A stretch of 64,000 nucleotides of DNA, from contig JAHDQS010000003.1 in assembly GCA_018433675.1 (NCBI GenBank), positions 1-64,000 on the forward strand, read 5' to 3'. This DNA comes from Clostridia bacterium. GTDB taxonomy: Bacteria; Bacillota; Peptococcia; DRI-13; SM3-B62. The position numbers were made by a program, and so were the translations under genes. The notes under the pieces are model-generated. The model saw only the letters and a list, made by a program, of their open reading frames with translations. It ran no database searches and was not told where the DNA came from. This document shows, in pieces, positions 1 through 64,000 of the stretch; positions within the stretch are counted from its first letter, which is position 1, and the number at the start of each line of letters is the position of its first letter.

Positions 1-84
1 GCATCCCTTTCTTGACTTGAGCTCGCTCTCAACTGTTCAGTTTTCAAGGTCCGTTTTTTCCTTCCCTCATCGGGCAGGAGTTTC
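1..84 (-). other. 5' leader of a leftward rRNA operon (16S expected just outside the window)
   Basis: On the minus strand the bases just inside the left edge contain a CCTTGAAAACTGAACAG-like stretch (about positions 35-52). This resembles the boxA-region leader that precedes rRNA genes in many Firmicutes. It follows two strong promoters pointing left and no protein frame with support covers it. The rRNA itself is outside the window, so the identity is inferred from leader and promoter architecture. Confidence 0.6.
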
Positions 85-114
85 ATTCTACCACATTCCT
101 CCGCTTTCAGTCAA
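85..114 (-). promoter_or_regulatory. rRNA promoter P2
   Basis: On the minus strand TTGACT (109-114) is separated by 18 bp from TAGAAT (85-90). It sits downstream of a second consensus promoter in the same direction and reads into the leader at the left edge. Tandem promoters of this kind are typical of rRNA operons. Confidence 0.7.
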
Positions 115-201
115 CAGGTTCTTTTTGGTATTTATTCCCTTTCCCTCTCGACCTGCTTCGGGCCTTGTGGCTCTTCTTTTCGCCGCCGCAGCGACTTTTA
201 T

Positions 202-230
202 ATAGTATCACATCACTTTTTATGTGTCAA
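202..230 (-). promoter_or_regulatory. rRNA promoter P1
   Basis: On the minus strand a perfect -35 TTGACA (225-230) is followed after 17 bp by TACTAT (202-207). With P2 about 115 bp downstream it forms a tandem pair driving the leftward transcript. The stretch between yunB and the left edge holds no convincing gene. Confidence 0.75.
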
Positions 231-267
231 CGCTCAATATCCATAATTTTAATATTTCTTGCTTGAA

Positions 268-954
268 TCATTTGAAGCCATCTTGATTTATTCCCAGAAA
301 CGTGTCCGGCACCTCTCCGACAATAACAGTTTCAGCGATCGGTATTTGGGTATTGACTGTAACTCCTTGAGTCGCCAGTGGAATCACAATCTGCACCGTC
401 GTCTTAATATCTAAATATAAAATGTGGCGCACCTGGTTAATGCCGGCCTGCTGAAATTCGTCTAAAAACCCAACATCAACGGTCCCCACGGGTACAACCT
501 TTACCTTGATTTTCGGTCCGTAATTAGCAAGCAACTGACTTCCCAGTGTCTGTCCTAACGGTATTTCAATTACCTCATCATTAAGGCTTTTTAAAGACTC
601 CTTAATTGCCAGGTTAGCCTGTGAAACAATACGACTTATTTTAATAGTATTGGCCTGCATCATTGTGATCCTTTGCTGTGAATCCTTATGTACGCTTACC
701 AGCTCATCATAGTTTATGTTTGCCAGAACCTCCCCATATAACACATTATGTATCGTCTCCGTAGCAATTAAATGCGCACGGGATTCCGCAATTTGCATGA
801 TCGTTGGTTTTAAATTTCTTTCGACTATACTAAAAAGCAGTAAAAAGAGCAAAAATATTAGTGTTATGATCATGCCTGTTTTTGGAATCCACATTAAACG
901 AGCCCGGCGTTTAAATCCGTATCTTGATCTATACCAACGCGCCACGAGCTTCAC
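268..954 (-). CDS. yunB: sporulation protein YunB
   Basis: This 228-residue protein matches YunB, a family restricted to endospore formers and required for efficient spore formation in Bacillus; its biochemical role is unknown. A basic N-terminus of about 24 residues precedes one membrane segment (roughly residues 26-45, MIITLIFLLFLLLFS), and the rest is predicted to lie outside the cytoplasm. The mid and C-terminal parts carry the conserved G-TLGSQLLA and PVG-VDV-F motifs expected of the family. It is divergent from the penicillin-binding protein gene across an AT-rich 177-bp gap. The rRNA promoters read away behind it. The family call is confident. Confidence 0.9.
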   Translation of the reverse strand: MKLVARWYRSRYGFKRRARLMWIPKTGMIITLIFLLFLLLFSIVERNLKPTIMQIAESRAHLIATETIHNVLYGEVLANINYDELVSVHKDSQQRITMMQANTIKISRIVSQANLAIKESLKSLNDEVIEIPLGQTLGSQLLANYGPKIKVKVVPVGTVDVGFLDEFQQAGINQVRHILYLDIKTTVQIVIPLATQGVTVNTQIPIAETVIVGEVPDTFLGINQDGFK

Positions 955-1131
955 CCCGTAAAAGGAAGCTGTTATTCTAATATTATATGAAGGAATCGTT
1001 TAATATTGATAACTATTAATCTTAAATGCTCAACTATTGGCAGTATTGTAAGGTACATAGAAGCGTAAAAAGATAAAAAATACTTGACGATTATGCTATA
1101 ATAATGCAAGCAGGGAAAGGAGGTCTTTTTT

Positions 1132-3981
1132 ATGCCCCGTAAAAGATCAAAGGTTAAGGTACGATATTCGAGAATCGTAGTACTTGCTACCCTCCTGGCA
1201 TTTTTCATCATCATGGGTGCAGGCGTTGGCTATGTTGTTGGCGTTATCCGCAATATGCCTGAATACGATATTAAAAATATTACCGGCGAATTGACCAGTT
1301 TTGTTTATGATAAGGACGACGTTGAAGTCGCCTCATTGCGAGCGGCAAAAAAACGCATCGTTTTATCACCCGAGGAAATTCCCGAGGTAATGAAACAAGC
1401 CATCATCGCCATAGAAGATCAGCGATTTTACAGGCACTTCGGAGTAGACCCCATCCGTTTAGGAGGAGCCGTTATTGCCAATTTTACCAAAGGCTACGGG
1501 TCCCAAGGCGCAAGCACTATCACCCAACAACTCGTTAAAAATGCCGTGCTTGAAAACTTTGAAAAGAAAATGCGCCGCAAGATCCAAGAGGCATTTATTG
1601 CCTTAGAAATCGAAAGAGTATATGAAAAAGAAGAAATTCTTGCCTTTTATTTAAATAACGTTAATTACGGTCACGGTGCCTGGAGCTTACAAACCGCCTC
1701 CGATATATATTTTGGCAAGGATGCCAAAGAACTGAACCTTGCAGAAGCCGCATTATTGGCAGGAGTCGTCAACGCACCCAGTAGATATTCTCCCTATATC
1801 AATCTGGAAAAGTCAAAAGCCCGGCAAGCTATTGTCTTAAACGAAATGGTCAAAATGAACTATATTACAGAGGAAGAGGCAGAAAAAGTCAAACAAGAAC
1901 CCCTTGAATTGGCAGGTCTTACTCCCTTCACCTTCGCTTATCAATCCTTTATAGATCATATCATCGAAGAAGCGGGAAGTATTCTAAACCTTGAAGAAAA
2001 TGACTTAGGGATACTTTACACCGCAGGATACAAGTTTTACACAACCATGGACACCGCAGCCCAAAAAAAAGCTGAAGAAGTATATGCCGATGATAAGAAT
2101 TTCCCTAAAAATAAGGGCGACAAAATAGTGCAATCCGCGCTGGTGATCCTTGACCCTCATAACGGAGAGATTCGCTCTTTGATTGGAGGCAGACAACAGC
2201 AAGGTGAACGTCAGTTCAACAGGGCTGTAAGCGCAACAAGACAACCCGGCTCTGCTTTCAAGCCTATTGCCGTCTACGGACCGGCATTAGAACTTGGATA
2301 CGGTCCGGCTACCGTCCTAGATGATTGTCTTCAGGAATACCAAACCTTTTCCGGTCCTAAAACATTTGTCAACTACGATAATAAGTATCGGGGCTTGGTT
2401 AGCATGCGAACCGGAGTGCAGTATTCCATTAATACCGTGGCTGTAAAAATGTTGGACAAAATAGGTATTAATGAAGGCTTTCAATTTGCGAAAAATCTTG
2501 GTATTACCACTTTGGTTGACACCGGCAGCCATAACGACCTCGGCCTTTCGCTGGCCCTTGGCGGTTTAACCAAAGGGGTTTCACCCTTAGAAATGGCAGC
2601 GGCCTACGGTTGTTTTGCCAATCAAGGCATCTATGTCAAATCCCACGCTATTAGAAAAATCGAAGATAGTAGCGGAAATGTCATTTATGAACATCAACCC
2701 TTTGAAGCAAAAGTTATGTCACCTCAAACTGCTTATCTCATGACAGACATGATGCAAACTGTTGTAAATCAAGGAACCGGCACAGCAGCTCGTATGGACA
2801 GACCTGTCGCCGGTAAAACAGGTACAACCTCCTTTGATGTTGATGCTTGGTTTATGGGCTATACGGCAGACTTGGTGGGAGCGGTATGGCTCGGTTTCGA
2901 TCAAGAAGAATCAATGACGAATGTTTTCGGCGGCGGTTACGGTGCTCCAATTTGGAAGCAGGTTATGACTGTGGCGCACCGAGATCTTCCCGTTTCAAGC
3001 TTCAAAGTTCCCAGCGGTATAGCAACCATTCCTGTTGACTATAAATCAGGGTTGCTCCCTTCAAACCTCACACCTCCCGATTTTGTCGTAATGGAGAAAT
3101 TCAATGAAGAATACCTGCCGACGGAAATATCGGATGTCTGGGTACAGATGCCGGTTTGTGCCGATACAGGCCAGCTTCTTACATCTTCTTGCCCGGTATC
3201 GGTTACCGGAACGTTTCTTAAGCGTCCCATACCTTGGACGGGTGATGTGCCGCCTCAAGATGTTGAACTAGAACCTCCCACTGAATTTTGCACCCTCCAT
3301 AGGTCTAGTACGGTTTCCTTTAATCTGAGTGGAGTTCCACTCTTGGGAAGAGAAGATGAGCTAGCCGGGATACGCCTTAACTGGCACTATCCGGGAGCTA
3401 CCGATAACACCCCATATATCATCTATCGTTCGACAGAACCTAATGTGCTACGTTCGGAAGAGTACCAAGTAGCAAAACTGACCGGGAATATTTCGACCTG
3501 GACCGACAGCAACGTTGAAAAAAATATTCGTTACTATTACGTTGTGGCCGTCCAGATTCAACCTGAAGGTACGGAAATCACTCAAACCCTGCCTTCCAAT
3601 GAAATATCTGTTGCCACCGGTACTGCCAATTTTATCGATAATAACAACGCTATCAATGATAACGTTGACACCAATGAAAATACAGCTGTACCGTACCTCA
3701 GCGGCAGCGGACAGGTCAGAGGCAACAGGGCAAGCGCAAGTCTTTCCTGGACAAAGCCACAAATGGATACTCCTATTCAATATCATGTTTATCGCAGCAC
3801 CGCATCGAACTTCCCTTTGACCGCAGAACACAGAATAACCTCTAATCCGGTCAACAATAATAAGTACACGGACACCAACCTTTCCAGAAACACCTCTTAC
3901 TACTATCGTGTCATAGCCGTCAACAGCAGAACCGGTGCAACCAGCCCTCCCTCTAATCAACTTGAGATTTTTATACCATAG
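1132..3981 (+). CDS. class A penicillin-binding protein (PBP1A type) with C-terminal FN3 domains
   Basis: This bifunctional peptidoglycan synthase has 949 residues. A short cytoplasmic tail is followed by a membrane anchor (about 15-39). The GT51 glycosyltransferase domain shows EDQRFY (95-100) and GASTITQQ (about 126). The transpeptidase domain carries the catalytic serine in SAFK (S374), SIN (432-434) and KTG (562-564). After residue about 700 come two fibronectin type III-like modules (about 740-830 and 860-945) separated by an Asn/Asp-rich linker, which makes the protein longer than usual class A PBPs. GGAAAGGAGG lies upstream of the ATG. It is a single-gene unit closed by a shared terminator. 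FN3 tails occur in other clostridial PBPs and probably bind wall polymers (inference). Confidence 0.95.
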   Translation: MPRKRSKVKVRYSRIVVLATLLAFFIIMGAGVGYVVGVIRNMPEYDIKNITGELTSFVYDKDDVEVASLRAAKKRIVLSPEEIPEVMKQAIIAIEDQRFYRHFGVDPIRLGGAVIANFTKGYGSQGASTITQQLVKNAVLENFEKKMRRKIQEAFIALEIERVYEKEEILAFYLNNVNYGHGAWSLQTASDIYFGKDAKELNLAEAALLAGVVNAPSRYSPYINLEKSKARQAIVLNEMVKMNYITEEEAEKVKQEPLELAGLTPFTFAYQSFIDHIIEEAGSILNLEENDLGILYTAGYKFYTTMDTAAQKKAEEVYADDKNFPKNKGDKIVQSALVILDPHNGEIRSLIGGRQQQGERQFNRAVSATRQPGSAFKPIAVYGPALELGYGPATVLDDCLQEYQTFSGPKTFVNYDNKYRGLVSMRTGVQYSINTVAVKMLDKIGINEGFQFAKNLGITTLVDTGSHNDLGLSLALGGLTKGVSPLEMAAAYGCFANQGIYVKSHAIRKIEDSSGNVIYEHQPFEAKVMSPQTAYLMTDMMQTVVNQGTGTAARMDRPVAGKTGTTSFDVDAWFMGYTADLVGAVWLGFDQEESMTNVFGGGYGAPIWKQVMTVAHRDLPVSSFKVPSGIATIPVDYKSGLLPSNLTPPDFVVMEKFNEEYLPTEISDVWVQMPVCADTGQLLTSSCPVSVTGTFLKRPIPWTGDVPPQDVELEPPTEFCTLHRSSTVSFNLSGVPLLGREDELAGIRLNWHYPGATDNTPYIIYRSTEPNVLRSEEYQVAKLTGNISTWTDSNVEKNIRYYYVVAVQIQPEGTEITQTLPSNEISVATGTANFIDNNNAINDNVDTNENTAVPYLSGSGQVRGNRASASLSWTKPQMDTPIQYHVYRSTASNFPLTAEHRITSNPVNNNKYTDTNLSRNTSYYYRVIAVNSRTGATSPPSNQLEIFIP

Positions 3982-3982
3982 C

Positions 3983-4036
3983 AAAAAAAACGTGTCGGGA
4001 ACTGCTTATCAAGCGAAATTTCCGACACGTTTTTTT
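3983..4036. terminator. bidirectional terminator between PBP and tpiA
   Basis: A stem built on ACGTGTCGG and CCGACACGT is flanked by A-runs on the left and T-runs on the right. It can therefore end transcription of the PBP gene on the plus strand and of tpiA on the minus strand. Confidence 0.9.
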
Positions 4037-4048
4037 GTATTTTCCCTT

Positions 4049-4798
4049 TTAATATTTAACAATCGGTACAAAGTCCTCTGTTTTCAAGCTGGCTCCGCCA
4101 ACCAGAGCACCGTCAATATCCGGTTGTGACATTAACTCCTTGATATTTGAGGCCTTAACGCTGCCTCCGTAGAGAATACGTGTTTTCTCAGCGATATCAC
4201 CATCCCATGTTTCCTTGATTATTTCTCTTATTTCCTTGATAACATCCTCTGCGTCATCAGCAGTTGCCGTTTTTCCCGTACCGATCGCCCAGGCAGGCTC
4301 ATAGGCAACAACCACTCCTTTCATTTCTTCAACCGAAAGGCCGACCAGGGAATCCAACAGTTGTTCTTTGACAACCTGCATGGTTTTCCCTTCGTTCCTT
4401 TCCTCCAAAACCTCCCCAATACAGAGCACAACATGCAAGCCCTTTTTCAAGGCCGTTTTGACCTTTTTATTAATTTCTTCATTTGTCTCTCTAAAAATCA
4501 TCCTTCTTTCGGAATGTCCAAGAATAACGTAACTACAGCCGCAATCCAGAAGCATGTCAGCCGATATCTCCCCGGTATAAGCGCCCTTTTCCTCCCAGTG
4601 CATATTCTGCGCCCCCAGTTTTATCGCTGAACCTTTCAAAAGCTCACCTGCCGGGGCGAGAGATGTAAAAGGAGGACAAACAAGAACATCGACCCCGTCA
4701 ATATCCCACAGCTCCTTAACGAGCCCTTGAAGAAGCTTGAGCGTTTCGGATGGGGTTTTATTCATTTTCCAGTTTCCGGCAATTATTGGTTTTCGCAT
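4049..4798 (-). CDS. tpiA: triosephosphate isomerase
   Basis: This 249-residue enzyme interconverts dihydroxyacetone phosphate and glyceraldehyde 3-phosphate in glycolysis and gluconeogenesis. It shows the N-terminal GNWKMNK with the catalytic Asn and Lys, LGHSERR with the catalytic His, and AYEPAWAIGTGKTA with the catalytic Glu and the flexible loop 6. The phosphate-binding end contains GGSV and GALVGGAS. Length and motifs are those of a normal active enzyme. It lies 22 bp downstream of mutS2 and is the last gene of the long minus-strand run. It is not beside gap or pgk, so it has been separated from the usual glycolytic operon. Confidence 0.97.
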   Translation of the reverse strand: MRKPIIAGNWKMNKTPSETLKLLQGLVKELWDIDGVDVLVCPPFTSLAPAGELLKGSAIKLGAQNMHWEEKGAYTGEISADMLLDCGCSYVILGHSERRMIFRETNEEINKKVKTALKKGLHVVLCIGEVLEERNEGKTMQVVKEQLLDSLVGLSVEEMKGVVVAYEPAWAIGTGKTATADDAEDVIKEIREIIKETWDGDIAEKTRILYGGSVKASNIKELMSQPDIDGALVGGASLKTEDFVPIVKY

Positions 4799-4820
4799 CT
4801 TTTTAATCTCCTCTTTTATT

Positions 4821-7193
4821 CTACTTCTTAAATTCTACTACCGTTACTCCATGTCCTCCCTCATTATACCCGCCCATCCGATGTGATTTGACATTGTGAT
4901 GGGTTTTTACCAATTCTGTAATAGCGGCACGCAACGCACCTGTCCCTTTCCCATGTATGAGATAAGCTTGGAGAAGACCCGCTAAGCAAGCATCGTCTAA
5001 GTATTTCTCCGTCTCTGCAAGAGCCTCGTCGACAGTCAACCCTCGCAAATCAAGTTCACTTTTTATCTCCCGTGCCTTGCCGGCAACGATCCCGCCGACT
5101 CCTGAAATGACATGTTCCTCTTTTTCTTTGACCATCGGTATCTTTCTTAAATCCCGAGCCTTCACCGTCAATTTCATGATACCGGCCTGTACCAAAACCT
5201 CTTCATCGTTTTTAGGTTTTTGCAAGACCTGCGCCTTTTGATTAAGCCTGTCGATAATAACCATATCCCCCGGTTCCAGGGTTCTTATGTCAATGGTTTC
5301 GCCCTTTTCCAAGGACTTGGTTTCTTCCCTCAATTCGTTTTCCTTGTGACGCAAACTGTCGCGAATCTTTTGCATTTCACCCAGCTCTTCTTGTAATGAA
5401 GGAGCATTTTTTAGAGAAGTTCGAAGTTCCTTTAAAGACGATTCGCTTTCCCGCCGGGCCTTGGCAACGATTTCCAAGGCCTCATCCTTGGCTTTTTGCA
5501 GCACCTGCCGTGATTTTGCAGCTAATTCCTTTTCTTTCTTTTCCAGCTCTAATAATTTGCCCTTTGCCATTCTTTTAAGGTCTTCCGCTTCCCGGCGGTC
5601 CTTTTCCGATAAAAGCTGATTGGTTTCCAAATTCTCAATGAGGTCGGCTACTCTGACCTCCTCCCGGGAAAGGAAGCCCCGGGCCCTTTCCACGATATCA
5701 GCGGACAAGCCAAGGCGCCGCGATATCTCAAAAGCGTTGCTCTTACCCGGAACACCTGTTAAGAGTCGATAAGTAGGCTGTAAGGTCTGAACATCAAACT
5801 CTACACTGGCGTTTTCCACCCGCTCATGATTATACGCAAAACTCTTTAACTCGCTGTAATGTGTTGTGGCAATAACCTTTACACCGTCTTGAATCATTTG
5901 CTCAAGAATAGCCATGGCTAATGCCGCACCCTCGGTAGGATCGGTTCCAGCCCCTAATTCGTCCAACAGCACCAAAGATTGTTCGTCCATGCCTTGAAGG
6001 ATGCTGACAATATTCGTCATGTGAGAAGAAAAGGTGCTTAATGACTGCTCAATACTCTGCTCATCACCGATATCCGCATACACCTTCCTAAACACCGCCA
6101 CTTCCGTGCCGGTTTGTGCCGGAACGTGCAGCCCTGCTTGGGCCATCAAAGTAAACAAACCTACTGTTTTTAACGTTACGGTTTTGCCACCCGTATTAGG
6201 GCCTGTTATCACCAGCGCATCGAAATCAAATCCTAGATTTATCGTAATGGGAACAACCTCACCTCTAATCAAAGGATGCCTGCCTTGGATGATTTTTATC
6301 CGTCCCCGGTCATTGAGCAAAGGTTGTCCGCAATCCAGTTCCGCACTGAGCTTACCGCGGGCCATGATAAAATCAAGCAGCGCTAACGCCTCCAGCATGT
6401 CTAACAGTTCCTGACGATGGCTTTCAACCAAAGCTGTAAGCTCCCGCAAGATCCGGATTACTTCTGTTCTTTCCATTGCTTCATACCGCTGGACCTCGTT
6501 GTTGACCTCAACTACGGCCATGGGCTCAATAAAAAGTGTGGCACCGCTGGCCGATTGGTCATGAACCAAACCCGGCACATACTGCCTGTATTCCTGCTTA
6601 ACCGGCAAAACGTATCTGTCGTTTCTGATGGTTATCAGCATTTCCTGTAAATACTTCTGTACTTCGGCAGACCGCACCATTCCCTCCAGCTTTTCTCTAG
6701 CCCTACCCTGCAAGCTCCGCAGCTGTTTTCTGATGCGAGTCAACTCTTTCGAAGCATTATCATCGATTTCCCCTTCCTGGGTTATCGTTTTTTTAATCCT
6801 GTTTTCCAAGCCCGGCAGGTTACAAAGCAATTGAGCATATATCGCTAGCTTAGAATATTTTTTTCCCTCATCAGAGAAAAACTTCTTTATCCTTCCGGCG
6901 GCAATCAGGGTATCATAGAGCCGTAAAAACTCCCCAGGATCGATTATTCCCCCCGACTCAGCTTTGCGCAAAGCCGGATGAAGATCACTGACCCCACCCA
7001 TAGTAAACCCGGGATGCAGCCTGACAATTTCCCTGGCTTCGGTAGTTTCGTCCTGTCTTTCCTCGATATATTCCAAGTCCCCTGAGGGACTTAAAGCACG
7101 TGCCAAGGCTTTTCCCAACGAAGATGAACAACGTTCTGTCAGCATTTCAATTATCTTATCGTATTCCAGCTTATGCAGGATCTTTTTATCCAC
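4821..7193 (-). CDS. mutS2: MutS2 ATPase/endonuclease
   Basis: This 790-residue MutS2 lacks the mismatch-recognition domain of MutS1. The core and lever region comes first, then the ABC-type ATPase with Walker A GPNTGGKT, Walker B LVLLDELGAGTDP and an ATTHYSELK switch. A long charged coiled coil follows at about residues 510-630. A C-terminal Smr nuclease domain carries LDLRGLTVDEA and the HGKGTGALR motif. MutS2 proteins suppress recombination and, in Bacillus, split collided ribosomes; which role dominates here cannot be seen. It sits between the U32 gene and tpiA on the same strand. Confidence 0.96.
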   Translation of the reverse strand: MDKKILHKLEYDKIIEMLTERCSSSLGKALARALSPSGDLEYIEERQDETTEAREIVRLHPGFTMGGVSDLHPALRKAESGGIIDPGEFLRLYDTLIAAGRIKKFFSDEGKKYSKLAIYAQLLCNLPGLENRIKKTITQEGEIDDNASKELTRIRKQLRSLQGRAREKLEGMVRSAEVQKYLQEMLITIRNDRYVLPVKQEYRQYVPGLVHDQSASGATLFIEPMAVVEVNNEVQRYEAMERTEVIRILRELTALVESHRQELLDMLEALALLDFIMARGKLSAELDCGQPLLNDRGRIKIIQGRHPLIRGEVVPITINLGFDFDALVITGPNTGGKTVTLKTVGLFTLMAQAGLHVPAQTGTEVAVFRKVYADIGDEQSIEQSLSTFSSHMTNIVSILQGMDEQSLVLLDELGAGTDPTEGAALAMAILEQMIQDGVKVIATTHYSELKSFAYNHERVENASVEFDVQTLQPTYRLLTGVPGKSNAFEISRRLGLSADIVERARGFLSREEVRVADLIENLETNQLLSEKDRREAEDLKRMAKGKLLELEKKEKELAAKSRQVLQKAKDEALEIVAKARRESESSLKELRTSLKNAPSLQEELGEMQKIRDSLRHKENELREETKSLEKGETIDIRTLEPGDMVIIDRLNQKAQVLQKPKNDEEVLVQAGIMKLTVKARDLRKIPMVKEKEEHVISGVGGIVAGKAREIKSELDLRGLTVDEALAETEKYLDDACLAGLLQAYLIHGKGTGALRAAITELVKTHHNVKSHRMGGYNEGGHGVTVVEFKK

Positions 7194-7224
7194 GTTAAAC
7201 CCCGCCTTTCTTTAACCTGCTTGA

Positions 7225-9756
7225 TCAAACAACGCCGCGAAAATAGTGGCCCCCGGTGCAGCCCTCCGGCGCCAGTTCATTCAATATTTTCTTGCTTTCC
7301 TCTAAGATAACGTATTCCGGACCCATTTTCATTTCCCTCTTTATTTCCCCGGAATAGGTCGCCACTACACTTTTTACCCAATAGGGGTTCTCTCTTTTGG
7401 CCTCGATCCGCAAGACATCGACACCTGTCTTAAGGATTTGGGGCAAACGTTCCGCCACATTAAGTGTCTTGGCATTATATACCCTCATCCTACAGGATTC
7501 GTCCATTTCTAAAGGAAAGACCATTTTCATTCTATCCCGCAAGCCATATCGCCTCTTTTCACAAGGCATCCGGCACTCGTGCTCGTCGCTCTTTCTCCCC
7601 AGGGCATTACCTACAGCACAATGCTCGGTTATCATCAACGGTAGTCTGCCATGTATGAGGCATTCCGTACCCACGTGACCAATATACATAATTTTTTTAA
7701 TCTGTTCCAGCGTCAATTCCGGGGACAGTGTCACCCGAGCTACGGAAAAACTGTCTCGCAACAATTTAATAACATAATCGTTGAAGATATTCAAGGTATA
7801 ATCGGCTATTAGTCCCTTGATGCCCATTTCCTTGGCAATCTGCAGTACTCCCGGGTTCCCGGCCAAAAACCCATCGGCACCTGCTTCAAGGCCCCGTTCA
7901 CAAACAGCTTGTATTTCCTTTTCATTTTTTTCATGAAACAGGTACGGCAACTGCAGAACAGCACGAGCTCCCCGCTCATGACATGATTTAACGGCCTTGT
8001 GATACTCGTTAAGACTTATTCCCTCTCTGCCCCGTAGTCTCTCACCGCCAAAGTATATGACATCTGCTCCGCCTTCCGCTGCGGCACACAATGAAGACAT
8101 ATCCCCTACCGTTACCGCAAGCTCTGTTGTTTTACGCCTTATCGGTTTGTTGGGAATGTTTTTTTTCAAAATTTCCAAGCGTTTACGATAAAGATTTTCG
8201 CTTACCTCAGACTTCTTATACATCGCCAATCTTTGCTCATCAAGAATTTCCACAGCCCTGCGCCGCAAATCGTTGAGTTCACTGACAGGAACCATCAATC
8301 CCTCCCCGCCTACGACCGTTAGATCGCGCAAATAGTAGATGCTGGTCCCCAGCCTTGCCAGCTGCTTTGTAATAACCTCTCGGGTGATTGGCTGTTTTTT
8401 GGCTTTTTCCACAATATATCTACCTTGAACCGTTGCCTGAAACCCGTTGTTGTCTCTTGCCGACATCAGCAAAGGCTCTCCGTTTGTAATCTCCAAGTTG
8501 ATGTCAAGAGAATATTTTTTAATCCCTCCTCTGCCCGCAAAAGTCTTGCCGGCCTTTTCAACCAGAGCAATATCCATGGTTTTGAAAATCCGATCTCCGG
8601 TGTATGGTGTACCGTCATTTATCCGGAAGGAAACCCTGCCGCCTTCGGCCATTTCTATGTTTTCTTTGTCTTTTCTTAAGGCTTTAATCTCACCTGCAAT
8701 GCGTCCTCCCTTTGTTACCCAAATTTCGTACCCGTCTCCTACCCGTAAGGGGTTTTCTAAATCTACCGTGACCTCGTTGTTTCCCCTATCATACGAAATA
8801 ACTCTCCCAATGAATAAACCTCTGTTGTTGGGACGCTGATAACTCATCAGGTGAATTCCCGGTCGTTTTAAGTAATACCCTGTTGTAAAGCCGCGGTTAA
8901 AGACCTGCCCCAATTCTTTTTCCGCTCCGGACAGCAAGTAGTTTTCTTCGTCGGCAATTGCATCCAGGGCTTGGCGATAATTCCTGATTACGGTCGCCAC
9001 ATATTCGGGTCTTTTCATCCTTCCTTCCACCTTCACAGAGTCAATACCTGCCTCTTTAAGCTCAGACAAGTATTTGAGCATATTCAGATCTTTAGGTGAC
9101 AGGAGATATCCGCTTGTTATTTCCTTACCTTCGTCTTCGACCAAGGTATAGGGCAAACGACATGGTTGGGCACAACCACCACGATTTCCGCTCCTCCCAC
9201 CTACCATGCTGCTCATCAGACACTGCCCGGAATAGGAAACACACAAGGCCCCATGAACAAAAGCCTCCAAGGGTAAAACCGCTTTTTCTTTGATTAGCCT
9301 GATATTGGCCAGGGAAACCTCCCTGGCCAATATCGCCCGGGAAAAACCTTCGCCTTGTAAAAAGCGGACTCCGGCCGCATTATGAATCGTCATCTGTGTG
9401 CTGGCATGTATCTCCATCTCGGGAAACAAATGCTTGGCGACAAGGGCAACACCTAAATCCTGCAGGATCACGGCATCAATATCTATTGAATACAATTGGA
9501 AAAGATAAGCAAAAAGCTCTTCGTACTCACTATTATCTATCAACGTATTCACCGCCGCATATACCTTCACGTTATGAAGATGGGCATATCTGACTGCTTC
9601 CGCCAGTTCGCTGTCATTAAAGTTTTCCGCATACCGACGAGCACTGAATACCTTTCCCCCTAAATAAACGGCATCAGCCCCGTTTTGCACGGCTGCCCTC
9701 AATGACTCCAGAGTACCTGCCGGCGCTAAAAGCTCAGGGCCAAAACGAGCGGACAT
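7225..9756 (-). CDS. U32 family protein with DUF3656 (RlhA/TrhP type)
   Basis: This is an 843-residue U32 family protein, annotated as a peptidase but, in characterised members, needed for hydroxylation of 23S rRNA (RlhA) or tRNA U34 (TrhP). The N-terminal U32 core opens with PELLAPAGTLESL. It contains the cysteine cluster region GNRGGCAQPCRLPYTL and the signature SVKVEGRMKRPEYV. A DUF3656-like middle follows, then a second barrel-like half (from about 550) with further cysteines that could complete an iron-sulfur site. The length suits the long single-chain form. It lies between a strong terminator hairpin upstream and mutS2 downstream. The RNA target cannot be decided here. Confidence 0.85.
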   Translation of the reverse strand: MSARFGPELLAPAGTLESLRAAVQNGADAVYLGGKVFSARRYAENFNDSELAEAVRYAHLHNVKVYAAVNTLIDNSEYEELFAYLFQLYSIDIDAVILQDLGVALVAKHLFPEMEIHASTQMTIHNAAGVRFLQGEGFSRAILAREVSLANIRLIKEKAVLPLEAFVHGALCVSYSGQCLMSSMVGGRSGNRGGCAQPCRLPYTLVEDEGKEITSGYLLSPKDLNMLKYLSELKEAGIDSVKVEGRMKRPEYVATVIRNYRQALDAIADEENYLLSGAEKELGQVFNRGFTTGYYLKRPGIHLMSYQRPNNRGLFIGRVISYDRGNNEVTVDLENPLRVGDGYEIWVTKGGRIAGEIKALRKDKENIEMAEGGRVSFRINDGTPYTGDRIFKTMDIALVEKAGKTFAGRGGIKKYSLDINLEITNGEPLLMSARDNNGFQATVQGRYIVEKAKKQPITREVITKQLARLGTSIYYLRDLTVVGGEGLMVPVSELNDLRRRAVEILDEQRLAMYKKSEVSENLYRKRLEILKKNIPNKPIRRKTTELAVTVGDMSSLCAAAEGGADVIYFGGERLRGREGISLNEYHKAVKSCHERGARAVLQLPYLFHEKNEKEIQAVCERGLEAGADGFLAGNPGVLQIAKEMGIKGLIADYTLNIFNDYVIKLLRDSFSVARVTLSPELTLEQIKKIMYIGHVGTECLIHGRLPLMITEHCAVGNALGRKSDEHECRMPCEKRRYGLRDRMKMVFPLEMDESCRMRVYNAKTLNVAERLPQILKTGVDVLRIEAKRENPYWVKSVVATYSGEIKREMKMGPEYVILEESKKILNELAPEGCTGGHYFRGVV

Positions 9757-9782
9757 TGAAATACCCCCTATTCTTGTTTCAG

Positions 9783-9810
9783 TCCAAAAGACGCGGGTTG
9801 CCCCGCGCCT
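9783..9810 (-). terminator. GC-rich hairpin downstream of the NIF3 gene
   Basis: On the minus strand CGCGGG and CCCGCG pair around a GCAA loop and are followed by TCTTTT. It lies in the 83-bp gap between the NIF3-family gene and the U32 gene. It probably terminates or attenuates the pheST-zapA transcript. Confidence 0.65.
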
Positions 9811-9839
9811 CTTGATTTCTACTGGTTTGGTCCCTCTAC

Positions 9840-10793
9840 TTAGTTCCTGCTGACCCGAGTCAGGCCGGAACAGGGAATAAATTTCACTCCCTTTTGCTCC
9901 AAATAATCAAGCACAAGGTTCATTCCCAAAGAATCACTTGCCATATGCCCGGCGATAATGACATTGACGTGGTTTTTCTCAGCAGCCTTCCTATTTTTCT
10001 CGCTGATATGCATACCTACAACTGTACCAACACCGGCAACCGAAAGCTTAAGAAAGGCGTCATCCGGTCCCCCGGTCCCTCCGGTCATATCAACGAAAAT
10101 TTTTCCGGCCCGCCTTTTCTCAGAACCTACCACGATCTTCGGACCCGAACCGGTTTCCATTGCCCTTTGGTATTCAGGGATTTTCCTTAATATCTCTACA
10201 ACATCACCCAGAGTTTCGGGCGCTTTTTCTTCAAATACATGTGTCAGGAAAGTATTGACCATATTATCGGCGGGCGTATGAACGCACATCAAGGGAAATC
10301 CCAACAACCGAGCGGCATCGACAGCACGGTTATGATTAAGCGGCATCAGGTTTCGTTCAACCTCGCTGATTCGCGAAGTAAGAATACCTTCCGCTACGTT
10401 TATCGGAATACCCATCCCTGCCAGAATGTCCTCCTGCATATGCATAACCCGGTGCAAAGCAGCCAGAGCTTTACCCTCAGGATGGTGAGACAACACCAAG
10501 TCTATCTTTTCCCCCTTTTCTCGCAAACGATCGGCCAGGACAATTTCAGGGGCTTCCATGTCAATCCCTACCAGTACGCTTGATACCTCTTGCTCGGGAT
10601 CTCCATTTAGAATACGCGTATCATTATATGGATTGGTCAGCCTTTCAAGATCAAAAAATTTCTTTTCCTCATTCTTCAGTTCTTCATATTGTTCTTTCGT
10701 CAACTCAAGGGTCCGCGTCACTTCTTCGAAGGGGCGAGGATCATTCTTTCTGCCCAGTTCTACTACCGTACGGTAAAGATCTATTAGCTTCAT
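9840..10793 (-). CDS. NIF3-like family protein
   Basis: This 317-residue protein belongs to the NIF3/DUF34 group, conserved metal-binding proteins of uncertain biochemical role. Supporting residues are LVLSHHPEG (His pair), the GHMASD segment near the C-terminus and an acidic VDMTGGTGG stretch. The ATG at 10793 is preferred because GGAGGT lies six bases upstream; a longer in-frame start at 10832 has no such site and would run into zapA. It follows zapA by 19 bp and belongs to the pheST operon by position. The frequent neighbourhood of such genes with housekeeping operons does not reveal function. Confidence 0.8.
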   Translation of the reverse strand: MKLIDLYRTVVELGRKNDPRPFEEVTRTLELTKEQYEELKNEEKKFFDLERLTNPYNDTRILNGDPEQEVSSVLVGIDMEAPEIVLADRLREKGEKIDLVLSHHPEGKALAALHRVMHMQEDILAGMGIPINVAEGILTSRISEVERNLMPLNHNRAVDAARLLGFPLMCVHTPADNMVNTFLTHVFEEKAPETLGDVVEILRKIPEYQRAMETGSGPKIVVGSEKRRAGKIFVDMTGGTGGPDDAFLKLSVAGVGTVVGMHISEKNRKAAEKNHVNVIIAGHMASDSLGMNLVLDYLEQKGVKFIPCSGLTRVSRN

Positions 10794-10812
10794 CGATTGA
10801 CCTCCAAAATAT

Positions 10813-11079
10813 TTAATTATTTTTATCCTCATCCAACAGCTTGATTAAGGCTTCATAATCCTCCCGTAAGCGAAACAATTCGTCAGTGATATTAACGGCC
10901 GATAAAACAGCGACTTTACTAAGCGGAAGGTGTGGATTTCTCATTTCCATTTGCCTCATTTTCTCATCAACAAAGGCAGCAACCCTTTCGATATGACGGG
11001 GAGCAGCATTCCCTTTAATAGTGTACTCGTCATGGTGGATCTTTACCTTGACCCGGTTAACTTTCTCCTTCGCGCTCAT
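10813..11079 (-). CDS. zapA: cell division protein ZapA
   Basis: This 88-residue ZapA stabilises and bundles FtsZ polymers at the division site. The N-terminal globular part contains the family pattern VKIHHDEYTIKGNA. The C-terminal half is a helical coiled coil ending in DEDKNN. The start at 11079 has GGAGGAGG upstream and lies 22 bp after pheT. A longer frame from 11127 would overlap pheT and lacks family similarity. The order pheT-zapA is common in Firmicutes, which supports the call despite the small size. Confidence 0.9.
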   Translation of the reverse strand: MSAKEKVNRVKVKIHHDEYTIKGNAAPRHIERVAAFVDEKMRQMEMRNPHLPLSKVAVLSAVNITDELFRLREDYEALIKLLDEDKNN

Positions 11080-11101
11080 ACCAAACCCTCCTCCGAAAGT
11101 T

Positions 11102-13525
11102 TCATGCTTTCCTGATCGAAGCTCCAAAAGCCTTGCTCAGAGCTAAAAGAATGTTTTCATGCAACACATTTACTTCTTCGTCCGTTAAGGTCTTATCTTC
11201 GGCCTGCCAGGTCAAGGAAAACGCCAAACTCTTATACCCCTCTTTTACCTGTTTTCCTTGGTAAAGGTCAAATAACCCGATGCTGTGCAAAAGCTTGCCC
11301 CCAGCCTCCGTGATAATCCTGGCAACCTCCGCCGCCTCCGCCGTTTCGGGCACAAGCAAAGCAAGATCGCGAACTACAGCCGGGTATTTAGCTATGGGCT
11401 GATACCTCATGCTTTTCGCAGCTTCCTCAACCAAAAGACCGATTTCTATTTCCATAACAATCGTCCTTTGCTCCAGGGAATAATTGTCCATAACCTCGGG
11501 GTGAACCTCTCCTATATATCCTACTTCCCGCCCGTTAAGCATTACCAGCGCCCCCCGATTAGGATGGAGCCAAGAAAGCTCTTTAACAGGACGATAAACC
11601 TGGCAGGTGATGCCTAACCCTGCGAGAAGGTTTTCCAGTATCCCTTTAAGATAATAGAAGTCATATCCCTTTTCACTTTCCAGCCAAGTTTTTTCTCTTT
11701 TACCGGTGACTGCCGCGCCCAAGACCCATTTTTCCTCAGGAAGGGAGTCAGTGCCGGGCAGATAAACCTTGCCGATTTCACTGAACCGGAGGTTTTTGTT
11801 CTGTTTATGCAGATTCTTTCTTATCGTGTCCAAAAGCCCCGGCAGCAATGTTGTCCGCATAGCTTTTTGTTCCTCAGACAAGGGGTTCTTTAACAACACC
11901 GCCTTGCGAAGATGATGCCCTTCAGACAGCCTCATCATATCAAAGTTACGCGGATTAATAAAGCTGTAATTAATAATATCGTACATGCCTGCGGCCAGCA
12001 TTATCCTGCTGATATCACGACGCACGAGCTGCTCTTTTGATTTCGAACCCTGTGTAGTTTCGCCGCAAGGCAGAGTCGTCGGTATTTTATCATAACCATA
12101 AAGCCTTGCAACTTCCTCAATCAAATCGACCTCCGCTACCAAATCGCAGCGATAGGAAGGCGGTATAACCTGCCACTTGCCATCTTCCTTGTTTAGTGTT
12201 GTGATCCTCAACGCAGAAAGTATCCCGTCAACTTTCTCTTCCGCTATCTTTGTACCCAATAACCCGTTTATCCTCGCCAGCCTCAACTCGATAGGCCTTC
12301 TCTCCTGTTTAACAGGATAACAGTCAACATTGCCTTCAACAGCCTCTCCGGCACCCAACTCAACCAACAGCTCTACTGCCCGGTCGGCAACAGAACTGAG
12401 CTGCTCTACCTCAATACCTTTTTCAAAGCGCAACGACGCTTCCGAACGCAAACCCAGGGCATGAGATGTTCTCCTGATATTAGAACCCTTAAAGGCTGCC
12501 GCCTCCAGCAAAATGTTCACAGTTTTATCCGTAATTTCCGTTTCCAGCCCGCCCATCACACCTGCCAAAGCAACAGCCCTTTCGGCATCGGCAATGACGA
12601 GCATCTCCGCTGTCATAACCCGTTTCTGACCGTCCAGGGTCACTAATTCTTCGCCCTCAACAGCCCGGCGGACAATGATGCGGTTTTCCTTCAAAGTATC
12701 GTAATCGAAAGCATGCAGCGGCTGCCCCGTTTCCATCATGACATAATTTGTTACATCCACAATGTTATTAATCGGCCTAATCCCCGATGCTGTCAAACGT
12801 TGTTGCAACCACAAGGGTGAAGGCGCCGACTTGATGTTTTTTACTACTCTGGCCACATACCTTGAACAGAGTTCAGTATCCAGTATATCCACCGCAGCCA
12901 GCTTCCCACATTCACCGCCCTCTTTACTCTCCGCAACAGTGGCCATTTTTAAAGCCCCTCCTGTCAACGCCGCTACCTCTCGGGCCACATTATTCATACC
13001 CAGACAATCGGCGCGATTAGGGGTCAGTTCAAGTTCCAACACGATATCATCCCATCCCAGGGCAGCAGCAATATCGCATCCTACCTCCACTTCTTGCGGC
13101 AGAATGTATATACCGTCCTCCTGCTCAGGCAGCATTTCATTATCCTCAATTCCCATTTCTCCGGGCGAACACAGCATCCCCTCGGAAACAATGCCCCTCA
13201 GTTTTGTTTCCTCTATTCTTTTCCCTCCTGCCAACAGAGCTCCACAGACCGCGACAGGAACCTTCTGACCCGGCTCTACATTTGTAGCCCCGGTCACTAT
13301 TTCAAGCATATCTTCTCCGATATCGACACGACAAATACACAGCTTGTCGGCCTGAGGATGAGGAATGATTTCTTTGATTAGTCCTACAAGGACTCCTTTA
13401 ATATCTTTCTTTAAATACTCTATATTCCCGACCTCCACGCCGGACATTGTTATTTTATCCGCCAGTTCCTCAGGACTCATCTTGATTTCTACTAATTCAT
13501 TTAACCATTTCCAGGATACACGCAT
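11102..13525 (-). CDS. pheT: phenylalanyl-tRNA synthetase beta subunit
   Basis: This 807-residue beta chain forms the alpha2-beta2 synthetase that charges tRNA-Phe. In order it shows the tRNA-binding (EMAP-like) domain after an N-terminal MRVSWKWLNELVEI, then the B3/B4 editing region with ELTPNRADCLGMNNVAREVAA. The B5 domain and catalytic-like core (RRDISRIMLAAGMYDIINYS) follow. A C-terminal ferredoxin-fold anticodon-binding domain with KYPAVVRDLALLV ends the protein. Length is normal. It starts 11 bp after pheS and is co-transcribed under the pheS T-box. Confidence 0.97.
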   Translation of the reverse strand: MRVSWKWLNELVEIKMSPEELADKITMSGVEVGNIEYLKKDIKGVLVGLIKEIIPHPQADKLCICRVDIGEDMLEIVTGATNVEPGQKVPVAVCGALLAGGKRIEETKLRGIVSEGMLCSPGEMGIEDNEMLPEQEDGIYILPQEVEVGCDIAAALGWDDIVLELELTPNRADCLGMNNVAREVAALTGGALKMATVAESKEGGECGKLAAVDILDTELCSRYVARVVKNIKSAPSPLWLQQRLTASGIRPINNIVDVTNYVMMETGQPLHAFDYDTLKENRIIVRRAVEGEELVTLDGQKRVMTAEMLVIADAERAVALAGVMGGLETEITDKTVNILLEAAAFKGSNIRRTSHALGLRSEASLRFEKGIEVEQLSSVADRAVELLVELGAGEAVEGNVDCYPVKQERRPIELRLARINGLLGTKIAEEKVDGILSALRITTLNKEDGKWQVIPPSYRCDLVAEVDLIEEVARLYGYDKIPTTLPCGETTQGSKSKEQLVRRDISRIMLAAGMYDIINYSFINPRNFDMMRLSEGHHLRKAVLLKNPLSEEQKAMRTTLLPGLLDTIRKNLHKQNKNLRFSEIGKVYLPGTDSLPEEKWVLGAAVTGKREKTWLESEKGYDFYYLKGILENLLAGLGITCQVYRPVKELSWLHPNRGALVMLNGREVGYIGEVHPEVMDNYSLEQRTIVMEIEIGLLVEEAAKSMRYQPIAKYPAVVRDLALLVPETAEAAEVARIITEAGGKLLHSIGLFDLYQGKQVKEGYKSLAFSLTWQAEDKTLTDEEVNVLHENILLALSKAFGASIRKA

Positions 13526-13536
13526 CTAATTACCTC

Positions 13537-14559
13537 CTAAAACTGACTTAACAGCCTAACATCATTTTCAAACAACAGTCTCAAATCATCTAAGCCATAC
13601 TTCAGCATGGCAATCCTTTCTACACCCATACCGAAAGCAAACCCACTGACTTCTTCCGGGTCGTATCCACTCATCCTTAAGACATTGGGATGGACCATAC
13701 CGGAGCCTAATATTTCTAACCAACCGGTATATGAACACGTCCGGCAACCTTTCCCACCGCAAATGATACAAGAGATATCTACCTCCGCACTGGGCTCGGT
13801 AAAGGGAAAGAAGCTGGGCCGCAAACGAATGAGACGGTCTTTCCCAAACATTTCCCGGGCAAAACTCAGCAGTGTTCCCTTTAAATCGCTAAATCTGATA
13901 TTCTTATCTACCACCAGTCCCTCCACTTGATGAAACATCGGTGAATGTGTGGCATCGTCATCACGACGGTAGACCTTACCGGGAGCAATGATTTTAATAG
14001 GCACCTGAGGCCTCATTTTTTCCATCGTCCTGGCCTGAACCGGGGAAGTCTGACTTCTCAAAAGCACCTCGGAGGTAATATAGAAGGAGTCTTGCATATC
14101 TCTGGCCGGATGATCTTTAGGAATATTCAGCGCCTCAAAATTATAATAATCGAGTTCTATCTCCGGACCTTCCTCAACCCTATAACCCATCCCCTGAAAA
14201 ATCTCTTCTATCCTATCAAATACAAGATTAAGAGGATGCCTTCTTCCCGTTTCATGTACACTACCGGGCAGAGTAACATCAATCTTCTCCTTTTCCATGC
14301 GGAATATAAGCTCTCGGGCCTTCAATTCCTCGGAAAATCGGTTGAATCCTTCTTCCAGGCTATCCCTTATTTCATTGGCCAGCTTGCCGATTGCGGGTCT
14401 TTCCTCTGCGGAAAGCTGTCCCATACCCCGCAGTATTTTCGTCAGTTCGCCCTTTTTACCCATGTACTTGATTCTCAAATCTTGCAGTTCACCGACAAAA
14501 GAGCACTGTCGCAGTTCATTTTCCGCTTTTTCTTTTAACATCTTTAGTTCTTCTCGCAT
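13537..14559 (-). CDS. pheS: phenylalanyl-tRNA synthetase alpha subunit
   Basis: This 340-residue alpha chain has an N-terminal coiled coil and then the class II catalytic core. Motifs visible include [25 protein letters not shown], the TSPVQARTM segment and motif 3 [17 protein letters not shown]. Two tandem ATGs (14562 and 14559) follow AGGAGG; the second has the better spacing of six. An upstream in-frame extension to 14631 is rejected because it runs through the T-box terminator. Expression is expected to respond to uncharged tRNA-Phe. Confidence 0.97.
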
Positions 14560-14579
14560 CATTGTCCTCCTTTTCAACA

Positions 14580-14848
14580 AAAAAAAGCCTTCGTCACCCC
14601 ACAGGGACGAAAGCATATTCCGCGGTACCACCCTAATTAATCCACATTCTGGATTCTCTCACAGCCTGTAACGAAGGCCAACCGGCAAGTCCTACTCTTT
14701 TTATCTCATTTCAGTCTTGCAACTCCCGGATGAAGTATCTTTTCGTCGTCTTAATGAGGCTTTCAGTCCCGACCTCATTCCCTGTTTAAGACGGCTAAAG
14801 GATTTCCGTTCATCGTCATTACCCACACTATTGCTTCTCTTTTAGGGG
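14580..14848 (-). promoter_or_regulatory. T-box leader of pheST
   Basis: The core antiterminator sequence AGGGTGGTACCGCGG lies on the minus strand at 14620-14634. A terminator follows, with its stem around GCTTTCGTCCC and GGTGACGAAGGC and a T8 run at 14580-14587. Upstream the strand can form a long stem I. A UUC triplet at 14732-14734 is a candidate phenylalanine specifier. The geometry of the specifier loop is not classical, so that assignment is tentative. Uncharged tRNA-Phe is expected to stabilise the antiterminator and allow pheST transcription. Confidence 0.92.
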
Positions 14849-14849
14849 A

Positions 14850-14879
14850 ATTATACCATATCACCTACACTGCTAGCAA
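14850..14879 (-). promoter_or_regulatory. promoter of the pheST T-box transcript
   Basis: On the minus strand TTGCTA (14874-14879) and TATAAT (14850-14855) are 18 bp apart, just upstream of the T-box leader. The -35 overlaps the 3' end of the rRNA methyltransferase gene. Confidence 0.6.
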
Positions 14880-15700
14880 GAGCCGCCCTGCCTTAAAATT
14901 TCATAGATAACAATACTCCCTGCTACAGCAGCATTTAGCGATTCCGCACCCTGTAAAAGCGGTATTCTTACCCTCTTGTCAACCGTTTCAGGCATCACGG
15001 TTTTTAAGCCTTCTCCTTCACTCCCCACAATAACCGCAACCTTCTCCTCATACGTGCAAGAATAATACTCCTGTTCACCTGCCAGGTCACAGGCTACAAG
15101 CTGGTAAGCTTGATCCCTGCACCATTCCCGGACCTCCGGCCAGTTTACACCGGTAATCAGCGGCACATGAAAAATACCGCCCATCGTCGAACGCACACAC
15201 TTCCCGTTCCAGGGATCCACTGTTGCGGGCAGGCAAATAACAGCTGCAACACCGGCCGCCCAGGAGGTGCGTATCAACGTCCCAAGGTTCCCGGGGTCAC
15301 TGATTCCATCGACTATTAATAGGAACCTTCTCTTTGTTGTCTGTTCGAACACGGATAGGCTGGCACCTTTCTTATCAACAACAGCAACCACACCCTGAGG
15401 TGTCTTTGTTTCAGCAAGTTCCCTCATCACGGGACTTTCAACCTTACAACAGCATTCCTGTCCTTTCACCGTTTCATAGAGCTCAAGCTGTCGCAGTAAC
15501 TGCCTACCACGCTCCGATAGTTCCAACGATTCATCGTAGAATACCTCTTTGATTTTTTCGGCCTTCAAAGCCTCCTCAGTAAGCCTGATCCCCTCAACAA
15601 GATATTCCTGGGCAGAATAACGGTACTTTTTCATTCTCAGTTTTTTAGCTTCCTTAATTGCCCGGTTATGAGCCGAACTGATGCTTTTCAAAGATCTCAC
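14873..15700 (-). CDS. TrmH/SpoU-family RNA 2'-O-methyltransferase (YsgA type)
   Basis: This 275-residue SPOUT methyltransferase uses S-adenosylmethionine to methylate a ribose 2'-OH, most likely on 23S rRNA. A short N-terminal substrate-binding domain (KKYRYSAQEYLVEGIRL) precedes the knotted catalytic domain. That domain carries DGISDPGNLGTLIRT (motif 1), VGSEGEGL (motif 2) and IPLLQGAESLNAAVA (motif 3). It sits between rplT and pheS, the position of ysgA in Bacillus, which supports orthology. A terminator separates it from rplT. The target nucleotide is not decidable from sequence. Confidence 0.92.
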   Translation of the reverse strand: MRSLKSISSAHNRAIKEAKKLRMKKYRYSAQEYLVEGIRLTEEALKAEKIKEVFYDESLELSERGRQLLRQLELYETVKGQECCCKVESPVMRELAETKTPQGVVAVVDKKGASLSVFEQTTKRRFLLIVDGISDPGNLGTLIRTSWAAGVAAVICLPATVDPWNGKCVRSTMGGIFHVPLITGVNWPEVREWCRDQAYQLVACDLAGEQEYYSCTYEEKVAVIVGSEGEGLKTVMPETVDKRVRIPLLQGAESLNAAVAGSIVIYEILRQGGSC

Positions 15701-15735
15701 CCTTTTTCATTTATGAATGCTTGGCCCATAAGTAT

Positions 15736-15767
15736 CAAAAAGATGACCTCTTGACAGTCATCTTTTC
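15736..15767 (-). terminator. terminator of the infC-rpmI-rplT operon
   Basis: On the minus strand AAAAGATGAC and GTCATCTTTT pair around a nine-base loop and end in a T-run. It lies just after rplT. Confidence 0.85.
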
Positions 15768-15784
15768 AATACCTCAGTTGGTTC

Positions 15785-16138
15785 TTATTGATTTTCTTTT
15801 GCCACTGCTACTAACTGACTGAAAGCCTGCATATCATTCACGGCCAAATCTGCCAATATTTTGCGATTAACCGCCACATCGGCTTTTTTCAAGCCGTTGA
15901 TGAAGCGGGAGTAAGACATTCCGTTCATCCGGGTTGCAGCATTAATCCTGGTTATCCACAGTTTGCGGAAATCCCCTTTGCGTTTTTTCCGGTGGGCATA
16001 TGCATACGCAAGCGACTTCATAACCTGTTCATGAGCCGGCCTGTATAATTTGGATTTAGCCCCGCGGTAACCCTTGGCTAGTTTCAGTACTTTTTTATGT
16101 TTACGGTGAGCGGCAAACCCACCTTTTACCCTTGCCAT
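15785..16138 (-). CDS. rplT: 50S ribosomal protein L20
   Basis: This 117-residue L20 is an early-assembly protein that binds 23S rRNA. The basic N-terminal arm ([16 protein letters not shown]) and the conserved [17 protein letters not shown] segment are present. In Bacillus L20 also represses its own operon by binding the leader of infC; the leader here has matching architecture. It is the last gene of infC-rpmI-rplT and is followed by a terminator. Confidence 0.98.
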
Positions 16139-16170
16139 AGTAATAACCTCCTCACGAGTCTCTTCAAACT

Positions 16171-16368
16171 CTACTTGTACGGTATTAGTTTTTTAACACG
16201 CTGAGCATCGGCAGCAGACATGATGGCTGCCTTCCTCAGGTTGCGCTTTCTTTTTGCCGACTTCTTTTCTAATATATGGCTCTTAAAGGCATGGTTTCTC
16301 TTAATTTTGCCACTCCCTGTAAGATTAAAGCGTTTTGCGGCACCACGATGGGTTTTCATTTTTGGCAT
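16171..16368 (-). CDS. rpmI: 50S ribosomal protein L35
   Basis: This 65-residue L35 is typical in length and very basic, with [14 protein letters not shown] at the N-terminus and [18 protein letters not shown] in the middle. It lies between infC (25 bp gap) and rplT (32 bp gap), the invariant order of the operon. Confidence 0.98.
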
Positions 16369-16393
16369 GTGGTATACCCCCCTCCCTATTGTT

Positions 16394-16903
16394 CTACTTC
16401 GGTGATAGAATCATGGTCATATTTTTACCTTCTAATTTGGGATTTTTCTCTACTGTAGCCATATCTTTGACAACGGCAGCTACACGCGTCAACAACTCCC
16501 GACCGAGTTCCGGATGAGATAACTCTCTGCCTCTGAACATGATCGTGACCTTCACCTTATCACCGGCCTCAAGAAAGCGAATGGCATTTCTAGTTTTGAC
16601 ATTAAAATCATGATCTTCAATATTAGGCCGTAGCTTAACTTCCTTGACACTGATAATGTGCTGCTTTTTGCGAGCTTCTCTTTCCCGTTTGCTCTGTTCA
16701 TACTTGTATTTGCCAACATCCATGATTTTACACACGGGCGGCCGGGCATGAGGAGCAACCTCTACCATGTCCAGACCCCTTTCGGCCGCAATCTTAAGGG
16801 CCTCTTTGGGTGGAAGTACTCCCAGCTGTTCCCCTTTGTCATCGATCAAGCGTACCTCTTTGGCTCTTATCTCCTCATTAACCCTAAAATCATCCTTACT
16901 AAT
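16394..16903 (-). CDS. infC: translation initiation factor IF-3, ATT start
   Basis: This protein binds the 30S subunit, blocks premature subunit joining and checks the start codon. The frame opens at an ATT at 16903, placed seven to eight bases after GGAGGTG. Translation from it gives the conserved N-terminus with [15 protein letters not shown], and 169 residues in all. No ATG or GTG start is available upstream; starting at the TTG at 16849 would remove 18 conserved residues. ATT starts on infC are known in E. coli and Bacillus, where they allow IF-3 to limit its own synthesis. The N- and C-domains are both complete ([22 protein letters not shown] near the end). Confidence 0.95.
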
Positions 16904-17097
16904 AAACCTTCACCTCCACACAATTTGAACTAAACCAATAAATAGAAAAAGCGGATGACACCATCCGCTTATAAATTCAATACTCCTTGATAAATCCGGG
17001 CAAACCCAGCCCATCAAAGTTTTTATTGAACCTAACAACTCAAGCGCCGTAAGGTGAGAAGCGGACGGCTTCTACTTAATATCTGTATTCCTGAAAC
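16904..17097 (-). promoter_or_regulatory. L20-type leader of infC with attenuator
   Basis: The transcribed region upstream of infC is about 190 nt. Its minus strand contains a GC-rich segment with CCGTCCGCTTCTCACC (about 17056-17071). It ends in an intrinsic terminator, where AAGCGGATGG and CATCCGCTT pair before a T-run (16944-16970). This layout matches the Bacillus leader in which L20 binding causes premature termination of infC-rpmI-rplT. Family assignment is by architecture and context, not by alignment. Confidence 0.75.
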
Positions 17098-17127
17098 AGT
17101 ATACCAGTTATGGCCTTACCCTGTCAA
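17098..17127 (-). promoter_or_regulatory. promoter of infC operon
   Basis: On the minus strand TTGACA (17122-17127) and TATACT (17098-17103) are 18 bp apart, directly downstream of the thrS stop codon. Confidence 0.8.
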
Positions 17128-17155
17128 CAAAAACCCGCGTTCTTGCGTTCTTTTT

Positions 17156-19060
17156 TTAAGCACGTGCTGCTATCTCCTGCAGCAGTTCTTGCTTAAACCC
17201 CGCAAAATCGACCATGCCTTTATCTCCTTCTCCCCTTTTACGCAGGGCAACATTCCTGTTTTCTTCTTCCTTATCACCGATAACGAGCATATATGGTATT
17301 TTCTCCAATTGTGCCTCTCTGATCTTATAGCCTATTTTTTCGTTACGCTTATCTATCTCCACTCTGACCCCATCTTTTGTTAATTCCCGAGTCAATTCAG
17401 CGGCGTAATCAAGTTGTCTCTGGGTTATGGGTAATATTTTCACCTGTACGGGTGCCAACCAGCAAGGAAATGCCCCGGCATAATGCTCCGTTAAAATGGC
17501 AATAAACCTTTCAATACTGCCGAAGGCTACCCGATGTACCATGACCGGACGATGCTTTTGCCCATCTTCTCCGACAAAGGTCAGGTCAAACTTTTCCGGC
17601 ATTTGGAAGTCCAATTGGATAGTCCCGCATTGCCACGTCCTGCCGATAGAATCTCTGAGGTGAAAGTCGATCTTAGGACCATAAAAAGCACCGTCCCCCG
17701 GATTAATTTTGTAAACCATTCCCTTTTCCTGCAGGGCCTGCTCCAAGGCCGCTGTGGCCGCTTCCCAATCCTCATCGGAACCCATGGCCTTTTCCGGTTT
17801 AGTGGATAATTCCACATGGTATTCAAATCCAAACAGTCTATACACCGAATCCACCAGGTCAATTACACCCTTTATTTCCTCTGTCATCTGCTCCCTAAGC
17901 ATATAAATATGGGCATCGTCTTGAGTAAAGCTACGGACACGCATCAGACCGTGCAAAGCTCCGGACAACTCATGCCTATGCACAAGTCCCAATTCAGCCG
18001 TACGAATCGGGAAATCTCGATAGCTGTGCAGCTCAGCGTTATATACCAGCATGCTTCCCGGACAGTTCATGGGCTTAATGGCATAATCCTCTTCATCAAT
18101 AATCGTCGTGTACATATTCTCGCGGTAATGGTGCCAGTGCCCCGAACGCTCCCACAGTTGGCGGTTCAAGATAATAGGTGTTTTTATTTCCTGGTACCCC
18201 CATTGTTGGTGAATCAAGCGCCAATAGCTTTCCAATTCGTTACGGATAACCATGCCCTTCGGAAAGAAAAAGGGAAATCCGGGACCTTCCTCCAACAACG
18301 TGAACAGCTTCAATTCTTGCCCCAACTTACGATGATCACGTTTTTTTGCTTCTTCAATACGGAAAATATACTCATCCAGCTCGGATTTCTTAGTAAAGGA
18401 GGTCCCGTATACCCGCTGCAGCATTTTATTCTTTTCACTGCCACGCCAATACGCCCCCGCCAGGCTCAAAAGCTTAACTGCCTTGACCTTCCCTGTGCTG
18501 GGAAGGTGCGGACCGGCACACAAGTCGATAAACTCACCTTGCTTGTACAAAGAAATTTCCGCGTCCTCAGGCAAATCATTAATCAGTTCCACCTTGTAGT
18601 CTTCTTTCTTGTCAGAAAAGAATTCTATGGCCTGTTCCCTCGCCATGGTCTGCCTTTCCAATGGCAAATCTTCTTTGATGATTTTCCTCATCTCTTCTTC
18701 GATCTTCTCTAAATCAGCAGGTGTAAATTTATGTTCCGAATCAAAATCATAATAAAAGCCGTTCTCGATGGCCGGCCCTATCCCTAATTTTGTTCCGGGA
18801 TACAGTCGCAGCACCGCCTGGGCCAGAATATGTGAGCTTGTATGTCGAAAGACCTGCTGTCCCTCTTCGTCGGTAAAAGTAAATATTTCCAGCGCCCCAT
18901 CCTCTTCAACAGGCACCGACAAGTCAACCATGTTTCCATTAAACTTAGCCGCCAACGCGTTTTTCGCCAATCCTTTACTTATTCCCGCAGTGATTTCAAT
19001 AATTTGGGTCCCCACCGGGTACTCCACCGTTGAGCCGTCTTTCAAAGTTATTTTCACCAA
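17156..19060 (-). CDS. thrS: threonyl-tRNA synthetase
   Basis: This 634-residue enzyme charges tRNA-Thr. Domains in order are the N-terminal TGS domain, the editing domain with HTSSHILAQA and the later CAGPH, and the class II catalytic core with MNCPGSM, motif 2 (RSFTQDDAHIY) and motif 3. The C-terminal anticodon-binding domain has APVQVKILPI. The start is taken as TTG at 19060, nine bases after AGGAGG; a GTG directly after it is an alternative that changes one residue. It is preceded by a T-box leader with its own consensus promoter. Confidence 0.97.
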   Translation of the reverse strand: MVKITLKDGSTVEYPVGTQIIEITAGISKGLAKNALAAKFNGNMVDLSVPVEEDGALEIFTFTDEEGQQVFRHTSSHILAQAVLRLYPGTKLGIGPAIENGFYYDFDSEHKFTPADLEKIEEEMRKIIKEDLPLERQTMAREQAIEFFSDKKEDYKVELINDLPEDAEISLYKQGEFIDLCAGPHLPSTGKVKAVKLLSLAGAYWRGSEKNKMLQRVYGTSFTKKSELDEYIFRIEEAKKRDHRKLGQELKLFTLLEEGPGFPFFFPKGMVIRNELESYWRLIHQQWGYQEIKTPIILNRQLWERSGHWHHYRENMYTTIIDEEDYAIKPMNCPGSMLVYNAELHSYRDFPIRTAELGLVHRHELSGALHGLMRVRSFTQDDAHIYMLREQMTEEIKGVIDLVDSVYRLFGFEYHVELSTKPEKAMGSDEDWEAATAALEQALQEKGMVYKINPGDGAFYGPKIDFHLRDSIGRTWQCGTIQLDFQMPEKFDLTFVGEDGQKHRPVMVHRVAFGSIERFIAILTEHYAGAFPCWLAPVQVKILPITQRQLDYAAELTRELTKDGVRVEIDKRNEKIGYKIREAQLEKIPYMLVIGDKEEENRNVALRKRGEGDKGMVDFAGFKQELLQEIAARA

Positions 19061-19084
19061 AACCAGATGCCTCCTGTCCTCTTA

Positions 19085-19405
19085 ATAATTATCAGGCAAA
19101 CCCACCATAACACACAAAACCCCGTCCCTTAGGGACGAGGCTAATAACCCGCGGTTCCACCCTTCTTGAAAGAAATATTCAAACCAATTTCCTTCCTTCT
19201 CAAACCCGTTAACGCCGGTCTACGCCTTTTTTTACTCGTTTGCAAACAAACAATATGTTTCCTTTCAAAAAAGAAGCTCCCGGGTGGTTTTACCGCACTC
19301 TTTCCCAGTCGTACTCTCAGCCAAAGGTACGCCTCTCTGTGAGAAAACCTTATCAGCGCGGTGAATTGTCCCGTTCATAGCCGATATATATACCGATTTA
19401 AAAAA
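19085..19405 (-). promoter_or_regulatory. T-box leader of thrS
   Basis: The minus strand carries GGGTGGAACCGCGGG at 19148-19162. A terminator follows with CCCGTCCCT/AGGGACGAGG pairing and a T-rich end (about 19115-19142). An ACC triplet in a purine-rich loop near 19283-19288 is a candidate threonine specifier. The gap between thrS and the upstream HTH gene is therefore filled by this regulatory RNA. Confidence 0.92.
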
Positions 19406-19434
19406 ATTATATGCTACGAAAGGACTGATGTCAA
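19406..19434 (-). promoter_or_regulatory. promoter of the thrS T-box transcript
   Basis: Perfect consensus on the minus strand: TTGACA (19429-19434), 17 bp spacer, TATAAT (19406-19411). It begins three bases after the stop of the upstream small HTH gene. Confidence 0.9.
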
Positions 19435-19436
19435 CC

Positions 19437-19655
19437 TTACAACCAGGGTATTTTATCGGTATCATCGCCCCTTAATACCGAGATCAGCTTTTTCTGCAGA
19501 GGCTGGGGCACCTCCTTCAGCTTCAGTTCGTCAACTCTTTGGATACGCGACGTATCAATCCGCAATCTCTCCGCTAACTCCTTGGCCGTATAGCCCCGAT
19601 CCTTGCGCAGATCCTTGACCTTTTTATTTTTGAAACCAAACCTGCCAAACAACAT
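19437..19655 (-). CDS. small helix-turn-helix protein
   Basis: This is a 72-residue basic protein. A helix-turn-helix-like segment (DRGYTAKELAERLRIDTSRI) follows a short basic head. The tail is DDTDKIPWL. It could bind DNA or act as a small adaptor; no target is visible. The ATG at 19655 follows GGGAGGGG at good distance and trims an unsupported extension. It lies 19 bp after the DUF445 gene and is probably translated from the same mRNA. I do not recognise a named family. Confidence 0.7.
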   Translation of the reverse strand: MLFGRFGFKNKKVKDLRKDRGYTAKELAERLRIDTSRIQRVDELKLKEVPQPLQKKLISVLRGDDTDKIPWL

Positions 19656-19674
19656 GCATCCCCTCCCTATATTT

Positions 19675-20301
19675 CTACCTTGAGAATGCAAATACAGTGA
19701 TTATCCCCTGTACTATTCCGATAACGAAACCCAACACGGCACCCAACAGCTCAATATGCTTTAACTCTGTCCGTGCCAGCTGATAGGTCAGTTCTTCCAA
19801 TCTTGCCATGTCAAATGATAAGACCTTTTCCTCAACAATTTCATATATCTCCGTCTTTATTTCCAAAAAATCACTTTCCTGCAATACCTTGCCAGGATTG
19901 TCCAAAAAGTTTATAACCTCTTGGTATAATACCTTACCGGCATAATCCGCAATATTCTGCTGTATAGCCAACGGTATGACAAAAGGAATGCGGTTTGTTA
20001 TGTGCTCACAAACATAATCTCGGATTTTTTGCGCTATTTTTTCTTTAATGTTATCTTTCCTTAGGCTTGAGGCCACATCATCCCCGGTAATCAACTCAGT
20101 ACTGACAATACCGGCCAGAGCAGCCGCTATATCGTTCTTTCTCTTTGGTATTAAACCCTGGAAGCCCCACCCTAAAACAGGTATGCGAAGCTTCGCATAC
20201 GGCCTAAAAAGCAGTTTGATTGCTATGACATTTGTTATCCAACCGATACAAGAACCAACCAGACCCATAAAGATAACTAAAACAGCAATGTTGAACTCCA
20301 T
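19675..20301 (-). CDS. DUF445 family membrane protein
   Basis: This 208-residue DUF445 protein, related to Bacillus YheB, has unknown function. An N-terminal membrane segment (NIAVLVIFMGLVGSCIGW) runs into the family motif TNVIAIKLLFRPY. A central amphipathic region follows, with a second hydrophobic segment at the C-terminus (AVLGFVIGIVQGIITVFAF), so both ends are membrane-anchored. Two adjacent ATGs at 20304 and 20301 both follow AGGTG; 20301 has the better spacing. It sits between ytxC and the HTH gene. Confidence 0.85.
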   Translation of the reverse strand: MEFNIAVLVIFMGLVGSCIGWITNVIAIKLLFRPYAKLRIPVLGWGFQGLIPKRKNDIAAALAGIVSTELITGDDVASSLRKDNIKEKIAQKIRDYVCEHITNRIPFVIPLAIQQNIADYAGKVLYQEVINFLDNPGKVLQESDFLEIKTEIYEIVEEKVLSFDMARLEELTYQLARTELKHIELLGAVLGFVIGIVQGIITVFAFSR

Positions 20302-20391
20302 CATTTTCACCTGACCCTCACCCTGTCAAAATACCAGAGAAAACAAAAAGAAGCAAGCTAATTTTTAGCCGCTTCCCACCTATACCGCTTC

Positions 20392-21264
20392 TCATCTGCA
20401 CTTATCGCACCCCTCACAAATAAAGACTCTTTTGCCGAATACATTTTGAATCGTCCTAATTGTCTCCTTGACCTCAACTTCTTTTTCCAAGTGCAGCTCG
20501 ATCTTTTTGGGTGCAAGAGTAATCAGGGCACTGATCAATAAGTCATCATAATTGATATCATCTTCAAGGTAATCTGCCACCAAACCCTCCATGCATTCGT
20601 GTTTAAAGGGTTGGTTATCCTCGCCAAGTAAAAAGAACTTTCCTGGTTTCGTAAAAATTATTTTTATCATATCAACCCTGGGCTCTTGTATATCTACAAA
20701 GTACTTCAGTAATCTGATGAATTCCAGATATTCCTTTTCCAGGATGTGCTCGTCCACAGCAATATTAACAACATCCTCTAATTCAGCCATGTAGTCCTTT
20801 AAACGAAAATTGACAAAACCCTCTAATACAATCTCATGATGCGAATCCAAATACTCAAGTACTTTTTTCTTGACCTTTTCTTTTCTTTGCCATTTTAAGT
20901 GAGAATTGCCATTGGACGGATTAAGAATCGTCTTTGCCCTCTCAAGAATTGCCCGCTTATCCCGTTCGTTATAGTAAAAATATTGTTCTTTAACAATTTT
21001 TTTAATCAACCTTATTTCCCATTCATCTACCACGATCTCTGCCAGAGAGCTTGCAATATAATATTTAATAGCTTTTACGGCGTCCTCTCGCTTGAAACGT
21101 GAATATTTCTGAGGACAGCACTCCAAGAAAGTAAATTCCCCAATTCTGCCCACATCAATATCCCAGATAAAACCCTCCTCCTGCATATACTGCATTTTCT
21201 TATTAAGCTTACTATATAAAAGACCCGGTGCACTGTTGGTACCAACGGATATCGTCTTTTTCAT
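20392..21264 (-). CDS. ytxC: putative sporulation protein YtxC
   Basis: This 290-residue protein fits YtxC, a family found in endospore formers; its molecular role is unknown. Recognisable parts are the central KAIKYYIASSLAEIVVDEWE and the FVNFRLKDYMAELE segment. The C-terminus ends in an unusual CEGCDKC cysteine cluster that could bind a metal. In Bacillus ytxC lies upstream of thrS, as it does here, which supports orthology. It is separated from the spore-coat genes by a terminator. Confidence 0.88.
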   Translation of the reverse strand: MKKTISVGTNSAPGLLYSKLNKKMQYMQEEGFIWDIDVGRIGEFTFLECCPQKYSRFKREDAVKAIKYYIASSLAEIVVDEWEIRLIKKIVKEQYFYYNERDKRAILERAKTILNPSNGNSHLKWQRKEKVKKKVLEYLDSHHEIVLEGFVNFRLKDYMAELEDVVNIAVDEHILEKEYLEFIRLLKYFVDIQEPRVDMIKIIFTKPGKFFLLGEDNQPFKHECMEGLVADYLEDDINYDDLLISALITLAPKKIELHLEKEVEVKETIRTIQNVFGKRVFICEGCDKCR

Positions 21265-21365
21265 AAAAAATATTCACCTCATTCTTTCTGCAAAACTATT
21301 ATCTGTAAAATTATTATATGAGGCCATTATTTATATATACAGGCTTGTTTATGGTAATTTAAACG

Positions 21366-21403
21366 GAAAAAAATGAAGGAAGGAGGTATTCTCCCTCCTT
21401 CCT
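21366..21403 (-). terminator. terminator after the CotF-like gene
   Basis: On the minus strand GGAAGGAGG and CCTCCTTCC pair around GAGAATA and are followed by a T7 run. Confidence 0.85.
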
Positions 21404-21426
21404 AAAACAACTTCTTAAAACAAACC

Positions 21427-21792
21427 CTACTGCATTATGTTTTGCTGCACATTGGGTAACTGCGACTGAGCATAACCCTGAAACTGTTGGCGTGCTTGCT
21501 GGATTTTTTGGGCATCAACTGCCTCTAGCTTGTAATGCCCTTGTTCGAACATCAAATTAAACGCTTCTCGTGCAGACTTATGTGTTTCGTTTAATATACT
21601 GATGACATCATTATACAATTCCTTATGACTGGCTTCTCTGGCCATAACATTGTAGTTATCGGTCAACATTTTGCAAGTATTCAAGCCCTCGTTTAAGATA
21701 TCTCTGTCATTAATTTCCGGGCTTTGCGACTGTTGCTGGTTAGTCATCACTGGATTTTGAATCATGTTCTGGTTTTGTTTTTGCTGTTGCAT
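21427..21792 (-). CDS. CotF-family spore coat protein
   Basis: This 121-residue protein has a Gln/Asn-rich N-terminus (about 30 residues). An all-helical CotF-type domain follows, with DRDILNEGLNTCKMLTDNYN and the paired helices LYNDVISILNETHKSAREAF. Such proteins are small spore-coat or coat-associated components in Clostridia. A good AGGAGG site precedes the ATG. It forms a two-gene unit with the related gene upstream. Expression is presumably under a mother-cell sporulation sigma factor, but I cannot define the promoter. Confidence 0.8.
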   Translation of the reverse strand: MQQQKQNQNMIQNPVMTNQQQSQSPEINDRDILNEGLNTCKMLTDNYNVMAREASHKELYNDVISILNETHKSAREAFNLMFEQGHYKLEAVDAQKIQQARQQFQGYAQSQLPNVQQNIMQ

Positions 21793-21811
21793 ACATTAAC
21801 CTCCTTTTCTT

Positions 21812-22102
21812 TCACTGCAACTTATTGGCAGAATTCGCCGGTTCAAGATGCTTTAACAGCATATTGTAGTGTCTTTGGTGCATTTCTACCCCTTTTTTTA
21901 TGAAGTTTTTCGTTTGCGCATCCTGAGCTTTATTGGCGAAATGATACAGCTTCTTGACAGCACCTAACTCCCACGACAATGCATCGGTAAGATAATTATA
22001 ATCTTTGGTCGTAATCACTTGGGGCGGCTCCTTCATCCTATTTTGCATAGCTTGGGCAGTCTGCTGATTCTGCGCTTGTTGTCCGATATTTTGAGTCTGC
22101 AT
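21812..22102 (-). CDS. small CotF/ferritin-like helical protein
   Basis: This 96-residue partner of the neighbouring CotF-like gene has a Gln/Asn-rich N-terminus (IGQQAQNQQTAQAMQNR). Two or three helices follow, with KDYNYLTDALSWELGAVKKL and EMHQRHYNMLLKHLEP. The spaced Glu and His residues recall ferritin-like helical bundles, although no full metal site can be claimed. ATG at 22102 follows GGGAGG; the longer frame lacks a ribosome-binding site. It is likely a spore-coat-associated protein, judged from composition and position. Confidence 0.7.
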   Translation of the reverse strand: MQTQNIGQQAQNQQTAQAMQNRMKEPPQVITTKDYNYLTDALSWELGAVKKLYHFANKAQDAQTKNFIKKGVEMHQRHYNMLLKHLEPANSANKLQ

Positions 22103-22222
22103 TCTTAAACCTCCCTTTCTTGTAATATCAAATATCACGGTATTAGCATTTAACAATTTCTCAGGAATATGTATATATAAAAGAATTTTTCTTTAACATA
22201 CATCCGGCGCTCTGATTATAAC

Positions 22223-22268
22223 AAAAAAAATTAGCCTTCAGTCGGATTTAAAACCTTCTGAAGGCTAA
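22223..22268 (-). terminator. terminator of the DUF4870-type gene
   Basis: On the minus strand TTAGCCTTCAG and CTGAAGGCTAA pair perfectly and are followed by T8. Confidence 0.9.
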
Positions 22269-22276
22269 TACAGCCC

Positions 22277-22624
22277 CTACTTGATAATATTAATGCCTCC
22301 AATAATCGGCAGGGCTTTCATTTCTCCTTTAGAAGCATTAACGATACCCAACACCGCCAGGATAATGAGTGCTAAATATCCAAAGGGAATAATCAAGAAC
22401 TTCCCTATAAAAGGGATAAATGAACTGAAAACGTTAAGGATTACAGCTGCAAGGAACAGAATCAATCCTTGATTGGCATGATACATCGCATATTTCGATT
22501 CCCTTGCCAGAAGAAGAGGAATTAGGAAGATAATATATGCAAGAATAGCAAAAGATTTATTTTTTTCCACATCCTCTTGATCAATCTCTTGATTAACCTC
22601 TGTGTTGTTAATCTGTGCATCCAT
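22277..22624 (-). CDS. DUF4870/Tic20-like small membrane protein
   Basis: This 115-residue protein has a charged, acidic N-terminus and three to four membrane segments. It shows the family pattern ARESKYAMYHANQGLILFL and the closing FGYLALIILAVLGIVNASKGE. DUF4870-type proteins are widespread and uncharacterised. It is a single-gene unit with a good AACGGAGGTGA ribosome-binding site and its own terminator. Confidence 0.8.
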   Translation of the reverse strand: MDAQINNTEVNQEIDQEDVEKNKSFAILAYIIFLIPLLLARESKYAMYHANQGLILFLAAVILNVFSSFIPFIGKFLIIPFGYLALIILAVLGIVNASKGEMKALPIIGGINIIK

Positions 22625-22739
22625 AAAAAAATCACCTCCGTTTTTTCTGTATTATATTCTATTGTTTTTATTTTCGCAATATACTTTATTATATTTTTTT
22701 ATTCTGTACATATTCGCGCATACCTTTATCGCGTACTAT

Positions 22740-22768
22740 TTGACAATCCTTTTACACATAAGTATAAT
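22740..22768 (+). promoter_or_regulatory. promoter of tRNA-Val
   Basis: TTGACA (22740-22745), 17 bp, TATAAT (22763-22768): perfect consensus 28 bp upstream of the tRNA. Confidence 0.9.
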
Positions 22769-22795
22769 ATGACTTGCAAATGTGGTGAATAAAAC

Positions 22796-22872
22796 GGGGT
22801 CTTAGCTCAGTTGGTTAGAGTGCTTGCTTGACATGCAAGAGGTCGTAGGTTCGATTCCTATAGACCCCACCA
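22796..22872 (+). tRNA. tRNA-Val (GAC anticodon), CCA encoded
   Basis: A complete cloverleaf: the acceptor GGGGTCT pairs with AGACCCC, and the D-arm is AGCTCAGTTGGTTAGAG. The anticodon arm CTTGCTTGACATGCAAG carries GAC, and the T-arm GTAGGTTCGATTCCTAT is normal. Discriminator A is followed by an encoded CCA. Confidence 0.97.
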
Positions 22873-22883
22873 TGATTATTATA

Positions 22884-22912
22884 AGATAGTGTAAAAAACG
22901 CTATCTTTTTTT
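22884..22912 (+). terminator. terminator of tRNA-Val
   Basis: AGATAGTG and CGCTATCT form a stem (one G-T pair) followed by a T-run. Confidence 0.8.
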
Positions 22913-22978
22913 ATGGGCTAGCCGGGCCAAAGCCATGACTGTACTTCACTCCCTACATACCAGACCAGAAACAACCAA

Positions 22979-23007
22979 TTGAAATACATGAAAAAGCCTG
23001 CTATAAT
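22979..23007 (+). promoter_or_regulatory. promoter of the tRNA-His-like gene
   Basis: TTGAAA (22979-22984), 17 bp, TATAAT (23002-23007), ending about 20 bp before the tRNA-like sequence. Confidence 0.85.
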
Positions 23008-23028
23008 AGGGACAAGTACGTTGTAGGG

Positions 23029-23100
23029 GAGATTGTGGTGTAGTGGTTGCACTCAGGTACGTGGCACCTGATTACGTGGGTTCGAATCCCACCTGTCTCT
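23029..23100 (+). tRNA. aberrant tRNA-His-like gene (GTG anticodon)
   Basis: The sequence folds as a cloverleaf with D-stem GTGT/GCAC, anticodon stem CAGGT/ACCTG, loop ACGTGGC and a standard T-arm GTGGGTTCGAATCCCAC. The anticodon would be GTG (His), and a G stands at position -1 (23028). It departs from a normal tRNA-His in several places. Base 33 is C instead of U, acceptor pair 6-67 is T-T, base 73 is T instead of C, and no CCA is encoded. It has its own strong promoter and terminator, so it is very likely transcribed. It may be a decayed tRNA, a specialised tRNA or a tRNA-like regulatory RNA. Confidence 0.65.
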
Positions 23101-23104
23101 CTTG

Positions 23105-23137
23105 GACGCATCCTGACGGGTGCGTTATATTTTTTTA
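23105..23137 (+). terminator. terminator of the tRNA-His-like gene
   Basis: ACGCATCC and GGGTGCGT pair around TGAC, followed by a T-rich run. Confidence 0.85.
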
Positions 23138-23161
23138 TCAGGAAATTAGGTTATTAGAAAC

Positions 23162-23185
23162 AAAAAAAAACGGGCCGACGGCCCG
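23162..23185 (-). terminator. terminator of the polysaccharide operon
   Basis: On the minus strand CGGGCC and GGCCCG pair around a GTC loop and are followed by T9. It is the first strong terminator after the GH114-like gene and probably ends the 16-kb cluster transcript. Confidence 0.9.
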
Positions 23186-23323
23186 AACAAACTATCGGCA
23201 TCCGGGGATACCTCGCAAGTCCTTTCTTGTGGCGGTCGACCCGGTATTATTTTTGCCCGCGTCCTCATGTTGTATGTCATCTTAAAAACTGTATATTTTA
23301 CCTATAATACCAATTTGTCGCTA
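23186..23323 (-). other. structured 3' region of the polysaccharide operon
   Basis: 138 bases between the GH114-like stop codon and the operon terminator. The distal 90 bases are clearly more GC-rich than their surroundings. They can form a stem closed by ACCGGG and CCCCGG, holding an inner CAAG-AAAGGA-CTTG hairpin. No protein frame or RNA family is recognised. Confidence 0.35.
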
Positions 23324-24091
23324 TCATATTTCTATGTATTCCCGCGGTGCACGGTAGAATAAGTATCCGTTTTCTGTTGCAATATCTCGGACCATTTTAC
23401 CGGCTTCCTTGCTGTCCCTGTCAAGCAACAGTAAAACCCGCAAGTCTATTTCCTTTTTTAAATAGTCTATCCTCCTCCAGGCTTGCCTAACCCAATTTTC
23501 ATCCGCACCAATATAATCCGGAGGAATTTCCCAACAAATACCATCAAGGTACATAGCAGTGCATTTATAAAGTCGCTCCAGACCGTTATTTTGAATAAGC
23601 AAATGCTCAGGAAAAGCTTCCCTCAATTGCTTTAAAATACTGGCGGCCCCCATTAATTGAGAACTATGAAAAGCTATTGGAACAAGCGATGTATCAATAT
23701 CCCCAATTGTATCCAAAAAAAACCCATCGTATCCCGAATTTATAAGCTGTCCCGCCCGATGGAGGAGCAAACGCTGCCACCTTGCAGAAGATAAGTCGAG
23801 AAGATAAGTTGAATAAGCCTCATTTGTTAACTTTTCCCCATCTTCCCCCAAGCCATGAAGGAAATCTTCCTCTTTCAATAGCGCATATTCCAAGGCAAAT
23901 GATTGAATTTCCATCACGCTTAAATACGCCAGCACCAGTGTACCTTTATCCTGCAGTTTCCTGACACTGTCGCGTGTCTGTCCTTGAGATTCTACAACAA
24001 CCAAGTCAAATACTGAAAGCTCGTCCTCTTTCCCATATCCATAGTAGACCACAAAGTTCTGTGCCATTGCAAGAAGCTGTTTCCTTAACAA
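23324..24091 (-). CDS. GH114-type (endo-alpha-1,4-polygalactosaminidase-like) protein
   Basis: This 255-residue TIM-barrel protein is of the type found as the hydrolase domain of PelA and in fungal polygalactosaminidases. Those enzymes cut galactosamine-rich exopolysaccharide. Supporting motifs are VLAYLSVMEIQ (usually YxSVGE), the catalytic-Asp strand GYDGFFLDTIGD, and IQNNG. No signal peptide or anchor is visible: the barrel begins within a dozen residues of the start. It is either cytoplasmic or exported by an unknown route. It is the last gene of the polysaccharide operon, 28 bp after the HD-GYP-like gene. Its presence with PelF- and PelG-like proteins supports a Pel-type product. Confidence 0.75.
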   Translation of the reverse strand: MLRKQLLAMAQNFVVYYGYGKEDELSVFDLVVVESQGQTRDSVRKLQDKGTLVLAYLSVMEIQSFALEYALLKEEDFLHGLGEDGEKLTNEAYSTYLLDLSSARWQRLLLHRAGQLINSGYDGFFLDTIGDIDTSLVPIAFHSSQLMGAASILKQLREAFPEHLLIQNNGLERLYKCTAMYLDGICWEIPPDYIGADENWVRQAWRRIDYLKKEIDLRVLLLLDRDSKEAGKMVRDIATENGYLFYRAPREYIEI

Positions 24092-24119
24092 CCCATTTCC
24101 CCCTCCGGATGTCTGATAA

Positions 24120-26048
24120 CTATGTTATTCTATTTTTCATCCTGCCCGGCTTTGTTCTATATAGATACTCGGTGTATACATAGCATGTCTCGCATCTGCT
24201 GCCGTGTTCCTCACATAGGGTGTTCTCACATTCCCAGCAGTTTATAGCGGTTCTTTTGTATGCCGGGCATCTCTGACATATACTGAGGGGCGCACAGTTC
24301 ATCTCCCAACAAGCCCCCAGGGAACGCCCCTTGTAGAGAGGTTCGGCCTGTTTTTTCTCAAACCATTCCAGCAGAATACAAACGACATCTGGATCCAACT
24401 GCGTACCTGCCACTGTCTTTAAAGTATCAACAGCTTTCTCAAAGGAAAGTGGTTCTCTGTATTCTCTCCCCTTTATTTTAGCAAGAAAGGTTTGCACCAC
24501 AGCAATGATCCTCGAACCCCGGGGGATCTCCTCTCCTCTCAATCCTTCCGGATAACCATGTCCGTCATACCTTTCATGATGATATCTAACATAGCGGGAC
24601 ACCTCGTGATTGGCAATTGTGGCATCGATGATCAAAGCCCCTACCTCAGAATGGAGCTTCATCCTCTCGTATTCGGCGGTTGTGTATTTACCGGGCTTAA
24701 ACAGCAAGTCACTTGAAAGCCCCAATAAGCCTATATTGCTGAAATATGCCGCCAGCGCAATGTCTTTTACTTCTGTCTGGCTCAAATTCATTTCCCTGGC
24801 AATAATCGCTGCGTAGCGTGCCATCAGTTCCGAGTAACCGACCGTATAAGGTGTAAGCTCATCAATGCTTTTAACCAGCGTTCTCAACATATCCACGTAC
24901 GATCCAGAAAGCTTCCTAAGGTCTTCCTGTAATCCAAGCAGATCACCTAACCGCCTGGCCATCATCTGCAGGGCGGTAAAACGATGAGGCTCTACTTTAG
25001 GTATGTCAATATACCAAAAAACTACTATGCCCCAACGATCGGCAGTCTTGACCCTCACCAATACAACCTGCTCCACCCCGGCGGCAACCAGATACGAAGG
25101 CAGTTCATAAAACTCCTTCTCTTTCCTGTCCAATACACAAAAATCATTTGCACCCAATGCCTTATCCAACAACTCATGAGTTTGAGTATCCTTGGCAAAT
25201 ATTCGCAAAGTATCTTTCTCTAAACCACTCAAGAAGTCCGCTGAATACTTATCGTCCTCACGGGTCAAAAAGCCGCCTCCGGCAGCCTGTACCATATTTA
25301 TCGACAACTCCATAACAGTAGCAATACCGCCCTCTGCCTCCAGGGTATTGCTGGTGAAATTATGCAAAGCTTGAGTGGAAACATTTTTTCTTTCACTTTC
25401 TTTTCTCAAAACCTCGGTTTCATCCACCGCCGCCAACAAAGGTGCCAGTAGTTCCCCTAAGCAGTCCAGTTTCCGCAGGACCCCTTTTTCGACCCTCTTA
25501 ACAGGCCCCACACGAAACAGCATGGTTTCACCCTTCACGGGAATTTCCAGCATGGGCACCTCCCCATCCTTCACGATGGATGTCCTCTTCCCGGAATCCG
25601 GCCTTCTGGGCAATGAAAGCGGAGGCAAATAGCTTTCCTTTGCATAAGGCATTAACCCGCTGTAGGCAGGACCTATCTTCCCATCATCCAAATCTTTGTG
25701 CCGCACCGTCATTAGTAAATATTGCTCTTTTTTTTCATCAAGATGATAAAAATAGTAGCCTTCGGCCTCCACCAGCGAGCGGACAACATCTAATAAATGT
25801 AGAGTGATTTTTTCCAATCCTTCCGATGGCTGAAGGCCTGTCATCACCTTATCGACAAACCCGGCCTGACCCTTCAATTTTCCGCACCTTTTTGTCTGCA
25901 CAACGAACAGCACCAGTAACGCCATCACTGCCAGCAATAAACCCCAGATATAATAGCGTTGGTCGACACCTGAAAGGACCCTGTAAATGTACAAGGCCTC
26001 ATTCTTGAAAACAGACATGATGCTTTCAGACAACCGGTCAAACGACAC
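24120..26048 (-). CDS. membrane GAF-degenerate HD-GYP regulator with C-terminal Cys-rich domain
   Basis: 642 residues: one membrane segment (about 31-50), a GAF-like region (about 60-200), a second GAF-like region (about 225-370) and an HD-GYP domain (about 390-575). A two-CW type cysteine-rich tail follows (CWEMNC, CQRCP, CWEC, CETC). The HD-GYP domain keeps MKLH and HHERYDGHGYPEGLRG. It has lost the HD pair (LLHDIG in active enzymes, YFSNIG here) and the later metal-binding Asp (VAD becomes VVQ). It is therefore probably not a phosphodiesterase. I infer a c-di-GMP- or redox-sensing receptor for the operon, analogous to PelD, which likewise uses GAF plus a degenerate GGDEF. The start is GTG. 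Confidence 0.8.
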   Translation of the reverse strand: MSFDRLSESIMSVFKNEALYIYRVLSGVDQRYYIWGLLLAVMALLVLFVVQTKRCGKLKGQAGFVDKVMTGLQPSEGLEKITLHLLDVVRSLVEAEGYYFYHLDEKKEQYLLMTVRHKDLDDGKIGPAYSGLMPYAKESYLPPLSLPRRPDSGKRTSIVKDGEVPMLEIPVKGETMLFRVGPVKRVEKGVLRKLDCLGELLAPLLAAVDETEVLRKESERKNVSTQALHNFTSNTLEAEGGIATVMELSINMVQAAGGGFLTREDDKYSADFLSGLEKDTLRIFAKDTQTHELLDKALGANDFCVLDRKEKEFYELPSYLVAAGVEQVVLVRVKTADRWGIVVFWYIDIPKVEPHRFTALQMMARRLGDLLGLQEDLRKLSGSYVDMLRTLVKSIDELTPYTVGYSELMARYAAIIAREMNLSQTEVKDIALAAYFSNIGLLGLSSDLLFKPGKYTTAEYERMKLHSEVGALIIDATIANHEVSRYVRYHHERYDGHGYPEGLRGEEIPRGSRIIAVVQTFLAKIKGREYREPLSFEKAVDTLKTVAGTQLDPDVVCILLEWFEKKQAEPLYKGRSLGACWEMNCAPLSICQRCPAYKRTAINCWECENTLCEEHGSRCETCYVYTEYLYRTKPGRMKNRIT

Positions 26049-26050
26049 CT

Positions 26051-26425
26051 CTAGTTCTCCCCCTTGTCATTACTACTATTTTTAGTGTGTATATTGACCC
26101 GTGTACGGTCTACGGCGATCTGCTGGGTCAACTCCCTTAAATGCTCCTGCAACACTGAAATCTGAAGGGATTGATACAGTACAATTAATAACATTATAAG
26201 TGTTGAGAATAAAAACAGCAAGGAAGGGGGGTAGTCAACGTCAAACACTTCTGCCAACACCTGCAGCGTATTAGGCGCTATTGAAAGTACCAGAATGATA
26301 AAAGCTCCCACAAGCCATAGCAGAGAATTACGCTCGTTTATTTTCCTCTTCACCAGTAAAACAAAAACCATTAAAACAAAACCAATTCCGCAAAATAGCA
26401 CCAACAGTCTTAGTATATCACTCAT
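26051..26425 (-). CDS. DUF2304 family membrane protein
   Basis: A 124-residue protein with three membrane segments (about 5-23, 35-53, 67-86) and a charged cytoplasmic tail of about 35 residues. DUF2304 proteins are typically encoded beside DPM1-type glycosyltransferases and are thought to assist polyprenyl-phosphate-sugar synthesis or transfer. Its start overlaps the end of the neighbouring GT2 gene by eight bases, which supports a functional pair. Confidence 0.8.
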   Translation of the reverse strand: MSDILRLLVLFCGIGFVLMVFVLLVKRKINERNSLLWLVGAFIILVLSIAPNTLQVLAEVFDVDYPPSLLFLFSTLIMLLIVLYQSLQISVLQEHLRELTQQIAVDRTRVNIHTKNSSNDKGEN

Positions 26426-27152
26426 TATTTACCCCCCCTCCGCTTTTCTTCCGCAGCAACACCACGCAAATGCTCACCAGCATTTTCAAACCATAATACA
26501 ACGGTTTTATCCCATTATGCATGCTCTTCCCGGAATCCCTGTCCCTGATATTCGCCGGAAACTCACAAATGCTATAACCGGATAGCAGCATCTGTATCAG
26601 AACATCGGCATCAGGATAATCGGACGGATACCTTCCCAAGCCGGCATAATATGTGAATGTTCTATAAGACAGCCCCTGCAATCCTGAAGAGGGGTCAGTA
26701 ATACGGACCCCGGTGGTCAGTTTTATCAATAACCTAAATGTCCTGATGGCGAACATTTTTACAAACCCAACCCTATAACTGCTCTTCCCTAAAAAGCGCG
26801 AGCCCAAAACAATATCCCATTTCTTTTCCTCCAATAACTCCAGGATAGTCCCAATATCACACGGGTCGTGCTGTCCATCCGCATCAAACTGGATAACACA
26901 ACAATACCCGGCATTCACAGCATATTTATAACCGGTCTGCAGGGCTCCGCCATATCCCAGGTTATATGGCAGAGAGATTAAAAGCACCTGCTCTCTTTCA
27001 ACAACAGCCGCGGTACTGTCCACAGAACCGTCGTCAACCACCAGTATATCCATCCGAGGATATTGCTTCTTCAATTCCGATAGGACCCTTCCAATGTTTT
27101 TTTCCTCATTATGAGCGGGAATAATGATAAGACAATCCGACAATGTTTGCAC
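26418..27152 (-). CDS. GT2 glycosyltransferase, DPM1-like
   Basis: This 244-residue family 2 transferase resembles dolichyl- and polyprenyl-phosphate sugar synthases. The GT-A fold is marked by IIPAHNEEKNI, VVDDGSVDST, the DxD-type QFDADGQHDP and GSRFLGK. It also has TDPSSGLQG, the acceptor-side motif common in this group. It ends without the C-terminal membrane anchors of GtrB-type enzymes; the overlapping DUF2304 protein could anchor it. Its product would be a lipid-linked sugar donor on the inner membrane face, which GT-C enzymes use outside. The sugar is not predictable. Confidence 0.85.
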   Translation of the reverse strand: MQTLSDCLIIIPAHNEEKNIGRVLSELKKQYPRMDILVVDDGSVDSTAAVVEREQVLLISLPYNLGYGGALQTGYKYAVNAGYCCVIQFDADGQHDPCDIGTILELLEEKKWDIVLGSRFLGKSSYRVGFVKMFAIRTFRLLIKLTTGVRITDPSSGLQGLSYRTFTYYAGLGRYPSDYPDADVLIQMLLSGYSICEFPANIRDRDSGKSMHNGIKPLYYGLKMLVSICVVLLRKKSGGGVNNE

Positions 27153-27188
27153 CTCCCAGACGGTTAATAATCATCAAATATAGCTCGA

Positions 27189-28775
27189 TCAATTATGTAT
27201 TAATTTAAAAAGCCGCAAGCCAAACCAATAAGAAATGCCAACTGCCATGACAACCAAAGCAACATAACCTGACTGTCCCAAAAGCCCTGCCGATTCAAAC
27301 CAGAATAGCCATAATTTCTTGCACAATATAAGAACAATAACAAGGGGAACATTGGCCAGTAACAGTCTAACAACCTTCCCACCATGTTTTTTCAAGGATA
27401 ACTCCAAAACCTTATCCAAAAAATATAGCATGAGCACAGCATTTATGAGCGCTCCAATCGCAGCGCCATAGCCTAAGCCGGCTGAACCAAGTTTAGCCGC
27501 CAGATAAAAATCCAGCGCAATATTCATCAGAGACGAGATTGTTAAGCAGATGAGAGGCTGTTTCATCTTCTCCACGGATAAAAACACCCTAATACCTATC
27601 TGTACAATACCTTGCCCGACAATAGCCAGAGCATACCCGGCCAAAATACCGGCAGTCACCTGCAGTGAAACAGCATCAAACGCTCCCCTCTTAAGCAGAA
27701 TCGTGACTACAGGGATCCGGAGAAGAAAAAAAACACAGGCTAAAGGAACCGTTATAATCAGCACGGCCCACAAAGACTTCAGCAATGTACCCTTAAACTC
27801 CGACTCCTGTCCTAACCCCCTTGATTTTGACAACGAGGGTAACGCCACGGTTCCAATGGCCAGAACAAAAACCCAAATGGGAAACTGCGCTACGCGGTAC
27901 GCATAATTCAAGGCCGCAACGCTCCCCGTCCCCAGTTGTGAAGCCAAATACCTTTCAACATACAAAACACTTTGCATAGTCAAAAGAACCAACAGGTACG
28001 GAAAAAACATTTTGAATACCTTCTGTAAATCCCTCCCCGTATTAGTCTCATCCGACAGCAATTCCGGGCCGATATCCTTCCTTCGTCCGGGAAAAATCCC
28101 TAGAATATAAATCGCCGCCCAAACCAACACTGCCATAACAAGAACCGCCGTCAAGATGGAAAAAGCAATAAATCGGGCCCCCTCAGTCAAAGAAAAGTGC
28201 CAAGCATAGCTGAAAATTATCCCGCCGAGAAAGACAAGATTAAACAACACAGGCCCGACCGCAGGAACAAAAAAGCGGTTAAAAACCTGCATTACCGCAG
28301 ACCCGATCGTAAAAATCGGATACAAAACAACGGCCGGTATCATGATATAAAACAAGCGCAGGCAAAGAAGACTCGTTTCGCCCGTAAAGCCTTTGCCCAG
28401 ACTTCCCGTTATCTCCCCGGCAAAAATGGCGAAAAGAATAACAAGAAATAAAGAAAGCAGGCCAAAAGCCTTCAAAGTGCCTTTAACCCCGGCATACAGC
28501 CTGGAAAAATCCTTATCTATGTACAGCTTGGAGAAGACCGGCACAGCGGCAACACCAACGGCAACAGCCAATAAATTGTTTCCCACCGTATCAGGGATAA
28601 AAAACGCAACCAATAAAGCGTCCGCCTGTGACGAAGTCCCTAAATATAAGGCAAAAAAGACCTCACGCAATAAGGCGACAACGGCCAATAATGAATTTAC
28701 AACCATTACAACACCGACGGCATTGCCGGAACGTTTTTTAACAAACTCAATCCCGGTAAAAAAATATGATTTCAA
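27189..28775 (-). CDS. MurJ/MviN-like MOP-superfamily flippase
   Basis: 528 residues, with about 13-14 membrane segments. The N-terminal NSLLAVVALLREVFFALYLG and SQADALLVAFFIPD motifs are those of MurJ/MviN-like lipid-linked glycan flippases. MurJ moves lipid II, but copies inside polysaccharide clusters usually move other polyprenyl-diphosphate glycans. Its place between the DPM1-like gene and the deacetylase suggests a cluster-specific substrate rather than peptidoglycan (inference). It is in addition to the PelG-like exporter of the same superfamily encoded upstream. Confidence 0.85.
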   Translation of the reverse strand: MKSYFFTGIEFVKKRSGNAVGVVMVVNSLLAVVALLREVFFALYLGTSSQADALLVAFFIPDTVGNNLLAVAVGVAAVPVFSKLYIDKDFSRLYAGVKGTLKAFGLLSLFLVILFAIFAGEITGSLGKGFTGETSLLCLRLFYIMIPAVVLYPIFTIGSAVMQVFNRFFVPAVGPVLFNLVFLGGIIFSYAWHFSLTEGARFIAFSILTAVLVMAVLVWAAIYILGIFPGRRKDIGPELLSDETNTGRDLQKVFKMFFPYLLVLLTMQSVLYVERYLASQLGTGSVAALNYAYRVAQFPIWVFVLAIGTVALPSLSKSRGLGQESEFKGTLLKSLWAVLIITVPLACVFFLLRIPVVTILLKRGAFDAVSLQVTAGILAGYALAIVGQGIVQIGIRVFLSVEKMKQPLICLTISSLMNIALDFYLAAKLGSAGLGYGAAIGALINAVLMLYFLDKVLELSLKKHGGKVVRLLLANVPLVIVLILCKKLWLFWFESAGLLGQSGYVALVVMAVGISYWFGLRLFKLIHN

Positions 28776-28825
28776 GCCCAGTTTCCCCGCCTTCTCCTAG
28801 TATTTGCCGCATATCGGCAACAACT

Positions 28826-29671
28826 TCACACCACATGCTCCGGGCATTCAACAGAGCTAATGATTTCCCCCAACGGAGCAAATTCAAATTCTTGCAAGAG
28901 CATTTCCAACTTCTCGAGGGTTGTCGATAAGTTGGAATAATGAGCAAAAGCGATATGCGGAGGCACCCGCAGCCTAGGCTGCTTTGTATCGGCTTCCCAA
29001 GGATGAATATATACCATGCCCGGTCTTTCCTTGTTTACCCTCCGTAAAGCCCGCTTAATCAATCCACCTGGCAAAGACCTCAGATAGAGCCCTCCGGCAA
29101 AGGGCAGATTTAGTCTGCCTACCCGCAGCACAGTCGAAGGGAATTCCACAAGCCTAAGAGTCCTGGAATTGATGACAGGGTGAAAAGGGAAATAAGGAGC
29201 GCCATTCATACCTGAAAGGGGCGTCCTAAAGGGTTGTACACTTGAATCACAAAGAAACCCTTCCTCCTCCAACACCTCAAGCATCCACAGAATTTTCCTC
29301 GATATGGACCAGGAGGCCGCCCTGTAATAGACCACCTTTTTTCCGGCAATTTGTTCAATAATCTCTCGCGATTCGCGCAAATCCCGGATGAATTCTTCCC
29401 TGGATAATCTGTTTACCATTTTGTGCCACATGCCATGAGAGCCTATTTCATGTCCCTTCTCCACACACTCCCTGACCAGTTTCGGGTGCTGTTTAGCTAC
29501 AGATCCTAGCACAAAAAACGTGGCCTTTGTCTCGTACTTGTCCAACATCTCCAGTATTTTTCTTGTGTTGTCTTCCACCCGACTCTCAAAGTTATCCCAA
29601 CATTCGGGAGAAAAATTAAAATCATTGCTCTGATACCAGTCTTCTACATCTATTGTCATCACGTTTTTCAA
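28826..29671 (-). CDS. polysaccharide deacetylase (CE4, DUF3473 type)
   Basis: This 281-residue NodB-homology deacetylase resembles those linked to exosortase-type exopolysaccharide clusters. The metal and catalytic motifs are MTIDVEDW, EIGSHGMWHK and the YYRAASWS segment. The C-terminal MVYIHPWE matches the DUF3473 region. There is no signal peptide, so it would act on a cytoplasmic or membrane-face intermediate. Partial deacetylation of N-acetylgalactosamine is a defining step in Pel maturation, which makes this enzyme a candidate for the PelA deacetylase function. That link is inferred from context. Confidence 0.88.
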   Translation of the reverse strand: MKNVMTIDVEDWYQSNDFNFSPECWDNFESRVEDNTRKILEMLDKYETKATFFVLGSVAKQHPKLVRECVEKGHEIGSHGMWHKMVNRLSREEFIRDLRESREIIEQIAGKKVVYYRAASWSISRKILWMLEVLEEEGFLCDSSVQPFRTPLSGMNGAPYFPFHPVINSRTLRLVEFPSTVLRVGRLNLPFAGGLYLRSLPGGLIKRALRRVNKERPGMVYIHPWEADTKQPRLRVPPHIAFAHYSNLSTTLEKLEMLLQEFEFAPLGEIISSVECPEHVV

Positions 29672-29686
29672 ATCCTTAACCCTCCC

Positions 29687-30853
29687 CTACCTTGCAAAAA
29701 ACCGCCTCCACATCGATCTGTCAAACAAATAACGCAGACAGGCCAACGCAAACCCCCATACGGGCAGCAAATCTTCATAAGAAACAATGTCGTTGTAAAG
29801 TCCTTGCTTCTTTCCGCTAAAAAACGGCGGGTCCAGAGCAAACCTTTCTTTATTCGTCAGAAAATGCAGGATATCCCCCGGCAAAAGCCAACGACACCTA
29901 ACCCCGGTCTCATACCTTAGTACTTCTTCACAATCGCCCTCCACAGCCAAAAGATACAACAGCCAGGGAAAATCAACACCTGATAGGATTGAAAGCTGCA
30001 GCGAGTTCCAGAACCTAGGGTTTATTTCCATGAATTTATATTTACCCTCTTTCTTATCGTACATAAACTCAACCTCGGCAATTCCCCACCAATCCAAGCG
30101 GGTCATCAAGTCCTGGGCCTGCTTCAGCAATTCGGGGAAAAATACACTTTCCTGCACAGTGCTGGGCCCCATCTTGGTAGGAAAATGTCGCAGTTCCTTT
30201 TGTACAAACCCGGCTTTTAACTTACTATCCTTCCCCAACAAAAGGCAGACATCATAGCGTTCACCGGGCTCCATGTATTCCTGCACCAGCGGAAGGGGGT
30301 AAGTCTTGTGAACCGCTAAATAAGTCTCCCTGAAATCCCCTTTACACTCCACAACCCTAATACCCCGCGAACCTGAACTTTTTCTCGGCTTAATAACCAC
30401 CGGAAATTCCAACTCCTGGCACACCGTCTCCAGTTCCTCTAGGCTGGTTATCATCCGGGTTTTTGGGCAATCCAGCCCCGCTTCCCTTGCCGCTGACACA
30501 GCCAGTCCCTTATCTGCCGCAAGTCTATAACTTTCAGTGGAGGGTAAAGGAATAATGGTGTATTGCTCCAATTCAGCACGGTTTTCTGCAACAATATCCA
30601 GCGTGGCATCATCCATAGGCAACAACAAATCAAACTTTTCCTCACGCAGAGTTTGAAGCAGCCAATCGTAAAATTCCGCAGGCTTATCAATAGGAGAAGG
30701 ATACACCAGCGAATCTTTACAGTATTTTGAAAAGAAGGTGGGATTGAACCTTGTCTCCTCCGCCGCAGTTACCCTTATCCCCTTCTTCCCCAAAGAACGG
30801 GTTGCCGCCAATGCTTTTCTTTGCTGGGCATCGGTTATTAGTACTCTTTTCAT
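29687..30853 (-). CDS. ATP-grasp family ligase
   Basis: 388 residues. An N-terminal pre-ATP-grasp domain (MKRVLITDAQQRKALAA) is followed by ATP-binding FPVVIKPRKSSGSRGI and metal-binding residues in EVEFMYDKK and FMEINPRFWNS. Such proteins join a carboxylate to an amine or thiol through an acyl-phosphate and are common in polysaccharide clusters, where they may add amino-acid substituents. The substrate is unknown. Its 5' end overlaps the preceding membrane protein gene by four bases, showing translational coupling. Confidence 0.85.
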   Translation of the reverse strand: MKRVLITDAQQRKALAATRSLGKKGIRVTAAEETRFNPTFFSKYCKDSLVYPSPIDKPAEFYDWLLQTLREEKFDLLLPMDDATLDIVAENRAELEQYTIIPLPSTESYRLAADKGLAVSAAREAGLDCPKTRMITSLEELETVCQELEFPVVIKPRKSSGSRGIRVVECKGDFRETYLAVHKTYPLPLVQEYMEPGERYDVCLLLGKDSKLKAGFVQKELRHFPTKMGPSTVQESVFFPELLKQAQDLMTRLDWWGIAEVEFMYDKKEGKYKFMEINPRFWNSLQLSILSGVDFPWLLYLLAVEGDCEEVLRYETGVRCRWLLPGDILHFLTNKERFALDPPFFSGKKQGLYNDIVSYEDLLPVWGFALACLRYLFDRSMWRRFFAR

Positions 30854-32943
30854 ATTGCTTCCCTTTCCTGTTCTGCAGAACGGGCTTCTTCATTGAAAAT
30901 ATAGTAAATTCTCAAAGAATCATCCTCATAGTATATTTCGGTATCCGGAAATGATTTTCTATATTCCTCCATTATTTTTACGGCTTTTGCTTCAAGAATA
31001 AACCTTTGCTCCGGGGTCTTGTAGTACTGGGAGTAAGGATCATCTCCTTCGGGTTCTAACTCTAATTCTGAAACCGATAAGGAGACCTCTTTTTCTGAAT
31101 AAAACGGCCTCTTTTCTGTAAAAACAAAAATATGCTGTGTGGAGTAATCTTCTCTAAAATCAATGATCTCATCCTCTTGGTTATCATACTCCTGAACAAA
31201 CCTGATTAAATCTGAATGATAGCCCATCCCCAGGGCTTGCGACAGCTGTTCCTGAGGCCCTACGATCGTCCAGTCAAGAGCAGGAAAATCATCCTTTATT
31301 TTTAAATAATTTTCTGCACAAGCGTCGTACTCTTCCGCCCCAAAATACAACTCACGGGGAGGATAATAATAAATACTCATCAAACACAATGTTAATATGA
31401 TTCCTCCCGTCAGTAATCCTTTAAATCCCTTTTCTATAAAGCTTATTGCGCGTTTAAAAATGGTTTCCAGCAAGTGAAAGCATAAGACATAGTACGTCGC
31501 CAGCATCATAGTAAAAAATGCACCCGTTCTATCTGCTCCACTAATAATACTTAAGCCTAAAGAAGCCGCAACATAAAGAATAAGCATCATATTTGTCGAG
31601 AACAAAATGGCAAAGAAAGCTATTTTACTGCTATTATCCTGTATCCTCTTCCTTCCAACCAATAAATACAAAGACCCTATCACAAACAATGGTATTACAA
31701 CCCTCATAAAGGGATTTTCTAAAGCAAATACAGCATTTAAGACTTCACCTAAATCAGCAATAAAACCAAAACCACCCATACCTTCTCTTGCAAAATCAGC
31801 GGAAGACTGGTGGAATTTACCGACCAGCAAGTAGCCGAGACATAAAGGAAGCGAAGAAAAAAGACCGGCCAATAACCCATATTTAAATAGATTAACCATC
31901 ACCTCTACTTTTATCTTTCTATACAATATTGCTCCCAGAAGCATTACTGCTGCCCAAAGAAGCAAATACACAGCTGCGTAAGAATGAATAAAAAGGCAGC
32001 ACGCCAAAGCCTCTATAAATAGAAAAAGATGCACTTTTTCCCGACCGCTGATATACATCCAAAAAAAGTATAGACCCGGAAGGACAAAAATAGCTGCAAA
32101 TTCTTGAGGTAAAGCGGACGTATGCCTTAAAACCAAGGATGGAAGCTCAGTAGCAATTAGTCCATAAACAACAAGGCCCAACAGCGCAGCTCGCCTGTTT
32201 TTTGTCATTTTAAAGGAAAAATAGTACACCGACAAAACAAGCAGTGACCCAGCAATCCCTCCCATATATCTCAGTATCCAATAAGGATCTATGAAGGAGA
32301 GCTTTGTGAATGTCGACAAAACTGCATGGTAACCATAAGGGTATACACCGTCATAGTATATCTGGTTCAATCCTAAATATTTAGTCCAAATCAAATGCAA
32401 ATAAACATCACTGTAAAAGTAAGCAGCATGAAAAATCGCCGGTTTTAACCTGAGGTAAGCCGCCGCTGTGGCTGCGGCAAAAGGAAACAATCCGAAAAAG
32501 GGCGCAAGAAAGAATCCCTTTATCCCTGCCTTGAGCCGGTCATTCAATTTCCCCAGCATCACCTTTGCACGATAATAAAAACCGCGTAAAAACCCGGATT
32601 CTTTTTCAGAAGCATCCAGAATACTGACAACTAACCCCATGCCAAAGGCATCCAGCACAGCCAGCCAGGATTTACCCCTATACCTGATATATAGGACGTA
32701 TACCGCAAAATATGCCAATAAAAGAGAAAATATATCGTATAGCCTTAAAAACACTAAAATATGAACGATAACTATGGTCAGCAAGACACTGTGAATGAGG
32801 CTGATAAAAACCTTATCTAGAAGGGTATTGTTGTCATTCTCAAAACGAATAGCCCGCATAGGCAGCAGAATAAAAAACAAAACGAAAACAAACGCCACCT
32901 TAAAAAGCATCCACAGATCAAAAACAATATCCATTAACAGCAC
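30850..32943 (-). CDS. large multi-pass membrane protein, GT-C-like (paralogue A)
   Basis: A 697-residue polytopic protein with 12 or more membrane segments and a soluble C-terminal domain of about 150 residues. It contains SDVYLHLIWTKY and YYDGVYPYGYHA just after a membrane segment. An acidic loop of this kind is where GT-C glycosyltransferases hold the catalytic Asp. It is paralogous to the next gene upstream: the same motifs are conserved there (SDAYVTLAWMKY, FHDGIYPQGFH), as is the C-terminal YEDDSLRIYYI. I infer use of a polyprenyl-phosphate sugar made by the DPM1-like enzyme. No named family is certain. It overlaps both neighbours. Confidence 0.7.
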   Translation of the reverse strand: MLLMDIVFDLWMLFKVAFVFVLFFILLPMRAIRFENDNNTLLDKVFISLIHSVLLTIVIVHILVFLRLYDIFSLLLAYFAVYVLYIRYRGKSWLAVLDAFGMGLVVSILDASEKESGFLRGFYYRAKVMLGKLNDRLKAGIKGFFLAPFFGLFPFAAATAAAYLRLKPAIFHAAYFYSDVYLHLIWTKYLGLNQIYYDGVYPYGYHAVLSTFTKLSFIDPYWILRYMGGIAGSLLVLSVYYFSFKMTKNRRAALLGLVVYGLIATELPSLVLRHTSALPQEFAAIFVLPGLYFFWMYISGREKVHLFLFIEALACCLFIHSYAAVYLLLWAAVMLLGAILYRKIKVEVMVNLFKYGLLAGLFSSLPLCLGYLLVGKFHQSSADFAREGMGGFGFIADLGEVLNAVFALENPFMRVVIPLFVIGSLYLLVGRKRIQDNSSKIAFFAILFSTNMMLILYVAASLGLSIISGADRTGAFFTMMLATYYVLCFHLLETIFKRAISFIEKGFKGLLTGGIILTLCLMSIYYYPPRELYFGAEEYDACAENYLKIKDDFPALDWTIVGPQEQLSQALGMGYHSDLIRFVQEYDNQEDEIIDFREDYSTQHIFVFTEKRPFYSEKEVSLSVSELELEPEGDDPYSQYYKTPEQRFILEAKAVKIMEEYRKSFPDTEIYYEDDSLRIYYIFNEEARSAEQEREAI

Positions 32944-34946
32944 CCCCGATAATTCCGCACCATTTGGGGGCTCAGAAATAATCCCCCCCAGAGCTGCTCG
33001 CGTCGCTCTTCTTTAGATTGCGGCTGGTGGATATGCCATATTTTCAAATTATCGTCCTCATAATAAACGCTGATGTTGTCGTGCTTTTGACAGTAAAGAA
33101 AGAGCCATTCCTCCAGCACTTCCATTTCCTTTATGCGCCTTTCATATATTTCACGCATACTCTCAAATTCGGTATCAAACACTTTCTTTTCCTGATAGAT
33201 AAAAATGTCAGGTGTTTCTAAAACCACATTTTCTCCATTCTCTATGCTGTATAGTTCTTCCGTTTCCGGATCATACCAACTGAGCCAATCCTGCATCATT
33301 AAATGATACCCTGTCCCTAAGACCATGGCATACCCTTCCTCCTGGGAGACTATCATCCACTCGGTAGGACGAAAACCATTCCTGATACGCAAATATTGCT
33401 CTACCGCAGAATCATAATCCATCTTGTAGGGTATGATGGGTACCGGTCGCAGAAACACAACCAATGAAGCCAAAAGACCAAAAGATACCAATACCTCCGG
33501 CACCCTGTCTTTATAAAATGAAAGCACGCTACTTACAACATGGTATCCCATCCCGATTAGAACCGGAATCATCAACGCCCATAGTGTTCCGGAGCGGCTG
33601 GCAATCACCGTACTATTTGTTATCACTCCCCCATAACGGTAAAGACAAAAGGTTGCAACACCCAATAAGGCAAGATAAATGTAGGCTTGTTTTTCCCGCA
33701 TGGAACGTCTGTTAAACATGAAATACAGCATCATCAGGACAATCGCCGCCAATGCAAAGTAATCCGTTACAATGAGCGCTGGGATACTGAATGTGCTTTG
33801 GCTTATCAAATAATCGGCAGAAGAACCGTGGAAATCCTTACCCATCAACATGCCAATCGCGAGGGGCAGCAGGGCTAACATTACAGTGCCCATTCCCATC
33901 AAACAAAGGTTTAATACTTTTTTGAAAATACCCTTACTTCGCAAAAGAGGCACCGTTAGTATTGCGATAAAAACACACAGTCCGGCAAAGGCAAAAGCAA
34001 CAGTATGCACGAGCCCCATCACGCCCAACGCCGCGGAGGCTATCCAAAAATCCTCTTTCTCCCCTTGCCTCAGGTAACTCAGTAAATAATAAATAAACGG
34101 GAAGATAAAAATAAAGGCAAACTCCTGTGAATTAGTTGAAGCCTGCCGTACCCAATCCAGATGCAGGTACATACCCAAGATGCCGAAGACACCCCCGGAT
34201 AAAATTCCGGGCATCCTACGTTTGGTCAAACCGGACACCAAACAATAAATCGCCAGAGTGGTAATAACCCCATTCAAAGGCCCTGTATACCTTAAAACAT
34301 ATAAGGCATCAATGCTGGTAAACTTATGGATAACGGCAAGTATAATATGGAACCCCTGGGGGTAAATACCGTCATGAAACAAAATCCTTCTGTTAATGTA
34401 TTTCATCCAGGCTAAGGTCACATAAGCGTCGGACATGGCAGGCGCAGCATGGATAAAGGCATCGAGAAAACGCAAATACGCCGAATAAATAAGCATTACC
34501 GCAAACAAAAGCGTGGTTCCTGCCGCGGTAAAACCACCAAAGCAGCATCGTATCAGGCGATGGCAGCTTAACTTGAAATGATTAAGCCATCCCTTCAGAG
34601 CGTTTTTCAGGCCGCGTCTTCCTTCGGCATATTCAAAGATCCTGAGCTGCACATGAGACAACAGGTCATCCCATCCCTCCAGAGAGTTCCTTTTTATAAA
34701 GCTGTAAAGAAACATGACTATAAAAATAGCCAGCAGCGCCAAGAGTTCAAATAATTTAAGGAGTACAAGGAGATAACCTAAGATAATCAACAACACAGTT
34801 ATTTTGATATAATTCCTTGCCGCCCTATCGGTATATCCACCGTCCTGCCTGGTAAAAATAAGTCTGGGAATCACCAGAAAAACCAGTAAATATGCAATGG
34901 CATAACTCAAAATGTGAATTGCTTGATTATCAAAAGCAGCATACAT
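32934..34946 (-). CDS. large multi-pass membrane protein, GT-C-like (paralogue B)
   Basis: This 670-residue paralogue of the following gene has the same layout: N-terminal membrane pair, short cytoplasmic loop, about ten further membrane segments and a soluble tail ending in an EDDNLKIWHI motif. The aligned loop SDAYVTLAWMKY...FHDGIYPQGFH is well conserved between the two copies. They overlap by 10 bp and probably arose by tandem duplication with later divergence. Two enzymes of this kind would suit a repeating unit with two externally added sugars, or a transferase plus a ligase (inference). Confidence 0.7.
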   Translation of the reverse strand: MYAAFDNQAIHILSYAIAYLLVFLVIPRLIFTRQDGGYTDRAARNYIKITVLLIILGYLLVLLKLFELLALLAIFIVMFLYSFIKRNSLEGWDDLLSHVQLRIFEYAEGRRGLKNALKGWLNHFKLSCHRLIRCCFGGFTAAGTTLLFAVMLIYSAYLRFLDAFIHAAPAMSDAYVTLAWMKYINRRILFHDGIYPQGFHIILAVIHKFTSIDALYVLRYTGPLNGVITTLAIYCLVSGLTKRRMPGILSGGVFGILGMYLHLDWVRQASTNSQEFAFIFIFPFIYYLLSYLRQGEKEDFWIASAALGVMGLVHTVAFAFAGLCVFIAILTVPLLRSKGIFKKVLNLCLMGMGTVMLALLPLAIGMLMGKDFHGSSADYLISQSTFSIPALIVTDYFALAAIVLMMLYFMFNRRSMREKQAYIYLALLGVATFCLYRYGGVITNSTVIASRSGTLWALMIPVLIGMGYHVVSSVLSFYKDRVPEVLVSFGLLASLVVFLRPVPIIPYKMDYDSAVEQYLRIRNGFRPTEWMIVSQEEGYAMVLGTGYHLMMQDWLSWYDPETEELYSIENGENVVLETPDIFIYQEKKVFDTEFESMREIYERRIKEMEVLEEWLFLYCQKHDNISVYYEDDNLKIWHIHQPQSKEERREQLWGGLFLSPQMVRNYRGCC

Positions 34947-34961
34947 CAGCGGTATTCCTCC

Positions 34962-36572
34962 TTAAGAAGCAGCATACAGGTAATAATCAAGCTTACCCAA
35001 CACCTTCCGGACATACTTTGTGGAAAACGCCAAAAAAATGATTGCACCCGCTAAAAGCCCGAAAACAGCAAAATAGTAGTCAAACCAACGACTCAAGGCA
35101 AATCCCACGATGAAATTACCGAGCAAGGCCGGGCCAATACTACGCAGAGCCATTTCCGGTTGAGACACGACAAACAAAATGAGGGCATTCATCAACGCCA
35201 CGCTCAATACAGCATAAGCCAATAACGCAACAATAAAAACCATTCTTATTTTACCGACGTTTATCAACTTGAATTTTTCTGCGAAAATAAGGAAATTCCC
35301 CAGATACCCTACTCCCCAGTAAATCAACAAGGCACTAGCTATGGAAATAAGAACTACTAATACCATTCTTTTGTAATAGAGTTTAAGGTACAGTCGGGAC
35401 AAAAGATGTGTATCCCGGCTCATAAATTCCCTTTGGTATGCCTCCAGATTAATCGTCAACTCACTTACAACCACCTCGACAAACCCCATCGGCAAGATTA
35501 GCGCAAACAAAGCCAAATCAAGCCCCAACTCATAAGTGCCCCTGAACCAGATTATATAGGGCATATACATGTTGTTGGTAGACCAAGCAACGATCCTATC
35601 CAAAAACAGAAAGGTAAAATACAAAATGCCATATGAGAAATACGGCAATGTGGTGTAAATGGTAATGGAAGTTCTGGGCAAGGCGGGAACAATCCCTCTT
35701 TCCATTTTCTTTTCAGCTGCGGAAAAAAAGTAAACTGACAATATTATCGACATTAAAGATACTACGCTTAAAGCAATGGCTTGGGCAAAAATGATATTCA
35801 TCTCCAGCAGGCCAAAAAACACAAAAACGAATCCAATCCCGGCAACCAGCAATAATGAAAAAACCAATTCCTTTTTCAAGACATACATAACTGTCACCGA
35901 AAGCCAGATAGCACTCAAAAAGAAAAAATACAAAAGAACGATGTTGCTTACTCGACTGGGGAACACGCCGAAAAAGAGATTAAATACCATAAATACCGCT
36001 GAAATAGCAAGACAAATCACAAAACCTGCCTTGATAAACTTAAAAGTAATCTTACGTGCCATATTATAATAACTTTGGCCTATATAGAAAAAGCCCCTCC
36101 TGGCAATGGCTTGCATGAAGCCACCCGCCACCATGAAGCTCATGACTGTACCAATCGCAATTCCCGTGGCTAATTCCAGTGATAAATACTCGTAAGACCA
36201 CAGTGAATATTCAAGTATCAGCATTGAAAAGATAGAAATCGCCATGGGGAAAGCAAACACCGTACCCCTTAGAAAGCTTCGTCCAACCATTAGCAAGTAC
36301 AATAGCGGGCTTAACCTTTCCCCTTTTTGAAATGAACCTGCCACAACTCCCTTATGAGCAAGTTCCCAGAGCTCCGAAGCCAAAGAAAACACATTTTCGG
36401 CACCGTACTCCTCTGCCGCCCTATTGTCGTTCCAGCCCTTCGCCTCCAGAATAGCTGTTATTTCATAACGATCAAGGGGTTGTCCGCGATTTTGCAGTGT
36501 TTCATTTAATAAATCCTCGATTTTTTTACCGCGTTCTCTTTGTTCTCCATCGCCAGTAAACCTCTTGCTCAC
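34962..36572 (-). CDS. pelG: PelG-like exopolysaccharide exporter (MOP superfamily)
   Basis: 536 residues: a soluble, charged N-terminus of about 90 residues, then about 12 membrane segments. Similarity to PelG, the inner-membrane carrier of Pel polymer, is seen in the ARRGFFYIGQSYYNMA region, the LFLDRIVAWS segment and FRGTYELGLDLALFALILP. The N-terminal extension is absent from the shorter Pseudomonas PelG. The gene is two genes from the PelF-like transferase, the expected partner. It overlaps the coiled-coil gene upstream by four bases. Alternative: a divergent MOP exporter of another exopolysaccharide. Confidence 0.65.
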   Translation of the reverse strand: MSKRFTGDGEQRERGKKIEDLLNETLQNRGQPLDRYEITAILEAKGWNDNRAAEEYGAENVFSLASELWELAHKGVVAGSFQKGERLSPLLYLLMVGRSFLRGTVFAFPMAISIFSMLILEYSLWSYEYLSLELATGIAIGTVMSFMVAGGFMQAIARRGFFYIGQSYYNMARKITFKFIKAGFVICLAISAVFMVFNLFFGVFPSRVSNIVLLYFFFLSAIWLSVTVMYVLKKELVFSLLLVAGIGFVFVFFGLLEMNIIFAQAIALSVVSLMSIILSVYFFSAAEKKMERGIVPALPRTSITIYTTLPYFSYGILYFTFLFLDRIVAWSTNNMYMPYIIWFRGTYELGLDLALFALILPMGFVEVVVSELTINLEAYQREFMSRDTHLLSRLYLKLYYKRMVLVVLISIASALLIYWGVGYLGNFLIFAEKFKLINVGKIRMVFIVALLAYAVLSVALMNALILFVVSQPEMALRSIGPALLGNFIVGFALSRWFDYYFAVFGLLAGAIIFLAFSTKYVRKVLGKLDYYLYAAS

Positions 36573-37594
36573 TCTTTCATCCCCGGAAGAAGCATATTTA
36601 CGATCAGTTCGGGCAGTTTGCCATCCGTTTCTGCTTTTTCTATCACTTCCACGGTTATCACGTCACCCTCGGTTACAATAGTCTGTCCGTTTTTATCGAG
36701 CAATTCCTTTCCGGCAATTTTACCCACTATGTACTTATGTCTGATACCCTCTATTTGGGCCTCCACTGCCGGACTTTTAACTGCTGCTGTTTTTTCCGGC
36801 TGCCGTATTTCTTCTCTTTCACTTTTCTCAAAAACCGCTTCCTTTTTCATCGCAGGCTTAATTTCTTCCTCTATTTCCCTACGACTATCCCCCTCATACT
36901 CGCGAAAAGAGCTTTCTTTTGACAAAATACCGTCAATATTATCCCAAAAACCCGGGAACCCACTATCATCATAGGTATAGCATCCGTCATAAATCCCACG
37001 CCGTATAAAAGATCCGTCTGCCGTCATTTCATTCCGATTTACAGAACTTTTTCTGACGTTAACGGCCTTTTCACTGACTGCTTCCCGTAAGGGCATTTTT
37101 TTCTCCGCAGCCGGAATGATTTTTCCAACGATTCTTCCTGCTTTCTGCCTTTCTTTCTCTTTTTTTCTTTGTTCTTTTTCTCTTTTTAAGATGGTTATAT
37201 CCTCTGATAACGCTTCAAGCTGCCTTTTTATTCCCAAGATGGTATTCTCAATTTCCGGAATACCTTCCAGACTGATTCCTTTGGCTTTTTGGGCACGCAA
37301 AACAATGCTTTCCGCCTCTTTTTCCGCATCATGCAGCAACAAAGCAACGGCGCTTTTCGTCCTCTCCAAAGCCATCCGGGAAAACTCGCCTATTCTTGCT
37401 TGTTTTTCCTTCCTTGTCGCAAGCTGCTCGAGTTCTCTGGTCAGACCGTCCCGTTTGCGATAACATCCCTCTATTTCCTGCCTTTGTTCAGCAAGGGCGG
37501 CCATATGACATTTATTCAGATTTTCAAGATACTTGTCAACCTGTTTAACGTTTAATCCCAAAATCCTTTTTGGGATTTTGCCGTCCCTAATCAT
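36569..37594 (-). CDS. coiled-coil protein with DivIVA-like N-terminus
   Basis: 341 residues. The N-terminal ILGLNVKQVDKYLENL resembles the membrane-binding start of DivIVA-type proteins. A coiled coil follows at about 30-150, then a low-complexity charged stretch (about 150-280). A compact C-terminal domain of about 60 residues contains VGKIAGKELLDKNG and LPELIVNMLLPG. I do not recognise the whole protein. Its place between pelF- and pelG-like genes, with four- and eight-base overlaps, argues that it works with the synthase-exporter pair, perhaps as a scaffold or positional cue (inference). Confidence 0.6.
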   Translation of the reverse strand: MIRDGKIPKRILGLNVKQVDKYLENLNKCHMAALAEQRQEIEGCYRKRDGLTRELEQLATRKEKQARIGEFSRMALERTKSAVALLLHDAEKEAESIVLRAQKAKGISLEGIPEIENTILGIKRQLEALSEDITILKREKEQRKKEKERQKAGRIVGKIIPAAEKKMPLREAVSEKAVNVRKSSVNRNEMTADGSFIRRGIYDGCYTYDDSGFPGFWDNIDGILSKESSFREYEGDSRREIEEEIKPAMKKEAVFEKSEREEIRQPEKTAAVKSPAVEAQIEGIRHKYIVGKIAGKELLDKNGQTIVTEGDVITVEVIEKAETDGKLPELIVNMLLPGMKE

Positions 37595-37985
37595 CTTTTA
37601 ACTCCTCCACATCCTTACTGCATTTCTGTATGGTATCAAGTATTTCTTGCGTCAATTCATCCAGTACCTTTTTGAACTCCGCGTTTTTTTCCGTATCCTT
37701 TTCTATACCTTCAGCCTGCTTAACCGCTTGATAAACCTTCTCGGTCGCTTTAAAATGCGCCTTCCCTATTAATCCTGTTATTTCAGCATTAAACTGTTCG
37801 TACCTTTGCAATTCTTCCTCTGCCCTTTTGGTCTCCTCCTGCAGCCTGACAATTTCTCCATTCACCTGCAATAACTCGACCTGCAACAAATCTTTGCTTC
37901 TTTCATAATGCTGGTCCATACGATCAATTCTGTCGGAAACAGCAACCGGCTTGTATCCAATCAACGAGCGGGAAAATTTCTTCAC
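37587..37985 (-). CDS. small coiled-coil protein
   Basis: A 132-residue, highly charged protein that is almost entirely heptad-forming (about 20-130). A short head, RSLIGYKPVAVSDRID, resembles the start of its larger neighbour and of DivIVA-like proteins. It has no membrane segment or signal peptide and is not recognised as a named family. It lies 12 bp after the PelF-like gene and overlaps the next gene by eight bases. It probably forms hetero-oligomers with the adjacent coiled-coil protein. Confidence 0.6.
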   Translation of the reverse strand: MKKFSRSLIGYKPVAVSDRIDRMDQHYERSKDLLQVELLQVNGEIVRLQEETKRAEEELQRYEQFNAEITGLIGKAHFKATEKVYQAVKQAEGIEKDTEKNAEFKKVLDELTQEILDTIQKCSKDVEELKDD

Positions 37986-37997
37986 TGCTGTTCCTCC

Positions 37998-39743
37998 TCA
38001 CGCTATTCTCCTGGCTTCCAAGAGCCTCCCTATAGCTTCTGCCTTCTCTAATTCCAAAAAGGACTTGTCGTACTCGCCTAAATTGTTATAGGCCATGGCA
38101 ATCTCCGTCAAAATTACCGGTACGGCCGGGGTATCTGGAAGTTCAGCGGCAGCCATCCTAAACTGTCTGACAGCTTCCCGCCAGTAACCAATAGCTGCAA
38201 ATGCATATCCTTTCTCTGCCAACAGTTTTTGCTTTTTAACCTTCATAACGAGAGCTTCCAGTTCACCCGGGGCGCTTTGAGCCAGTCTTTGATAGCTCCT
38301 CAGGTATAGGTCAAGCACTCTCTCTATTGTAAAATAGTTCAAAGCCCTCTCCCGGGCTTCAGCCCCAAGTTTCAAACGCATCTCATCATTTGCCAGAAGG
38401 ACCGTGATCGCTTCCGCGAGCTGGCGCGGTTCACCGGGATTTGTCAGAAAACCCGTATCCCCCAGTGCTTCCTTAATTCCTCCCACATCTGTTGCTACAA
38501 TGGCCTTTCCTACCATCATTGCTTCAACCACCGAATAGGGAAACGCCTCTGAAATACTGGATAAAGCAATTACGTCTCCGCTCCGATAGGCTGTGGGAAC
38601 ATCATCCGTGTGCCCGGCAAAAATGAAGGTTTCCTCCAATTGCAGTTCCTTTACCAGCTTTCTGCACTCTTCGTAATATACGGGGACAGAAACAGAGCCG
38701 TATAAAACAAATCTGACCTCCGGTATCTTCTCCTTGACAAAAACCGCTGATCTGATCATGGTCATAATATCCTTCACCGGGTCGATTCTGGCAACCGCCA
38801 CAACAGTCGGATATCTGTTCTTGTGAAAAGTCCTTTGCGGCGAAAACAATTCCTTGTCCACGCCGTTATATATAACCTTAATGTTTTCTTGAGGTACTCC
38901 AAATTCTTTTTCCCATCTCGTGTTATATTCGCAAACGGGTGATACCTGATCGGCAAAGGTATAATTGAGCATAACCACAGAATGAATCATCCTCATTAAA
39001 AAGGTGTTTAAAAATGTGGGGTATCCCCTTTTCCCTAAGGAAAGATACTGTTCCCTCAGATAGACACCGTGTTCCGTCAACAAAAACGGGGTTTTGTTCT
39101 GCTCCTTCGCCAGCACACACGGAACACCGCAAAAAGCCGCTGCTGCGGAGTGCGAAACATCAACCTTCGGTACGGGAGTATTTAAAATATTAAAGAACCG
39201 ATAAATCCATCCCAGGCTCTGAATAACCGAAAACACACTGGGATCTTCAAAATCCCTGTGCCCTTCTCCGGCACGTGCCATCACAATTTTCCTAAAAACA
39301 TCCCAGGTCAGCTCCGACTTGAAGCTCATCCTATAATCGTATTGCTGGAAATATCTATTCAACTCACTTAAAACAATAGCCAGCCTTTGCGGGTTTTTTT
39401 CTTCATTGAGAAACTCGTCGACCAACTCGACAAAAAGCGGAAGAAAATCGCCACGGATAACCTGATCGACCGTCATCTTTTTCCCGACATAAACCTGGGA
39501 AAAAGGCGTCGTCAAATGCTCACTGGGCTCTTCTGTTCCCCAAAGGGGTACCTTAATCAAGCCGGCTCCCGCAGGAAGTCTAAACTTCTGCGTAACAAAA
39601 GGATTCATGATTATACTATATATAGTGTAATCAACGGTCGGCAACCTGTGTGTCAAAATATCACACCAGGTACTTACCCCACCCTGATGATATGGATATG
39701 TACCTTCTGTGGCCAACATAACTTTCAGTTTATTATTCATCAT
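37998..39743 (-). CDS. pelF: PelF-like glycosyltransferase (GT4) with C-terminal TPR-like tail
   Basis: 581 residues. The GT4 core begins with the PelF signature EGTYPYHQGGVSTW. It continues with LLTEHGVYLREQYLSL and the donor-binding half (VIYNGVDKELF, VARIDPVKDI, SEAFPYSVVEAM). PelF is the cytosolic synthase of Pel polymer, using a UDP-hexosamine. After about residue 490 a helical tail (AAIGYWREAVRQFRMAA, AYNNLGEYDKSFLELEKA) looks like two or three TPR units. In other Pel systems the TPR protein is the separate PelE. It is the first gene of the long operon. Confidence 0.8.
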   Translation of the reverse strand: MMNNKLKVMLATEGTYPYHQGGVSTWCDILTHRLPTVDYTIYSIIMNPFVTQKFRLPAGAGLIKVPLWGTEEPSEHLTTPFSQVYVGKKMTVDQVIRGDFLPLFVELVDEFLNEEKNPQRLAIVLSELNRYFQQYDYRMSFKSELTWDVFRKIVMARAGEGHRDFEDPSVFSVIQSLGWIYRFFNILNTPVPKVDVSHSAAAAFCGVPCVLAKEQNKTPFLLTEHGVYLREQYLSLGKRGYPTFLNTFLMRMIHSVVMLNYTFADQVSPVCEYNTRWEKEFGVPQENIKVIYNGVDKELFSPQRTFHKNRYPTVVAVARIDPVKDIMTMIRSAVFVKEKIPEVRFVLYGSVSVPVYYEECRKLVKELQLEETFIFAGHTDDVPTAYRSGDVIALSSISEAFPYSVVEAMMVGKAIVATDVGGIKEALGDTGFLTNPGEPRQLAEAITVLLANDEMRLKLGAEARERALNYFTIERVLDLYLRSYQRLAQSAPGELEALVMKVKKQKLLAEKGYAFAAIGYWREAVRQFRMAAAELPDTPAVPVILTEIAMAYNNLGEYDKSFLELEKAEAIGRLLEARRIA

Positions 39744-40004
39744 ATATCACCAAATTAATTTCTTTTGTGACAAACATTCATACAATTCAAGCTCTTGTTT
39801 CTATATTAATATACACTTTACTACTTTTCACAATCAGATTATATCAGATGTTTACATTGCAGGCAAATTATTTGTCTTTATTTACTTGATCTATATATTT
39901 TTTCGCATCACCTATGTTTTTACCTGATTTTTTTCAGGAAATACGTTAAAATTAATGTGCTTGCTTTATTCAAATTAATCTTCATCATGAAATGAGGTAT
40001 AAAC
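39744..40004. promoter_or_regulatory. divergent AT-rich control region between pelF-like gene and galE
   Basis: A 261-bp AT-rich gap between divergent genes. For the minus strand TTGTGA and a TATTAA-like -10 about 16 bp apart (around 39795-39825) are a plausible but weak promoter. CCTGA and TCAGG form a small hairpin around 39922-39937. I found no c-di-GMP riboswitch or clear operator. Confidence 0.35.
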
Positions 40005-40994
40005 ATGAAAACAATACTAGTAACAGGCGGTGCCGGTTATATTGGCAGTCATGTTGTTAAAATGCTTGGAGAAGCCGGATACGAAGTGATCGTCTATGAT
40101 GACCTTTCAACCGGCCATGAATGGGCTGTACTATCCGGCAGGATGGTTCGCGGCAATATCAATGATACTGTCAAATTACAGGAACTTTTACAGCAATATA
40201 ATATTGATGCAGTTATACATTTTGCGGCGCATATCATCGTCCCCGAATCTGTCGGCAACCCGCTCAAGTATTACCTCAACAACGTCATGGGCACTTTAAA
40301 TCTTCTGAACGTCTTAAAACAATGTAAAATTGATAAATTTATTTTTTCTTCTACAGCCGCCGTTTACGGCATTCCCAGCATAATCCCTGTTGCTGAAGAA
40401 ACCCCTTTATCCCCAATCAATCCATACGGCAGAGGGAAAGCAATGATTGAACAGGTTTTGTCAGACCTTTCTTTCTCCAATGAGATAGATTACGTCACTT
40501 TGCGTTACTTCAACGTAGCCGGGGCAGATCCCGCAGGAAGAATTGGGGAAGGAAAGCCTGATGCTACCCACCTGATAACTATGGCCTTGCGCACTGCCGC
40601 CGGTCTGTGTCCCCATCTGGACGTTTTCGGCACTGACTATCCGACCTTTGATGGAACCTGCATCAGAGACTACATACATGTGGTAGATTTAGCAAGCGCC
40701 CATCTTAAAGCACTGGAATACTTATTTAACGGAGGAAAAAGCGATGTTTTCAACTGCGGTTACGGTAAAGGGTATTCCGTCCTAGAGGTTATTACAGCGG
40801 CAAAAGAAATAACCGGCAATAATTTCCAGGTCAATTACACCGGACGGCGCCCCGGAGATCCTCCCGTTCTGATTGCCGACTGCGAGAAAATAGGGAATAT
40901 CCTGAGCTGGCAACCGTCACACAATGATTTGCATCATATCATCGAAACAGCCTGGAACTGGGAAAAAACACGAATCGCGCGATACAACGGCTAA
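40005..40994 (+). CDS. galE: UDP-glucose/UDP-N-acetylglucosamine 4-epimerase
   Basis: This 329-residue short-chain dehydrogenase-type epimerase shows the NAD motif TGGAGYIGSHVV, the catalytic Thr region FSSTAAVYG, and the YxxxK motif in NPYGRGKAMIE. The C-terminal RRPGDPPVLIADCEKI binds the UDP-sugar. It interconverts UDP-glucose and UDP-galactose and, in many Firmicutes, the N-acetyl forms. Divergent to the PelF-like gene, it would supply UDP-GalNAc for a Pel-type polymer. From memory of the literature, Gram-positive pel loci also carry a galE; that recollection should be checked. Confidence 0.93.
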   Translation: MKTILVTGGAGYIGSHVVKMLGEAGYEVIVYDDLSTGHEWAVLSGRMVRGNINDTVKLQELLQQYNIDAVIHFAAHIIVPESVGNPLKYYLNNVMGTLNLLNVLKQCKIDKFIFSSTAAVYGIPSIIPVAEETPLSPINPYGRGKAMIEQVLSDLSFSNEIDYVTLRYFNVAGADPAGRIGEGKPDATHLITMALRTAAGLCPHLDVFGTDYPTFDGTCIRDYIHVVDLASAHLKALEYLFNGGKSDVFNCGYGKGYSVLEVITAAKEITGNNFQVNYTGRRPGDPPVLIADCEKIGNILSWQPSHNDLHHIIETAWNWEKTRIARYNG

Positions 40995-41044
40995 ACTCAC
41001 GACATAACAAGTTTCATAGCATACCACTCATGGCACACCAATCC

Positions 41045-41073
41045 TTGATATAATTAGCTGTTCCTGTTAGAAT
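41045..41073 (+). promoter_or_regulatory. promoter of degV
   Basis: TTGATA (41045-41050), 17 bp, TAGAAT (41068-41073). A GC-closed stem-loop (AAGCCGC 41088-41094 with GCGGCTT 41134-41140) lies between it and the ribosome-binding site. Confidence 0.7.
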
Positions 41074-41158
41074 ATTTTATAAAGAAGAAGCCGCCTTACA
41101 CATGGTCTCATTATAAGTATGAACAGGTTACATGCGGCTTTTGAGGAGGGATTTAAAA

Positions 41159-42025
41159 ATGAAACCTGTCATTATTACCGATACATCCACTGATCTGCCG
41201 CGGGAATACATTGATGAAAACGCTATTCCCTATCTTGGCTTGACGGTTCACTTTCAAGGCCAAGAAACAGAAGAAGATTTCGGCAAGACATTAGAATACG
41301 AAGAATTCTACCAAGCTGTCCGGGACGGAGAAATGCCGACTACCTCTCAAATAAACGTAACTGCCTACTACAACCTTTTTAAGGAGTACCTCCTGCAAGG
41401 GCGACCGATAATATATATCGGGTTCTCCTCCGCTCTCAGCGGTAGTGTTGGCAGCGCCTTCGTTGCAAAAAAAATGCTCAACGATGAGATACCAGATGGC
41501 GACTTAACAGTGATCGACAGCAAATGTGCCTCTCTTGGTCAAGGTTTGCTCGTACATCTGGCATATGAAATGTTAAAGGATGGAAAAAGCAAAGAAGAAA
41601 TTGTGACACGGGTTAATGAAACAATATTAAGAATCAACCACTTCTTCACCGTCGATTCTCTCGATCACCTTAAACGTGGGGGTCGTATCAGCTCAACAGC
41701 CGCTATGGTCGGCTCAATCTTGAACATCAAGCCTATCCTTTATGTCAATGACGAAGGAAGACTCGTTCCTCATTCAAAGGTACAGGGCCGCAAGAAATCC
41801 CTCAGAGCCCTGGCCGATTTGCTGGAAGAAAGGATAGAAAACCCGGAAAATCAAGTCATAGCCATCAGCCATGGTGACTGTCTGGATGATGCCCTTTACC
41901 TCAAGGATATCTTATGTAAGAAATTTACTTTTAAGGATGTCATCATTAATTATGTCGGACCCGTTATCGGTGCCCACTCAGGTCCTGGCACCGTTGCCCT
42001 TTTCTTTACGGGCAAGAGCAGATAA
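41159..42025 (+). CDS. DegV family fatty-acid-binding protein
   Basis: This 288-residue DegV protein is of the FakB type, which presents fatty acids to a FakA kinase. The N-terminal VIITDTSTDLPREY and the phosphate/fatty-acid loop FSSALSGSVGSA are present. SLDHLKRGGRIS and VGPVIGAHSGPGTVALFF complete the family signature. The ATG at 41159 follows GAGGAGGG; an earlier in-frame start lies inside the leader hairpin. It is a monocistronic gene with its own promoter and a strong terminator. No fakA is in the window. Confidence 0.93.
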   Translation: MKPVIITDTSTDLPREYIDENAIPYLGLTVHFQGQETEEDFGKTLEYEEFYQAVRDGEMPTTSQINVTAYYNLFKEYLLQGRPIIYIGFSSALSGSVGSAFVAKKMLNDEIPDGDLTVIDSKCASLGQGLLVHLAYEMLKDGKSKEEIVTRVNETILRINHFFTVDSLDHLKRGGRISSTAAMVGSILNIKPILYVNDEGRLVPHSKVQGRKKSLRALADLLEERIENPENQVIAISHGDCLDDALYLKDILCKKFTFKDVIINYVGPVIGAHSGPGTVALFFTGKSR

Positions 42026-42059
42026 ACGAGAGATTATGCCCATGCCGTGCGCACAATCT

Positions 42060-42095
42060 AAAAGCTGTACCGAAAAATTTTCGGTACAGCTTTTT
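42060..42095. terminator. bidirectional terminator between degV and the thiamine ABC operon
   Basis: AAAAGCTGTACCGAAA and TTTCGGTACAGCTTTT form a near-perfect inverted repeat with A- and T-runs at both ends. Confidence 0.92.
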
Positions 42096-42096
42096 C

Positions 42097-42867
42097 TTAT
42101 GCACCTAAAAGAGCCGATAACATCTCCTTTTTAAGTTTCACAAAATCATTTGAGGTTATTTCACCGCGGGAACGCGGTCGGGGAATACTAACAGTTATCT
42201 CTGCCTTGACAACAGCAGGTCGTTTGCTGAAAACATAAACCCGATCCGAGAGAAATATGGCTTCTTCAACGTCATGAGTAATGAAAAGTACAGTCTCCCG
42301 ATATTTTGACCAGATCCCGGAAAGCCAATCCTGCATTTCTGATTTCGTATATGCATCCAGTGCTCCAAAGGGTTCATCCAACAAAAGCAACTCCTTCTTA
42401 GCCAGCACCGTCCGTAAAAATGCCACTCTCTGTCTCATACCGCCTGAAAGCTGAGCCGGGTAGCTCGAGGCAAAATCCGACAGGTTAAACTCCTGAAGCA
42501 AAGGCATTGCCAGCCGATAAGCTTCCTTCTTGGAAACACCGTGCAATTCCGGTCCCAAAATGCAATTATCCAGCACTGTGCGCCAGGGAAGAAGAAGATC
42601 CTTTTGCAGCATGTACGATATGTGACCTTTTTCCCCGGTTATGTCCTTCCCGTCAAGGAGGACAGAACCTTTATCAGGCCTTTCTAAACCGCTGATAATA
42701 TTGAACAAGGTGCTTTTACCGCAGCCACTCGGCCCAATAACGCTTACGAACTCGCCCTTTTTCACCGCAAGGCTGACTCCGTTAAGTGTTTCCAACTTCT
42801 CCTTTCCTTTTTCCGCCGGCGGGTACGTTTTGAAAATATCATCGACAACCAAATAATCCTCTGCCAT
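42097..42867 (-). CDS. thiZ: ABC transporter ATPase, thiamine-precursor type
   Basis: This 256-residue ATPase is of the SsuB/TauB/ThiZ class. Walker A is GPSGCGKST, the Q-loop lies in MLQKDLLLPWRT, the signature is LSGGMRQRVA, Walker B is LLLLDEPFGALD and the H-switch is FITHDVEEA. The ATG at 42867 lies one base after the stop of the binding-protein gene; a longer frame inside that gene is not supported. Under a TPP riboswitch together with a ThiY-like protein, it most likely energises uptake of a pyrimidine precursor of thiamine. Confidence 0.88.
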   Translation of the reverse strand: MAEDYLVVDDIFKTYPPAEKGKEKLETLNGVSLAVKKGEFVSVIGPSGCGKSTLFNIISGLERPDKGSVLLDGKDITGEKGHISYMLQKDLLLPWRTVLDNCILGPELHGVSKKEAYRLAMPLLQEFNLSDFASSYPAQLSGGMRQRVAFLRTVLAKKELLLLDEPFGALDAYTKSEMQDWLSGIWSKYRETVLFITHDVEEAIFLSDRVYVFSKRPAVVKAEITVSIPRPRSRGEITSNDFVKLKKEMLSALLGA

Positions 42868-42868
42868 T

Positions 42869-43861
42869 TTATCTCTCCGGCAGAAATTCGTTGGTAAAGG
42901 CTTTTTCGGGTTCGATTTTCTCTGAAAGCAGTTCCCGTTCAAACATCCACTCCGCATAAAGCTTCCACACCTCATTATCCTGCCAACCCCACTGCGGGGC
43001 ATCTGCTTGATACTGTTCGCTTAACCAGTCCTGGCTCTTTTTCACCAAATCCCCATCCAGTTCCGGTACATGCTTTAAAAGAATCCCTGCGGCCTCCTCG
43101 CTATTCGCCATCGCGTATTCATAACCCTTGGTGGTTGCCGCCATGAATTTTTTGGTGACATCAGGACGTGATTTTATAGTATCTTCGCTGGCAACGATAA
43201 CCGGAGTGTAGTAATCCAGCGCCGGGTCATAATCCTTCAGCATGATAATGTTCAACGGGACACCCTTCAGTTCCGACCGTATACCGTCCCAACCGTAGAA
43301 TATCCAGGTAAAGTCAACATCTTTACCGATAACCGAAAAGAAATCAGTCGAGCCAATGTCAATAAACTCAACCTTGTCCGACTCACCGCCGTCTTTTCTC
43401 ATGATCGCCTCAATAACCGCATATTCGGCAGGTGAACCCCAGCCTCCGTATCTTTTCCCTTCCAATTCCTGCGGTCTTTGAATCTTGTCCTCCTTTAAGG
43501 AAGCAAAACCGGAGGTGTTGTGCTGAATCACCGCCGCCAACGAAACAATGGGTATACCGGCAGCTCTGGCATAAGTCACCGCCTCTTGGTAACTGACTCC
43601 GAAATCAATTTTCCCGGCAGCTATCAATTGCTCCGGTCCTGTCTCCCCGGCCTGAAAAATCTCGACCTCAAGACCTTCCTCTCGGTAGAAACCCTTCTCC
43701 AAAGCAACATACAAGCCGGTATGGTTTGTGTTTGGCGTCCAATCCAGCATACAGCTTATCTTTGTCATTTCTCCCTCTTCATTCGGTTTCTCGGCTCCAC
43801 AGCCGGTCATGACCATCAACATAAACAATAACACCGCTATAACAGCAAATTTTCTTTTCAT
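42869..43861 (-). CDS. thiY: ThiY-like substrate-binding lipoprotein
   Basis: This 330-residue NMT1/THI5-like binding protein has a lipoprotein signal (hydrophobic stretch, then MTGC with the lipidated Cys at about residue 20). The mature part starts with the family hallmark MLDWTPNTNHTGLYVALEKG. It also has DFGVSYQEAV and YGGWGSPAEYAVIEA. ThiY proteins bind formylaminopyrimidine or HMP-type thiamine breakdown products. The start at 43861 follows AAGGAGGATGAA; the longer frame is inside the permease gene. Regulation by TPP is expected through the upstream riboswitch. Confidence 0.9.
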   Translation of the reverse strand: MKRKFAVIAVLLFMLMVMTGCGAEKPNEEGEMTKISCMLDWTPNTNHTGLYVALEKGFYREEGLEVEIFQAGETGPEQLIAAGKIDFGVSYQEAVTYARAAGIPIVSLAAVIQHNTSGFASLKEDKIQRPQELEGKRYGGWGSPAEYAVIEAIMRKDGGESDKVEFIDIGSTDFFSVIGKDVDFTWIFYGWDGIRSELKGVPLNIIMLKDYDPALDYYTPVIVASEDTIKSRPDVTKKFMAATTKGYEYAMANSEEAAGILLKHVPELDGDLVKKSQDWLSEQYQADAPQWGWQDNEVWKLYAEWMFERELLSEKIEPEKAFTNEFLPER

Positions 43862-43887
43862 TTCATCCTCCTTGTTATCCCAGACGG

Positions 43888-44631
43888 TTATTTTTGATAA
43901 TACCAAGGCATTACCAATCTCCCCGTGATTTCTACCACCGCAAAAAACAACAAACTTAAAATCGATACCACCGCAATAGCGGCAAATAACTGATCTGTCA
44001 AGAATGACTTCATAGACCGGGTCATATAGATTCCTAATCCTTTTGAGGCCCCCAGCCACTCCCCGATAATCGCCCCCATGACGCTATAGGTGGCGGATAT
44101 TTTTAAGCCGGCAAAAAATGAGGGCATGGCTCCCGGAAATTTCACCTTGCGGAAAACCTGCCACGGCGAAGCCCCCATAGCCGTCAAAAGCCTGACCATA
44201 TCCTCGTCAACAGTGGAAAGACCTTCCACCAGGCTGAGGGTAATCGGGAAAAAACAAATCAGTACAACCGTTACCACCTTGGGCATCATTACATAGCCAA
44301 ACCAGATTATGAACAGCGGCGCTATCGCCACAATAGGTATGGTCTGGGAAACTACCATTAACGGATATATTGTTCTTTTTACTCCCGGGGAAAGTCCCAT
44401 CGCCACGGATAAAACTAAACCCGCCCCTATGGCCAGCAAAAAGCCAAGAAACGCTTCATAAATGGTTTGCAGACCATGATCCCACAACAATACTTTCTTA
44501 TTAATAAGAGAACTTCCCACCGCAGAGGGTGATGGTAAAATATATTCTTTAATCTCAAAATACTTTACAACCCATTCCCAAATGATTAACAGCAGAACAA
44601 AAAACATTATGGAAGGAAGATACTTTTTCAT
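43888..44631 (-). CDS. thiX: ABC transporter permease, thiamine-precursor type
   Basis: This 247-residue inner-membrane permease of the SsuC/ThiX group has six membrane segments. The EAA loop, GASPWQVFRKVKFPGAMPSFFAG, docks the ATPase. It overlaps the end of the thiamine-binding YkoF-like gene by four bases and is 26 bp before the binding-protein gene. The four genes form one TPP-controlled operon. Confidence 0.9.
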   Translation of the reverse strand: MKKYLPSIMFFVLLLIIWEWVVKYFEIKEYILPSPSAVGSSLINKKVLLWDHGLQTIYEAFLGFLLAIGAGLVLSVAMGLSPGVKRTIYPLMVVSQTIPIVAIAPLFIIWFGYVMMPKVVTVVLICFFPITLSLVEGLSTVDEDMVRLLTAMGASPWQVFRKVKFPGAMPSFFAGLKISATYSVMGAIIGEWLGASKGLGIYMTRSMKSFLTDQLFAAIAVVSILSLLFFAVVEITGRLVMPWYYQK

Positions 44632-44933
44632 TCCGGTTTTCTCCCATCCCTGTACTTATCTATTTTTTCTTCCATTGTCACCCCTTCGGCCTTATAGTCG
44701 ATTTTGACTACCGATACCACACGAGGGGCTCCTACCCGAACACAAGCCTCCTGCGCCTTTTTCACAATCTCCAAGAGTTCCTCCAGTTCTCCCTCCATCG
44801 TGGTTTCCATCGGTCCGACCAGATATTTCACACCTGACTTTTGGATTACCTTAATCGCCTCATCGACAACCTCATAAATCCGTTCTTCCTCCACCACCGG
44901 AAGAACCTGTAAGCTAAGATTTACCACCGCCAT
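44628..44933 (-). CDS. MTH1187/YkoF-like thiamine-binding protein
   Basis: This 101-residue ferredoxin-fold protein of the MTH1187 (thiamine-binding) family shows AVVNLSLQVLPV at the N-terminus. KYLVGPMETTMEGELEELLEIV and a C-terminal VVKIDYK strand follow. Such small proteins bind thiamine or its pyrimidine moiety in the cytoplasm and accompany HMP transporters. The ATG at 44933 is nine bases after GGGGAG and gives the standard family length. Longer frames run through the riboswitch and are rejected. It is the first gene of the operon. Confidence 0.85.
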   Translation of the reverse strand: MAVVNLSLQVLPVVEEERIYEVVDEAIKVIQKSGVKYLVGPMETTMEGELEELLEIVKKAQEACVRVGAPRVVSVVKIDYKAEGVTMEEKIDKYRDGRKPE

Positions 44934-44973
44934 CTTTTTCATCTCCCCTCTCATTGTTCTCTTCACAACAATA

Positions 44974-44998
44974 AACCGCTTCCGGCCCGGAAACGGTT
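44974..44998 (-). terminator. expression-platform hairpin of the TPP riboswitch
   Basis: On the minus strand AACCGTTTCCGG and CCGGAAGCGGTT pair (one bulge) and are followed by a T-rich run. It lies between aptamer and first gene and is likely the ligand-controlled terminator. Confidence 0.7.
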
Positions 44999-45013
44999 GC
45001 AATTTAATTCTTG

Positions 45014-45133
45014 GGCTATTTCCTCCGCTGGCATTATCCAGATCAGGTTTAAAGGGTCGGCATTTCCCGAGCAATAAATCTCTCCTGAACCTCTCGCGAA
45101 TGCCCTCTCAGCCGGACTGTCCCAGCTCCCCGA
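45014..45133 (-). promoter_or_regulatory. TPP riboswitch (THI element)
   Basis: The minus strand contains the conserved CGGCTGAGAGGGC (P2/J2-4 region), an extended P3 arm, and then ACCTGATCTGGATAATGCCAG followed by CGGAGGAAATAG. These are the two halves of the thiamine-pyrophosphate aptamer. It precedes the transporter operon and is preceded by a consensus promoter. Binding of TPP should reduce expression. Confidence 0.96.
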
Positions 45134-45149
45134 ATATTTAATTGATCTA

Positions 45150-45178
45150 ATCATAACGCAATGCTTTCAGTCCGTCAA
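45150..45178 (-). promoter_or_regulatory. promoter of the TPP-controlled operon
   Basis: On the minus strand TTGACG (45173-45178), 17 bp, TATGAT (45150-45155), ending about 15 bp before the aptamer. Confidence 0.85.
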
Positions 45179-45206
45179 TCATATTTGCAGCGGATTGCAA
45201 TTTGTT

Positions 45207-45218
45207 TTTGTATACAAT
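45207..45218. promoter_or_regulatory. GntR operator-like palindrome O1
   Basis: TTGTATACAA (45208-45217) is a perfect palindrome of the TNGT-N-ACNA type bound by FadR-subfamily GntR regulators. It lies 30 bp upstream of the thiamine-operon -35 and about 200 bp from the gntR start. Confidence 0.6.
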
Positions 45219-45330
45219 TCCCCTCTTGATCTTACACTGTTTTCTTGTGTCCTTCTCTTTCAAGCTTTATCTGCTTTTTGAAATATTTTTTGTCTGTTAG
45301 CAGGAATTGTAGTTCTCATGAAGAATAAGG

Positions 45331-45376
45331 ATTGTATACAATAATATTTTGTATGCACTTCTTGATTGTATACAAT
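45331..45376. promoter_or_regulatory. array of GntR operator-like palindromes O2-O4
   Basis: ATTGTATACAAT occurs perfectly at 45331-45342 and 45365-45376. A degenerate copy, TTGTATGCAC (8 of 10 matches), sits exactly midway at 45349-45358. Centres are 17 bp apart. TTGTAT (45349-45354) and TACAAT (45371-45376) with a 16-bp spacer could be the gntR promoter, in which case the operators cover it. Autoregulation is the simplest reading. Confidence 0.7.
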
Positions 45377-45412
45377 AAGGTCATAGGCCTGTTCTAGCAA
45401 AGGAGAAAAAAT

Positions 45413-46120
45413 ATGTTTATAGCTAAGCAAGGGAAAATATATCTGCTCAGAAGAAAATTTGACAAGAACCAAAAACCTAAAAAGGAATCGATTGCCGTTT
45501 CAATAGCCAATTATTTACGCAATGCCATGATTAATGGACATTTCAAACCAGGGGACAAATTGAAAGAAAAAGAAATATGTGACGAATTAGGCGTAAGCAG
45601 AACACCTTTGCGTGAAGCCTTTAGAATTCTGCAGTCCGAAGGTCTATTGAGCTACAACTCTCACCAAGGTGTCATCGTCACTCCTGTCACGCTAAAGGAC
45701 ATCGAAAACATTTGGGAGGTCAGGTATTCGTTGGAAGTAATGGGTGCCGAAAGAGCCATTGAAAAAATGACCGATGAAGATTTGCAAAAACTTCAGGCCA
45801 TCGAAACCCGTTTAGAATCATTACAACCTAATGACAAGAAGAACATTATGAAGACTAATGCCGACTTTCATATGAATATTATGAGAATCGCCGATAACGA
45901 TAAATTGGAAAAGATAATCAGGGAAATCTGGGTACAAATAAGTGTAATACAGTCCATATCTTTGTTTAAGGAAGGACGTTTGCATACATCATGCATTGAA
46001 CACAAAAAAATCCTAGAGGCTTTTGAAAGCAAGGACAAGAAACTGGTAAAAAAATGCATGAAAGAACATCTTGCCAAAGGCAAAGAGAACTTAATCCTTG
46101 GGATGCAGCTTAAAAAATAG
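45413..46120 (+). CDS. GntR family regulator, FadR subfamily
   Basis: 235 residues. A 27-residue basic lead is followed by a winged helix-turn-helix (KLKEKEICDELGVSRTPLREAFRILQSEGLL). A C-terminal all-helical FCD ligand domain follows, with conserved acidic and His residues (DFHMNIMRIA, CIEHKKILEAF). FCD regulators usually sense organic acids and repress nearby catabolic genes until the ligand is present. The palindromes upstream fit its DNA-binding class. It heads the cluster of TRAP transport and degradation genes. Confidence 0.92.
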   Translation: MFIAKQGKIYLLRRKFDKNQKPKKESIAVSIANYLRNAMINGHFKPGDKLKEKEICDELGVSRTPLREAFRILQSEGLLSYNSHQGVIVTPVTLKDIENIWEVRYSLEVMGAERAIEKMTDEDLQKLQAIETRLESLQPNDKKNIMKTNADFHMNIMRIADNDKLEKIIREIWVQISVIQSISLFKEGRLHTSCIEHKKILEAFESKDKKLVKKCMKEHLAKGKENLILGMQLKK

Positions 46121-46365
46121 GGGGTGGTAGGAAATTTAATACATTAATTACAAACGGAGGTGATGTAAAGATATCTATTATGGAAAAAAACTACGCTTTC
46201 GTATTGAGAAATTACGAAAGCCACCCTTTTAACGGTTAGTGCATCGGGGAACGCAACTAACAAGGATGACTCTCTATTCTATTCTAGCACATTTTCAGCT
46301 CGCTAGAATTATTAAGAAAATTTCCAGAAATACTTATATATTGAATTGGAGGTTAAGTATCTGTC
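46121..46365 (+). promoter_or_regulatory. leader region between gntR and dctP with hairpins and a tiny frame
   Basis: The 245-bp gap contains a perfect 9-bp hairpin (GCTTTCGTA 46195-46203 with TACGAAAGC 46213-46221) and a second stem (GTTAG/CTAAC, about 46235-46261). A 19-codon frame starts at ATG 46180 and ends at TAG 46237-46239, spanning the first hairpin. GGAGGTGATG lies upstream at a non-optimal distance. No operator copy is seen here. It may be a leader that tunes expression; translation of the small frame is unproven. Confidence 0.35.
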
Positions 46366-47385
46366 ATGAAAAAATATACCTTGCTTTTTTTTATCTTGTT
46401 TCTGTCTATTACTTTACTCGCGGTAGGTTGCGGGGCAGACAAACAAGCGGAGGCAGAACAGCCGGAACAGAGTGAAGAACCTATCGTAATGAAAATGGGG
46501 CATAAATCCTCAGAATCCCACTCCTGGCATAAGGGTTGCCTATTGTTCAAAGAAATAGTCGAAGAAAAGACCGCTAACAAAGTTAAAGTTGAAATTTATC
46601 CCAATTCTCAGCTAGGCAACCAGAAAGACATGACCGAAGCTTGCCAAATGGGAGTAGTTGACATCGTTTTGAATTCGCCGGCAATACTGGCAAATTTCGT
46701 GCCTGAAATGGGCGTTTACGACTTACCTTTTGTTTTTAAAGATTATGACCATGCCTATAAGACTTTAGATACCATCGGTATGGAAAGCGATGAAGCTCTG
46801 CAGGCGGTAGGGATGAAGCTTTTGGCCAATTGGGAAACCGGTTTCAAACGTCTTAGCGGTAACACAAGGAAAATCGAGACCTTAGCCGACCTCAAGGGCC
46901 TAAAAATCAGGGTCCCCGGCAGCCCTGTCTTGACAGCAACAATCAAAGCCATCGGGGGCAACCCAATTTCCGTTGCCTGGAACGAGTGTTATATAGCCTT
47001 ACAACAGGGAACAGCAGACGGACAGTTTAATCCCCCTTCAACAATGGTTGAAAACAAGATTCATGAGGTCCAGAAGTATTATGCAGACAACTTAAATATC
47101 CAGTATGGGGCCGAGCCTGTTGTTATAAGTCTGAAAACATGGGAAAAGCTCTCACCTGAGTTCCAGCAAATTGTTCAGGATGCGGCTATAGAGGCCCGCG
47201 ATTACCAAAGACAAATATGCCAGGAAGATGACAAAAGAGAACTGCAAACTATGATTGACGCCGGGGTAGAGGTTTATGATGTTCCGGAAGAAGTCATCAG
47301 CGAATTAATGGAAATGACCAACTCTGTTCGAGCCGAATATGCCGATGCAGAATTATTGGCAAGAATCATGGAATTAGCCAAATAG
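46366..47385 (+). CDS. dctP: TRAP transporter substrate-binding lipoprotein (DctP family)
   Basis: This 339-residue extracytoplasmic binding protein has a lipoprotein signal, with the hydrophobic stretch LLFFILFLSITLLAVGC placing the lipid-linked Cys at about residue 22. The mature DctP fold shows KMGHKSSESHSWHKGC, the long central helix region and GLKIRVPGSPVLTATIKAIG. That last segment includes the conserved Arg that pairs with the carboxylate of the ligand. The ligand is therefore an organic acid, identity unknown. It is followed by a hairpin and the two membrane subunits. Confidence 0.93.
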   Translation: MKKYTLLFFILFLSITLLAVGCGADKQAEAEQPEQSEEPIVMKMGHKSSESHSWHKGCLLFKEIVEEKTANKVKVEIYPNSQLGNQKDMTEACQMGVVDIVLNSPAILANFVPEMGVYDLPFVFKDYDHAYKTLDTIGMESDEALQAVGMKLLANWETGFKRLSGNTRKIETLADLKGLKIRVPGSPVLTATIKAIGGNPISVAWNECYIALQQGTADGQFNPPSTMVENKIHEVQKYYADNLNIQYGAEPVVISLKTWEKLSPEFQQIVQDAAIEARDYQRQICQEDDKRELQTMIDAGVEVYDVPEEVISELMEMTNSVRAEYADAELLARIMELAK

Positions 47386-47398
47386 ATATACTGCTTGG

Positions 47399-47431
47399 GA
47401 GTAAGAGGTTTCCCAACCGGTCTCCTCTTAC
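47399..47431 (+). terminator. intercistronic hairpin after dctP
   Basis: GTAAGAGG (47401-47408) pairs with CCTCTTAC (47424-47431), with no strong T-run. Such hairpins after binding-protein genes usually protect the upstream mRNA or partly terminate, giving more binding protein than permease. Confidence 0.55.
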
Positions 47432-47500
47432 CCCTCCTCCTGGAATACTAAAACCAATAAGCTTAGTCAAAAGCTTAATTTCAGAAAGGAACGACTGGCT

Positions 47501-47965
47501 ATGATCGAACGAATCAACAACACGATATTCAAATGGTTGGGGATGTTTCTGATACTTATAACATCTTTCCTGGTGGGAATAATCTTTTTGCAAGTGGTCT
47601 TGCGTTTCGTGTTTAATTTTTCCATAGCTGAAATTGATGAATTGAGCCGTTATCTCTTCGTCTGGGTGATTTTCCTCGGCATCAGTTACGGGTTCAGAGA
47701 AAAAGCCCACTTGGGAGTGGTTTTCTTTGTTGGCTTATTACCGCCAAAAATCAAAAAAGCGTTCTTAGTAGGTATTGAACTACTGGTGACAATCTTCTTT
47801 GTGGTCGTCGTTGTTACAGGCTATAAGATGGTACTGTTTACCATGGCGCAAAGATCCGCGACCCTGCTTATACCTATGGGATATGTCTATTTGGCAATTC
47901 CGGCAGGAGCGATCTTTTGCATATTGGCCATGCTGGAACGTTTAAATTTGAGTGCCAACTCATAA
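47501..47965 (+). CDS. dctQ: TRAP transporter small permease (DctQ)
   Basis: 154 residues with four membrane segments. It shows the DctQ pattern FNFSIAEIDELSRYLFVWVIFLG and later YKMVLFTMAQRSATLLIPM. It forms the membrane complex with the large subunit and is followed 49 bp later by dctM. Confidence 0.92.
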   Translation: MIERINNTIFKWLGMFLILITSFLVGIIFLQVVLRFVFNFSIAEIDELSRYLFVWVIFLGISYGFREKAHLGVVFFVGLLPPKIKKAFLVGIELLVTIFFVVVVVTGYKMVLFTMAQRSATLLIPMGYVYLAIPAGAIFCILAMLERLNLSANS

Positions 47966-48014
47966 CAACAAAAATATCTTCTTAAATTTGAATTCAGAGA
48001 GGATGTAAGAATAA

Positions 48015-49274
48015 ATGGCCTTAGTTATTTTTGTAGCGTTATTAGCTACCTCCATGCCTATTGCGGTATGCCTGGGCCTGGCTTCAATAATTACCTTGTA
48101 TTTTGATGGAATTCCTATCTCCATGGCCATACAAAGAATGTTGGCCAGCACAAATTCTTTCCCTATCATGGCTATCCTCTTTTTTATGCTTTCCGGCGAG
48201 ATCATGTCAAAAGGAAATATGACAAAAAAGCTAATCAGCGTTGCTGAATCATGTGTTGGTTTTGTCAAGGGTGGCTTAGCAATAACTGCCAGTTTGGCTT
48301 CCATTTTCTTTTCAGCGATTTCCGGTTCTTCGGCAGCCACCTGTGCTTCCATCGGAACGATTATGATTGATGAAATGGAGAAAAAAGGCTATCCTAAAGA
48401 CTTCGCCGCAGCTGTCATTGCTGCATCAGGGATTACCGGGATCGTTATCCCGCCAAGCATAACCTTGGTTGTGTACGGCGTGGTAACAGGAACGTCGGTA
48501 GGGAAATTGTTCATGGGCGGTTTGATCCCAGGAATGATTATGGGCTTGTCGCTGGCAGCCCTAAGTATCTTCTTTTCGTACAAGTATGATTACGGTGAAG
48601 TACGGAAATTCAGTCTTAAAGAGTTTTGGAGCAAAATTAAAGAGAGTATTTTTGTATTAATGATGCCCGTTATCATCTTGGGAGGAATATACGGAGGGGT
48701 GTTCACACCTACCGAAGCAGCTGTCGTGTCAGTGGTTTATGCGCTGGTAATAAGCCTCTTTGTGGAACGCAGTCTAGAATTTAAGGATCTTAGCAGTATT
48801 ATTATCAAATCGATCATCAACGCTGCCGTAGTACTGGTTATTATTCAAAACGCCTCAGTCTTTAGTTGGCTTTTAACAAATGAGAGGGTTCCGCATACAA
48901 TTGGCGCACTCTGTGCCTCCATTAGTCAAAGCAAAATAGTGTTTTTGATGTTACTGAACGTGGTGTTCCTAATTGCCGGAACTTTAGTTACCGGCTCGGC
49001 AATTGTTGCTATACTCGCACCAATTTTCCTGCCAGTTGCTTTGCAATACGGGATCGATCCTGTCTTTTTGGGCGTTTTGATGGTTGTCAACCTAGCTATT
49101 GGCTATATAACGCCGCCGGTAGGTGTTGACTTGTACGTTGCCGGAACAATTGCCAGGTTGCCTATTGAAAAAGTTATATCAAGGGTAATGCCCTACTTGA
49201 TAATGCTCTTAGTAGATCTCATCGTTATCACCTATGTTCCCGGTATAATAATGTTTCTCCCTAATTTAATGTAA
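48015..49274 (+). CDS. dctM: TRAP transporter large permease (DctM)
   Basis: A 419-residue ion-transporter-superfamily subunit with about 11-12 membrane segments. Family motifs include MPIAVCLGLASIITLY, SGSSAATCASIGTIMI, SGITGIVIPPSITLVVYG, GGVFTPTEAAVVSVVYAL and IGYITPPVGVDLYV. It drives sodium-coupled uptake of the acid captured by DctP. Confidence 0.95.
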   Translation: MALVIFVALLATSMPIAVCLGLASIITLYFDGIPISMAIQRMLASTNSFPIMAILFFMLSGEIMSKGNMTKKLISVAESCVGFVKGGLAITASLASIFFSAISGSSAATCASIGTIMIDEMEKKGYPKDFAAAVIAASGITGIVIPPSITLVVYGVVTGTSVGKLFMGGLIPGMIMGLSLAALSIFFSYKYDYGEVRKFSLKEFWSKIKESIFVLMMPVIILGGIYGGVFTPTEAAVVSVVYALVISLFVERSLEFKDLSSIIIKSIINAAVVLVIIQNASVFSWLLTNERVPHTIGALCASISQSKIVFLMLLNVVFLIAGTLVTGSAIVAILAPIFLPVALQYGIDPVFLGVLMVVNLAIGYITPPVGVDLYVAGTIARLPIEKVISRVMPYLIMLLVDLIVITYVPGIIMFLPNLM

Positions 49275-49322
49275 AAGTATTTGTTGCTTAGAAAAAGAAA
49301 AACGCAAACGAGGTGTCTTTAA

Positions 49323-50690
49323 GTGAAAATATTATCGTTAAGCGGTATTTTAGGATACGGCTACTCGATTGAAGGGCTTGAAAAGGCCCTTGAAAATGAA
49401 TTAGATATCATTGGCGTCGATGGTGGTTCTACCGACCCCGGACCCTATTTTCTCGGGTCTGGAGAATCATTCACAAACAGGACGGCAACTAAAAGAGATA
49501 CAGAATTGGTCTTGCCTGAAGCAATCAAAAGAAACATTCCCTTTATTGTCGGGACAGCCGGAGGAAGCGGCGGAGAGCCACATTTGCATTGGGCTAAAGA
49601 TATCATTAAGGAAGTAGCAAAGGAAAATAACCTAAATTTCAAAATGGCCGTAATACATTCCGAGATAAGCAAAGAGTATCTGAAGAAAAAATTAAGAGAA
49701 GGAAAAGTAAAAACATTGGGCAGCAAAGACTTCCCTTTGACCGAAGAAGCAATCGACGAAAGCATCAGACTTGTCGGTCAGATCGGTATAGCCCCGTTTA
49801 TCAAAGCTCTTGATGCGGGAGCAGATGTCATCCTAGCGGGAAGAGCATGTGATACGGCAATTTTTGCTGCACCGGCCATTCGTGCCGGCTTTGACCCGGG
49901 ATTGGCTTTTCATCTGGCAAAAATCATGGAATGCGGCGCAATGTGCGCCAAACCGATGAGCGCTTCTGACGTGATACTCGGCGAAATCCAAAAAGACCAC
50001 TTTACCATACAACCTCCCAATACGCTGCGAAAATGCCTGGTAGAAGGTGTAGCGGCTCATACCCTCTATGAACAAGCTAATCCGTATTACATCTATGAAC
50101 CGGACGGTATGATCGATCTGAGGGAATCTGAGTTTGAGCAGTTTAATGAACGTACTGTAAAGGTATCAGGCAGCAAATTTGTTCCAACCGAAAAACCAAC
50201 GATTAAAATCGAAGGTGTCAAGTTGGCCGGTTATCGTACCATCAGCATCGGCGGGATTAGGGAAGAATTGATGATTAAAAAAATGGAAGAAGTTGTTGAG
50301 CAAATAAAGGGACAGGTTAAGGAATCATTAAGAGATCGGATCAGTCCCGATGACTACACATTAAATTTCCGCAACTACGGCATAAATGCTGTTGAAAACA
50401 ATCCTCATGACGGAACAGCTTTGCCTTCCGAAGTAGGGATGGTTATTGATGTTGTCGGTAAGACTCAGGATATCGCAAATGATGTGTGTGCTAATGCCAG
50501 AGCAAAGACACTGCACTGCGACTATCCGGGAAGGAAGACCACAGCAGGTAATATAGCCTTTCCTTATTCTCCCTCCGATATTCCTATTGGTCCCGTTTAC
50601 AATTTCAGCGTCTACCACTTGGTGGAAGTCGAAGACCTGATGGAAACAGCAAAAATTCAATACATTGAGGTAGGTGTGGATAATGAGTGA
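49323..50690 (+). CDS. AtuA-family (DUF1446) acyclic terpene utilization-like protein
   Basis: 455 residues, matching the DUF1446 family named after AtuA of Pseudomonas. Most members lie in catabolic clusters of hydroxy- or branched-chain acids, and the reaction is unknown. Conserved glycine-rich stretches are GVDGGSTDPGPYFLGSG and GTAGGSGGEPHL, with DVILAGRACDTAIFAAPAI in the middle. The start is GTG seven bases after GAGGTG. It overlaps the DUF4387 gene by eight bases (ATGAGTGA), so the two are probably subunits of one complex. It carries no signal peptide. Confidence 0.85.
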   Translation: MKILSLSGILGYGYSIEGLEKALENELDIIGVDGGSTDPGPYFLGSGESFTNRTATKRDTELVLPEAIKRNIPFIVGTAGGSGGEPHLHWAKDIIKEVAKENNLNFKMAVIHSEISKEYLKKKLREGKVKTLGSKDFPLTEEAIDESIRLVGQIGIAPFIKALDAGADVILAGRACDTAIFAAPAIRAGFDPGLAFHLAKIMECGAMCAKPMSASDVILGEIQKDHFTIQPPNTLRKCLVEGVAAHTLYEQANPYYIYEPDGMIDLRESEFEQFNERTVKVSGSKFVPTEKPTIKIEGVKLAGYRTISIGGIREELMIKKMEEVVEQIKGQVKESLRDRISPDDYTLNFRNYGINAVENNPHDGTALPSEVGMVIDVVGKTQDIANDVCANARAKTLHCDYPGRKTTAGNIAFPYSPSDIPIGPVYNFSVYHLVEVEDLMETAKIQYIEVGVDNE

Positions 50691-50994
50691 CAGGCTGATT
50701 GATTTGGCCGGTGTTTTAAGAAGCAAAAATGCCGGACCTCTTGATATAACTTTTGATGTAATGTTTACCGAAAAGGATATCTACGAGAGGGTAAAGGATT
50801 CGGGCGTGATCAACAAAGAGTTGATAGCTAAAAAATATCATGTCTCCCCCTCTCAGGTTTTAATAACCGAGTACGATATCGTCAATTCCATCAAGATCAC
50901 GATTCCCAGGAAGTATATCAGCGGAGATATCCAGGATACCGATATTTACGGATGTCAACAGCACAGTCTGCTGGCAAATGTTTTAATACCATAA
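50683..50994 (+). CDS. DUF4387 family protein
   Basis: A 103-residue DUF4387 protein with LAGVLRSKNAGPLDITFDVMF, ITEYDIVNSIKITIPR and DIYGCQQHSLLANVLIP. The family is regularly encoded next to AtuA-like proteins and is presumed to be a small subunit or partner. It starts inside the AtuA-like stop region, consistent with translational coupling. Confidence 0.85.
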   Translation: MSDRLIDLAGVLRSKNAGPLDITFDVMFTEKDIYERVKDSGVINKELIAKKYHVSPSQVLITEYDIVNSIKITIPRKYISGDIQDTDIYGCQQHSLLANVLIP

Positions 50995-51011
50995 ACGCGG
51001 GGGTAGATACG

Positions 51012-51401
51012 ATGTTTAAACAAGTACACCATTTAGGATTTGCTGTTCATGACCTAAAAAAGGTCATTAAACTGATGAAGGATGTTTATAACATTGAACC
51101 CGATAGAAGAATCACCATCAGTGATAGGCAAATGGATGCGGTCATGTTTAAATCCGGAGAGACTTTTTTGGAATATTTAGCACCTCTCTCGGAGGAATCG
51201 CCTTTATTTAAGCATCTCATGACAAAAGGGGAAGGATTTCATCACATTGCCTACCTTGTCGATGATATTGAAGAAGCAAAAAAAACACTTCCGCCCGACG
51301 CTATAACTAAAGAAAGAACGAGCAATGTCGGAGACTGGAAAATCGCCGATTTAGACCCCAAATATGCCCTTGGCCTTACCTCCCAGCTCATCCAGAAATA
51401 G
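51012..51401 (+). CDS. VOC-family protein, methylmalonyl-CoA epimerase-like
   Basis: A 129-residue vicinal-oxygen-chelate protein with two beta-alpha-beta-beta-beta modules. Candidate metal ligands are His in VHHLGFAVHDL, Glu in TFLEYLAPL and His in GFHHIAYLVDD. The C-terminal Glu found in methylmalonyl-CoA epimerases (LIEL) is replaced by SQL here. Either the metal site is altered or the substrate differs. It probably epimerises or isomerises an intermediate of the pathway encoded around it. The start at 51012 has a weak ribosome-binding site. Confidence 0.8.
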   Translation: MFKQVHHLGFAVHDLKKVIKLMKDVYNIEPDRRITISDRQMDAVMFKSGETFLEYLAPLSEESPLFKHLMTKGEGFHHIAYLVDDIEEAKKTLPPDAITKERTSNVGDWKIADLDPKYALGLTSQLIQK

Positions 51402-51449
51402 CTTGGGAATACTAATCGTTCGGCCTAAGTCAAAAGGAGGATTAGATTG

Positions 51450-52367
51450 ATGATAAAAAAAGAGGTATTGAAAAACGTCGTCTTCGATACCATTAAAAAA
51501 GGCTCTTGTTGTATACCAAAGGATGTTAGGGAGGCATTCAACAGCGCCATAGCTAATGAAAAAACACAAAAAGCAAAAGAAGGGTTCGGCAACACATTAA
51601 AAAGCTTAGATCTTTCCATTGAACGTATGAATCCGGCATGTCCCGATACCGGCTGGCCCCTCTTCTTTTTAAAGGTAGGCAATGAGGCCAAGATCGAGGG
51701 TGGCTTCATGGCATTGGAAGAAATCGCAAGAAATATGGTGGCAAAAGCTACAAAAGAGGGCTATTTAAGAGCTACTATGAAACACCCTCTGACCGGATAT
51801 GATCCTGGCACTAATGTCGGCATGAATATCCCCCACTTCACTTACAAATTTGTCCCGGGGAATGATATTGAAATTAGCTACGCGGCAAAGGGTGGCGGCT
51901 CCGAGTGTTTCGGAGGAACAAGGTACAAAATGATCGCTTTTGCCGATGGCTTGGCGGGGATAAAGAAATTCGTTATCGACGCTTATGCTGCAGCGGCAAG
52001 GGCAGGTGCTATCTGTCCTCCGGCCGTACTTGGAGTTGGGATAGGCGGGACGGGCAATATTGCATCAGCCCTAGCCAAAGAAGCAGCCTGCCTGCGTCTT
52101 GTTGGTTCCCACCATCCCGAAGAAATGATGTCGCAAATCGAAAAAGATCTCTATGACTCTATCAACAGCCTTGGTATCGGTCCAATGGGTTCCGGCGGCG
52201 ATACGTCCGTTTTCTCAGTCAATGTGGAATACGCTTATACCCACATTGCCGGAATAGCAGTCGCCTTAAGCAGTAATTGCTGGATCGCCAGACGGGCAAC
52301 AACAAGGGTCTATTCCGACGGCAGAACAGAAGAACTAGATAATCCAAACTGGTTTGATGGGAGGTAA
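51450..52367 (+). CDS. class I fumarase-like hydratase, alpha subunit
   Basis: 305 residues, related to the N-terminal part of FumA and to TtdA (L-tartrate dehydratase alpha). Three cysteines in NPACPDTGW, GGSECFGGT and GAICPPAVLG are placed to hold an oxygen-labile [4Fe-4S] cluster. GTGNIASALAKEA and GPMGSGGDTSVF are family motifs. ATG 51450 follows GGAGG; a TTG three bases earlier is possible. With the beta gene four bases downstream it should form a hydro-lyase for fumarate, mesaconate, tartrate or a relative. The surrounding genes favour a substrate other than fumarate. Confidence 0.88.
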   Translation: MIKKEVLKNVVFDTIKKGSCCIPKDVREAFNSAIANEKTQKAKEGFGNTLKSLDLSIERMNPACPDTGWPLFFLKVGNEAKIEGGFMALEEIARNMVAKATKEGYLRATMKHPLTGYDPGTNVGMNIPHFTYKFVPGNDIEISYAAKGGGSECFGGTRYKMIAFADGLAGIKKFVIDAYAAAARAGAICPPAVLGVGIGGTGNIASALAKEAACLRLVGSHHPEEMMSQIEKDLYDSINSLGIGPMGSGGDTSVFSVNVEYAYTHIAGIAVALSSNCWIARRATTRVYSDGRTEELDNPNWFDGR

Positions 52368-52371
52368 TAAA

Positions 52372-52995
52372 ATGGCAACATATTATTTGAATGTCCCCCT
52401 TATGGATGAAGATGTCGTGCAACTAAAAATAGGTGACCTGGTTTATCTTTCCGGACCGGCTTTTACTTGCCGTTCCAGATTACAGCGTTATATTTTTGAT
52501 GAAAAAAACAAATTGCCGTTTTCCACTGAGCAAAGAAACCTCTTGATACATGTTGGACCAATCATTGTAAGAGAAAATAATGATTGGAGGCTTGTCTCCT
52601 TCACCCCTACCTCCAGTATCAGATTTGAAAAATGGGGGGCTAAATCCGTAAAAGAGTGGGGCTTGAAAGCAATCGTAGGCAAAACGACCATGGGCGAGGA
52701 AACTGCACAAGCCATGAAAGAACATAAATGCGTACATCTCTCCCCCCAAAGTGTCAGCCCGAACCTCTGGTTGGACAGCATCAAAATCGAAGATGTCTAC
52801 CTGTTCGATGAGTTGGGCACCATTGAAGCAGCCTGGCACCTCCAACTGGATAAATTCGGCCCCTTCGTCGTAGATATCGATTGCGAAGGAAACAACTATT
52901 TCGAAGGAATAGATACAATAGTTGAAGCAAACAAGAAACAGGCCTATAAAGACCTGAACATTCCTGCTGACTTCAAATACACAAAACTTTACTAA
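52372..52995 (+). CDS. class I fumarase-like hydratase, beta subunit (divergent)
   Basis: 207 residues, similar to TtdB and the C-terminal part of FumA. The fold is recognisable from LKIGDLVYLSGPAFTCRSRL, IGKTTMGEE and the closing FGPFVVDIDCEGNNYFE. Typical substrate-site motifs are changed. The usual TARDAAH is TCRSRLQ here and the usual GPTTSxRMD is TPTSSIRFE. These differences suggest altered specificity. The ATG follows GGGAGGTAATAA. It is the last gene of the module and is followed by a strong terminator. Confidence 0.82.
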   Translation: MATYYLNVPLMDEDVVQLKIGDLVYLSGPAFTCRSRLQRYIFDEKNKLPFSTEQRNLLIHVGPIIVRENNDWRLVSFTPTSSIRFEKWGAKSVKEWGLKAIVGKTTMGEETAQAMKEHKCVHLSPQSVSPNLWLDSIKIEDVYLFDELGTIEAAWHLQLDKFGPFVVDIDCEGNNYFEGIDTIVEANKKQAYKDLNIPADFKYTKLY

Positions 52996-53006
52996 ACAGA
53001 AATACC

Positions 53007-53056
53007 AAAGGTGGGTAAGGAAACAGCGAAAATACTGCTTCCTTACCCACCTTTTT
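53007..53056. terminator. bidirectional terminator after the fumarase-like genes
   Basis: AAAGGTGGGTAAGGAA and TTCCTTACCCACCTTT form a 16-bp perfect stem with short A- and T-runs at the ends. It separates the catabolic operon from the convergent peptidase gene. Confidence 0.92.
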
Positions 53057-53082
53057 GGTGCAAATTCTGTTCAGATCTATGA

Positions 53083-54207
53083 TCAATTTTCTGCGCGTTC
53101 AGAGATTATCGCCGCAACAAGCTTTGCGGTGTTTACCAAATCCTCCACTTTTATTTCTTCCTCAGTGGTATGCACCTTGTTCATCCCGGTTCCTAAGTTA
53201 ACTGCCTTGATGCCTTTAACATTGAAATAATTCGTATCGCTTCCGCCACCCGAAGAAACTACCCTTGTGACTAATCCGGCCGCTTCAGCAGCCTTTTTAG
53301 CCACCCTGATCAACATATCGCTCTCAGGAATATGATAAGACGAATACTCTCTCCCCAAATCTATCTCTAAATCAGCCCCCATGTCCTCACAAGCCTTCCT
53401 CAGACAATCGTACATATGCTGTGTTTGCAGGGCTAACTTTTCGTCAGACAAGCTTCTGGCCTCACCCTTCAGTTCTACCCTGTCACAAACAATGTTCGTG
53501 GCAGCACCTCCGTTGATAACCCCGATGTTTGCCGTTGTTTCCTCATCGATACGCAAAAGCTTCATGTTGTTAATCGCCCTGGCCGCAACCTGTATGGCAC
53601 TGACACCCTCCTCGGGGTTCATCCCCGCGTGGGCCGCTTTGCCATAAATCACAGCACTTATCTTGTCCTGGGCCGGAGCACGATTGATTATTGTCCCCGG
53701 GGCCCCATTACAGTCAAGGACATAGCCTGTCTTTGCATCAAGCAGAGTATAATCCAGATACCGCGCCCCAAGAAGCCCAATTTCCTCCCCTACCGTAAAG
53801 AGGACCTCAATATCGCCGTGGGGTATCCCTTCCTCCTTGATGTGTTGCAGTGCCTCTAAGATTGCGGCAATACCCGACTTATCATCTCCTCCCAGCACGG
53901 TATCACCGCTGCTGTAAATGACTCCGTCACGAATAACCGGACGAATATCCTCACCCGGCACAACGGTATCCATGTGGGCCGCAAACAAGATAGGAGGAAT
54001 ACCGTTGACGTTTCCTCGCCACCGTCCTATTACATTTCCGGTATCCGACTCCGTCAATTTCCGTGACTTTTCGTCGATAATTACCTCTAGTCCCATTCCT
54101 GCAAGTCTTTTAGACAGATATGAGGCAAACTCCCCTTCTTTTTTGCTTAGGCTTGTAATCTTAACCATCCCCAGGAATTCTTTCACTATCCGCTCCCTGT
54201 CAATCAC
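53083..54207 (-). CDS. M20 family peptidase, tripeptidase T-like
   Basis: This 374-residue zinc metallopeptidase of the PepT-like branch has metal and catalytic motifs FAAHMDTVVPG, LGGDDKSG, FTVGEEIGLLG, a conserved Asp in YVLDCNG and the C-terminal His in NKVHTTEEEI. The dimerisation insert begins near AAHAGMNPEEGVSA. It is cytoplasmic and probably releases an N-terminal residue from small peptides. It is a single gene with no clear link to its neighbours. Confidence 0.92.
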   Translation of the reverse strand: MIDRERIVKEFLGMVKITSLSKKEGEFASYLSKRLAGMGLEVIIDEKSRKLTESDTGNVIGRWRGNVNGIPPILFAAHMDTVVPGEDIRPVIRDGVIYSSGDTVLGGDDKSGIAAILEALQHIKEEGIPHGDIEVLFTVGEEIGLLGARYLDYTLLDAKTGYVLDCNGAPGTIINRAPAQDKISAVIYGKAAHAGMNPEEGVSAIQVAARAINNMKLLRIDEETTANIGVINGGAATNIVCDRVELKGEARSLSDEKLALQTQHMYDCLRKACEDMGADLEIDLGREYSSYHIPESDMLIRVAKKAAEAAGLVTRVVSSGGGSDTNYFNVKGIKAVNLGTGMNKVHTTEEEIKVEDLVNTAKLVAAIISERAEN

Positions 54208-54294
54208 TTGGCACTACCTCTCTCTCAATCGAAAAAACTATAACTAATTACTATCTTATCACTACGGTACCATATTTCAATCAACAACTTTCTC

Positions 54295-54336
54295 GGAGTA
54301 TCTTGACCTGGCGGTATAGCTTGTATGTAAATGCTT
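54295..54336. repeat. direct repeat copy A (remnant of hydA 3' end)
   Basis: 42 bp matching 54964-55005 at 39 positions, including an uninterrupted 30-bp identity (54298-54327). Read on the minus strand it encodes LHTSYTARSRY, the end of HydA, and runs on to SEKVVD and a stop. It has no hydA sequence before it, so it is an isolated fragment. Confidence 0.9.
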
Positions 54337-54478
54337 CTACCAGATAAATACAATCGTTTTGAATTATAGATAAGCCTTTGTTCAATTGGTAACTTTTAAA
54401 ATTTTCTCACTGTATGCAGAAGGAATATTTGGTATTTTATAGAATATAGTACTAAAGACATAAAATGGAGGTATTATA
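54337..54478 (+). promoter_or_regulatory. upstream region of the cassette gene
   Basis: AT-rich 142 bp between repeat copy A and the GTG start. TATTTTATAGAATATAG near 54431-54447 can serve as -10 elements; no clear -35 is seen. No transposase, integrase or terminal inverted repeat is present. Confidence 0.3.
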
Positions 54479-54988
54479 GTGAATATAAATCCTGTTTTTC
54501 CGGTACAAAGCCTCACTATGCATTCACAAGAAAACATTGCCGATAAAAAGAGTAAGGGCTTCAACCAAGTAGTAGAATTAAAATCTGAAACACCTATTAA
54601 TTTAGGGACGATCGGTGGCAAGCCCTTCGTTATGCAAATATTTCAAGATGGCGGCTATGAATGGTCAGGCAGTCTACGTATAAAACAACCAAAAGCCGGA
54701 GCTAGAGTGACACCTGAAGAGGCAGCGGCTGCTTACGCCAGTCAATCATACAATATGGAAGAACATATTGAGTGCGGTGCTGTATCAGCCGTAATTAATT
54801 CTTTATACATAATGACAAATAAAGGGGTAGAACCCGACACATTTAACGATAAAATGAAAGCTTTCAATATATCACAGAATGAAGTCGAGGAAGCTTTATG
54901 CCGTTTAGGTATTAATACAAACGAAGCTTTCACTTTGAATGGTCACACTTTTGTTTTAGATAAGGGGTATCTTGACCTGGCGGTATAG
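54479..54988 (+). CDS. hypothetical protein in the hydA-flanked cassette
   Basis: A 169-residue protein not assigned to a family. It has no signal peptide or membrane segment. An N-terminal part of about 70 residues (GTIGGKPFVMQIF) precedes a helical half with HIECGAVSAVINSLY and two cysteines. It starts with GTG seven bases after GGAGG. Its last codons (YLDLAV and stop) lie inside repeat copy B, so the C-terminus is read from the antisense of hydA. It converges on hydA with a 46-bp overlap. The repeats suggest that the gene arrived as a small mobile cassette. Confidence 0.7.
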   Translation: MNINPVFPVQSLTMHSQENIADKKSKGFNQVVELKSETPINLGTIGGKPFVMQIFQDGGYEWSGSLRIKQPKAGARVTPEEAAAAYASQSYNMEEHIECGAVSAVINSLYIMTNKGVEPDTFNDKMKAFNISQNEVEEALCRLGINTNEAFTLNGHTFVLDKGYLDLAV

Positions 54989-56703
54989 CTTGTATGCAAA
55001 AGCTTATGGGATATCTCACTTAAGGGATGCCCTAAGAACTCCCGGTAAATCTTTTTGATTTCCGGGTTTTCGTGTGACTTTCGATAGGGTAGTTCCTGCT
55101 CTGCCTTGTAGAGAGAATCGGCACGGTCCATCCGGTAATCCATTGAGCCTTCCCAACCCCTGCGGAAGGAAAGGATTGGCTGCCCGCCGCCGCCTACACA
55201 TCCCCCCGGACACCCCATTATCTCCACAAAATGATATTTCTCCCCCGCTTTTATTTTCTCAAGGATTTGCTTCGCATTCCCTGTGCCGTGGGCAATTCCC
55301 ACCCTTATCAAACCCTGGGGCATTTCTACTTCTGCCTCTTTCAGACCGTCCATGCCTCGCAGGGACTGTTCATACTGAGGCAAAGGAAATTCTTTTCCGG
55401 TCTCAAGCTCATAAATCGTCCGCAAAGCAGCCTCCAAAACACCTCCCGTGGCTCCGAAAATCAGCCCGGCTCCACTGGCGATCCCTAACGGCTCATCGAA
55501 TTCCTCTTCAGGCAGGTTGATAAAATCCAGCCCCGCCTCCCTGATCATCCTGGCTAACTCCCGTGTCGTAATAACTACATCTACGTCCTTAAAACCGCTG
55601 TCTGTCATCTCTGGGCGGTTTATTTCATACTTTTTAGCCGTACAGGGCATGACAGAAACAACCACCATCCTGGCCGGATCTACGCCTATTTTCTCGGCAT
55701 GATAGGTTTTGGCCAACGCCCCAAACATGGAATGGGGCGATTTTACTGTTGACACATGTTCCAGCATTTCCGGATAAAAATGCTCACAGTATTTGACCCA
55801 CCCCGGACTGCAGGAGCTTAAATGAGGAAAGGGTCCTCCGCTTTTCAGCTTTTCAAGGAATTCATGCCCTTCCTCCATTATTGTCAAATCGGCGGTAAAG
55901 TCCGTATCGAATACCTTGTCAAAACCCAGCCTCCGCAAAGCCGCAACCAGTTGTCCTGTAACAACCGAACCTATCTGCAGACCAAACTCTTCGCCCAACG
56001 TTACCCTAATCGAAGGGGCTACCTGGACAACAACCCATTTTTCAGGATCGTGCAAAGCTTCCCAGACCTCTTTTGTATTATCCGGTTCGTGGATCGCTGC
56101 CGTTGGGCAGACATTGGCACACTGCCCACAGGTGATGCAGGCAACATCATCCAGGCTCAAACCAAAGGCAGGTGAAACCATGGAGTCAAAACCCCTGTGG
56201 ACTGCCGAATAAACAAAGGCCTGCTGCACCTTTGAGCACACAGCGATACAACGGCGGCAGCGAATACATTTAGCCGGTTCCCGCATCACCGCTACAGATT
56301 TTTCATCATTCGGCGGTTCTCTTTTCTCCCCACGAAAGGGTATCTCCAGAATATTAAAACGGTGAGCCAAGGCTTGCAACTCACAATTCATATTGCGATA
56401 ACAGCTCAAACAATCCTGAGGGTGTTCCGATAAAAGCAGCTGCAAAGCGGTACGGCGGGCCTTTAAAACCCTGGGGGTATTTGTCCGCACAACAAGCCCT
56501 TCCGCAACCGGATATACGCAGGAGGCTTGCAAAGTTTTAGAACCCTCAATTTCCACTACGCAAACCCGGCACGTCCCTACTTCATTAAGGCCTTTCAAAT
56601 AACATAAGGAGGGAATGTCTATTCCTATTTTCCAGGCAGCCTCAAGAACACTCGTCCCTTCCGGTACAGTTACTTTTTGCTCGTCTATCGTTAATGTCAC
56701 CAT
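54943..56703 (-). CDS. hydA: [FeFe]-hydrogenase catalytic subunit of a trimeric NAD-linked enzyme
   Basis: 586 residues. The N-terminal [2Fe-2S] domain carries CYLKGLNEVGTCRVC. Next come a His-Cys type cluster region (HPQDCLSCYRNMNC) and two [4Fe-4S] clusters (CIRCRRCIAVC, CITCGQCANVC). The H-cluster domain has SSCSPGW, MPCTAKKYE and MGCPGGCVGGGGQP. ATG 56703 follows AGGAGTG. With the NuoF- and NuoE-like subunits it should evolve or oxidise H2 with NADH, alone or with ferredoxin. The final residues (after SRY) differ from those preserved in the upstream repeat, so the native end appears to have been replaced. Confidence 0.95.
   Translation of the reverse strand: MVTLTIDEQKVTVPEGTSVLEAAWKIGIDIPSLCYLKGLNEVGTCRVCVVEIEGSKTLQASCVYPVAEGLVVRTNTPRVLKARRTALQLLLSEHPQDCLSCYRNMNCELQALAHRFNILEIPFRGEKREPPNDEKSVAVMREPAKCIRCRRCIAVCSKVQQAFVYSAVHRGFDSMVSPAFGLSLDDVACITCGQCANVCPTAAIHEPDNTKEVWEALHDPEKWVVVQVAPSIRVTLGEEFGLQIGSVVTGQLVAALRRLGFDKVFDTDFTADLTIMEEGHEFLEKLKSGGPFPHLSSCSPGWVKYCEHFYPEMLEHVSTVKSPHSMFGALAKTYHAEKIGVDPARMVVVSVMPCTAKKYEINRPEMTDSGFKDVDVVITTRELARMIREAGLDFINLPEEEFDEPLGIASGAGLIFGATGGVLEAALRTIYELETGKEFPLPQYEQSLRGMDGLKEAEVEMPQGLIRVGIAHGTGNAKQILEKIKAGEKYHFVEIMGCPGGCVGGGGQPILSFRRGWEGSMDYRMDRADSLYKAEQELPYRKSHENPEIKKIYREFLGHPLSEISHKLLHTSYTARSRYPLSKTKV
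54964..55005. repeat. direct repeat copy B (functional hydA 3' end)
   Basis: Matches 54295-54336 at 39 of 42 positions, with an offset of 669 bp. It is shared between the end of hydA on the minus strand and the end of the cassette gene on the plus strand. Confidence 0.9.
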
Positions 56704-56716
56704 TTTTTTATCACTC

Positions 56717-58513
56717 CTAAACCTTGGCAATAGCTCCAAAGGGGCATTTGGCTTGGCAAGCTCCGCATTTGATGCAGATATCTTGATGAATAACAAACGG
56801 AGGTTTGCGGGGTGTACCGCTGATAGCCTCTACAGGACAAACCCGGGCACAAACCGTACAGGCCGTACACTTTTCAGGAATTATTTCAAAGCGAAGTAAA
56901 CTGCTGCATACTCCCGCCGGGCAACGTTTATCCCTGATATGAGCAATGTATTCATCTTCAAAAAAGCGCAGCGTACTCAGAACGGGATTAGGTGCCGTCT
57001 GTCCCAAGCCACACAATGAACTGCCCTTGATGTCTTCAGCCAGACTCTTTAATAATTCGATATCACCTTCTTCACCCTCGCCCTGAGTTATGCGCTGTAG
57101 TATCTCCAACATTCGCTTGGTCCCCACCCGGCAGGGAGTACACTTCCCGCAAGACTCATCTTGGGTGAATTCCAAAAAGAAGCGGGCAATATCCACCATA
57201 CAGTCACTTTCGTCCATTACAATCAACCCACCTGAACCCATCATGGCCCCAAGCTCAATCAGGCTTTCATAATCCAAAGAAGTATCAAGATATTCTTTCG
57301 GCAGGCACCCTCCCGACGGGCCGCCGATTTGAGCTGCTTTAAACTCTCTGCCCTTGGGAATACCGCCTCCAATATCGTAAATTATTGTCCTGAGACTGGT
57401 CCCCATCGGCACCTCGATCAAGCCGGTGTTATTGATTTTCCCGGCCAGGGCAAAAACCTTAGTACCTTTGCTTTTTTCTGTTCCTATCCCAGCAAACCAC
57501 GGGGCACCTTTCAAGATGATCCGCGGCACATTTGCCAGCGTCTCAACATTATTAATCAGGGTCGGTCGATGGAACAAACCATCGACTGCCGGAAAAGGGG
57601 GACGAGGTCTCGGTTCTCCCCTCCTGCCCGCAAGAGAGTGCAGCAATGCGGTTTCTTCCCCGCACACAAAGGCTCCTGCCCCTAACCGCAATTCAATATC
57701 GAAATCAAAACCGCTGCCAAAAATGTCCTTTCCCAATAAACCCGTCTTGCGGGCCTCTCCTATTGCATGTTCAAGTCTTTGTACAGCTATAGGGTATTCG
57801 GCCCTTACATAAATATAGCCCTGGGCGGAGCCGATAGCATAACCGGCAATGGCCAGCCCTTCAAGAATCGCATGAGGGTCTCCTTCCATAATGCTTCTGT
57901 CCATAAAGGCGCCGGGATCCCCTTCGTCCCCGTTGCAGATGACATACTTGATTTCGCCTGTGGCATGACCGGCATAAGACCATTTTCTCCCTGTCGGGAA
58001 ACCCCCTCCCCCCCGACCTCTCAAACCGGACTTTGTAATTATATCAATGACCTCTCGGGGGGTTTTCTTTGTTAACACCTCAGCCAAAGCGAAATAACCG
58101 TCACGAGCTATGTATTCCCCGATATCCTCCGGGTTTATCTGCCCACAATTATGGAGCACTTCCCGCCGCTGATGACGAAAGAATTCAATATTACTGAGTT
58201 CCGCAACCCTGTCCTTCCCGTCCGGCTCCTTGTACAGCAAGCGCTCAACTATTCTCCCTTTCAGCAAATGCTCACAAACGATCTCCCCGATATCCTCCGG
58301 CTTGACCCTGCAGTACATAACTCCTTCCGGATAAACGAGCATAACCGGTCCCATAGCACAAAAGCCAAAGCAGCCCGTCGGTACAAGTCTGACCTCTTTT
58401 TCTAAACCATGTTTTTCAAGCTCCTCTTTTATAGCCTCGTCTATTTTCTCACTTCCTGCCGACACACAGGCAGTACCATGGCACAACAGCAAATGCACCC
58501 GTTGGTATTTCAC
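56717..58513 (-). CDS. hydB: NuoF-like hydrogenase subunit (NADH/FMN)
   Basis: 598 residues. An N-terminal thioredoxin-like [2Fe-2S] domain (CHGTACVSAGS) is followed by the NADH- and FMN-binding core (GLRGRGGGGFPTGRKW, CNGDEGDPGAFMDR, GAYVCGEETALL-type GAFVCGEETALL). An SLBB domain and a [4Fe-4S] site (ESCGKCTPCRVGT) come next. The C-terminal ferredoxin module binds two [4Fe-4S] clusters (CTACTVCARVC, CIKCGACQAKC). It overlaps hydC by four bases and precedes hydA by 13 bp. The layout matches HydB of bifurcating and of NADH-dependent hydrogenases. Confidence 0.95.
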   Translation of the reverse strand: MKYQRVHLLLCHGTACVSAGSEKIDEAIKEELEKHGLEKEVRLVPTGCFGFCAMGPVMLVYPEGVMYCRVKPEDIGEIVCEHLLKGRIVERLLYKEPDGKDRVAELSNIEFFRHQRREVLHNCGQINPEDIGEYIARDGYFALAEVLTKKTPREVIDIITKSGLRGRGGGGFPTGRKWSYAGHATGEIKYVICNGDEGDPGAFMDRSIMEGDPHAILEGLAIAGYAIGSAQGYIYVRAEYPIAVQRLEHAIGEARKTGLLGKDIFGSGFDFDIELRLGAGAFVCGEETALLHSLAGRRGEPRPRPPFPAVDGLFHRPTLINNVETLANVPRIILKGAPWFAGIGTEKSKGTKVFALAGKINNTGLIEVPMGTSLRTIIYDIGGGIPKGREFKAAQIGGPSGGCLPKEYLDTSLDYESLIELGAMMGSGGLIVMDESDCMVDIARFFLEFTQDESCGKCTPCRVGTKRMLEILQRITQGEGEEGDIELLKSLAEDIKGSSLCGLGQTAPNPVLSTLRFFEDEYIAHIRDKRCPAGVCSSLLRFEIIPEKCTACTVCARVCPVEAISGTPRKPPFVIHQDICIKCGACQAKCPFGAIAKV

Positions 58514-58992
58514 GCTTCAGCCTCCTTTCGGTAACGCTCAAGTAATTCCGGTATATCGTCTGCCGTCATTCGGCCATGCACATCACCGTTTATCGTCACA
58601 ACCGGTGCTAAGCCGCAGGCTCCGACACACCGTGCGCTCTCTAAAGTAAAAAGTCCATCCTTTGTTGTTCCACCCTCGTCTACTTTGAGATTTTCCTTAA
58701 GGGCCTCCATGATACTTCCTGCCCCTTTGACGTAACAGGCTGTTCCCAAACAGACCGATATTCTGTATCTCCCACTGGGTTCAGTATTAAACAGCGAATA
58801 AAAAGTAACTACCCCATAGACCTCGCTAATCGGCACCCCCAGTGCATCCGCTACGCAGATTTGAACCTTTTTAGGCAAATACCCAAAAATCAACTGGGCT
58901 TGGTGTAAAACATTTATTAGCTCCCCGGCCTTGCCATGATACTTTTCCAGCACCACAGCAAGCCTGCGGTATTTTTCCTTTTCCTCCTGCAT
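58510..58992 (-). CDS. hydC: NuoE-like hydrogenase subunit
   Basis: A 160-residue thioredoxin-like [2Fe-2S] subunit with cysteines in CLGTACYVKGA and SARCVGACGLAPV. The N-terminal helical part has LINVLHQAQLIFGYLP. It transfers electrons between HydB and other clusters. ATG 58992 follows AGGTGG; a GTG at 59007 is an alternative. It is the first gene of hydCBA. The upstream 100 bp hold the promoter of the divergent aroF T-box unit and presumably that of hydCBA. Confidence 0.93.
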   Translation of the reverse strand: MQEEKEKYRRLAVVLEKYHGKAGELINVLHQAQLIFGYLPKKVQICVADALGVPISEVYGVVTFYSLFNTEPSGRYRISVCLGTACYVKGAGSIMEALKENLKVDEGGTTKDGLFTLESARCVGACGLAPVVTINGDVHGRMTADDIPELLERYRKEAEA

Positions 58993-59077
58993 TTGACCAC
59001 CTGCCACTTCTTTTCACTGTTACTATTCTTCACTCAAAGCTAAGACAAAATGCACAAAACACGATAAACACACACGA

Positions 59078-59104
59078 TGCAAAAAGTACTGTGCAAAAAG
59101 TACT
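59078..59104 (+). repeat. tandem 13-bp repeat next to the aroF promoter
   Basis: TGCAAAAAGTACT occurs at 59078-59090 and 59092-59104. The second copy ends on the first base of the -35 element. It may be an operator for aroF or the divergent hyd operon, or chance. Confidence 0.45.
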
Positions 59105-59133
59105 TGACACCCCTCTCTTTTTTTGCATATAAT
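59104..59133 (+). promoter_or_regulatory. promoter of the aroF T-box transcript
   Basis: TTGACA (59104-59109), 18 bp, TATAAT (59128-59133). Confidence 0.88.
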
Positions 59134-59144
59134 ACTAACCACAA

Positions 59145-59470
59145 TAACATTGCAGCAAAAAGTGATGCGGAAGAAAAGTAGGTTGGAATAGGCCTTCCAG
59201 GGAGTGAATGCCGAGACTGCAAGCGTTCACAGGTTTCTTTCGATTGAAGTTCCCTTCCAAGACTGCGCAAGTGAGGGCAAAATGTCGGTAGCCTGCGCCG
59301 GAATCTTCTACCGTTAAAAAGAAGGGGTATCGGATTAATAATCCCGTACCTTGACAAAGAGGGCAATGCCTGTTCTGCAGTCAATATTGCAGTCAGCCTT
59401 GTCAACTAGGGTGGTACCGCGGAATCCACAGTTTTCGTCCCTGTAGAGGGAGATACTGTGGTTTTTTATT
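59145..59470 (+). promoter_or_regulatory. T-box leader of aroF-pheA, phenylalanine type
   Basis: Stem I shows AAGTAGG (AGTA side of the specifier loop) at about 59175. On the other strand of the loop GAAG is followed by UUC at 59250-59252, the expected phenylalanine specifier. The core AGGGTGGTACCGCGG lies at 59408-59422. The terminator CCACAGT/ACTGTGG ends in T6 (about 59426-59466). Uncharged tRNA-Phe should switch on the downstream genes. Confidence 0.93.
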
Positions 59471-59503
59471 TACTTATAATACTTAAATAAAGGAGGAAGA
59501 AAA

Positions 59504-60553
59504 ATGATCGTTGTTTTACAAAAAGGCGCCAAAGAAGAAGATTTGACCAATGTCCTGAAACACTTAAAGATGCACGGATTCGCAACACACATTGTCCGCG
59601 GTACGGAAAAAACAATAGTGGGAGCCGTTGGTGACAAGTCAAGGTTGGTCAATATCCCCTTGGAAGCAATGAGCGGCGTAGAAAGTGTTATACCTATTCT
59701 GGCCCCCTACAAGCTAGCCAGCAGGGAATTCAAACCGGAGGATACCGTTATAAACGTGGGCGGTATAGCAATAGGTGGAAAAGATGTTGTCATCATGGCC
59801 GGACCCTGTTCTGTCGAAAGTAAAGAGCAAATCATGGAGACGGCCATCCTGGTCAAAGAGGCCGGAGCAAATATTCTAAGAGGGGGTGCCTTCAAGCCTC
59901 GTTCCTCGCCTTACTCCTTCCAAGGCCTTAAGGAAAAGGGATTGGAATACTTAGCTTTAGCCCGGGAAAAAACAGGTCTGCCCATTATCACGGAAGTCAT
60001 GGAATCTGAGAATGTTGGAATAGTAGCTGATTATGCGGATATTTTACAAATCGGCGCGCGCAATATGCAAAATTTTACGCTACTACGCAAAGCCGCCGCA
60101 ACCGGAAAACCCATCCTTCTCAAGCGCGGTCCCTCTGCGACTATAGAAGAATGGATTCTGGCAGCAGAATACATCTTGGTAGAAGGCAACCAACAAGTTA
60201 TCATGTGTGAACGCGGCATCCGCACCTTTGAGACCTATACCCGAAACACCTTGGATCTATCGTCTATACCGGTCATAAAACACTTAACACATCTTCCGAT
60301 CATAGTAGACCCCAGCCACGGCACAGGAAAGTGGCGCTGCGTCACACCTATGTCCAAAGCAGCCGTTGCCTGCGGAGCCGACGGAGTAATCATCGAAGTA
60401 CATCCCCGTCCCAGCGAAGCCCTTTCTGACGGCTCGCAATCCCTTACTCCCGAAAAATTCAACAAGCTGGTCAATGAGCTGGAGGCTGTGGCTCAAGCAA
60501 CAGGTAAAGCTTTATCTACCCCTGTCACAGACAATTCGAAAGTTGGCGTTTGA
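59504..60553 (+). CDS. aroF: 3-deoxy-7-phosphoheptulonate (DAHP) synthase
   Basis: A 349-residue type I-beta DAHP synthase, the first step of aromatic amino acid synthesis, joining phosphoenolpyruvate and erythrose 4-phosphate. An N-terminal ferredoxin-like regulatory domain (about 1-70) precedes the barrel. Barrel motifs are [42 protein letters not shown] and VDPSHGTG. It sits under a T-box and is two bases from pheA. Confidence 0.96.
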
Positions 60554-60555
60554 CA

Positions 60556-61389
60556 ATGAAAACCACTATTGCCTACCTTGGTCCGGAAGGAACCTTCTCT
60601 CATCAGGCAGCCCAGAAATGCCTCGAAAGCAATCCCGGCAATATCAACCTACAACCTTATCCCGGGATTGCCCAAGTATTGTACGCTGTGGAAAACGATG
60701 AAACAGCATTGGGGGTAGTCCCTGCCGAAAACTCAATCGAAGGCTCCGTCAATATCACTCTGGATTTGCTGGCCAGGGACATCCCCCTCTACATCAAGGC
60801 CGAAATCATTATCGATATCAAGCACCACCTGCTTTCACACAGCAAAGATTTAAATTCTGTTCACACCGTTATGTCTCATACCCAGGCAATCGCCCAATGT
60901 CGGCACTTCTTAGAGACAAGATTGAAAAACGCCGACATCTTGGAAACAACAAGTACGGCAGAAGCTGTTAGCCGTTTAAATTCACATGGGGAAGGACTTG
61001 CCGCCATCGGCTCTCCGGAAAGTCATAAAATATACCAGGTCCCTATTCTTCATCCGGATATTGGCTGTTACCCCCACAATCAAACACGGTTTCTCCTGGT
61101 AGGGCGGTCTCCCGAGACTAACTCCTTGTCGTCAAAGACCTCCCTGGTACTCTCATTAAAAAAAGACCGGCCCGGCGGTCTCTACGATATATTAGGCGAA
61201 TTCGCCAAATATGAACTCAATCTGTGTAAAATAGAATCACGCCCGGCAAAAATGGGCCTTGGGAACTACCTCTTTTTTATTGACTGCGAAGCCGGTAGCA
61301 ATCACCCTGACCTGCTAAAAGTAATCGACAGTCTCCGTACAAAAACCGGTTATTTAAAGAATTTAGGTTCATACCGCTGCATTTCCTAA
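60556..61389 (+). CDS. pheA: prephenate dehydratase
   Basis: A 277-residue enzyme making phenylpyruvate from prephenate. YLGPEGTFSHQAA, VPAENSIEGSVN and a TRF-type active-site motif (NQTRFLLVG) are present. The C-terminal ACT domain (SLVLSLKKDRPGGLYDIL, NLCKIESRPAKMGLGNYLFFID) should give feedback inhibition by phenylalanine. ATG 60556 lies two bases after the aroF stop. There is no chorismate mutase domain. Confidence 0.96.
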   Translation: MKTTIAYLGPEGTFSHQAAQKCLESNPGNINLQPYPGIAQVLYAVENDETALGVVPAENSIEGSVNITLDLLARDIPLYIKAEIIIDIKHHLLSHSKDLNSVHTVMSHTQAIAQCRHFLETRLKNADILETTSTAEAVSRLNSHGEGLAAIGSPESHKIYQVPILHPDIGCYPHNQTRFLLVGRSPETNSLSSKTSLVLSLKKDRPGGLYDILGEFAKYELNLCKIESRPAKMGLGNYLFFIDCEAGSNHPDLLKVIDSLRTKTGYLKNLGSYRCIS

Positions 61390-61479
61390 CTATTGATTAG
61401 TACCTGCCATCTATGCTATCATTTGTTAAGCCATTCTTCGATATCGATTAAGACACAATGAAAAGGGAAGGAACATAAC

Positions 61480-62259
61480 ATGTCATACGCAGCCCTTCTA
61501 TTGATTTTCACCATAGGCATTGTGGCAGGTTTTCTTAATACCGTAGGAGGCGGCGGCTCTCTCTTGACTCTGCCTATTATGATTTTTCTGGGAATGCCGT
61601 CAGCCATGGCCAACGGTACCAATAGGGTTTCCCTGATACCACAAAACATTTCAGCCGTCGTCAATTTCCGCCGCAAAGGCTATTTCGACCTAAAATTTGG
61701 CCTATTACTCGCCCTCCCGGCCATAATCGGCTCATTTGCCGGGGCAATCCTTGCCGTCAATGTCCCCGATTCTCTTTTCAACAAAATCTTGGCCTTCGTC
61801 ATGTTGATCGTTCTTTTTTTAACAATAAAAAAGCCCGCTGCCTCGGTTGATAAGCCCGAAACGCCTCAAACCAAGCTGCAAACGGCCATACTGATGTTAT
61901 CCTTTTTTGCTGTCGGGTTTTACGGCGGTTTTGTTCAGGCCGGAGTCGGTTTTATAATTATTGCGGTCCTTTACCGCCTGACCGGTATGAATCTGGTTAA
62001 AATCAATAGCCTGAAGGTCTTCGTCGTGTTACTATATATTATGGCCTCCTTATTTATTTTCGTTAAGGAGGGACAAATCGACTGGGTCGTCGGAATCACC
62101 CTTGCTGCCGGAAATGCCATAGGTGCCTGGTTCGGCAGCTCCTTTGCCGTTTCCAAGGGCGATAAGTGGATTCGTATTTTCATTATTGGAGCCGTGAGCA
62201 TCATGTCGCTGAAGCTTTTGGGGGTATTTAGTCTTATCCAGCAACTTTTCCTTAGATAG
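61480..62259 (+). CDS. TSUP family permease (TauE/SafE-like)
   Basis: 259 residues with eight membrane segments in two repeats. The first repeat carries GFLNTVGGGGSLLTLP and the second GGFVQAGVGFIIIAVL, the TSUP signature. Members export or import sulfur-containing or organic anions; the substrate is not predictable. TTGATT and TATCAT with an 18-bp spacer, about 60 bp upstream, may be its promoter. It appears to be a single gene. Confidence 0.9.
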   Translation: MSYAALLLIFTIGIVAGFLNTVGGGGSLLTLPIMIFLGMPSAMANGTNRVSLIPQNISAVVNFRRKGYFDLKFGLLLALPAIIGSFAGAILAVNVPDSLFNKILAFVMLIVLFLTIKKPAASVDKPETPQTKLQTAILMLSFFAVGFYGGFVQAGVGFIIIAVLYRLTGMNLVKINSLKVFVVLLYIMASLFIFVKEGQIDWVVGITLAAGNAIGAWFGSSFAVSKGDKWIRIFIIGAVSIMSLKLLGVFSLIQQLFLR

Positions 62260-62559
62260 TGCCAACAGTCAAAAACAAGGCGGGCACGTAAAAATCTTAG
62301 CTCGACACCACATGACACAAACCTTCCCCATATGTGGAATCTTCCCTCAGCCTGTATACGAATTCAATAGCAAAACACTTTACAAAAACCACCGTAAGAG
62401 TGAAGAACCGTCACAAGGACTGAACCCGCATACAACCTTAAGCCAATTTATACGTACCCGCAGTTATAATTTAACCCATTGTTTTAAGATATATACACAC
62501 ATATATGTTCTTTTCTCAATTACCGTTAGTCATAAACCGGACAGAGGGAAGGAATCTTC
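62260..62559. other. intergenic region without a recognised feature
   Basis: 300 bp between the TSUP gene and the GGDEF gene. I see no gene, clear promoter, riboswitch or terminator. The distal 100 bases are AT-rich and probably hold the GGDEF promoter. Confidence 0.5.
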
Positions 62560-63681
62560 ATGTCTCTATTTCATTTTTTGATCATATCGGAGATGCTTTT
62601 TATCAATATTTACGTTTCCTACATGTGTTCGAAAAAGAAAAAATCACCACTTGTCACGTGGACGATATTAATCATCTTCACGGTCATTCTTTTTGCCCTT
62701 CTGCGCCCCATAACAAACAATATACCAAATTACGGCAATGGCAACGGCCTGCTGGTGGTGATAGGTTTTTTATACATATTTCCCTTAAAATATTTGTACG
62801 ACCAACCTGTCAAGTACACGCTTACGATTATGTGTTCATCCTGGATCTATACCATGTTTGCCTTCCTACTTTCTTTAAGGGTAGGATACTTTTTACCCCC
62901 GGCTCAGTTAAACCTATCAGTTCTACTGACCCAAACCATTTTTTATGTCGTAACTCTCCCTTACTTTATGAGATTTATTAGACAAAAATTTATATACATT
63001 CTACAAAATGTAGAAAAACAAGCGTTAAACATACTTTTGCTTTTAAGCTTTCTATGGTTTATTTTTATCGTACTGCTCAATTATGTATTTATCGAAGACA
63101 GTACTCCTTCTTTGGAATTTATCGTTATCTCTATCCTGGCAGGAAACGCAATATTGTCCTATAAACTTTTTTTTTCGCTTGTCTCGGTTAATAAAAAGGC
63201 AAAAAACCTAAGTGAAAAAGCAAAGCAGGACCCTCTTACCAAATTAAAAAACCGCGAAGCCTTGTATGAAGATGCTCTGCAAAGAATAAGAAAAAACAAA
63301 CCCTTTAAAATCATCTTCATGGATTTAGATGAATTTAAGGACGTCAATGACCGTTTTGGTCATGCGGCGGGAGATGACTATTTAATTGAATTCTCAAGCA
63401 CAGTAAAGAAAACATTAAATATTAATGATGTCCTTTATCGTATGTCGGGCGATGAATTCGTCATTATCTATGACAGCAAAAATATCGATTCTTTTTGTCG
63501 TCAGTTAGAGAGCTTGGAATTTACAAACCGAAGTTTTGACATGCCATTTCGGGGCTTAAGCCTCGGCTATGCTTCGTTTCCCTCGGATGGTGACAATTTG
63601 AGTGATTTGCTTTATTTTGCTGATTTAAATATGTACCAAAAGAAAAAAGAAAAGCACCGCAACATTATCCCTCCGAATTAG
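62560..63681 (+). CDS. membrane diguanylate cyclase (GGDEF)
   Basis: 373 residues: six or seven membrane segments (about 1-200), a short linker helix, then a GGDEF domain (about 215-370). DPLTKLKNREAL, FMDLDEFKDVNDRFGHAAGD and the active-site SGDEF (MSGDEFVII) are intact, so it should make c-di-GMP. No RxxD inhibitory site precedes SGDEF. There is no separate sensor domain; the membrane part is probably the sensor. It could supply c-di-GMP to the polysaccharide cluster 22 kb away, but no direct link is visible. Confidence 0.9.
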   Translation: MSLFHFLIISEMLFINIYVSYMCSKKKKSPLVTWTILIIFTVILFALLRPITNNIPNYGNGNGLLVVIGFLYIFPLKYLYDQPVKYTLTIMCSSWIYTMFAFLLSLRVGYFLPPAQLNLSVLLTQTIFYVVTLPYFMRFIRQKFIYILQNVEKQALNILLLLSFLWFIFIVLLNYVFIEDSTPSLEFIVISILAGNAILSYKLFFSLVSVNKKAKNLSEKAKQDPLTKLKNREALYEDALQRIRKNKPFKIIFMDLDEFKDVNDRFGHAAGDDYLIEFSSTVKKTLNINDVLYRMSGDEFVIIYDSKNIDSFCRQLESLEFTNRSFDMPFRGLSLGYASFPSDGDNLSDLLYFADLNMYQKKKEKHRNIIPPN

Positions 63682-63696
63682 CTCTTTCACTTGCCT

Positions 63697-64000
63697 TCAT
63701 CCCCACAATCTCGTCAAAATAACCAAACAGGCCATACCGGTAAAAACAGTATAGAACAGATTCTTCGTTTTATATGCCACCAAGAAGCAAGGCAATGACG
63801 CCAATAAGTAGTGATTGGAAAGGGACACATCAAAACGCTGTCCTGTTACAAGAAGCTCCGGAGCCAAAAGGGAAGAAAGCACCGCTACCGGAACGAAACC
63901 GAGCCACCTCAAAACAATAGGTGGTATTTCCATTTTTGAAAGCACTACCAAGGGAAGCATTCTGGGGAAATAAGTAACTGCCGCCATCCCAACTATTATC
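63697..64000 (-). CDS. azlD: AzlD family branched-chain amino acid transport protein (5' end cut by window)
   Basis: A small membrane protein with three or four membrane segments. The readable C-terminal part contains MAAVTYFPRMLPLVVLS and SNHYLLASLPCFLVAYKTKN, typical of AzlD, the small partner of AzlC. The frame stays open through the right edge and continues the family sequence upstream of the first visible ATG (63987), so the gene is partial. AzlC is expected just outside the window. Confidence 0.88.
   Translation of the reverse strand, partial: IIVGMAAVTYFPRMLPLVVLSKMEIPPIVLRWLGFVPVAVLSSLLAPELLVTGQRFDVSLSNHYLLASLPCFLVAYKTKNLFYTVFTGMACLVILTRLWG

Follow-up and report, generated by a model that had tools for sequence, protein, structure and literature searches.

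We found that 13 tightly packed genes on the minus strand (39743-23324) of the window, that is, the whole 64,000-nucleotide stretch of Clostridia bacterium analyzed here (GCA_018433675.1, contig JAHDQS010000003.1), form one operon with a divergent galE beside it. We judge it rather probable that this operon encodes a c-di-GMP-controlled, Pel-related exopolysaccharide machine with a lineage and a putative receptor of its own, and its product is probably a sticky sugar on the cell surface, akin to the Pel biofilm polymer. We go further only tentatively, at a little short of even confidence: the operon would represent a second, undescribed PelF/PelG exopolysaccharide lineage of Bacillota, with reduced forms outside that phylum. 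In this lineage, a membrane HD-GYP protein would stand in for PelD, having lost catalysis a single time and turned into a pure receptor coupled to an intracellular PelA-type hydrolase; Priestia would have discarded the HD-GYP part, joined its anchor to the hydrolase, and handed control to a c-di-GMP riboswitch. The features are as follows.

40005..40994, plus strand: galE-like UDP-hexose 4-epimerase, divergent (PF01370, 198.3 bits)
37998..39743, minus strand: PelF-like GT4 glycosyltransferase, 581 aa, with a C-terminal TPR-like tail; first gene of the operon
37587..37985, minus strand: ccA, DivIVA-like coiled coil, 132 aa (DivIVA, 26.3 bits, below the cut-off of 28)
36569..37594, minus strand: ccB, coiled coil, 341 aa, with a conserved C-terminal domain of about 55 aa
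34962..36572, minus strand: PelG-like multi-spanning membrane protein, 536 aa, putative exporter
32934..34946, minus strand: TM1, GT-C superfamily membrane protein, 670 aa (AlphaFold2 pLDDT 88.7)
30850..32943, minus strand: TM2, TM1 paralog, 697 aa (24% identity to TM1, alignment A3)
29687..30853, minus strand: ATP-grasp protein, 388 aa (PF02786, 45.8 bits; PF02655, 38.4 bits)
28826..29671, minus strand: CE4 deacetylase of XrtA type with DUF3473 (TIGR03006, 282.9 bits, cut-off 276.2; DUF3473, 1e-34)
27189..28775, minus strand: MurJ/MviN-like flippase, 528 aa (PF03023, 202.9 bits; TIGR01695, 193.5, below the cut-off of 235.55)
26418..27152, minus strand: GT2 glycosyltransferase, 244 aa (PF00535, 89.7 bits)
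26051..26425, minus strand: DUF2304 small membrane protein, 124 aa (PF10066, 79.6 bits)
24120..26048, minus strand: membrane-anchored GAF-GAF-HD-GYP protein with a Cys-rich tail, 642 aa (HD_5, 104.4 bits)
24735..24740, minus strand: Ser-Asn replacing the domain-naming His-Asp, residues 437-438 (alignments)
24549..24581, minus strand: retained GYP motif HHERYDGHGYP, residues 490-500 (alignment)
23324..24091, minus strand: PelA-type hydrolase without evident signal peptide, 255 aa (PF03537, 29.7 bits, cut-off 27)
23171..23185, minus strand: terminator-like stem-loop with a T run, 3' of the last operon gene

The preliminary description had placed a PelF-like transferase, a PelG-like exporter, a GH114 hydrolase, a CE4 deacetylase, and a divergent galE in one locus; genes and coordinates are as described, and the gene content also bears out the extra modification genes that it proposed. 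Three terminator-like sites were found in 22900-23400, counting both strands, against 0.5 expected in shuffles. Neighboring galE and PelF were also seen in locus L036. The PelG-like gene and the HD-GYP ortholog occurred in the identical set of 10 among 398 genomes of the phylum and lay on one contig in all 10, a co-occurrence that exceeds chance. Among the 49 named genomes with the PelF branch, 40 contained a full-length HD-GYP ortholog, on the same contig and within 21.1 kb in 34 of the 40; the 9 genomes missing such a match count against the proposed machine. The predicted recurrence with the HD-GYP gene is supported. The comparison had been proposed across Clostridia, and the locus is not restricted to them: related operons occur in Bacilli, and reduced forms in Campylobacterota, Acidobacteriota, Nitrospirota, one actinobacterium, and one cyanobacterium.

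The PelF-like protein exceeded the NCBI cut-off for PelF (NF038011, 145.8 bits against 100) and matched DUF3492 (130.8 bits, 1e-37). In both trees, it belonged to a sister clade of canonical PelF, divided by long branches from the PelF of the Gram-positive and Caballeronia pel operons. The proposed TPR tail scored weakly in this protein itself (E 0.18); TPR_2 was matched in 6 of 10 branch members. For the window PelG-like protein, Pfam gave neither PelG nor any other meaningful match at E ≤ 1, and NCBIfam gave none at E ≤ 0.1, which counts against the proposed machine. PelG (PF16933) was matched at E ≤ 0.1 by 8 of the 23 branch members aligned, with a best value of 1.4e-7, and hhalign against canonical PelG gave E 5e-5 over 386 columns with a probability of 67%. 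By these comparisons it appears to be a remote PelG homolog, below the PF16933 threshold. One or two coiled-coil ORFs stood between PelF and PelG wherever Bacillota loci carried both on the same strand, with the exception of L104; DivIVA was matched at E ≤ 0.01 in 9 of 18 aligned ccA members; among 16 ccB members, 3 matched DivIVA and 1 matched PRC-barrel.

The remaining membrane and modification genes raise the strongest alternative. In its model, TM1 has a GT-C fold with an Asp (D173, nearly invariant in 29 rows) in the first outer loop; it resembles STT3/PglB/ArnT (Foldseek E 8.7e-9) and was compared with 8agb_A at a VIA Z of 26.1 (rmsd 6.7 over 433 residues). TM2 is predicted to be GT-C by homology. 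The ORF of the CE4 deacetylase begins almost at the MTIDVED motif, so there is no space for a signal peptide. Possibly, then, the pathway is lipid-linked and Wzx-like: the PelF-like protein would be a GT4 of the usual kind, flipping would fall to the MurJ-like and PelG-like proteins, and TM1/TM2 would polymerize an undecaprenyl-linked glycan or transfer it en bloc as STT3/PglB do, giving a cell-wall or S-layer-linked glycan and not a free Pel-like polymer. The closeness of TM1 to STT3/AglB/PglB, the XrtA type of the CE4, and the MurJ-like gene are in line with this, as is an apparent initiating sugar-phosphate transferase gene in Clostridium algoriphilum, assigned by eye and located 3' of the riboswitch ahead of PelF. 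Nevertheless, the PelA-type hydrolase and PelF/PelG-like genes travel together across loci and no initiating enzyme was assigned among the 13 window genes, and we consider this pathway unlikely, at roughly one chance in three.

Less probable still is a true Pel variant, in which the product would be the alpha-1,4-GalNAc/GalN polymer Pel and the accessory genes alone would differ. The PelF score, the PelA-type hydrolase, and the adjoining galE speak for it, and the distant position of PelF and the missing partners speak against it. PelD, PelE, and a fused PelA had been reported absent, and this held for the operon. No PelD was found among the 13 operon genes, all of which are otherwise described, nor were PelE and the Pel deacetylase, the CE4 being of TIGR03006 type. 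In the window's own genome, profile A7 matched only by its epimerase part, while its PelD part was found in all 3 control genomes and in genome G010; PF16963 alone is insensitive, matching 1 of 9 canonical genomes. The PelE, PelA-DA, and PelD part of G010 had no tblastn match at E 1e-4 in any of 80 branch loci, PelE being a protein of low conservation (E about 1e-8 for some pairs of canonical PelE). Moreover, in three Paenibacillus genomes (G440, G450, G460) PelD and the branch PelF lie on different contigs, and in G010 a canonical pel operon is present alongside part of the branch operon. This coexistence suggests different products. Because PelF forms a sister clade, PelG is below threshold, and PelD is missing, the locus is Pel-related, as first proposed, but is not classed as Pel proper.

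In place of PelD, the machine that we favor would use the HD-GYP protein, and a c-di-GMP receptor differing from PelD is plausible. The degenerate HD-GYP domain and GAF part first noticed are both supported: HD is replaced by SN within HD_5, and two GAF-like folds can be read from the secondary structure of the model (pLDDT 83.7), with GAF_3 matched in 4 of 23 members. The model matched 4mcw and DvhD in Foldseek, DvhD being among the nearest PDB chains. Of 53 orthologs, 30 have lost the HD motif, 29 of these in a single clade (SH-aLRT 100), while HHE..DG.GYP stays; H466, H490, and H491 are kept in 53/53, R528 in 52/53, and Y499 in 51/53. Among the 30 degenerate members, position 499 is Y or F in all and R528 is kept in 29, and position 530 is aromatic in just 24 (19 Y, 3 F, 2 W); the equivalents of DvhD K582 and E668 are not conserved in the orthologs, as judged by eye from the alignment. 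The ligand contacts of DvhD are thus only partly retained, which counts against the proposed machine. According to the available part of PMC13090378, DvhD, whose HD is replaced by SQ, binds c-di-GMP in a metal-free manner and leaves it unhydrolyzed, which makes it a partial precedent for such a receptor. It is very unlikely that the protein instead acts as a phosphodiesterase on c-di-GMP or cGAMP and so reduces the signal in its vicinity, its substitutions serving just to tune activity: HD is kept in 23 of 53 orthologs, HH in all, and the GYP Tyr in 51, and the best PDB sequence match is the cGAMP phosphodiesterase V-cGAP3, but the window protein is without His-Asp at 437-438, Lys at 441 (Leu), and Asp at 519, the HDxGK Lys is missing from all 53 orthologs while HD and Lys are intact in 11 of 11 generic HD-GYP controls, and DvhD, which has also lost HH, shows no c-di-GMP hydrolysis in that source. 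From these alignments, the phosphodiesterase center is probably dead in the window lineage. The 23 orthologs that keep HD are possibly active phosphodiesterases, and thus the receptor role may hold only in the window's clade.

The hydrolase has PelA as its best PDB relatives (5tcb, E 6.6e-12), and D127 and E188 are invariant in 21 rows. No evident signal peptide was seen in the N-termini inspected, which suggests that it is probably intracellular. An intracellular hydrolase within an export pathway is odd and counts against the proposed machine. In 37 of 53 cases its gene directly follows the HD-GYP gene in the same orientation, in 5 it is inverted, and in 11 it was not found within 1.2 kb downstream; the pairing is therefore not strict. 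Priestia abyssalis and Psychrobacillus insolitus lack the HD-GYP part and have a fusion of the membrane-GAF part with the hydrolase, which speaks for the proposed machine. The Priestia operon has a c-di-GMP-II riboswitch 52 nt 5' of pelF. Riboswitches for c-di-GMP are rare: of 41 named loci in the phylum, 3 have one upstream in the same orientation, and none was found upstream of the window operon.

Sequences and models show the gene content, its recurrence, the fold class of TM1 and of the HD-GYP protein, the lost HD motif, the absence of an evident signal peptide, and the fusions of hydrolase and receptor. From these we infer c-di-GMP binding, the direction of control, the polymer, and each enzymatic step in its order, as follows for the favored machine. 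GalE would supply UDP-GalNAc or UDP-Gal, the PelF-like GT4 enzyme would build the chain at the cytoplasmic side, and the PelG-like carrier would export it. GT2/DUF2304 may make a polyprenol-linked sugar to be added outside by TM1/TM2, with the MurJ-like protein as a candidate lipid-glycan flippase; CE4 and ATP-grasp may alter amino sugars or lipid-linked precursors in the cytosol, and ccA/ccB may scaffold or position the complex in Gram-positive cells. The GAF-GAF-HD-GYP protein would read c-di-GMP at the membrane, binding would alter its dimer and hence the complex, and the signal would most likely be relayed via the neighboring hydrolase, which at low c-di-GMP would trim or end nascent chains from the cell interior.

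NF038011 labels both lineages PelF, so PelF annotations merge at least two systems. If our reading is true, the known route to Pel is not the one used by many PelF-labeled Bacillota, and exopolysaccharide export came under c-di-GMP control in parallel, via different dead enzymes, GGDEF in PelD and HD-GYP in this lineage. The series from HD intact to HD lost to domain lost with a riboswitch offers a natural test of the shift from enzyme to receptor.

Several known systems share parts with this operon. TM1 has its fold in common with ArnT and, in best resemblance, with STT3/AglB/PglB, but shares only about 8-14% identity with them and has additional N-terminal helices. Three-component glycosylation modules consist of a GT2, a small flippase, and a GT-C protein. 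Here too a GT2, a small membrane protein, and GT-C stand in a single operon, but with two GT-C paralogs and within a PelF/PelG operon. The Gram-negative pelABCDEFG system, including the Caballeronia operon, has homologous PelF, PelG, and PelA hydrolase, whereas the window operon has no fused PelA, its genome no detected PelD, and none of its 13 genes was assigned as PelB or PelC. DvhD of Desulfovibrio vulgaris is also a membrane sensor with HD replaced, but the available part of PMC13090378 gives it dCache and PAS domains and control of an adhesin protease, in contrast to GAF-GAF, a Cys-rich tail, and a polysaccharide operon here; HH, gone in DvhD, is kept in the window orthologs and could still hold metal. 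Bacillus cereus pelDEADAFG, as far as the available part of PMC7112168 describes it, shares PelF, PelG, a separate hydrolase gene, and divergent galE, and c-di-GMP control, shown there, is proposed here. That hydrolase has a signal peptide, unlike the window's, and the window operon differs by lacking PelD/PelE/PelA-DA, by its sister-clade PelF, and by adding the GT-C pair, GT2/DUF2304, ATP-grasp, MurJ-like, DivIVA-like, and HD-GYP genes. The separation of hydrolase and deacetylase genes, correctly noted at first, is accordingly not new, having been described with divergent galE for Gram-positive Pel (PMC7112168, in the same part). Beyond these traits the gene content looks new: two STT3-like GT-C proteins, GT2/DUF2304, ATP-grasp, DivIVA-like coiled coils, and a membrane GAF-GAF-HD-GYP protein adjoining a PelA-type hydrolase without evident signal peptide.

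The operon is a real, recurrent and Pel-related gene cluster. It comprised 13 minus-strand genes running from 39743 to 23324, overlapping or separated by gaps of at most 50 bp, with galE divergent from them. The gene order was PelF-like, ccA and ccB (coiled coils), PelG-like, TM1 (32934-34946), TM2, ATP-grasp, CE4 deacetylase, MurJ-like, GT2, DUF2304, HD-GYP protein and PelA-type hydrolase, and a terminator-like site lay 3' of the last gene. Gene calls and family profile searches agreed with the gene list of the preliminary description. In the pelF-galE intergenic region promoter-like sites did not exceed the chance level (2 found, 3.0 expected). The XrtA-type name of the CE4 deacetylase does not imply an exosortase locus. 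The following features were also located in the window:

45004-45142, minus strand, TPP riboswitch, upstream of the ABC transporter set
42097-44631, ABC transporter set with substrate-binding protein, assigned by eye
19128-19387, minus strand, T-box leader 1, just upstream of the threonyl-tRNA synthetase-like ORF
17156-19060, threonyl-tRNA synthetase-like ORF, assigned by eye
14600-14822, minus strand, T-box leader 2

The window PelF-like protein scored above the NF038011 cut-off (145.8 bits vs. 100). At E<=1e-25, PelF was found in 4 of 46 genomes of the class, three at 141-150 bits and one (G010) at 386 bits; the last was part of a canonical operon with the PelD part, PelE, PelA-DA, PelF and PelG, its genes being named by likeness to six canonical operons. 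In the first PelF tree, the window-type branch and canonical PelF formed separate groups (SH-aLRT 98 and 99). This tree used 83 of 100 rows, the 17 dropped being mostly near-copies and short pieces, and had long outgroup branches; a later tree without outgroups, with 41 rows hand-picked from those of the first plus four plasmid proteins, left the grouping unchanged (99/98 and 100/100). The canonical group included a Caballeronia protein from a full pel operon, and three proteins of Thermus, Deinococcus and Streptomyces fell between the two groups. These intermediate genes lie on plasmids (loci L138, L139 and L141) near genes annotated as endo alpha-1,4 polygalactosaminidase and grouped apart in the later tree; perhaps they are a third PelF lineage.

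The PelG profile PF16933 at E<=1e-8 matched 10 of 348 phylum genomes, and the window genome was not one of them. Because the window PelG-like protein had no PelG match at E<=1 itself, while 8 of 23 members of its branch matched PF16933 at E<=0.1 and hhalign of the branch against canonical PelG gave E 5e-5 (probability 67%), it appears by sequence to be a remote PelG homologue. A search of PDB sequences gave no match at E<=1 for this protein or for TM1. The branch members carried an N-terminal extension (residues 1-75 of the window protein) with invariant E43, G46, D49, G57 and F62 (n=23), and this conserved extension was not seen in the canonical PelG consensus.

As a test for PelD, PF16963 was too insensitive, finding 1 of 9 canonical genomes, and therefore a PelD profile was built from the six canonical operons; it includes an epimerase part, and we took as PelD only matches extending beyond it. 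All three control genomes had the PelD part, as did G010 and, among the matches listed, three Paenibacillus genomes, where it lay on contigs other than that of the branch PelF. The window genome gave two matches to this profile, both to the epimerase part. PelD was not found there with this profile, and PelE, the Pel deacetylase and a fused PelA were not present in the operon, so that the absences of PelD, PelE and fused PelA proposed earlier held. Ordinary Gram-positive Pel was rejected on gene content and trees. The description of the operon as Pel-like thus stood as far as relatedness is concerned; with PelF outside the canonical group, PelG remote, PelD not found and the operon lacking PelE and the Pel deacetylase, it would not, by the tests run, be Pel proper. 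Separate hydrolase and deacetylase genes and the divergent galE, which had been noted for the locus, are indeed present, and the available part of PMC7112168 already describes Gram-positive pel in which PelA-DA and PelA-H are encoded by different genes and galE is divergent. The systems referred to in that part of PMC7112168 may include the branch of the window. Our literature searches of open-licence papers found no description of this gene set.

From the 392 relatives given by the PelF-branch scan of named genomes, we kept 80. A PelG-like gene lay within the stretch in 71 of these loci, and the remaining 9 stretches were shorter than 12 kb. Hosts included Paenibacillus, Tumebacillus, Priestia, Psychrobacillus, Desulfosporosinus, Clostridium algoriphilum, Alicyclobacillus and Sulfobacillus; a reduced gene set occurred in Sulfurimonas, Arcobacteraceae, Nitrospirae, Acidobacteriota and Planktothrix. 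Outside Bacillota, the HD-GYP gene was seen beside branch genes only in Campylobacterota. The co-occurrence with the HD-GYP-like gene that had been proposed as a check was recurrent: when 398 genomes were drawn evenly from the phylum, PelG-like genes (E<=1e-4) and HD-GYP orthologues (E<=1e-80, which would miss weaker orthologues) were found in the same 10 genomes, on one contig each time. If the two were independent, full overlap would occur by chance at about 4e-20, a figure that ignores kinship of the genomes and uses an HD-GYP profile (A4) built partly from proteins of some of these ten.

A full-length HD-GYP orthologue was present in 40 of the 49 named genomes carrying the PelF branch; in 34 the two shared a contig, at most 21.1 kb apart, and in 6 the orthologue lay on another contig. 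In one of these six, G458, a further and more divergent copy adjoins PelF (L079). Loci L078 and L119 fell outside this search. Of the nine without a full-length protein, two carried a membrane-GAF/hydrolase fusion, G463 had only a stretch like residues 57-202 adjoining the hydrolase gene, two were Sulfurimonas with divergent HD-GYP proteins below threshold, and G455, G470, G471 and G472 made up the rest. The exception was G010, where an HD-GYP/hydrolase/GT2/DUF2304 operon end lay at a contig end (L034) and the only PelF found was canonical. This genome, of the same order as the window genome, holds both a canonical pelDE-DA-FG operon and the end of the branch operon that carries the HD-GYP and hydrolase genes (L034, L037).

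The HD-GYP and hydrolase genes adjoin in the window with a gap of 28 bp. For 53 HD-GYP orthologues, the hydrolase was directly downstream on the same strand in 37 and inverted in 5, and no hydrolase lay within 1.2 kb downstream in 11. The inverted genes (L147, L148, L149, L150 and L155; Paenibacillus and Tumebacillus) encode hydrolases scoring lower than most. In Priestia abyssalis and Psychrobacillus insolitus, a single protein joined the membrane-GAF part to the hydrolase, GAF2 and HD-GYP being missing; these proteins matched profile A4 at E 1e-35 and 2e-34, and their hydrolase parts were 37% and 36% identical to the window hydrolase, respectively. The nearest solved structures to the window hydrolase were PelA (5tcb, E 6.6e-12). 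D127 and E188 were invariant (n=21), and D127 aligned with the Asp of the FLDT motif in PelA, which we take to be the catalytic D160. E188 lay beyond the printed alignment and is equated from spacing with E218, whose variant E218A is named as catalytic in the available part of PMC7112168. Forty hydrolase N-termini, with mechanically assigned start codons, showed no clear signal peptide by hydropathy and eye.

Among the added genes, TM1 was modelled as a GT-C fold (pLDDT 88.7, Foldseek E 8.7e-9) resembling STT3 (VIA Z 26.1, rmsd 6.7 over 433 residues), and TM2 was its paralogue. In Bacillota loci with PelF and PelG on the same strand, ccA/ccB lay between them except in L104, in some loci as one ORF only; they were missing, with a PelF-PelG gap of about zero, in Campylobacterota, Nitrospirota and cyanobacterial loci. 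This survey skipped loci with opposite-strand PelF and PelG (Sulfobacillus type). ccA matched DivIVA in 9 of 18 members, a hint of a role in placement in Gram-positive cells.

Among 41 named loci, riboswitches for c-di-GMP preceded the branch operon in 3. Priestia has one of type c-di-GMP-II, 52 nt before pelF, and Clostridium algoriphilum has another of this type 4.4 kb before pelF (with a second copy below gathering score). Paenibacillus sp. Soil522 has a c-di-GMP-I riboswitch before galE-pelF, 2.5 kb from pelF and separated from it by a short reverse ORF. None was found upstream of the window operon at the Rfam gathering score, or in L035 and L036.

The HD-GYP protein was predicted (pLDDT 83.7) to have a membrane helix, two GAF-like domains, HD-GYP and a Cys-rich tail; GAF_3 matched 4 of 23 members. 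The tail (residues 585-632 of the protein at 24120-26048), a possible metal site, was conserved in the longer orthologues, missing in L043-L045 and beyond the matched region in Sulfobacillus genomes. Our census covered unique proteins in fetched loci above 260 bits for profile A4, dropped L073 (a partial copy of L159), and included by hand three Campylobacterota members of lower score, a fourth, L125, being left out. The HD motif was absent in 30 of the 53 orthologues and kept in 23. In the 30 degenerate members, the His position held S (26), N (2), A (1) or R (1), and position 519 was Gln in 28. The Lys of HDxGK was missing in all 53 and kept in all 11 generic HD-GYPs, while H466, H490 and H491 (53/53), R528 (52/53) and Y499 (51/53) were conserved. 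Asn replaced the Asp in 29 members, and these formed one clade (SH-aLRT 100), which is not fully independent of the HD trait because the tree included the HD columns; L079, with RD in place of HD, fell outside it.

The nearest folds to the model were 4mcw, which we take to be PmGH, and DvhD, the Desulfovibrio vulgaris c-di-GMP receptor. According to the available part of PMC13090378, SQ replaces HD in DvhD, which binds c-di-GMP metal-free without hydrolysis and contacts the ligand through Tyr621, Arg650 and Tyr652. Counted along alignments in our own numbering, these correspond to Y499, R528 and Y530 of the window protein, position 530 being Tyr, Phe or Trp in only 24 of the 30 degenerate members. 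We infer the receptor function, the polymer and the hydrolase's role. The operon would work like synthase-dependent, putatively c-di-GMP-controlled exopolysaccharide export, with a putative receptor that differs from DvhD in its HH pair, lost in DvhD and kept in the window protein and its orthologues.

Follow-up and report, generated by a model that had tools for sequence, protein, structure and literature searches.

A lineage-specific insert bounded by copies of the hydA 3' end in a Clostridia genome

The window analyzed here is a 64,000-nucleotide stretch of DNA from a Clostridia bacterium (contig JAHDQS010000003.1, positions 1 to 64,000). In it, the hydA gene, whose product is a PF02906/PF02256 protein, is separated from a pepT-like gene on the same strand by a small gene, ORF1, on the opposite strand. 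The name pepT rests on sequence resemblance and not on a family scan. The features of the locus are as follows:

53083–54207, minus strand: pepT-like peptidase gene, original downstream neighbor of hydA (open reading frame list; gene order in outgroup genomes G002 and G005)
54276–54336, minus strand: outer hydA 3'-end copy, now displaced, running to SEKVVD and a stop; pepT lies 69 bp away
54337–54478, plus strand: GC-poor ORF1 leader inside the insert (sister alignment, GC analysis)
54479–54988, plus strand: ORF1, 169 aa, orphan family; final codons now derived from the hydA repeat (KGYLDLAV)
54943–54988, no strand: ORF1 and hydA overlapping tail to tail by 46 bp, an outcome of the deletion (open reading frame list)
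54960–54970, no strand: approximate junction of the ~362-bp deletion (alignment with the sister genome)
54964–55011, minus strand: inner repeat copy within hydA, now truncated (repeat searches)
54943–56796, minus strand: hydA, [FeFe]-hydrogenase large subunit, C-terminus altered to PLSKTKV; start placed provisionally at the first codon of the open reading frame

The original prediction described a 42-bp direct repeat around a 669-bp unit with one gene, and for the window this description is accurate. The copies at 54295–54336 and 54964–55005 span 42 nt, match at 39/42 bp (93% identity), lie in the same orientation at a spacing of 669, and consist of the DNA coding for the HydA C-terminus. From base composition alone, chance would yield about 1e-10 such pairs per 64 kb. 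A longer query delimited the outer copy to 54276–54336 (92%) and the inner copy to 54965–55011 (96%). A search of the entire genome of the window revealed no third copy of the hydA-tail repeat.

A second genome of the genus, the sister G001 (contig JAHDSQ010000026.1), likewise carries an ORF1 homologue between hydA and pepT, and this is the sole close homologue of ORF1 (90% over 165 residues). There, the repeat comprises the last 67 bp of hydA including the stop codon; its copies lie 1002 bp apart, show 99 and 94% identity to a common 67-bp query, and cease to be identical 1–2 bp past the stop codon. The sister HydA has a normal end, PQKVVD. The insert is AT-rich and contains two small genes oriented against hydA, namely ORF1 and the 78-codon ORF2, the N-terminus of which is hydrophobic and membrane-like. 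The original unit was thus larger than that predicted from the window, with two genes and a repeat of ~67 bp running through the stop codon. Alignment of the two loci showed that ~362 bp are missing from the window, from about codon 162 of ORF1 through ORF2 and into the inner repeat. The window thus carries a secondarily deleted form of the locus, of which the sister has kept the undamaged form. A ~362-bp deletion in the lineage of the window, and not the insertion, accounts for the PLSKTKV end of HydA, for the reduced repeat length and for the 46 bp by which ORF1 and hydA overlap. The different end of the inner copy, which had been noted as part of the integration, is therefore real but of later origin, as the inner copy of the sister ends normally.

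The GC content of the insert is 0.36, at the 2nd percentile of the window, and that of hydA and pepT is 0.49. Between the sisters, identity is 93.6% for ORF1 and 92–94% for the flanking genes; since insert and flanks are equally diverged, the insertion is older than the split of the sisters. Some constraint acts on ORF1, the dN/dS ratio of which was 0.34–0.52 by two methods, as against 0.03–0.05 for hydA; this suggests that its protein works or did so until recently. That the structure arose as an assembly artefact or by local tandem duplication, instead of by insertion, is highly improbable. Both assemblies are fragmented (58 and about 70 contigs), and at least that of the sister is a metagenome-assembled genome (MAG); however, the structure is common to two separately assembled genomes at normal divergence, no other copy of the insert lies at the locus as a source for a duplication, and the insert is absent from the outgroups.

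The proposed check for an empty site was run on relatives and succeeded in two outgroup genomes, G002 and G005, in which hydA is followed directly by pepT at spacings of 72 bp and ~108 bp. Both belong to other families of the same order as the genome of the window, and their hydA genes are the closest orthologues of the window hydA (81–82% identity in the C-terminal 150 residues). As the outer copy lies 69 bp from pepT, it most likely marks the original hydA–pepT junction. The expectation that the empty site would end in SEKVVD did not hold, the outgroup HydA tails differing in their final residues. Moreover, a copy of the hydA tail downstream of hydA was found at 0/27 hydA loci outside the genus, G002 and G005 included. 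The best downstream tail scores at these loci were 6.5–11, compared with 53.5 and 34.5 in the two genus members; the survey covered at most 1.5 kb of downstream DNA, and a shorter stretch where a few contigs ended, so that larger islands could escape it. A search for homologues of the small gene beside other hydA copies had also been proposed; no second integration of this kind was observed. A short hydA-tail match in a further genome (G020:C7) was set aside, as it sits at a contig end. A PF02256 survey of 398 genomes for displaced tails returned only the strongest, near full-length matches.

A second hydA copy had been named as an alternative source of the fragment. This was ruled out: the remaining hydA copies in the genome reach only 46–49% identity, and with the tail DNA lacking a third copy, no hydA is able to supply the fragment. 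An identical direct-repeat layout would also arise by a Campbell-type event, in which a circle already carrying the hydA tail beside ORF1–ORF2 integrates by homologous recombination. We consider this unlikely, because it requires a prior tail-bearing molecule, and none was found in viral contigs searched with the repeat core or among 198 relatives. Furthermore, 67 bp is a short homology for RecA-dependent integration.

ORF1 had no weighty match in Pfam, NCBIfam or PDB, a weak match to a PHROG of unknown function (E 0.005), and no relatives in viral contigs or in phage or plasmid collections; its AlphaFold model was poor (mean pLDDT 46.7). Each sister has one ORF1 paralogue, ~40% identical, in an IS-rich region, where the partner gene downstream is a different one and looks secreted. 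This is the sole paralogous locus, and its flanks show no gene-end duplication. About 48 bp immediately upstream of ORF1 are common to the cassette of the sister and the paralogue (score 30, maximum of 1000 shuffles 22); the ORF1 leader of the window itself no longer matched the DNA upstream of the paralogue above chance. Two distant homologues (E 4e-6 and 6e-5) come from a different family within the phylum.

In the genome of the window, a 51-bp direct repeat (92%, copies 3157 bp apart; G000:C34, L008:6719–6769 and 9876–9926) has its second copy shortly before the ORF1 paralogue and an inverted copy near 8800, with a remnant of an rve-type transposase and an M23 peptidase gene as neighbors. 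In the sister, the paralogue is split across two contig ends (L007, L047; G001:C29, C68), as though other DNA had broken into it, and what lies upstream of it differs from the neighborhood in the genome of the window. Each of the distant homologues (L042, L043; G417, G379) is preceded by a further small orphan gene, and in G417 a transposase-like gene adjoins the homologue.

Integrase-type integration leaves a recognizable signature, in which the 3' end of the target gene is regenerated and a displaced 3' fragment is found at the far end (PMC4383910). In the sister, the insert lies between an intact hydA 3' end and a displaced 3' fragment of the same orientation, and the corresponding empty site is present in G002 and G005. 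A foreign, AT-rich two-gene cassette of ~0.93 kb entered at the hydA stop codon in the ancestor of the genus, and the last ~67 bp of hydA were duplicated, leaving hydA intact and a displaced tail copy beside pepT. We put at about even the chance that this insertion was of the integrase type. As the cassette encodes no recombinase, it would then be either a cargo-only remnant or an element on which a recombinase acted in trans. Later, in the lineage of the window only, the ~362-bp deletion took ORF2 together with the inner repeat's end and altered the ends of HydA and ORF1.

We infer a site-specific recombinase as the agent of the insertion. The original prediction had stated that no recombinase is present, which was borne out: no phage integrase or serine recombinase was found in the insert, the window or the flanking contig. 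Likewise, no recombinase was found near the locus in either sister genome and no integrase at the hydA end in any relative, the repeat core matched nothing in viral contigs, and literature searches yielded no report of integration at hydA. The idea of site-specific integration is thus right in outline, as an insertion into the hydA–pepT junction with empty sites and a duplicated hydA 3' end, but its details are corrected here, its mechanism is putative, and neither a recombinase nor a repeat of the event at a different hydA gene was found.

A less probable yet serious alternative is capture during repair, in which foreign or relocated DNA is taken up at the hydA end while a staggered double-strand break is mended, or through template switching, the 67-bp duplication representing filled-in long overhangs and no dedicated recombinase being needed. 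The single event in the genus, the absence of a recombinase near the locus, the 27 other loci at which hydA ends are not used repeatedly, and the paralogous ORF1 cassette at an unrelated place without gene-end duplication all agree with repair. However, the identity ends 1–2 bp past the stop codon with hydA kept intact, and repair has no such aim, although selection for a working hydA would favor an intact-gene outcome. A single event fits both an att identity block and a long target duplication from break repair, and does not separate the two. A transposon would likewise repeat its target sequence directly on both sides; however, the insert contains no transposase open reading frame, and the repeat scan of the window found no inverted repeat at its ends. 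Target duplications of transposons are not known to reach 67 bp.

Among known systems, the insert most resembles the tRNA/tmRNA genomic islands and the cis-mobilizable elements (CIMEs). It shares with the former the Islander signature of an intact target and a same-orientation displaced 3' fragment, but targets a protein gene, has no integrase, is smaller than typical islands and falls far below the 2-kb minimum (PMC4383910). CIMEs are cargo elements of 1.2–13 kb without recombination genes at the 3' ends of protein genes, the targets in Streptococcus salivarius being rpmG, rpsI, fda and rplL (PMC7563491). The hydA insert is similarly small and cargo-only, sits between direct repeats where a gene ends, and has no recombination or transfer genes; the repeats are candidate att sites, and mobilization genes are absent as well. 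It differs in its target gene, hydA, in its size of about 1.0 kb, just under 1.2–13 kb, and in showing neither a sign of ICE or IME ancestry, for which ORF1 relatives were sought in phage, plasmid and viral collections, nor a neighboring integrase-bearing element. The best fit is a CIME-like island, cargo-only and integrase-type, at the 3' end of a gene.

A hydA-3'-end-specific class of recombinase-free mobile cassettes, moved by an integrase in trans, is quite improbable. A survey of 693 kb, mostly from the genome of the window, looked for direct repeats 30 bp or longer at a spacing of 250–4000 bp, leaving aside repeats seemingly internal to repetitive proteins. Other dispersed direct repeats occurred at two places, neither overlapping a gene 3' end, so that this 693-kb sample gives no sign of a cassette family. 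Genes with long, highly similar internal repeats were seen at G000:C21 and C23 (L075, L077).

The hydA–pepT insert is real, well delimited and lineage-specific, and the relatives provide a natural series of empty, full and decayed sites. Should the repeats be att sites, the 3' ends of hydA genes would be added to the protein genes known as integration targets; otherwise, this is an ordinary lineage-specific insertion. The two sisters also illustrate the decay of a scar, with one cargo gene and one repeat end lost, a decay that gave a central energy enzyme a new C-terminus and made two genes overlap tail to tail.

An RNA-family search found no match, and promoter and terminator scans gave no useful margin over shuffles. 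At 53007–53054 of the window, a 20-bp, 95% inverted repeat with an 8-bp loop lies between the ends of plus-strand genes and the convergent pepT-like gene, and it is possibly a bidirectional terminator.
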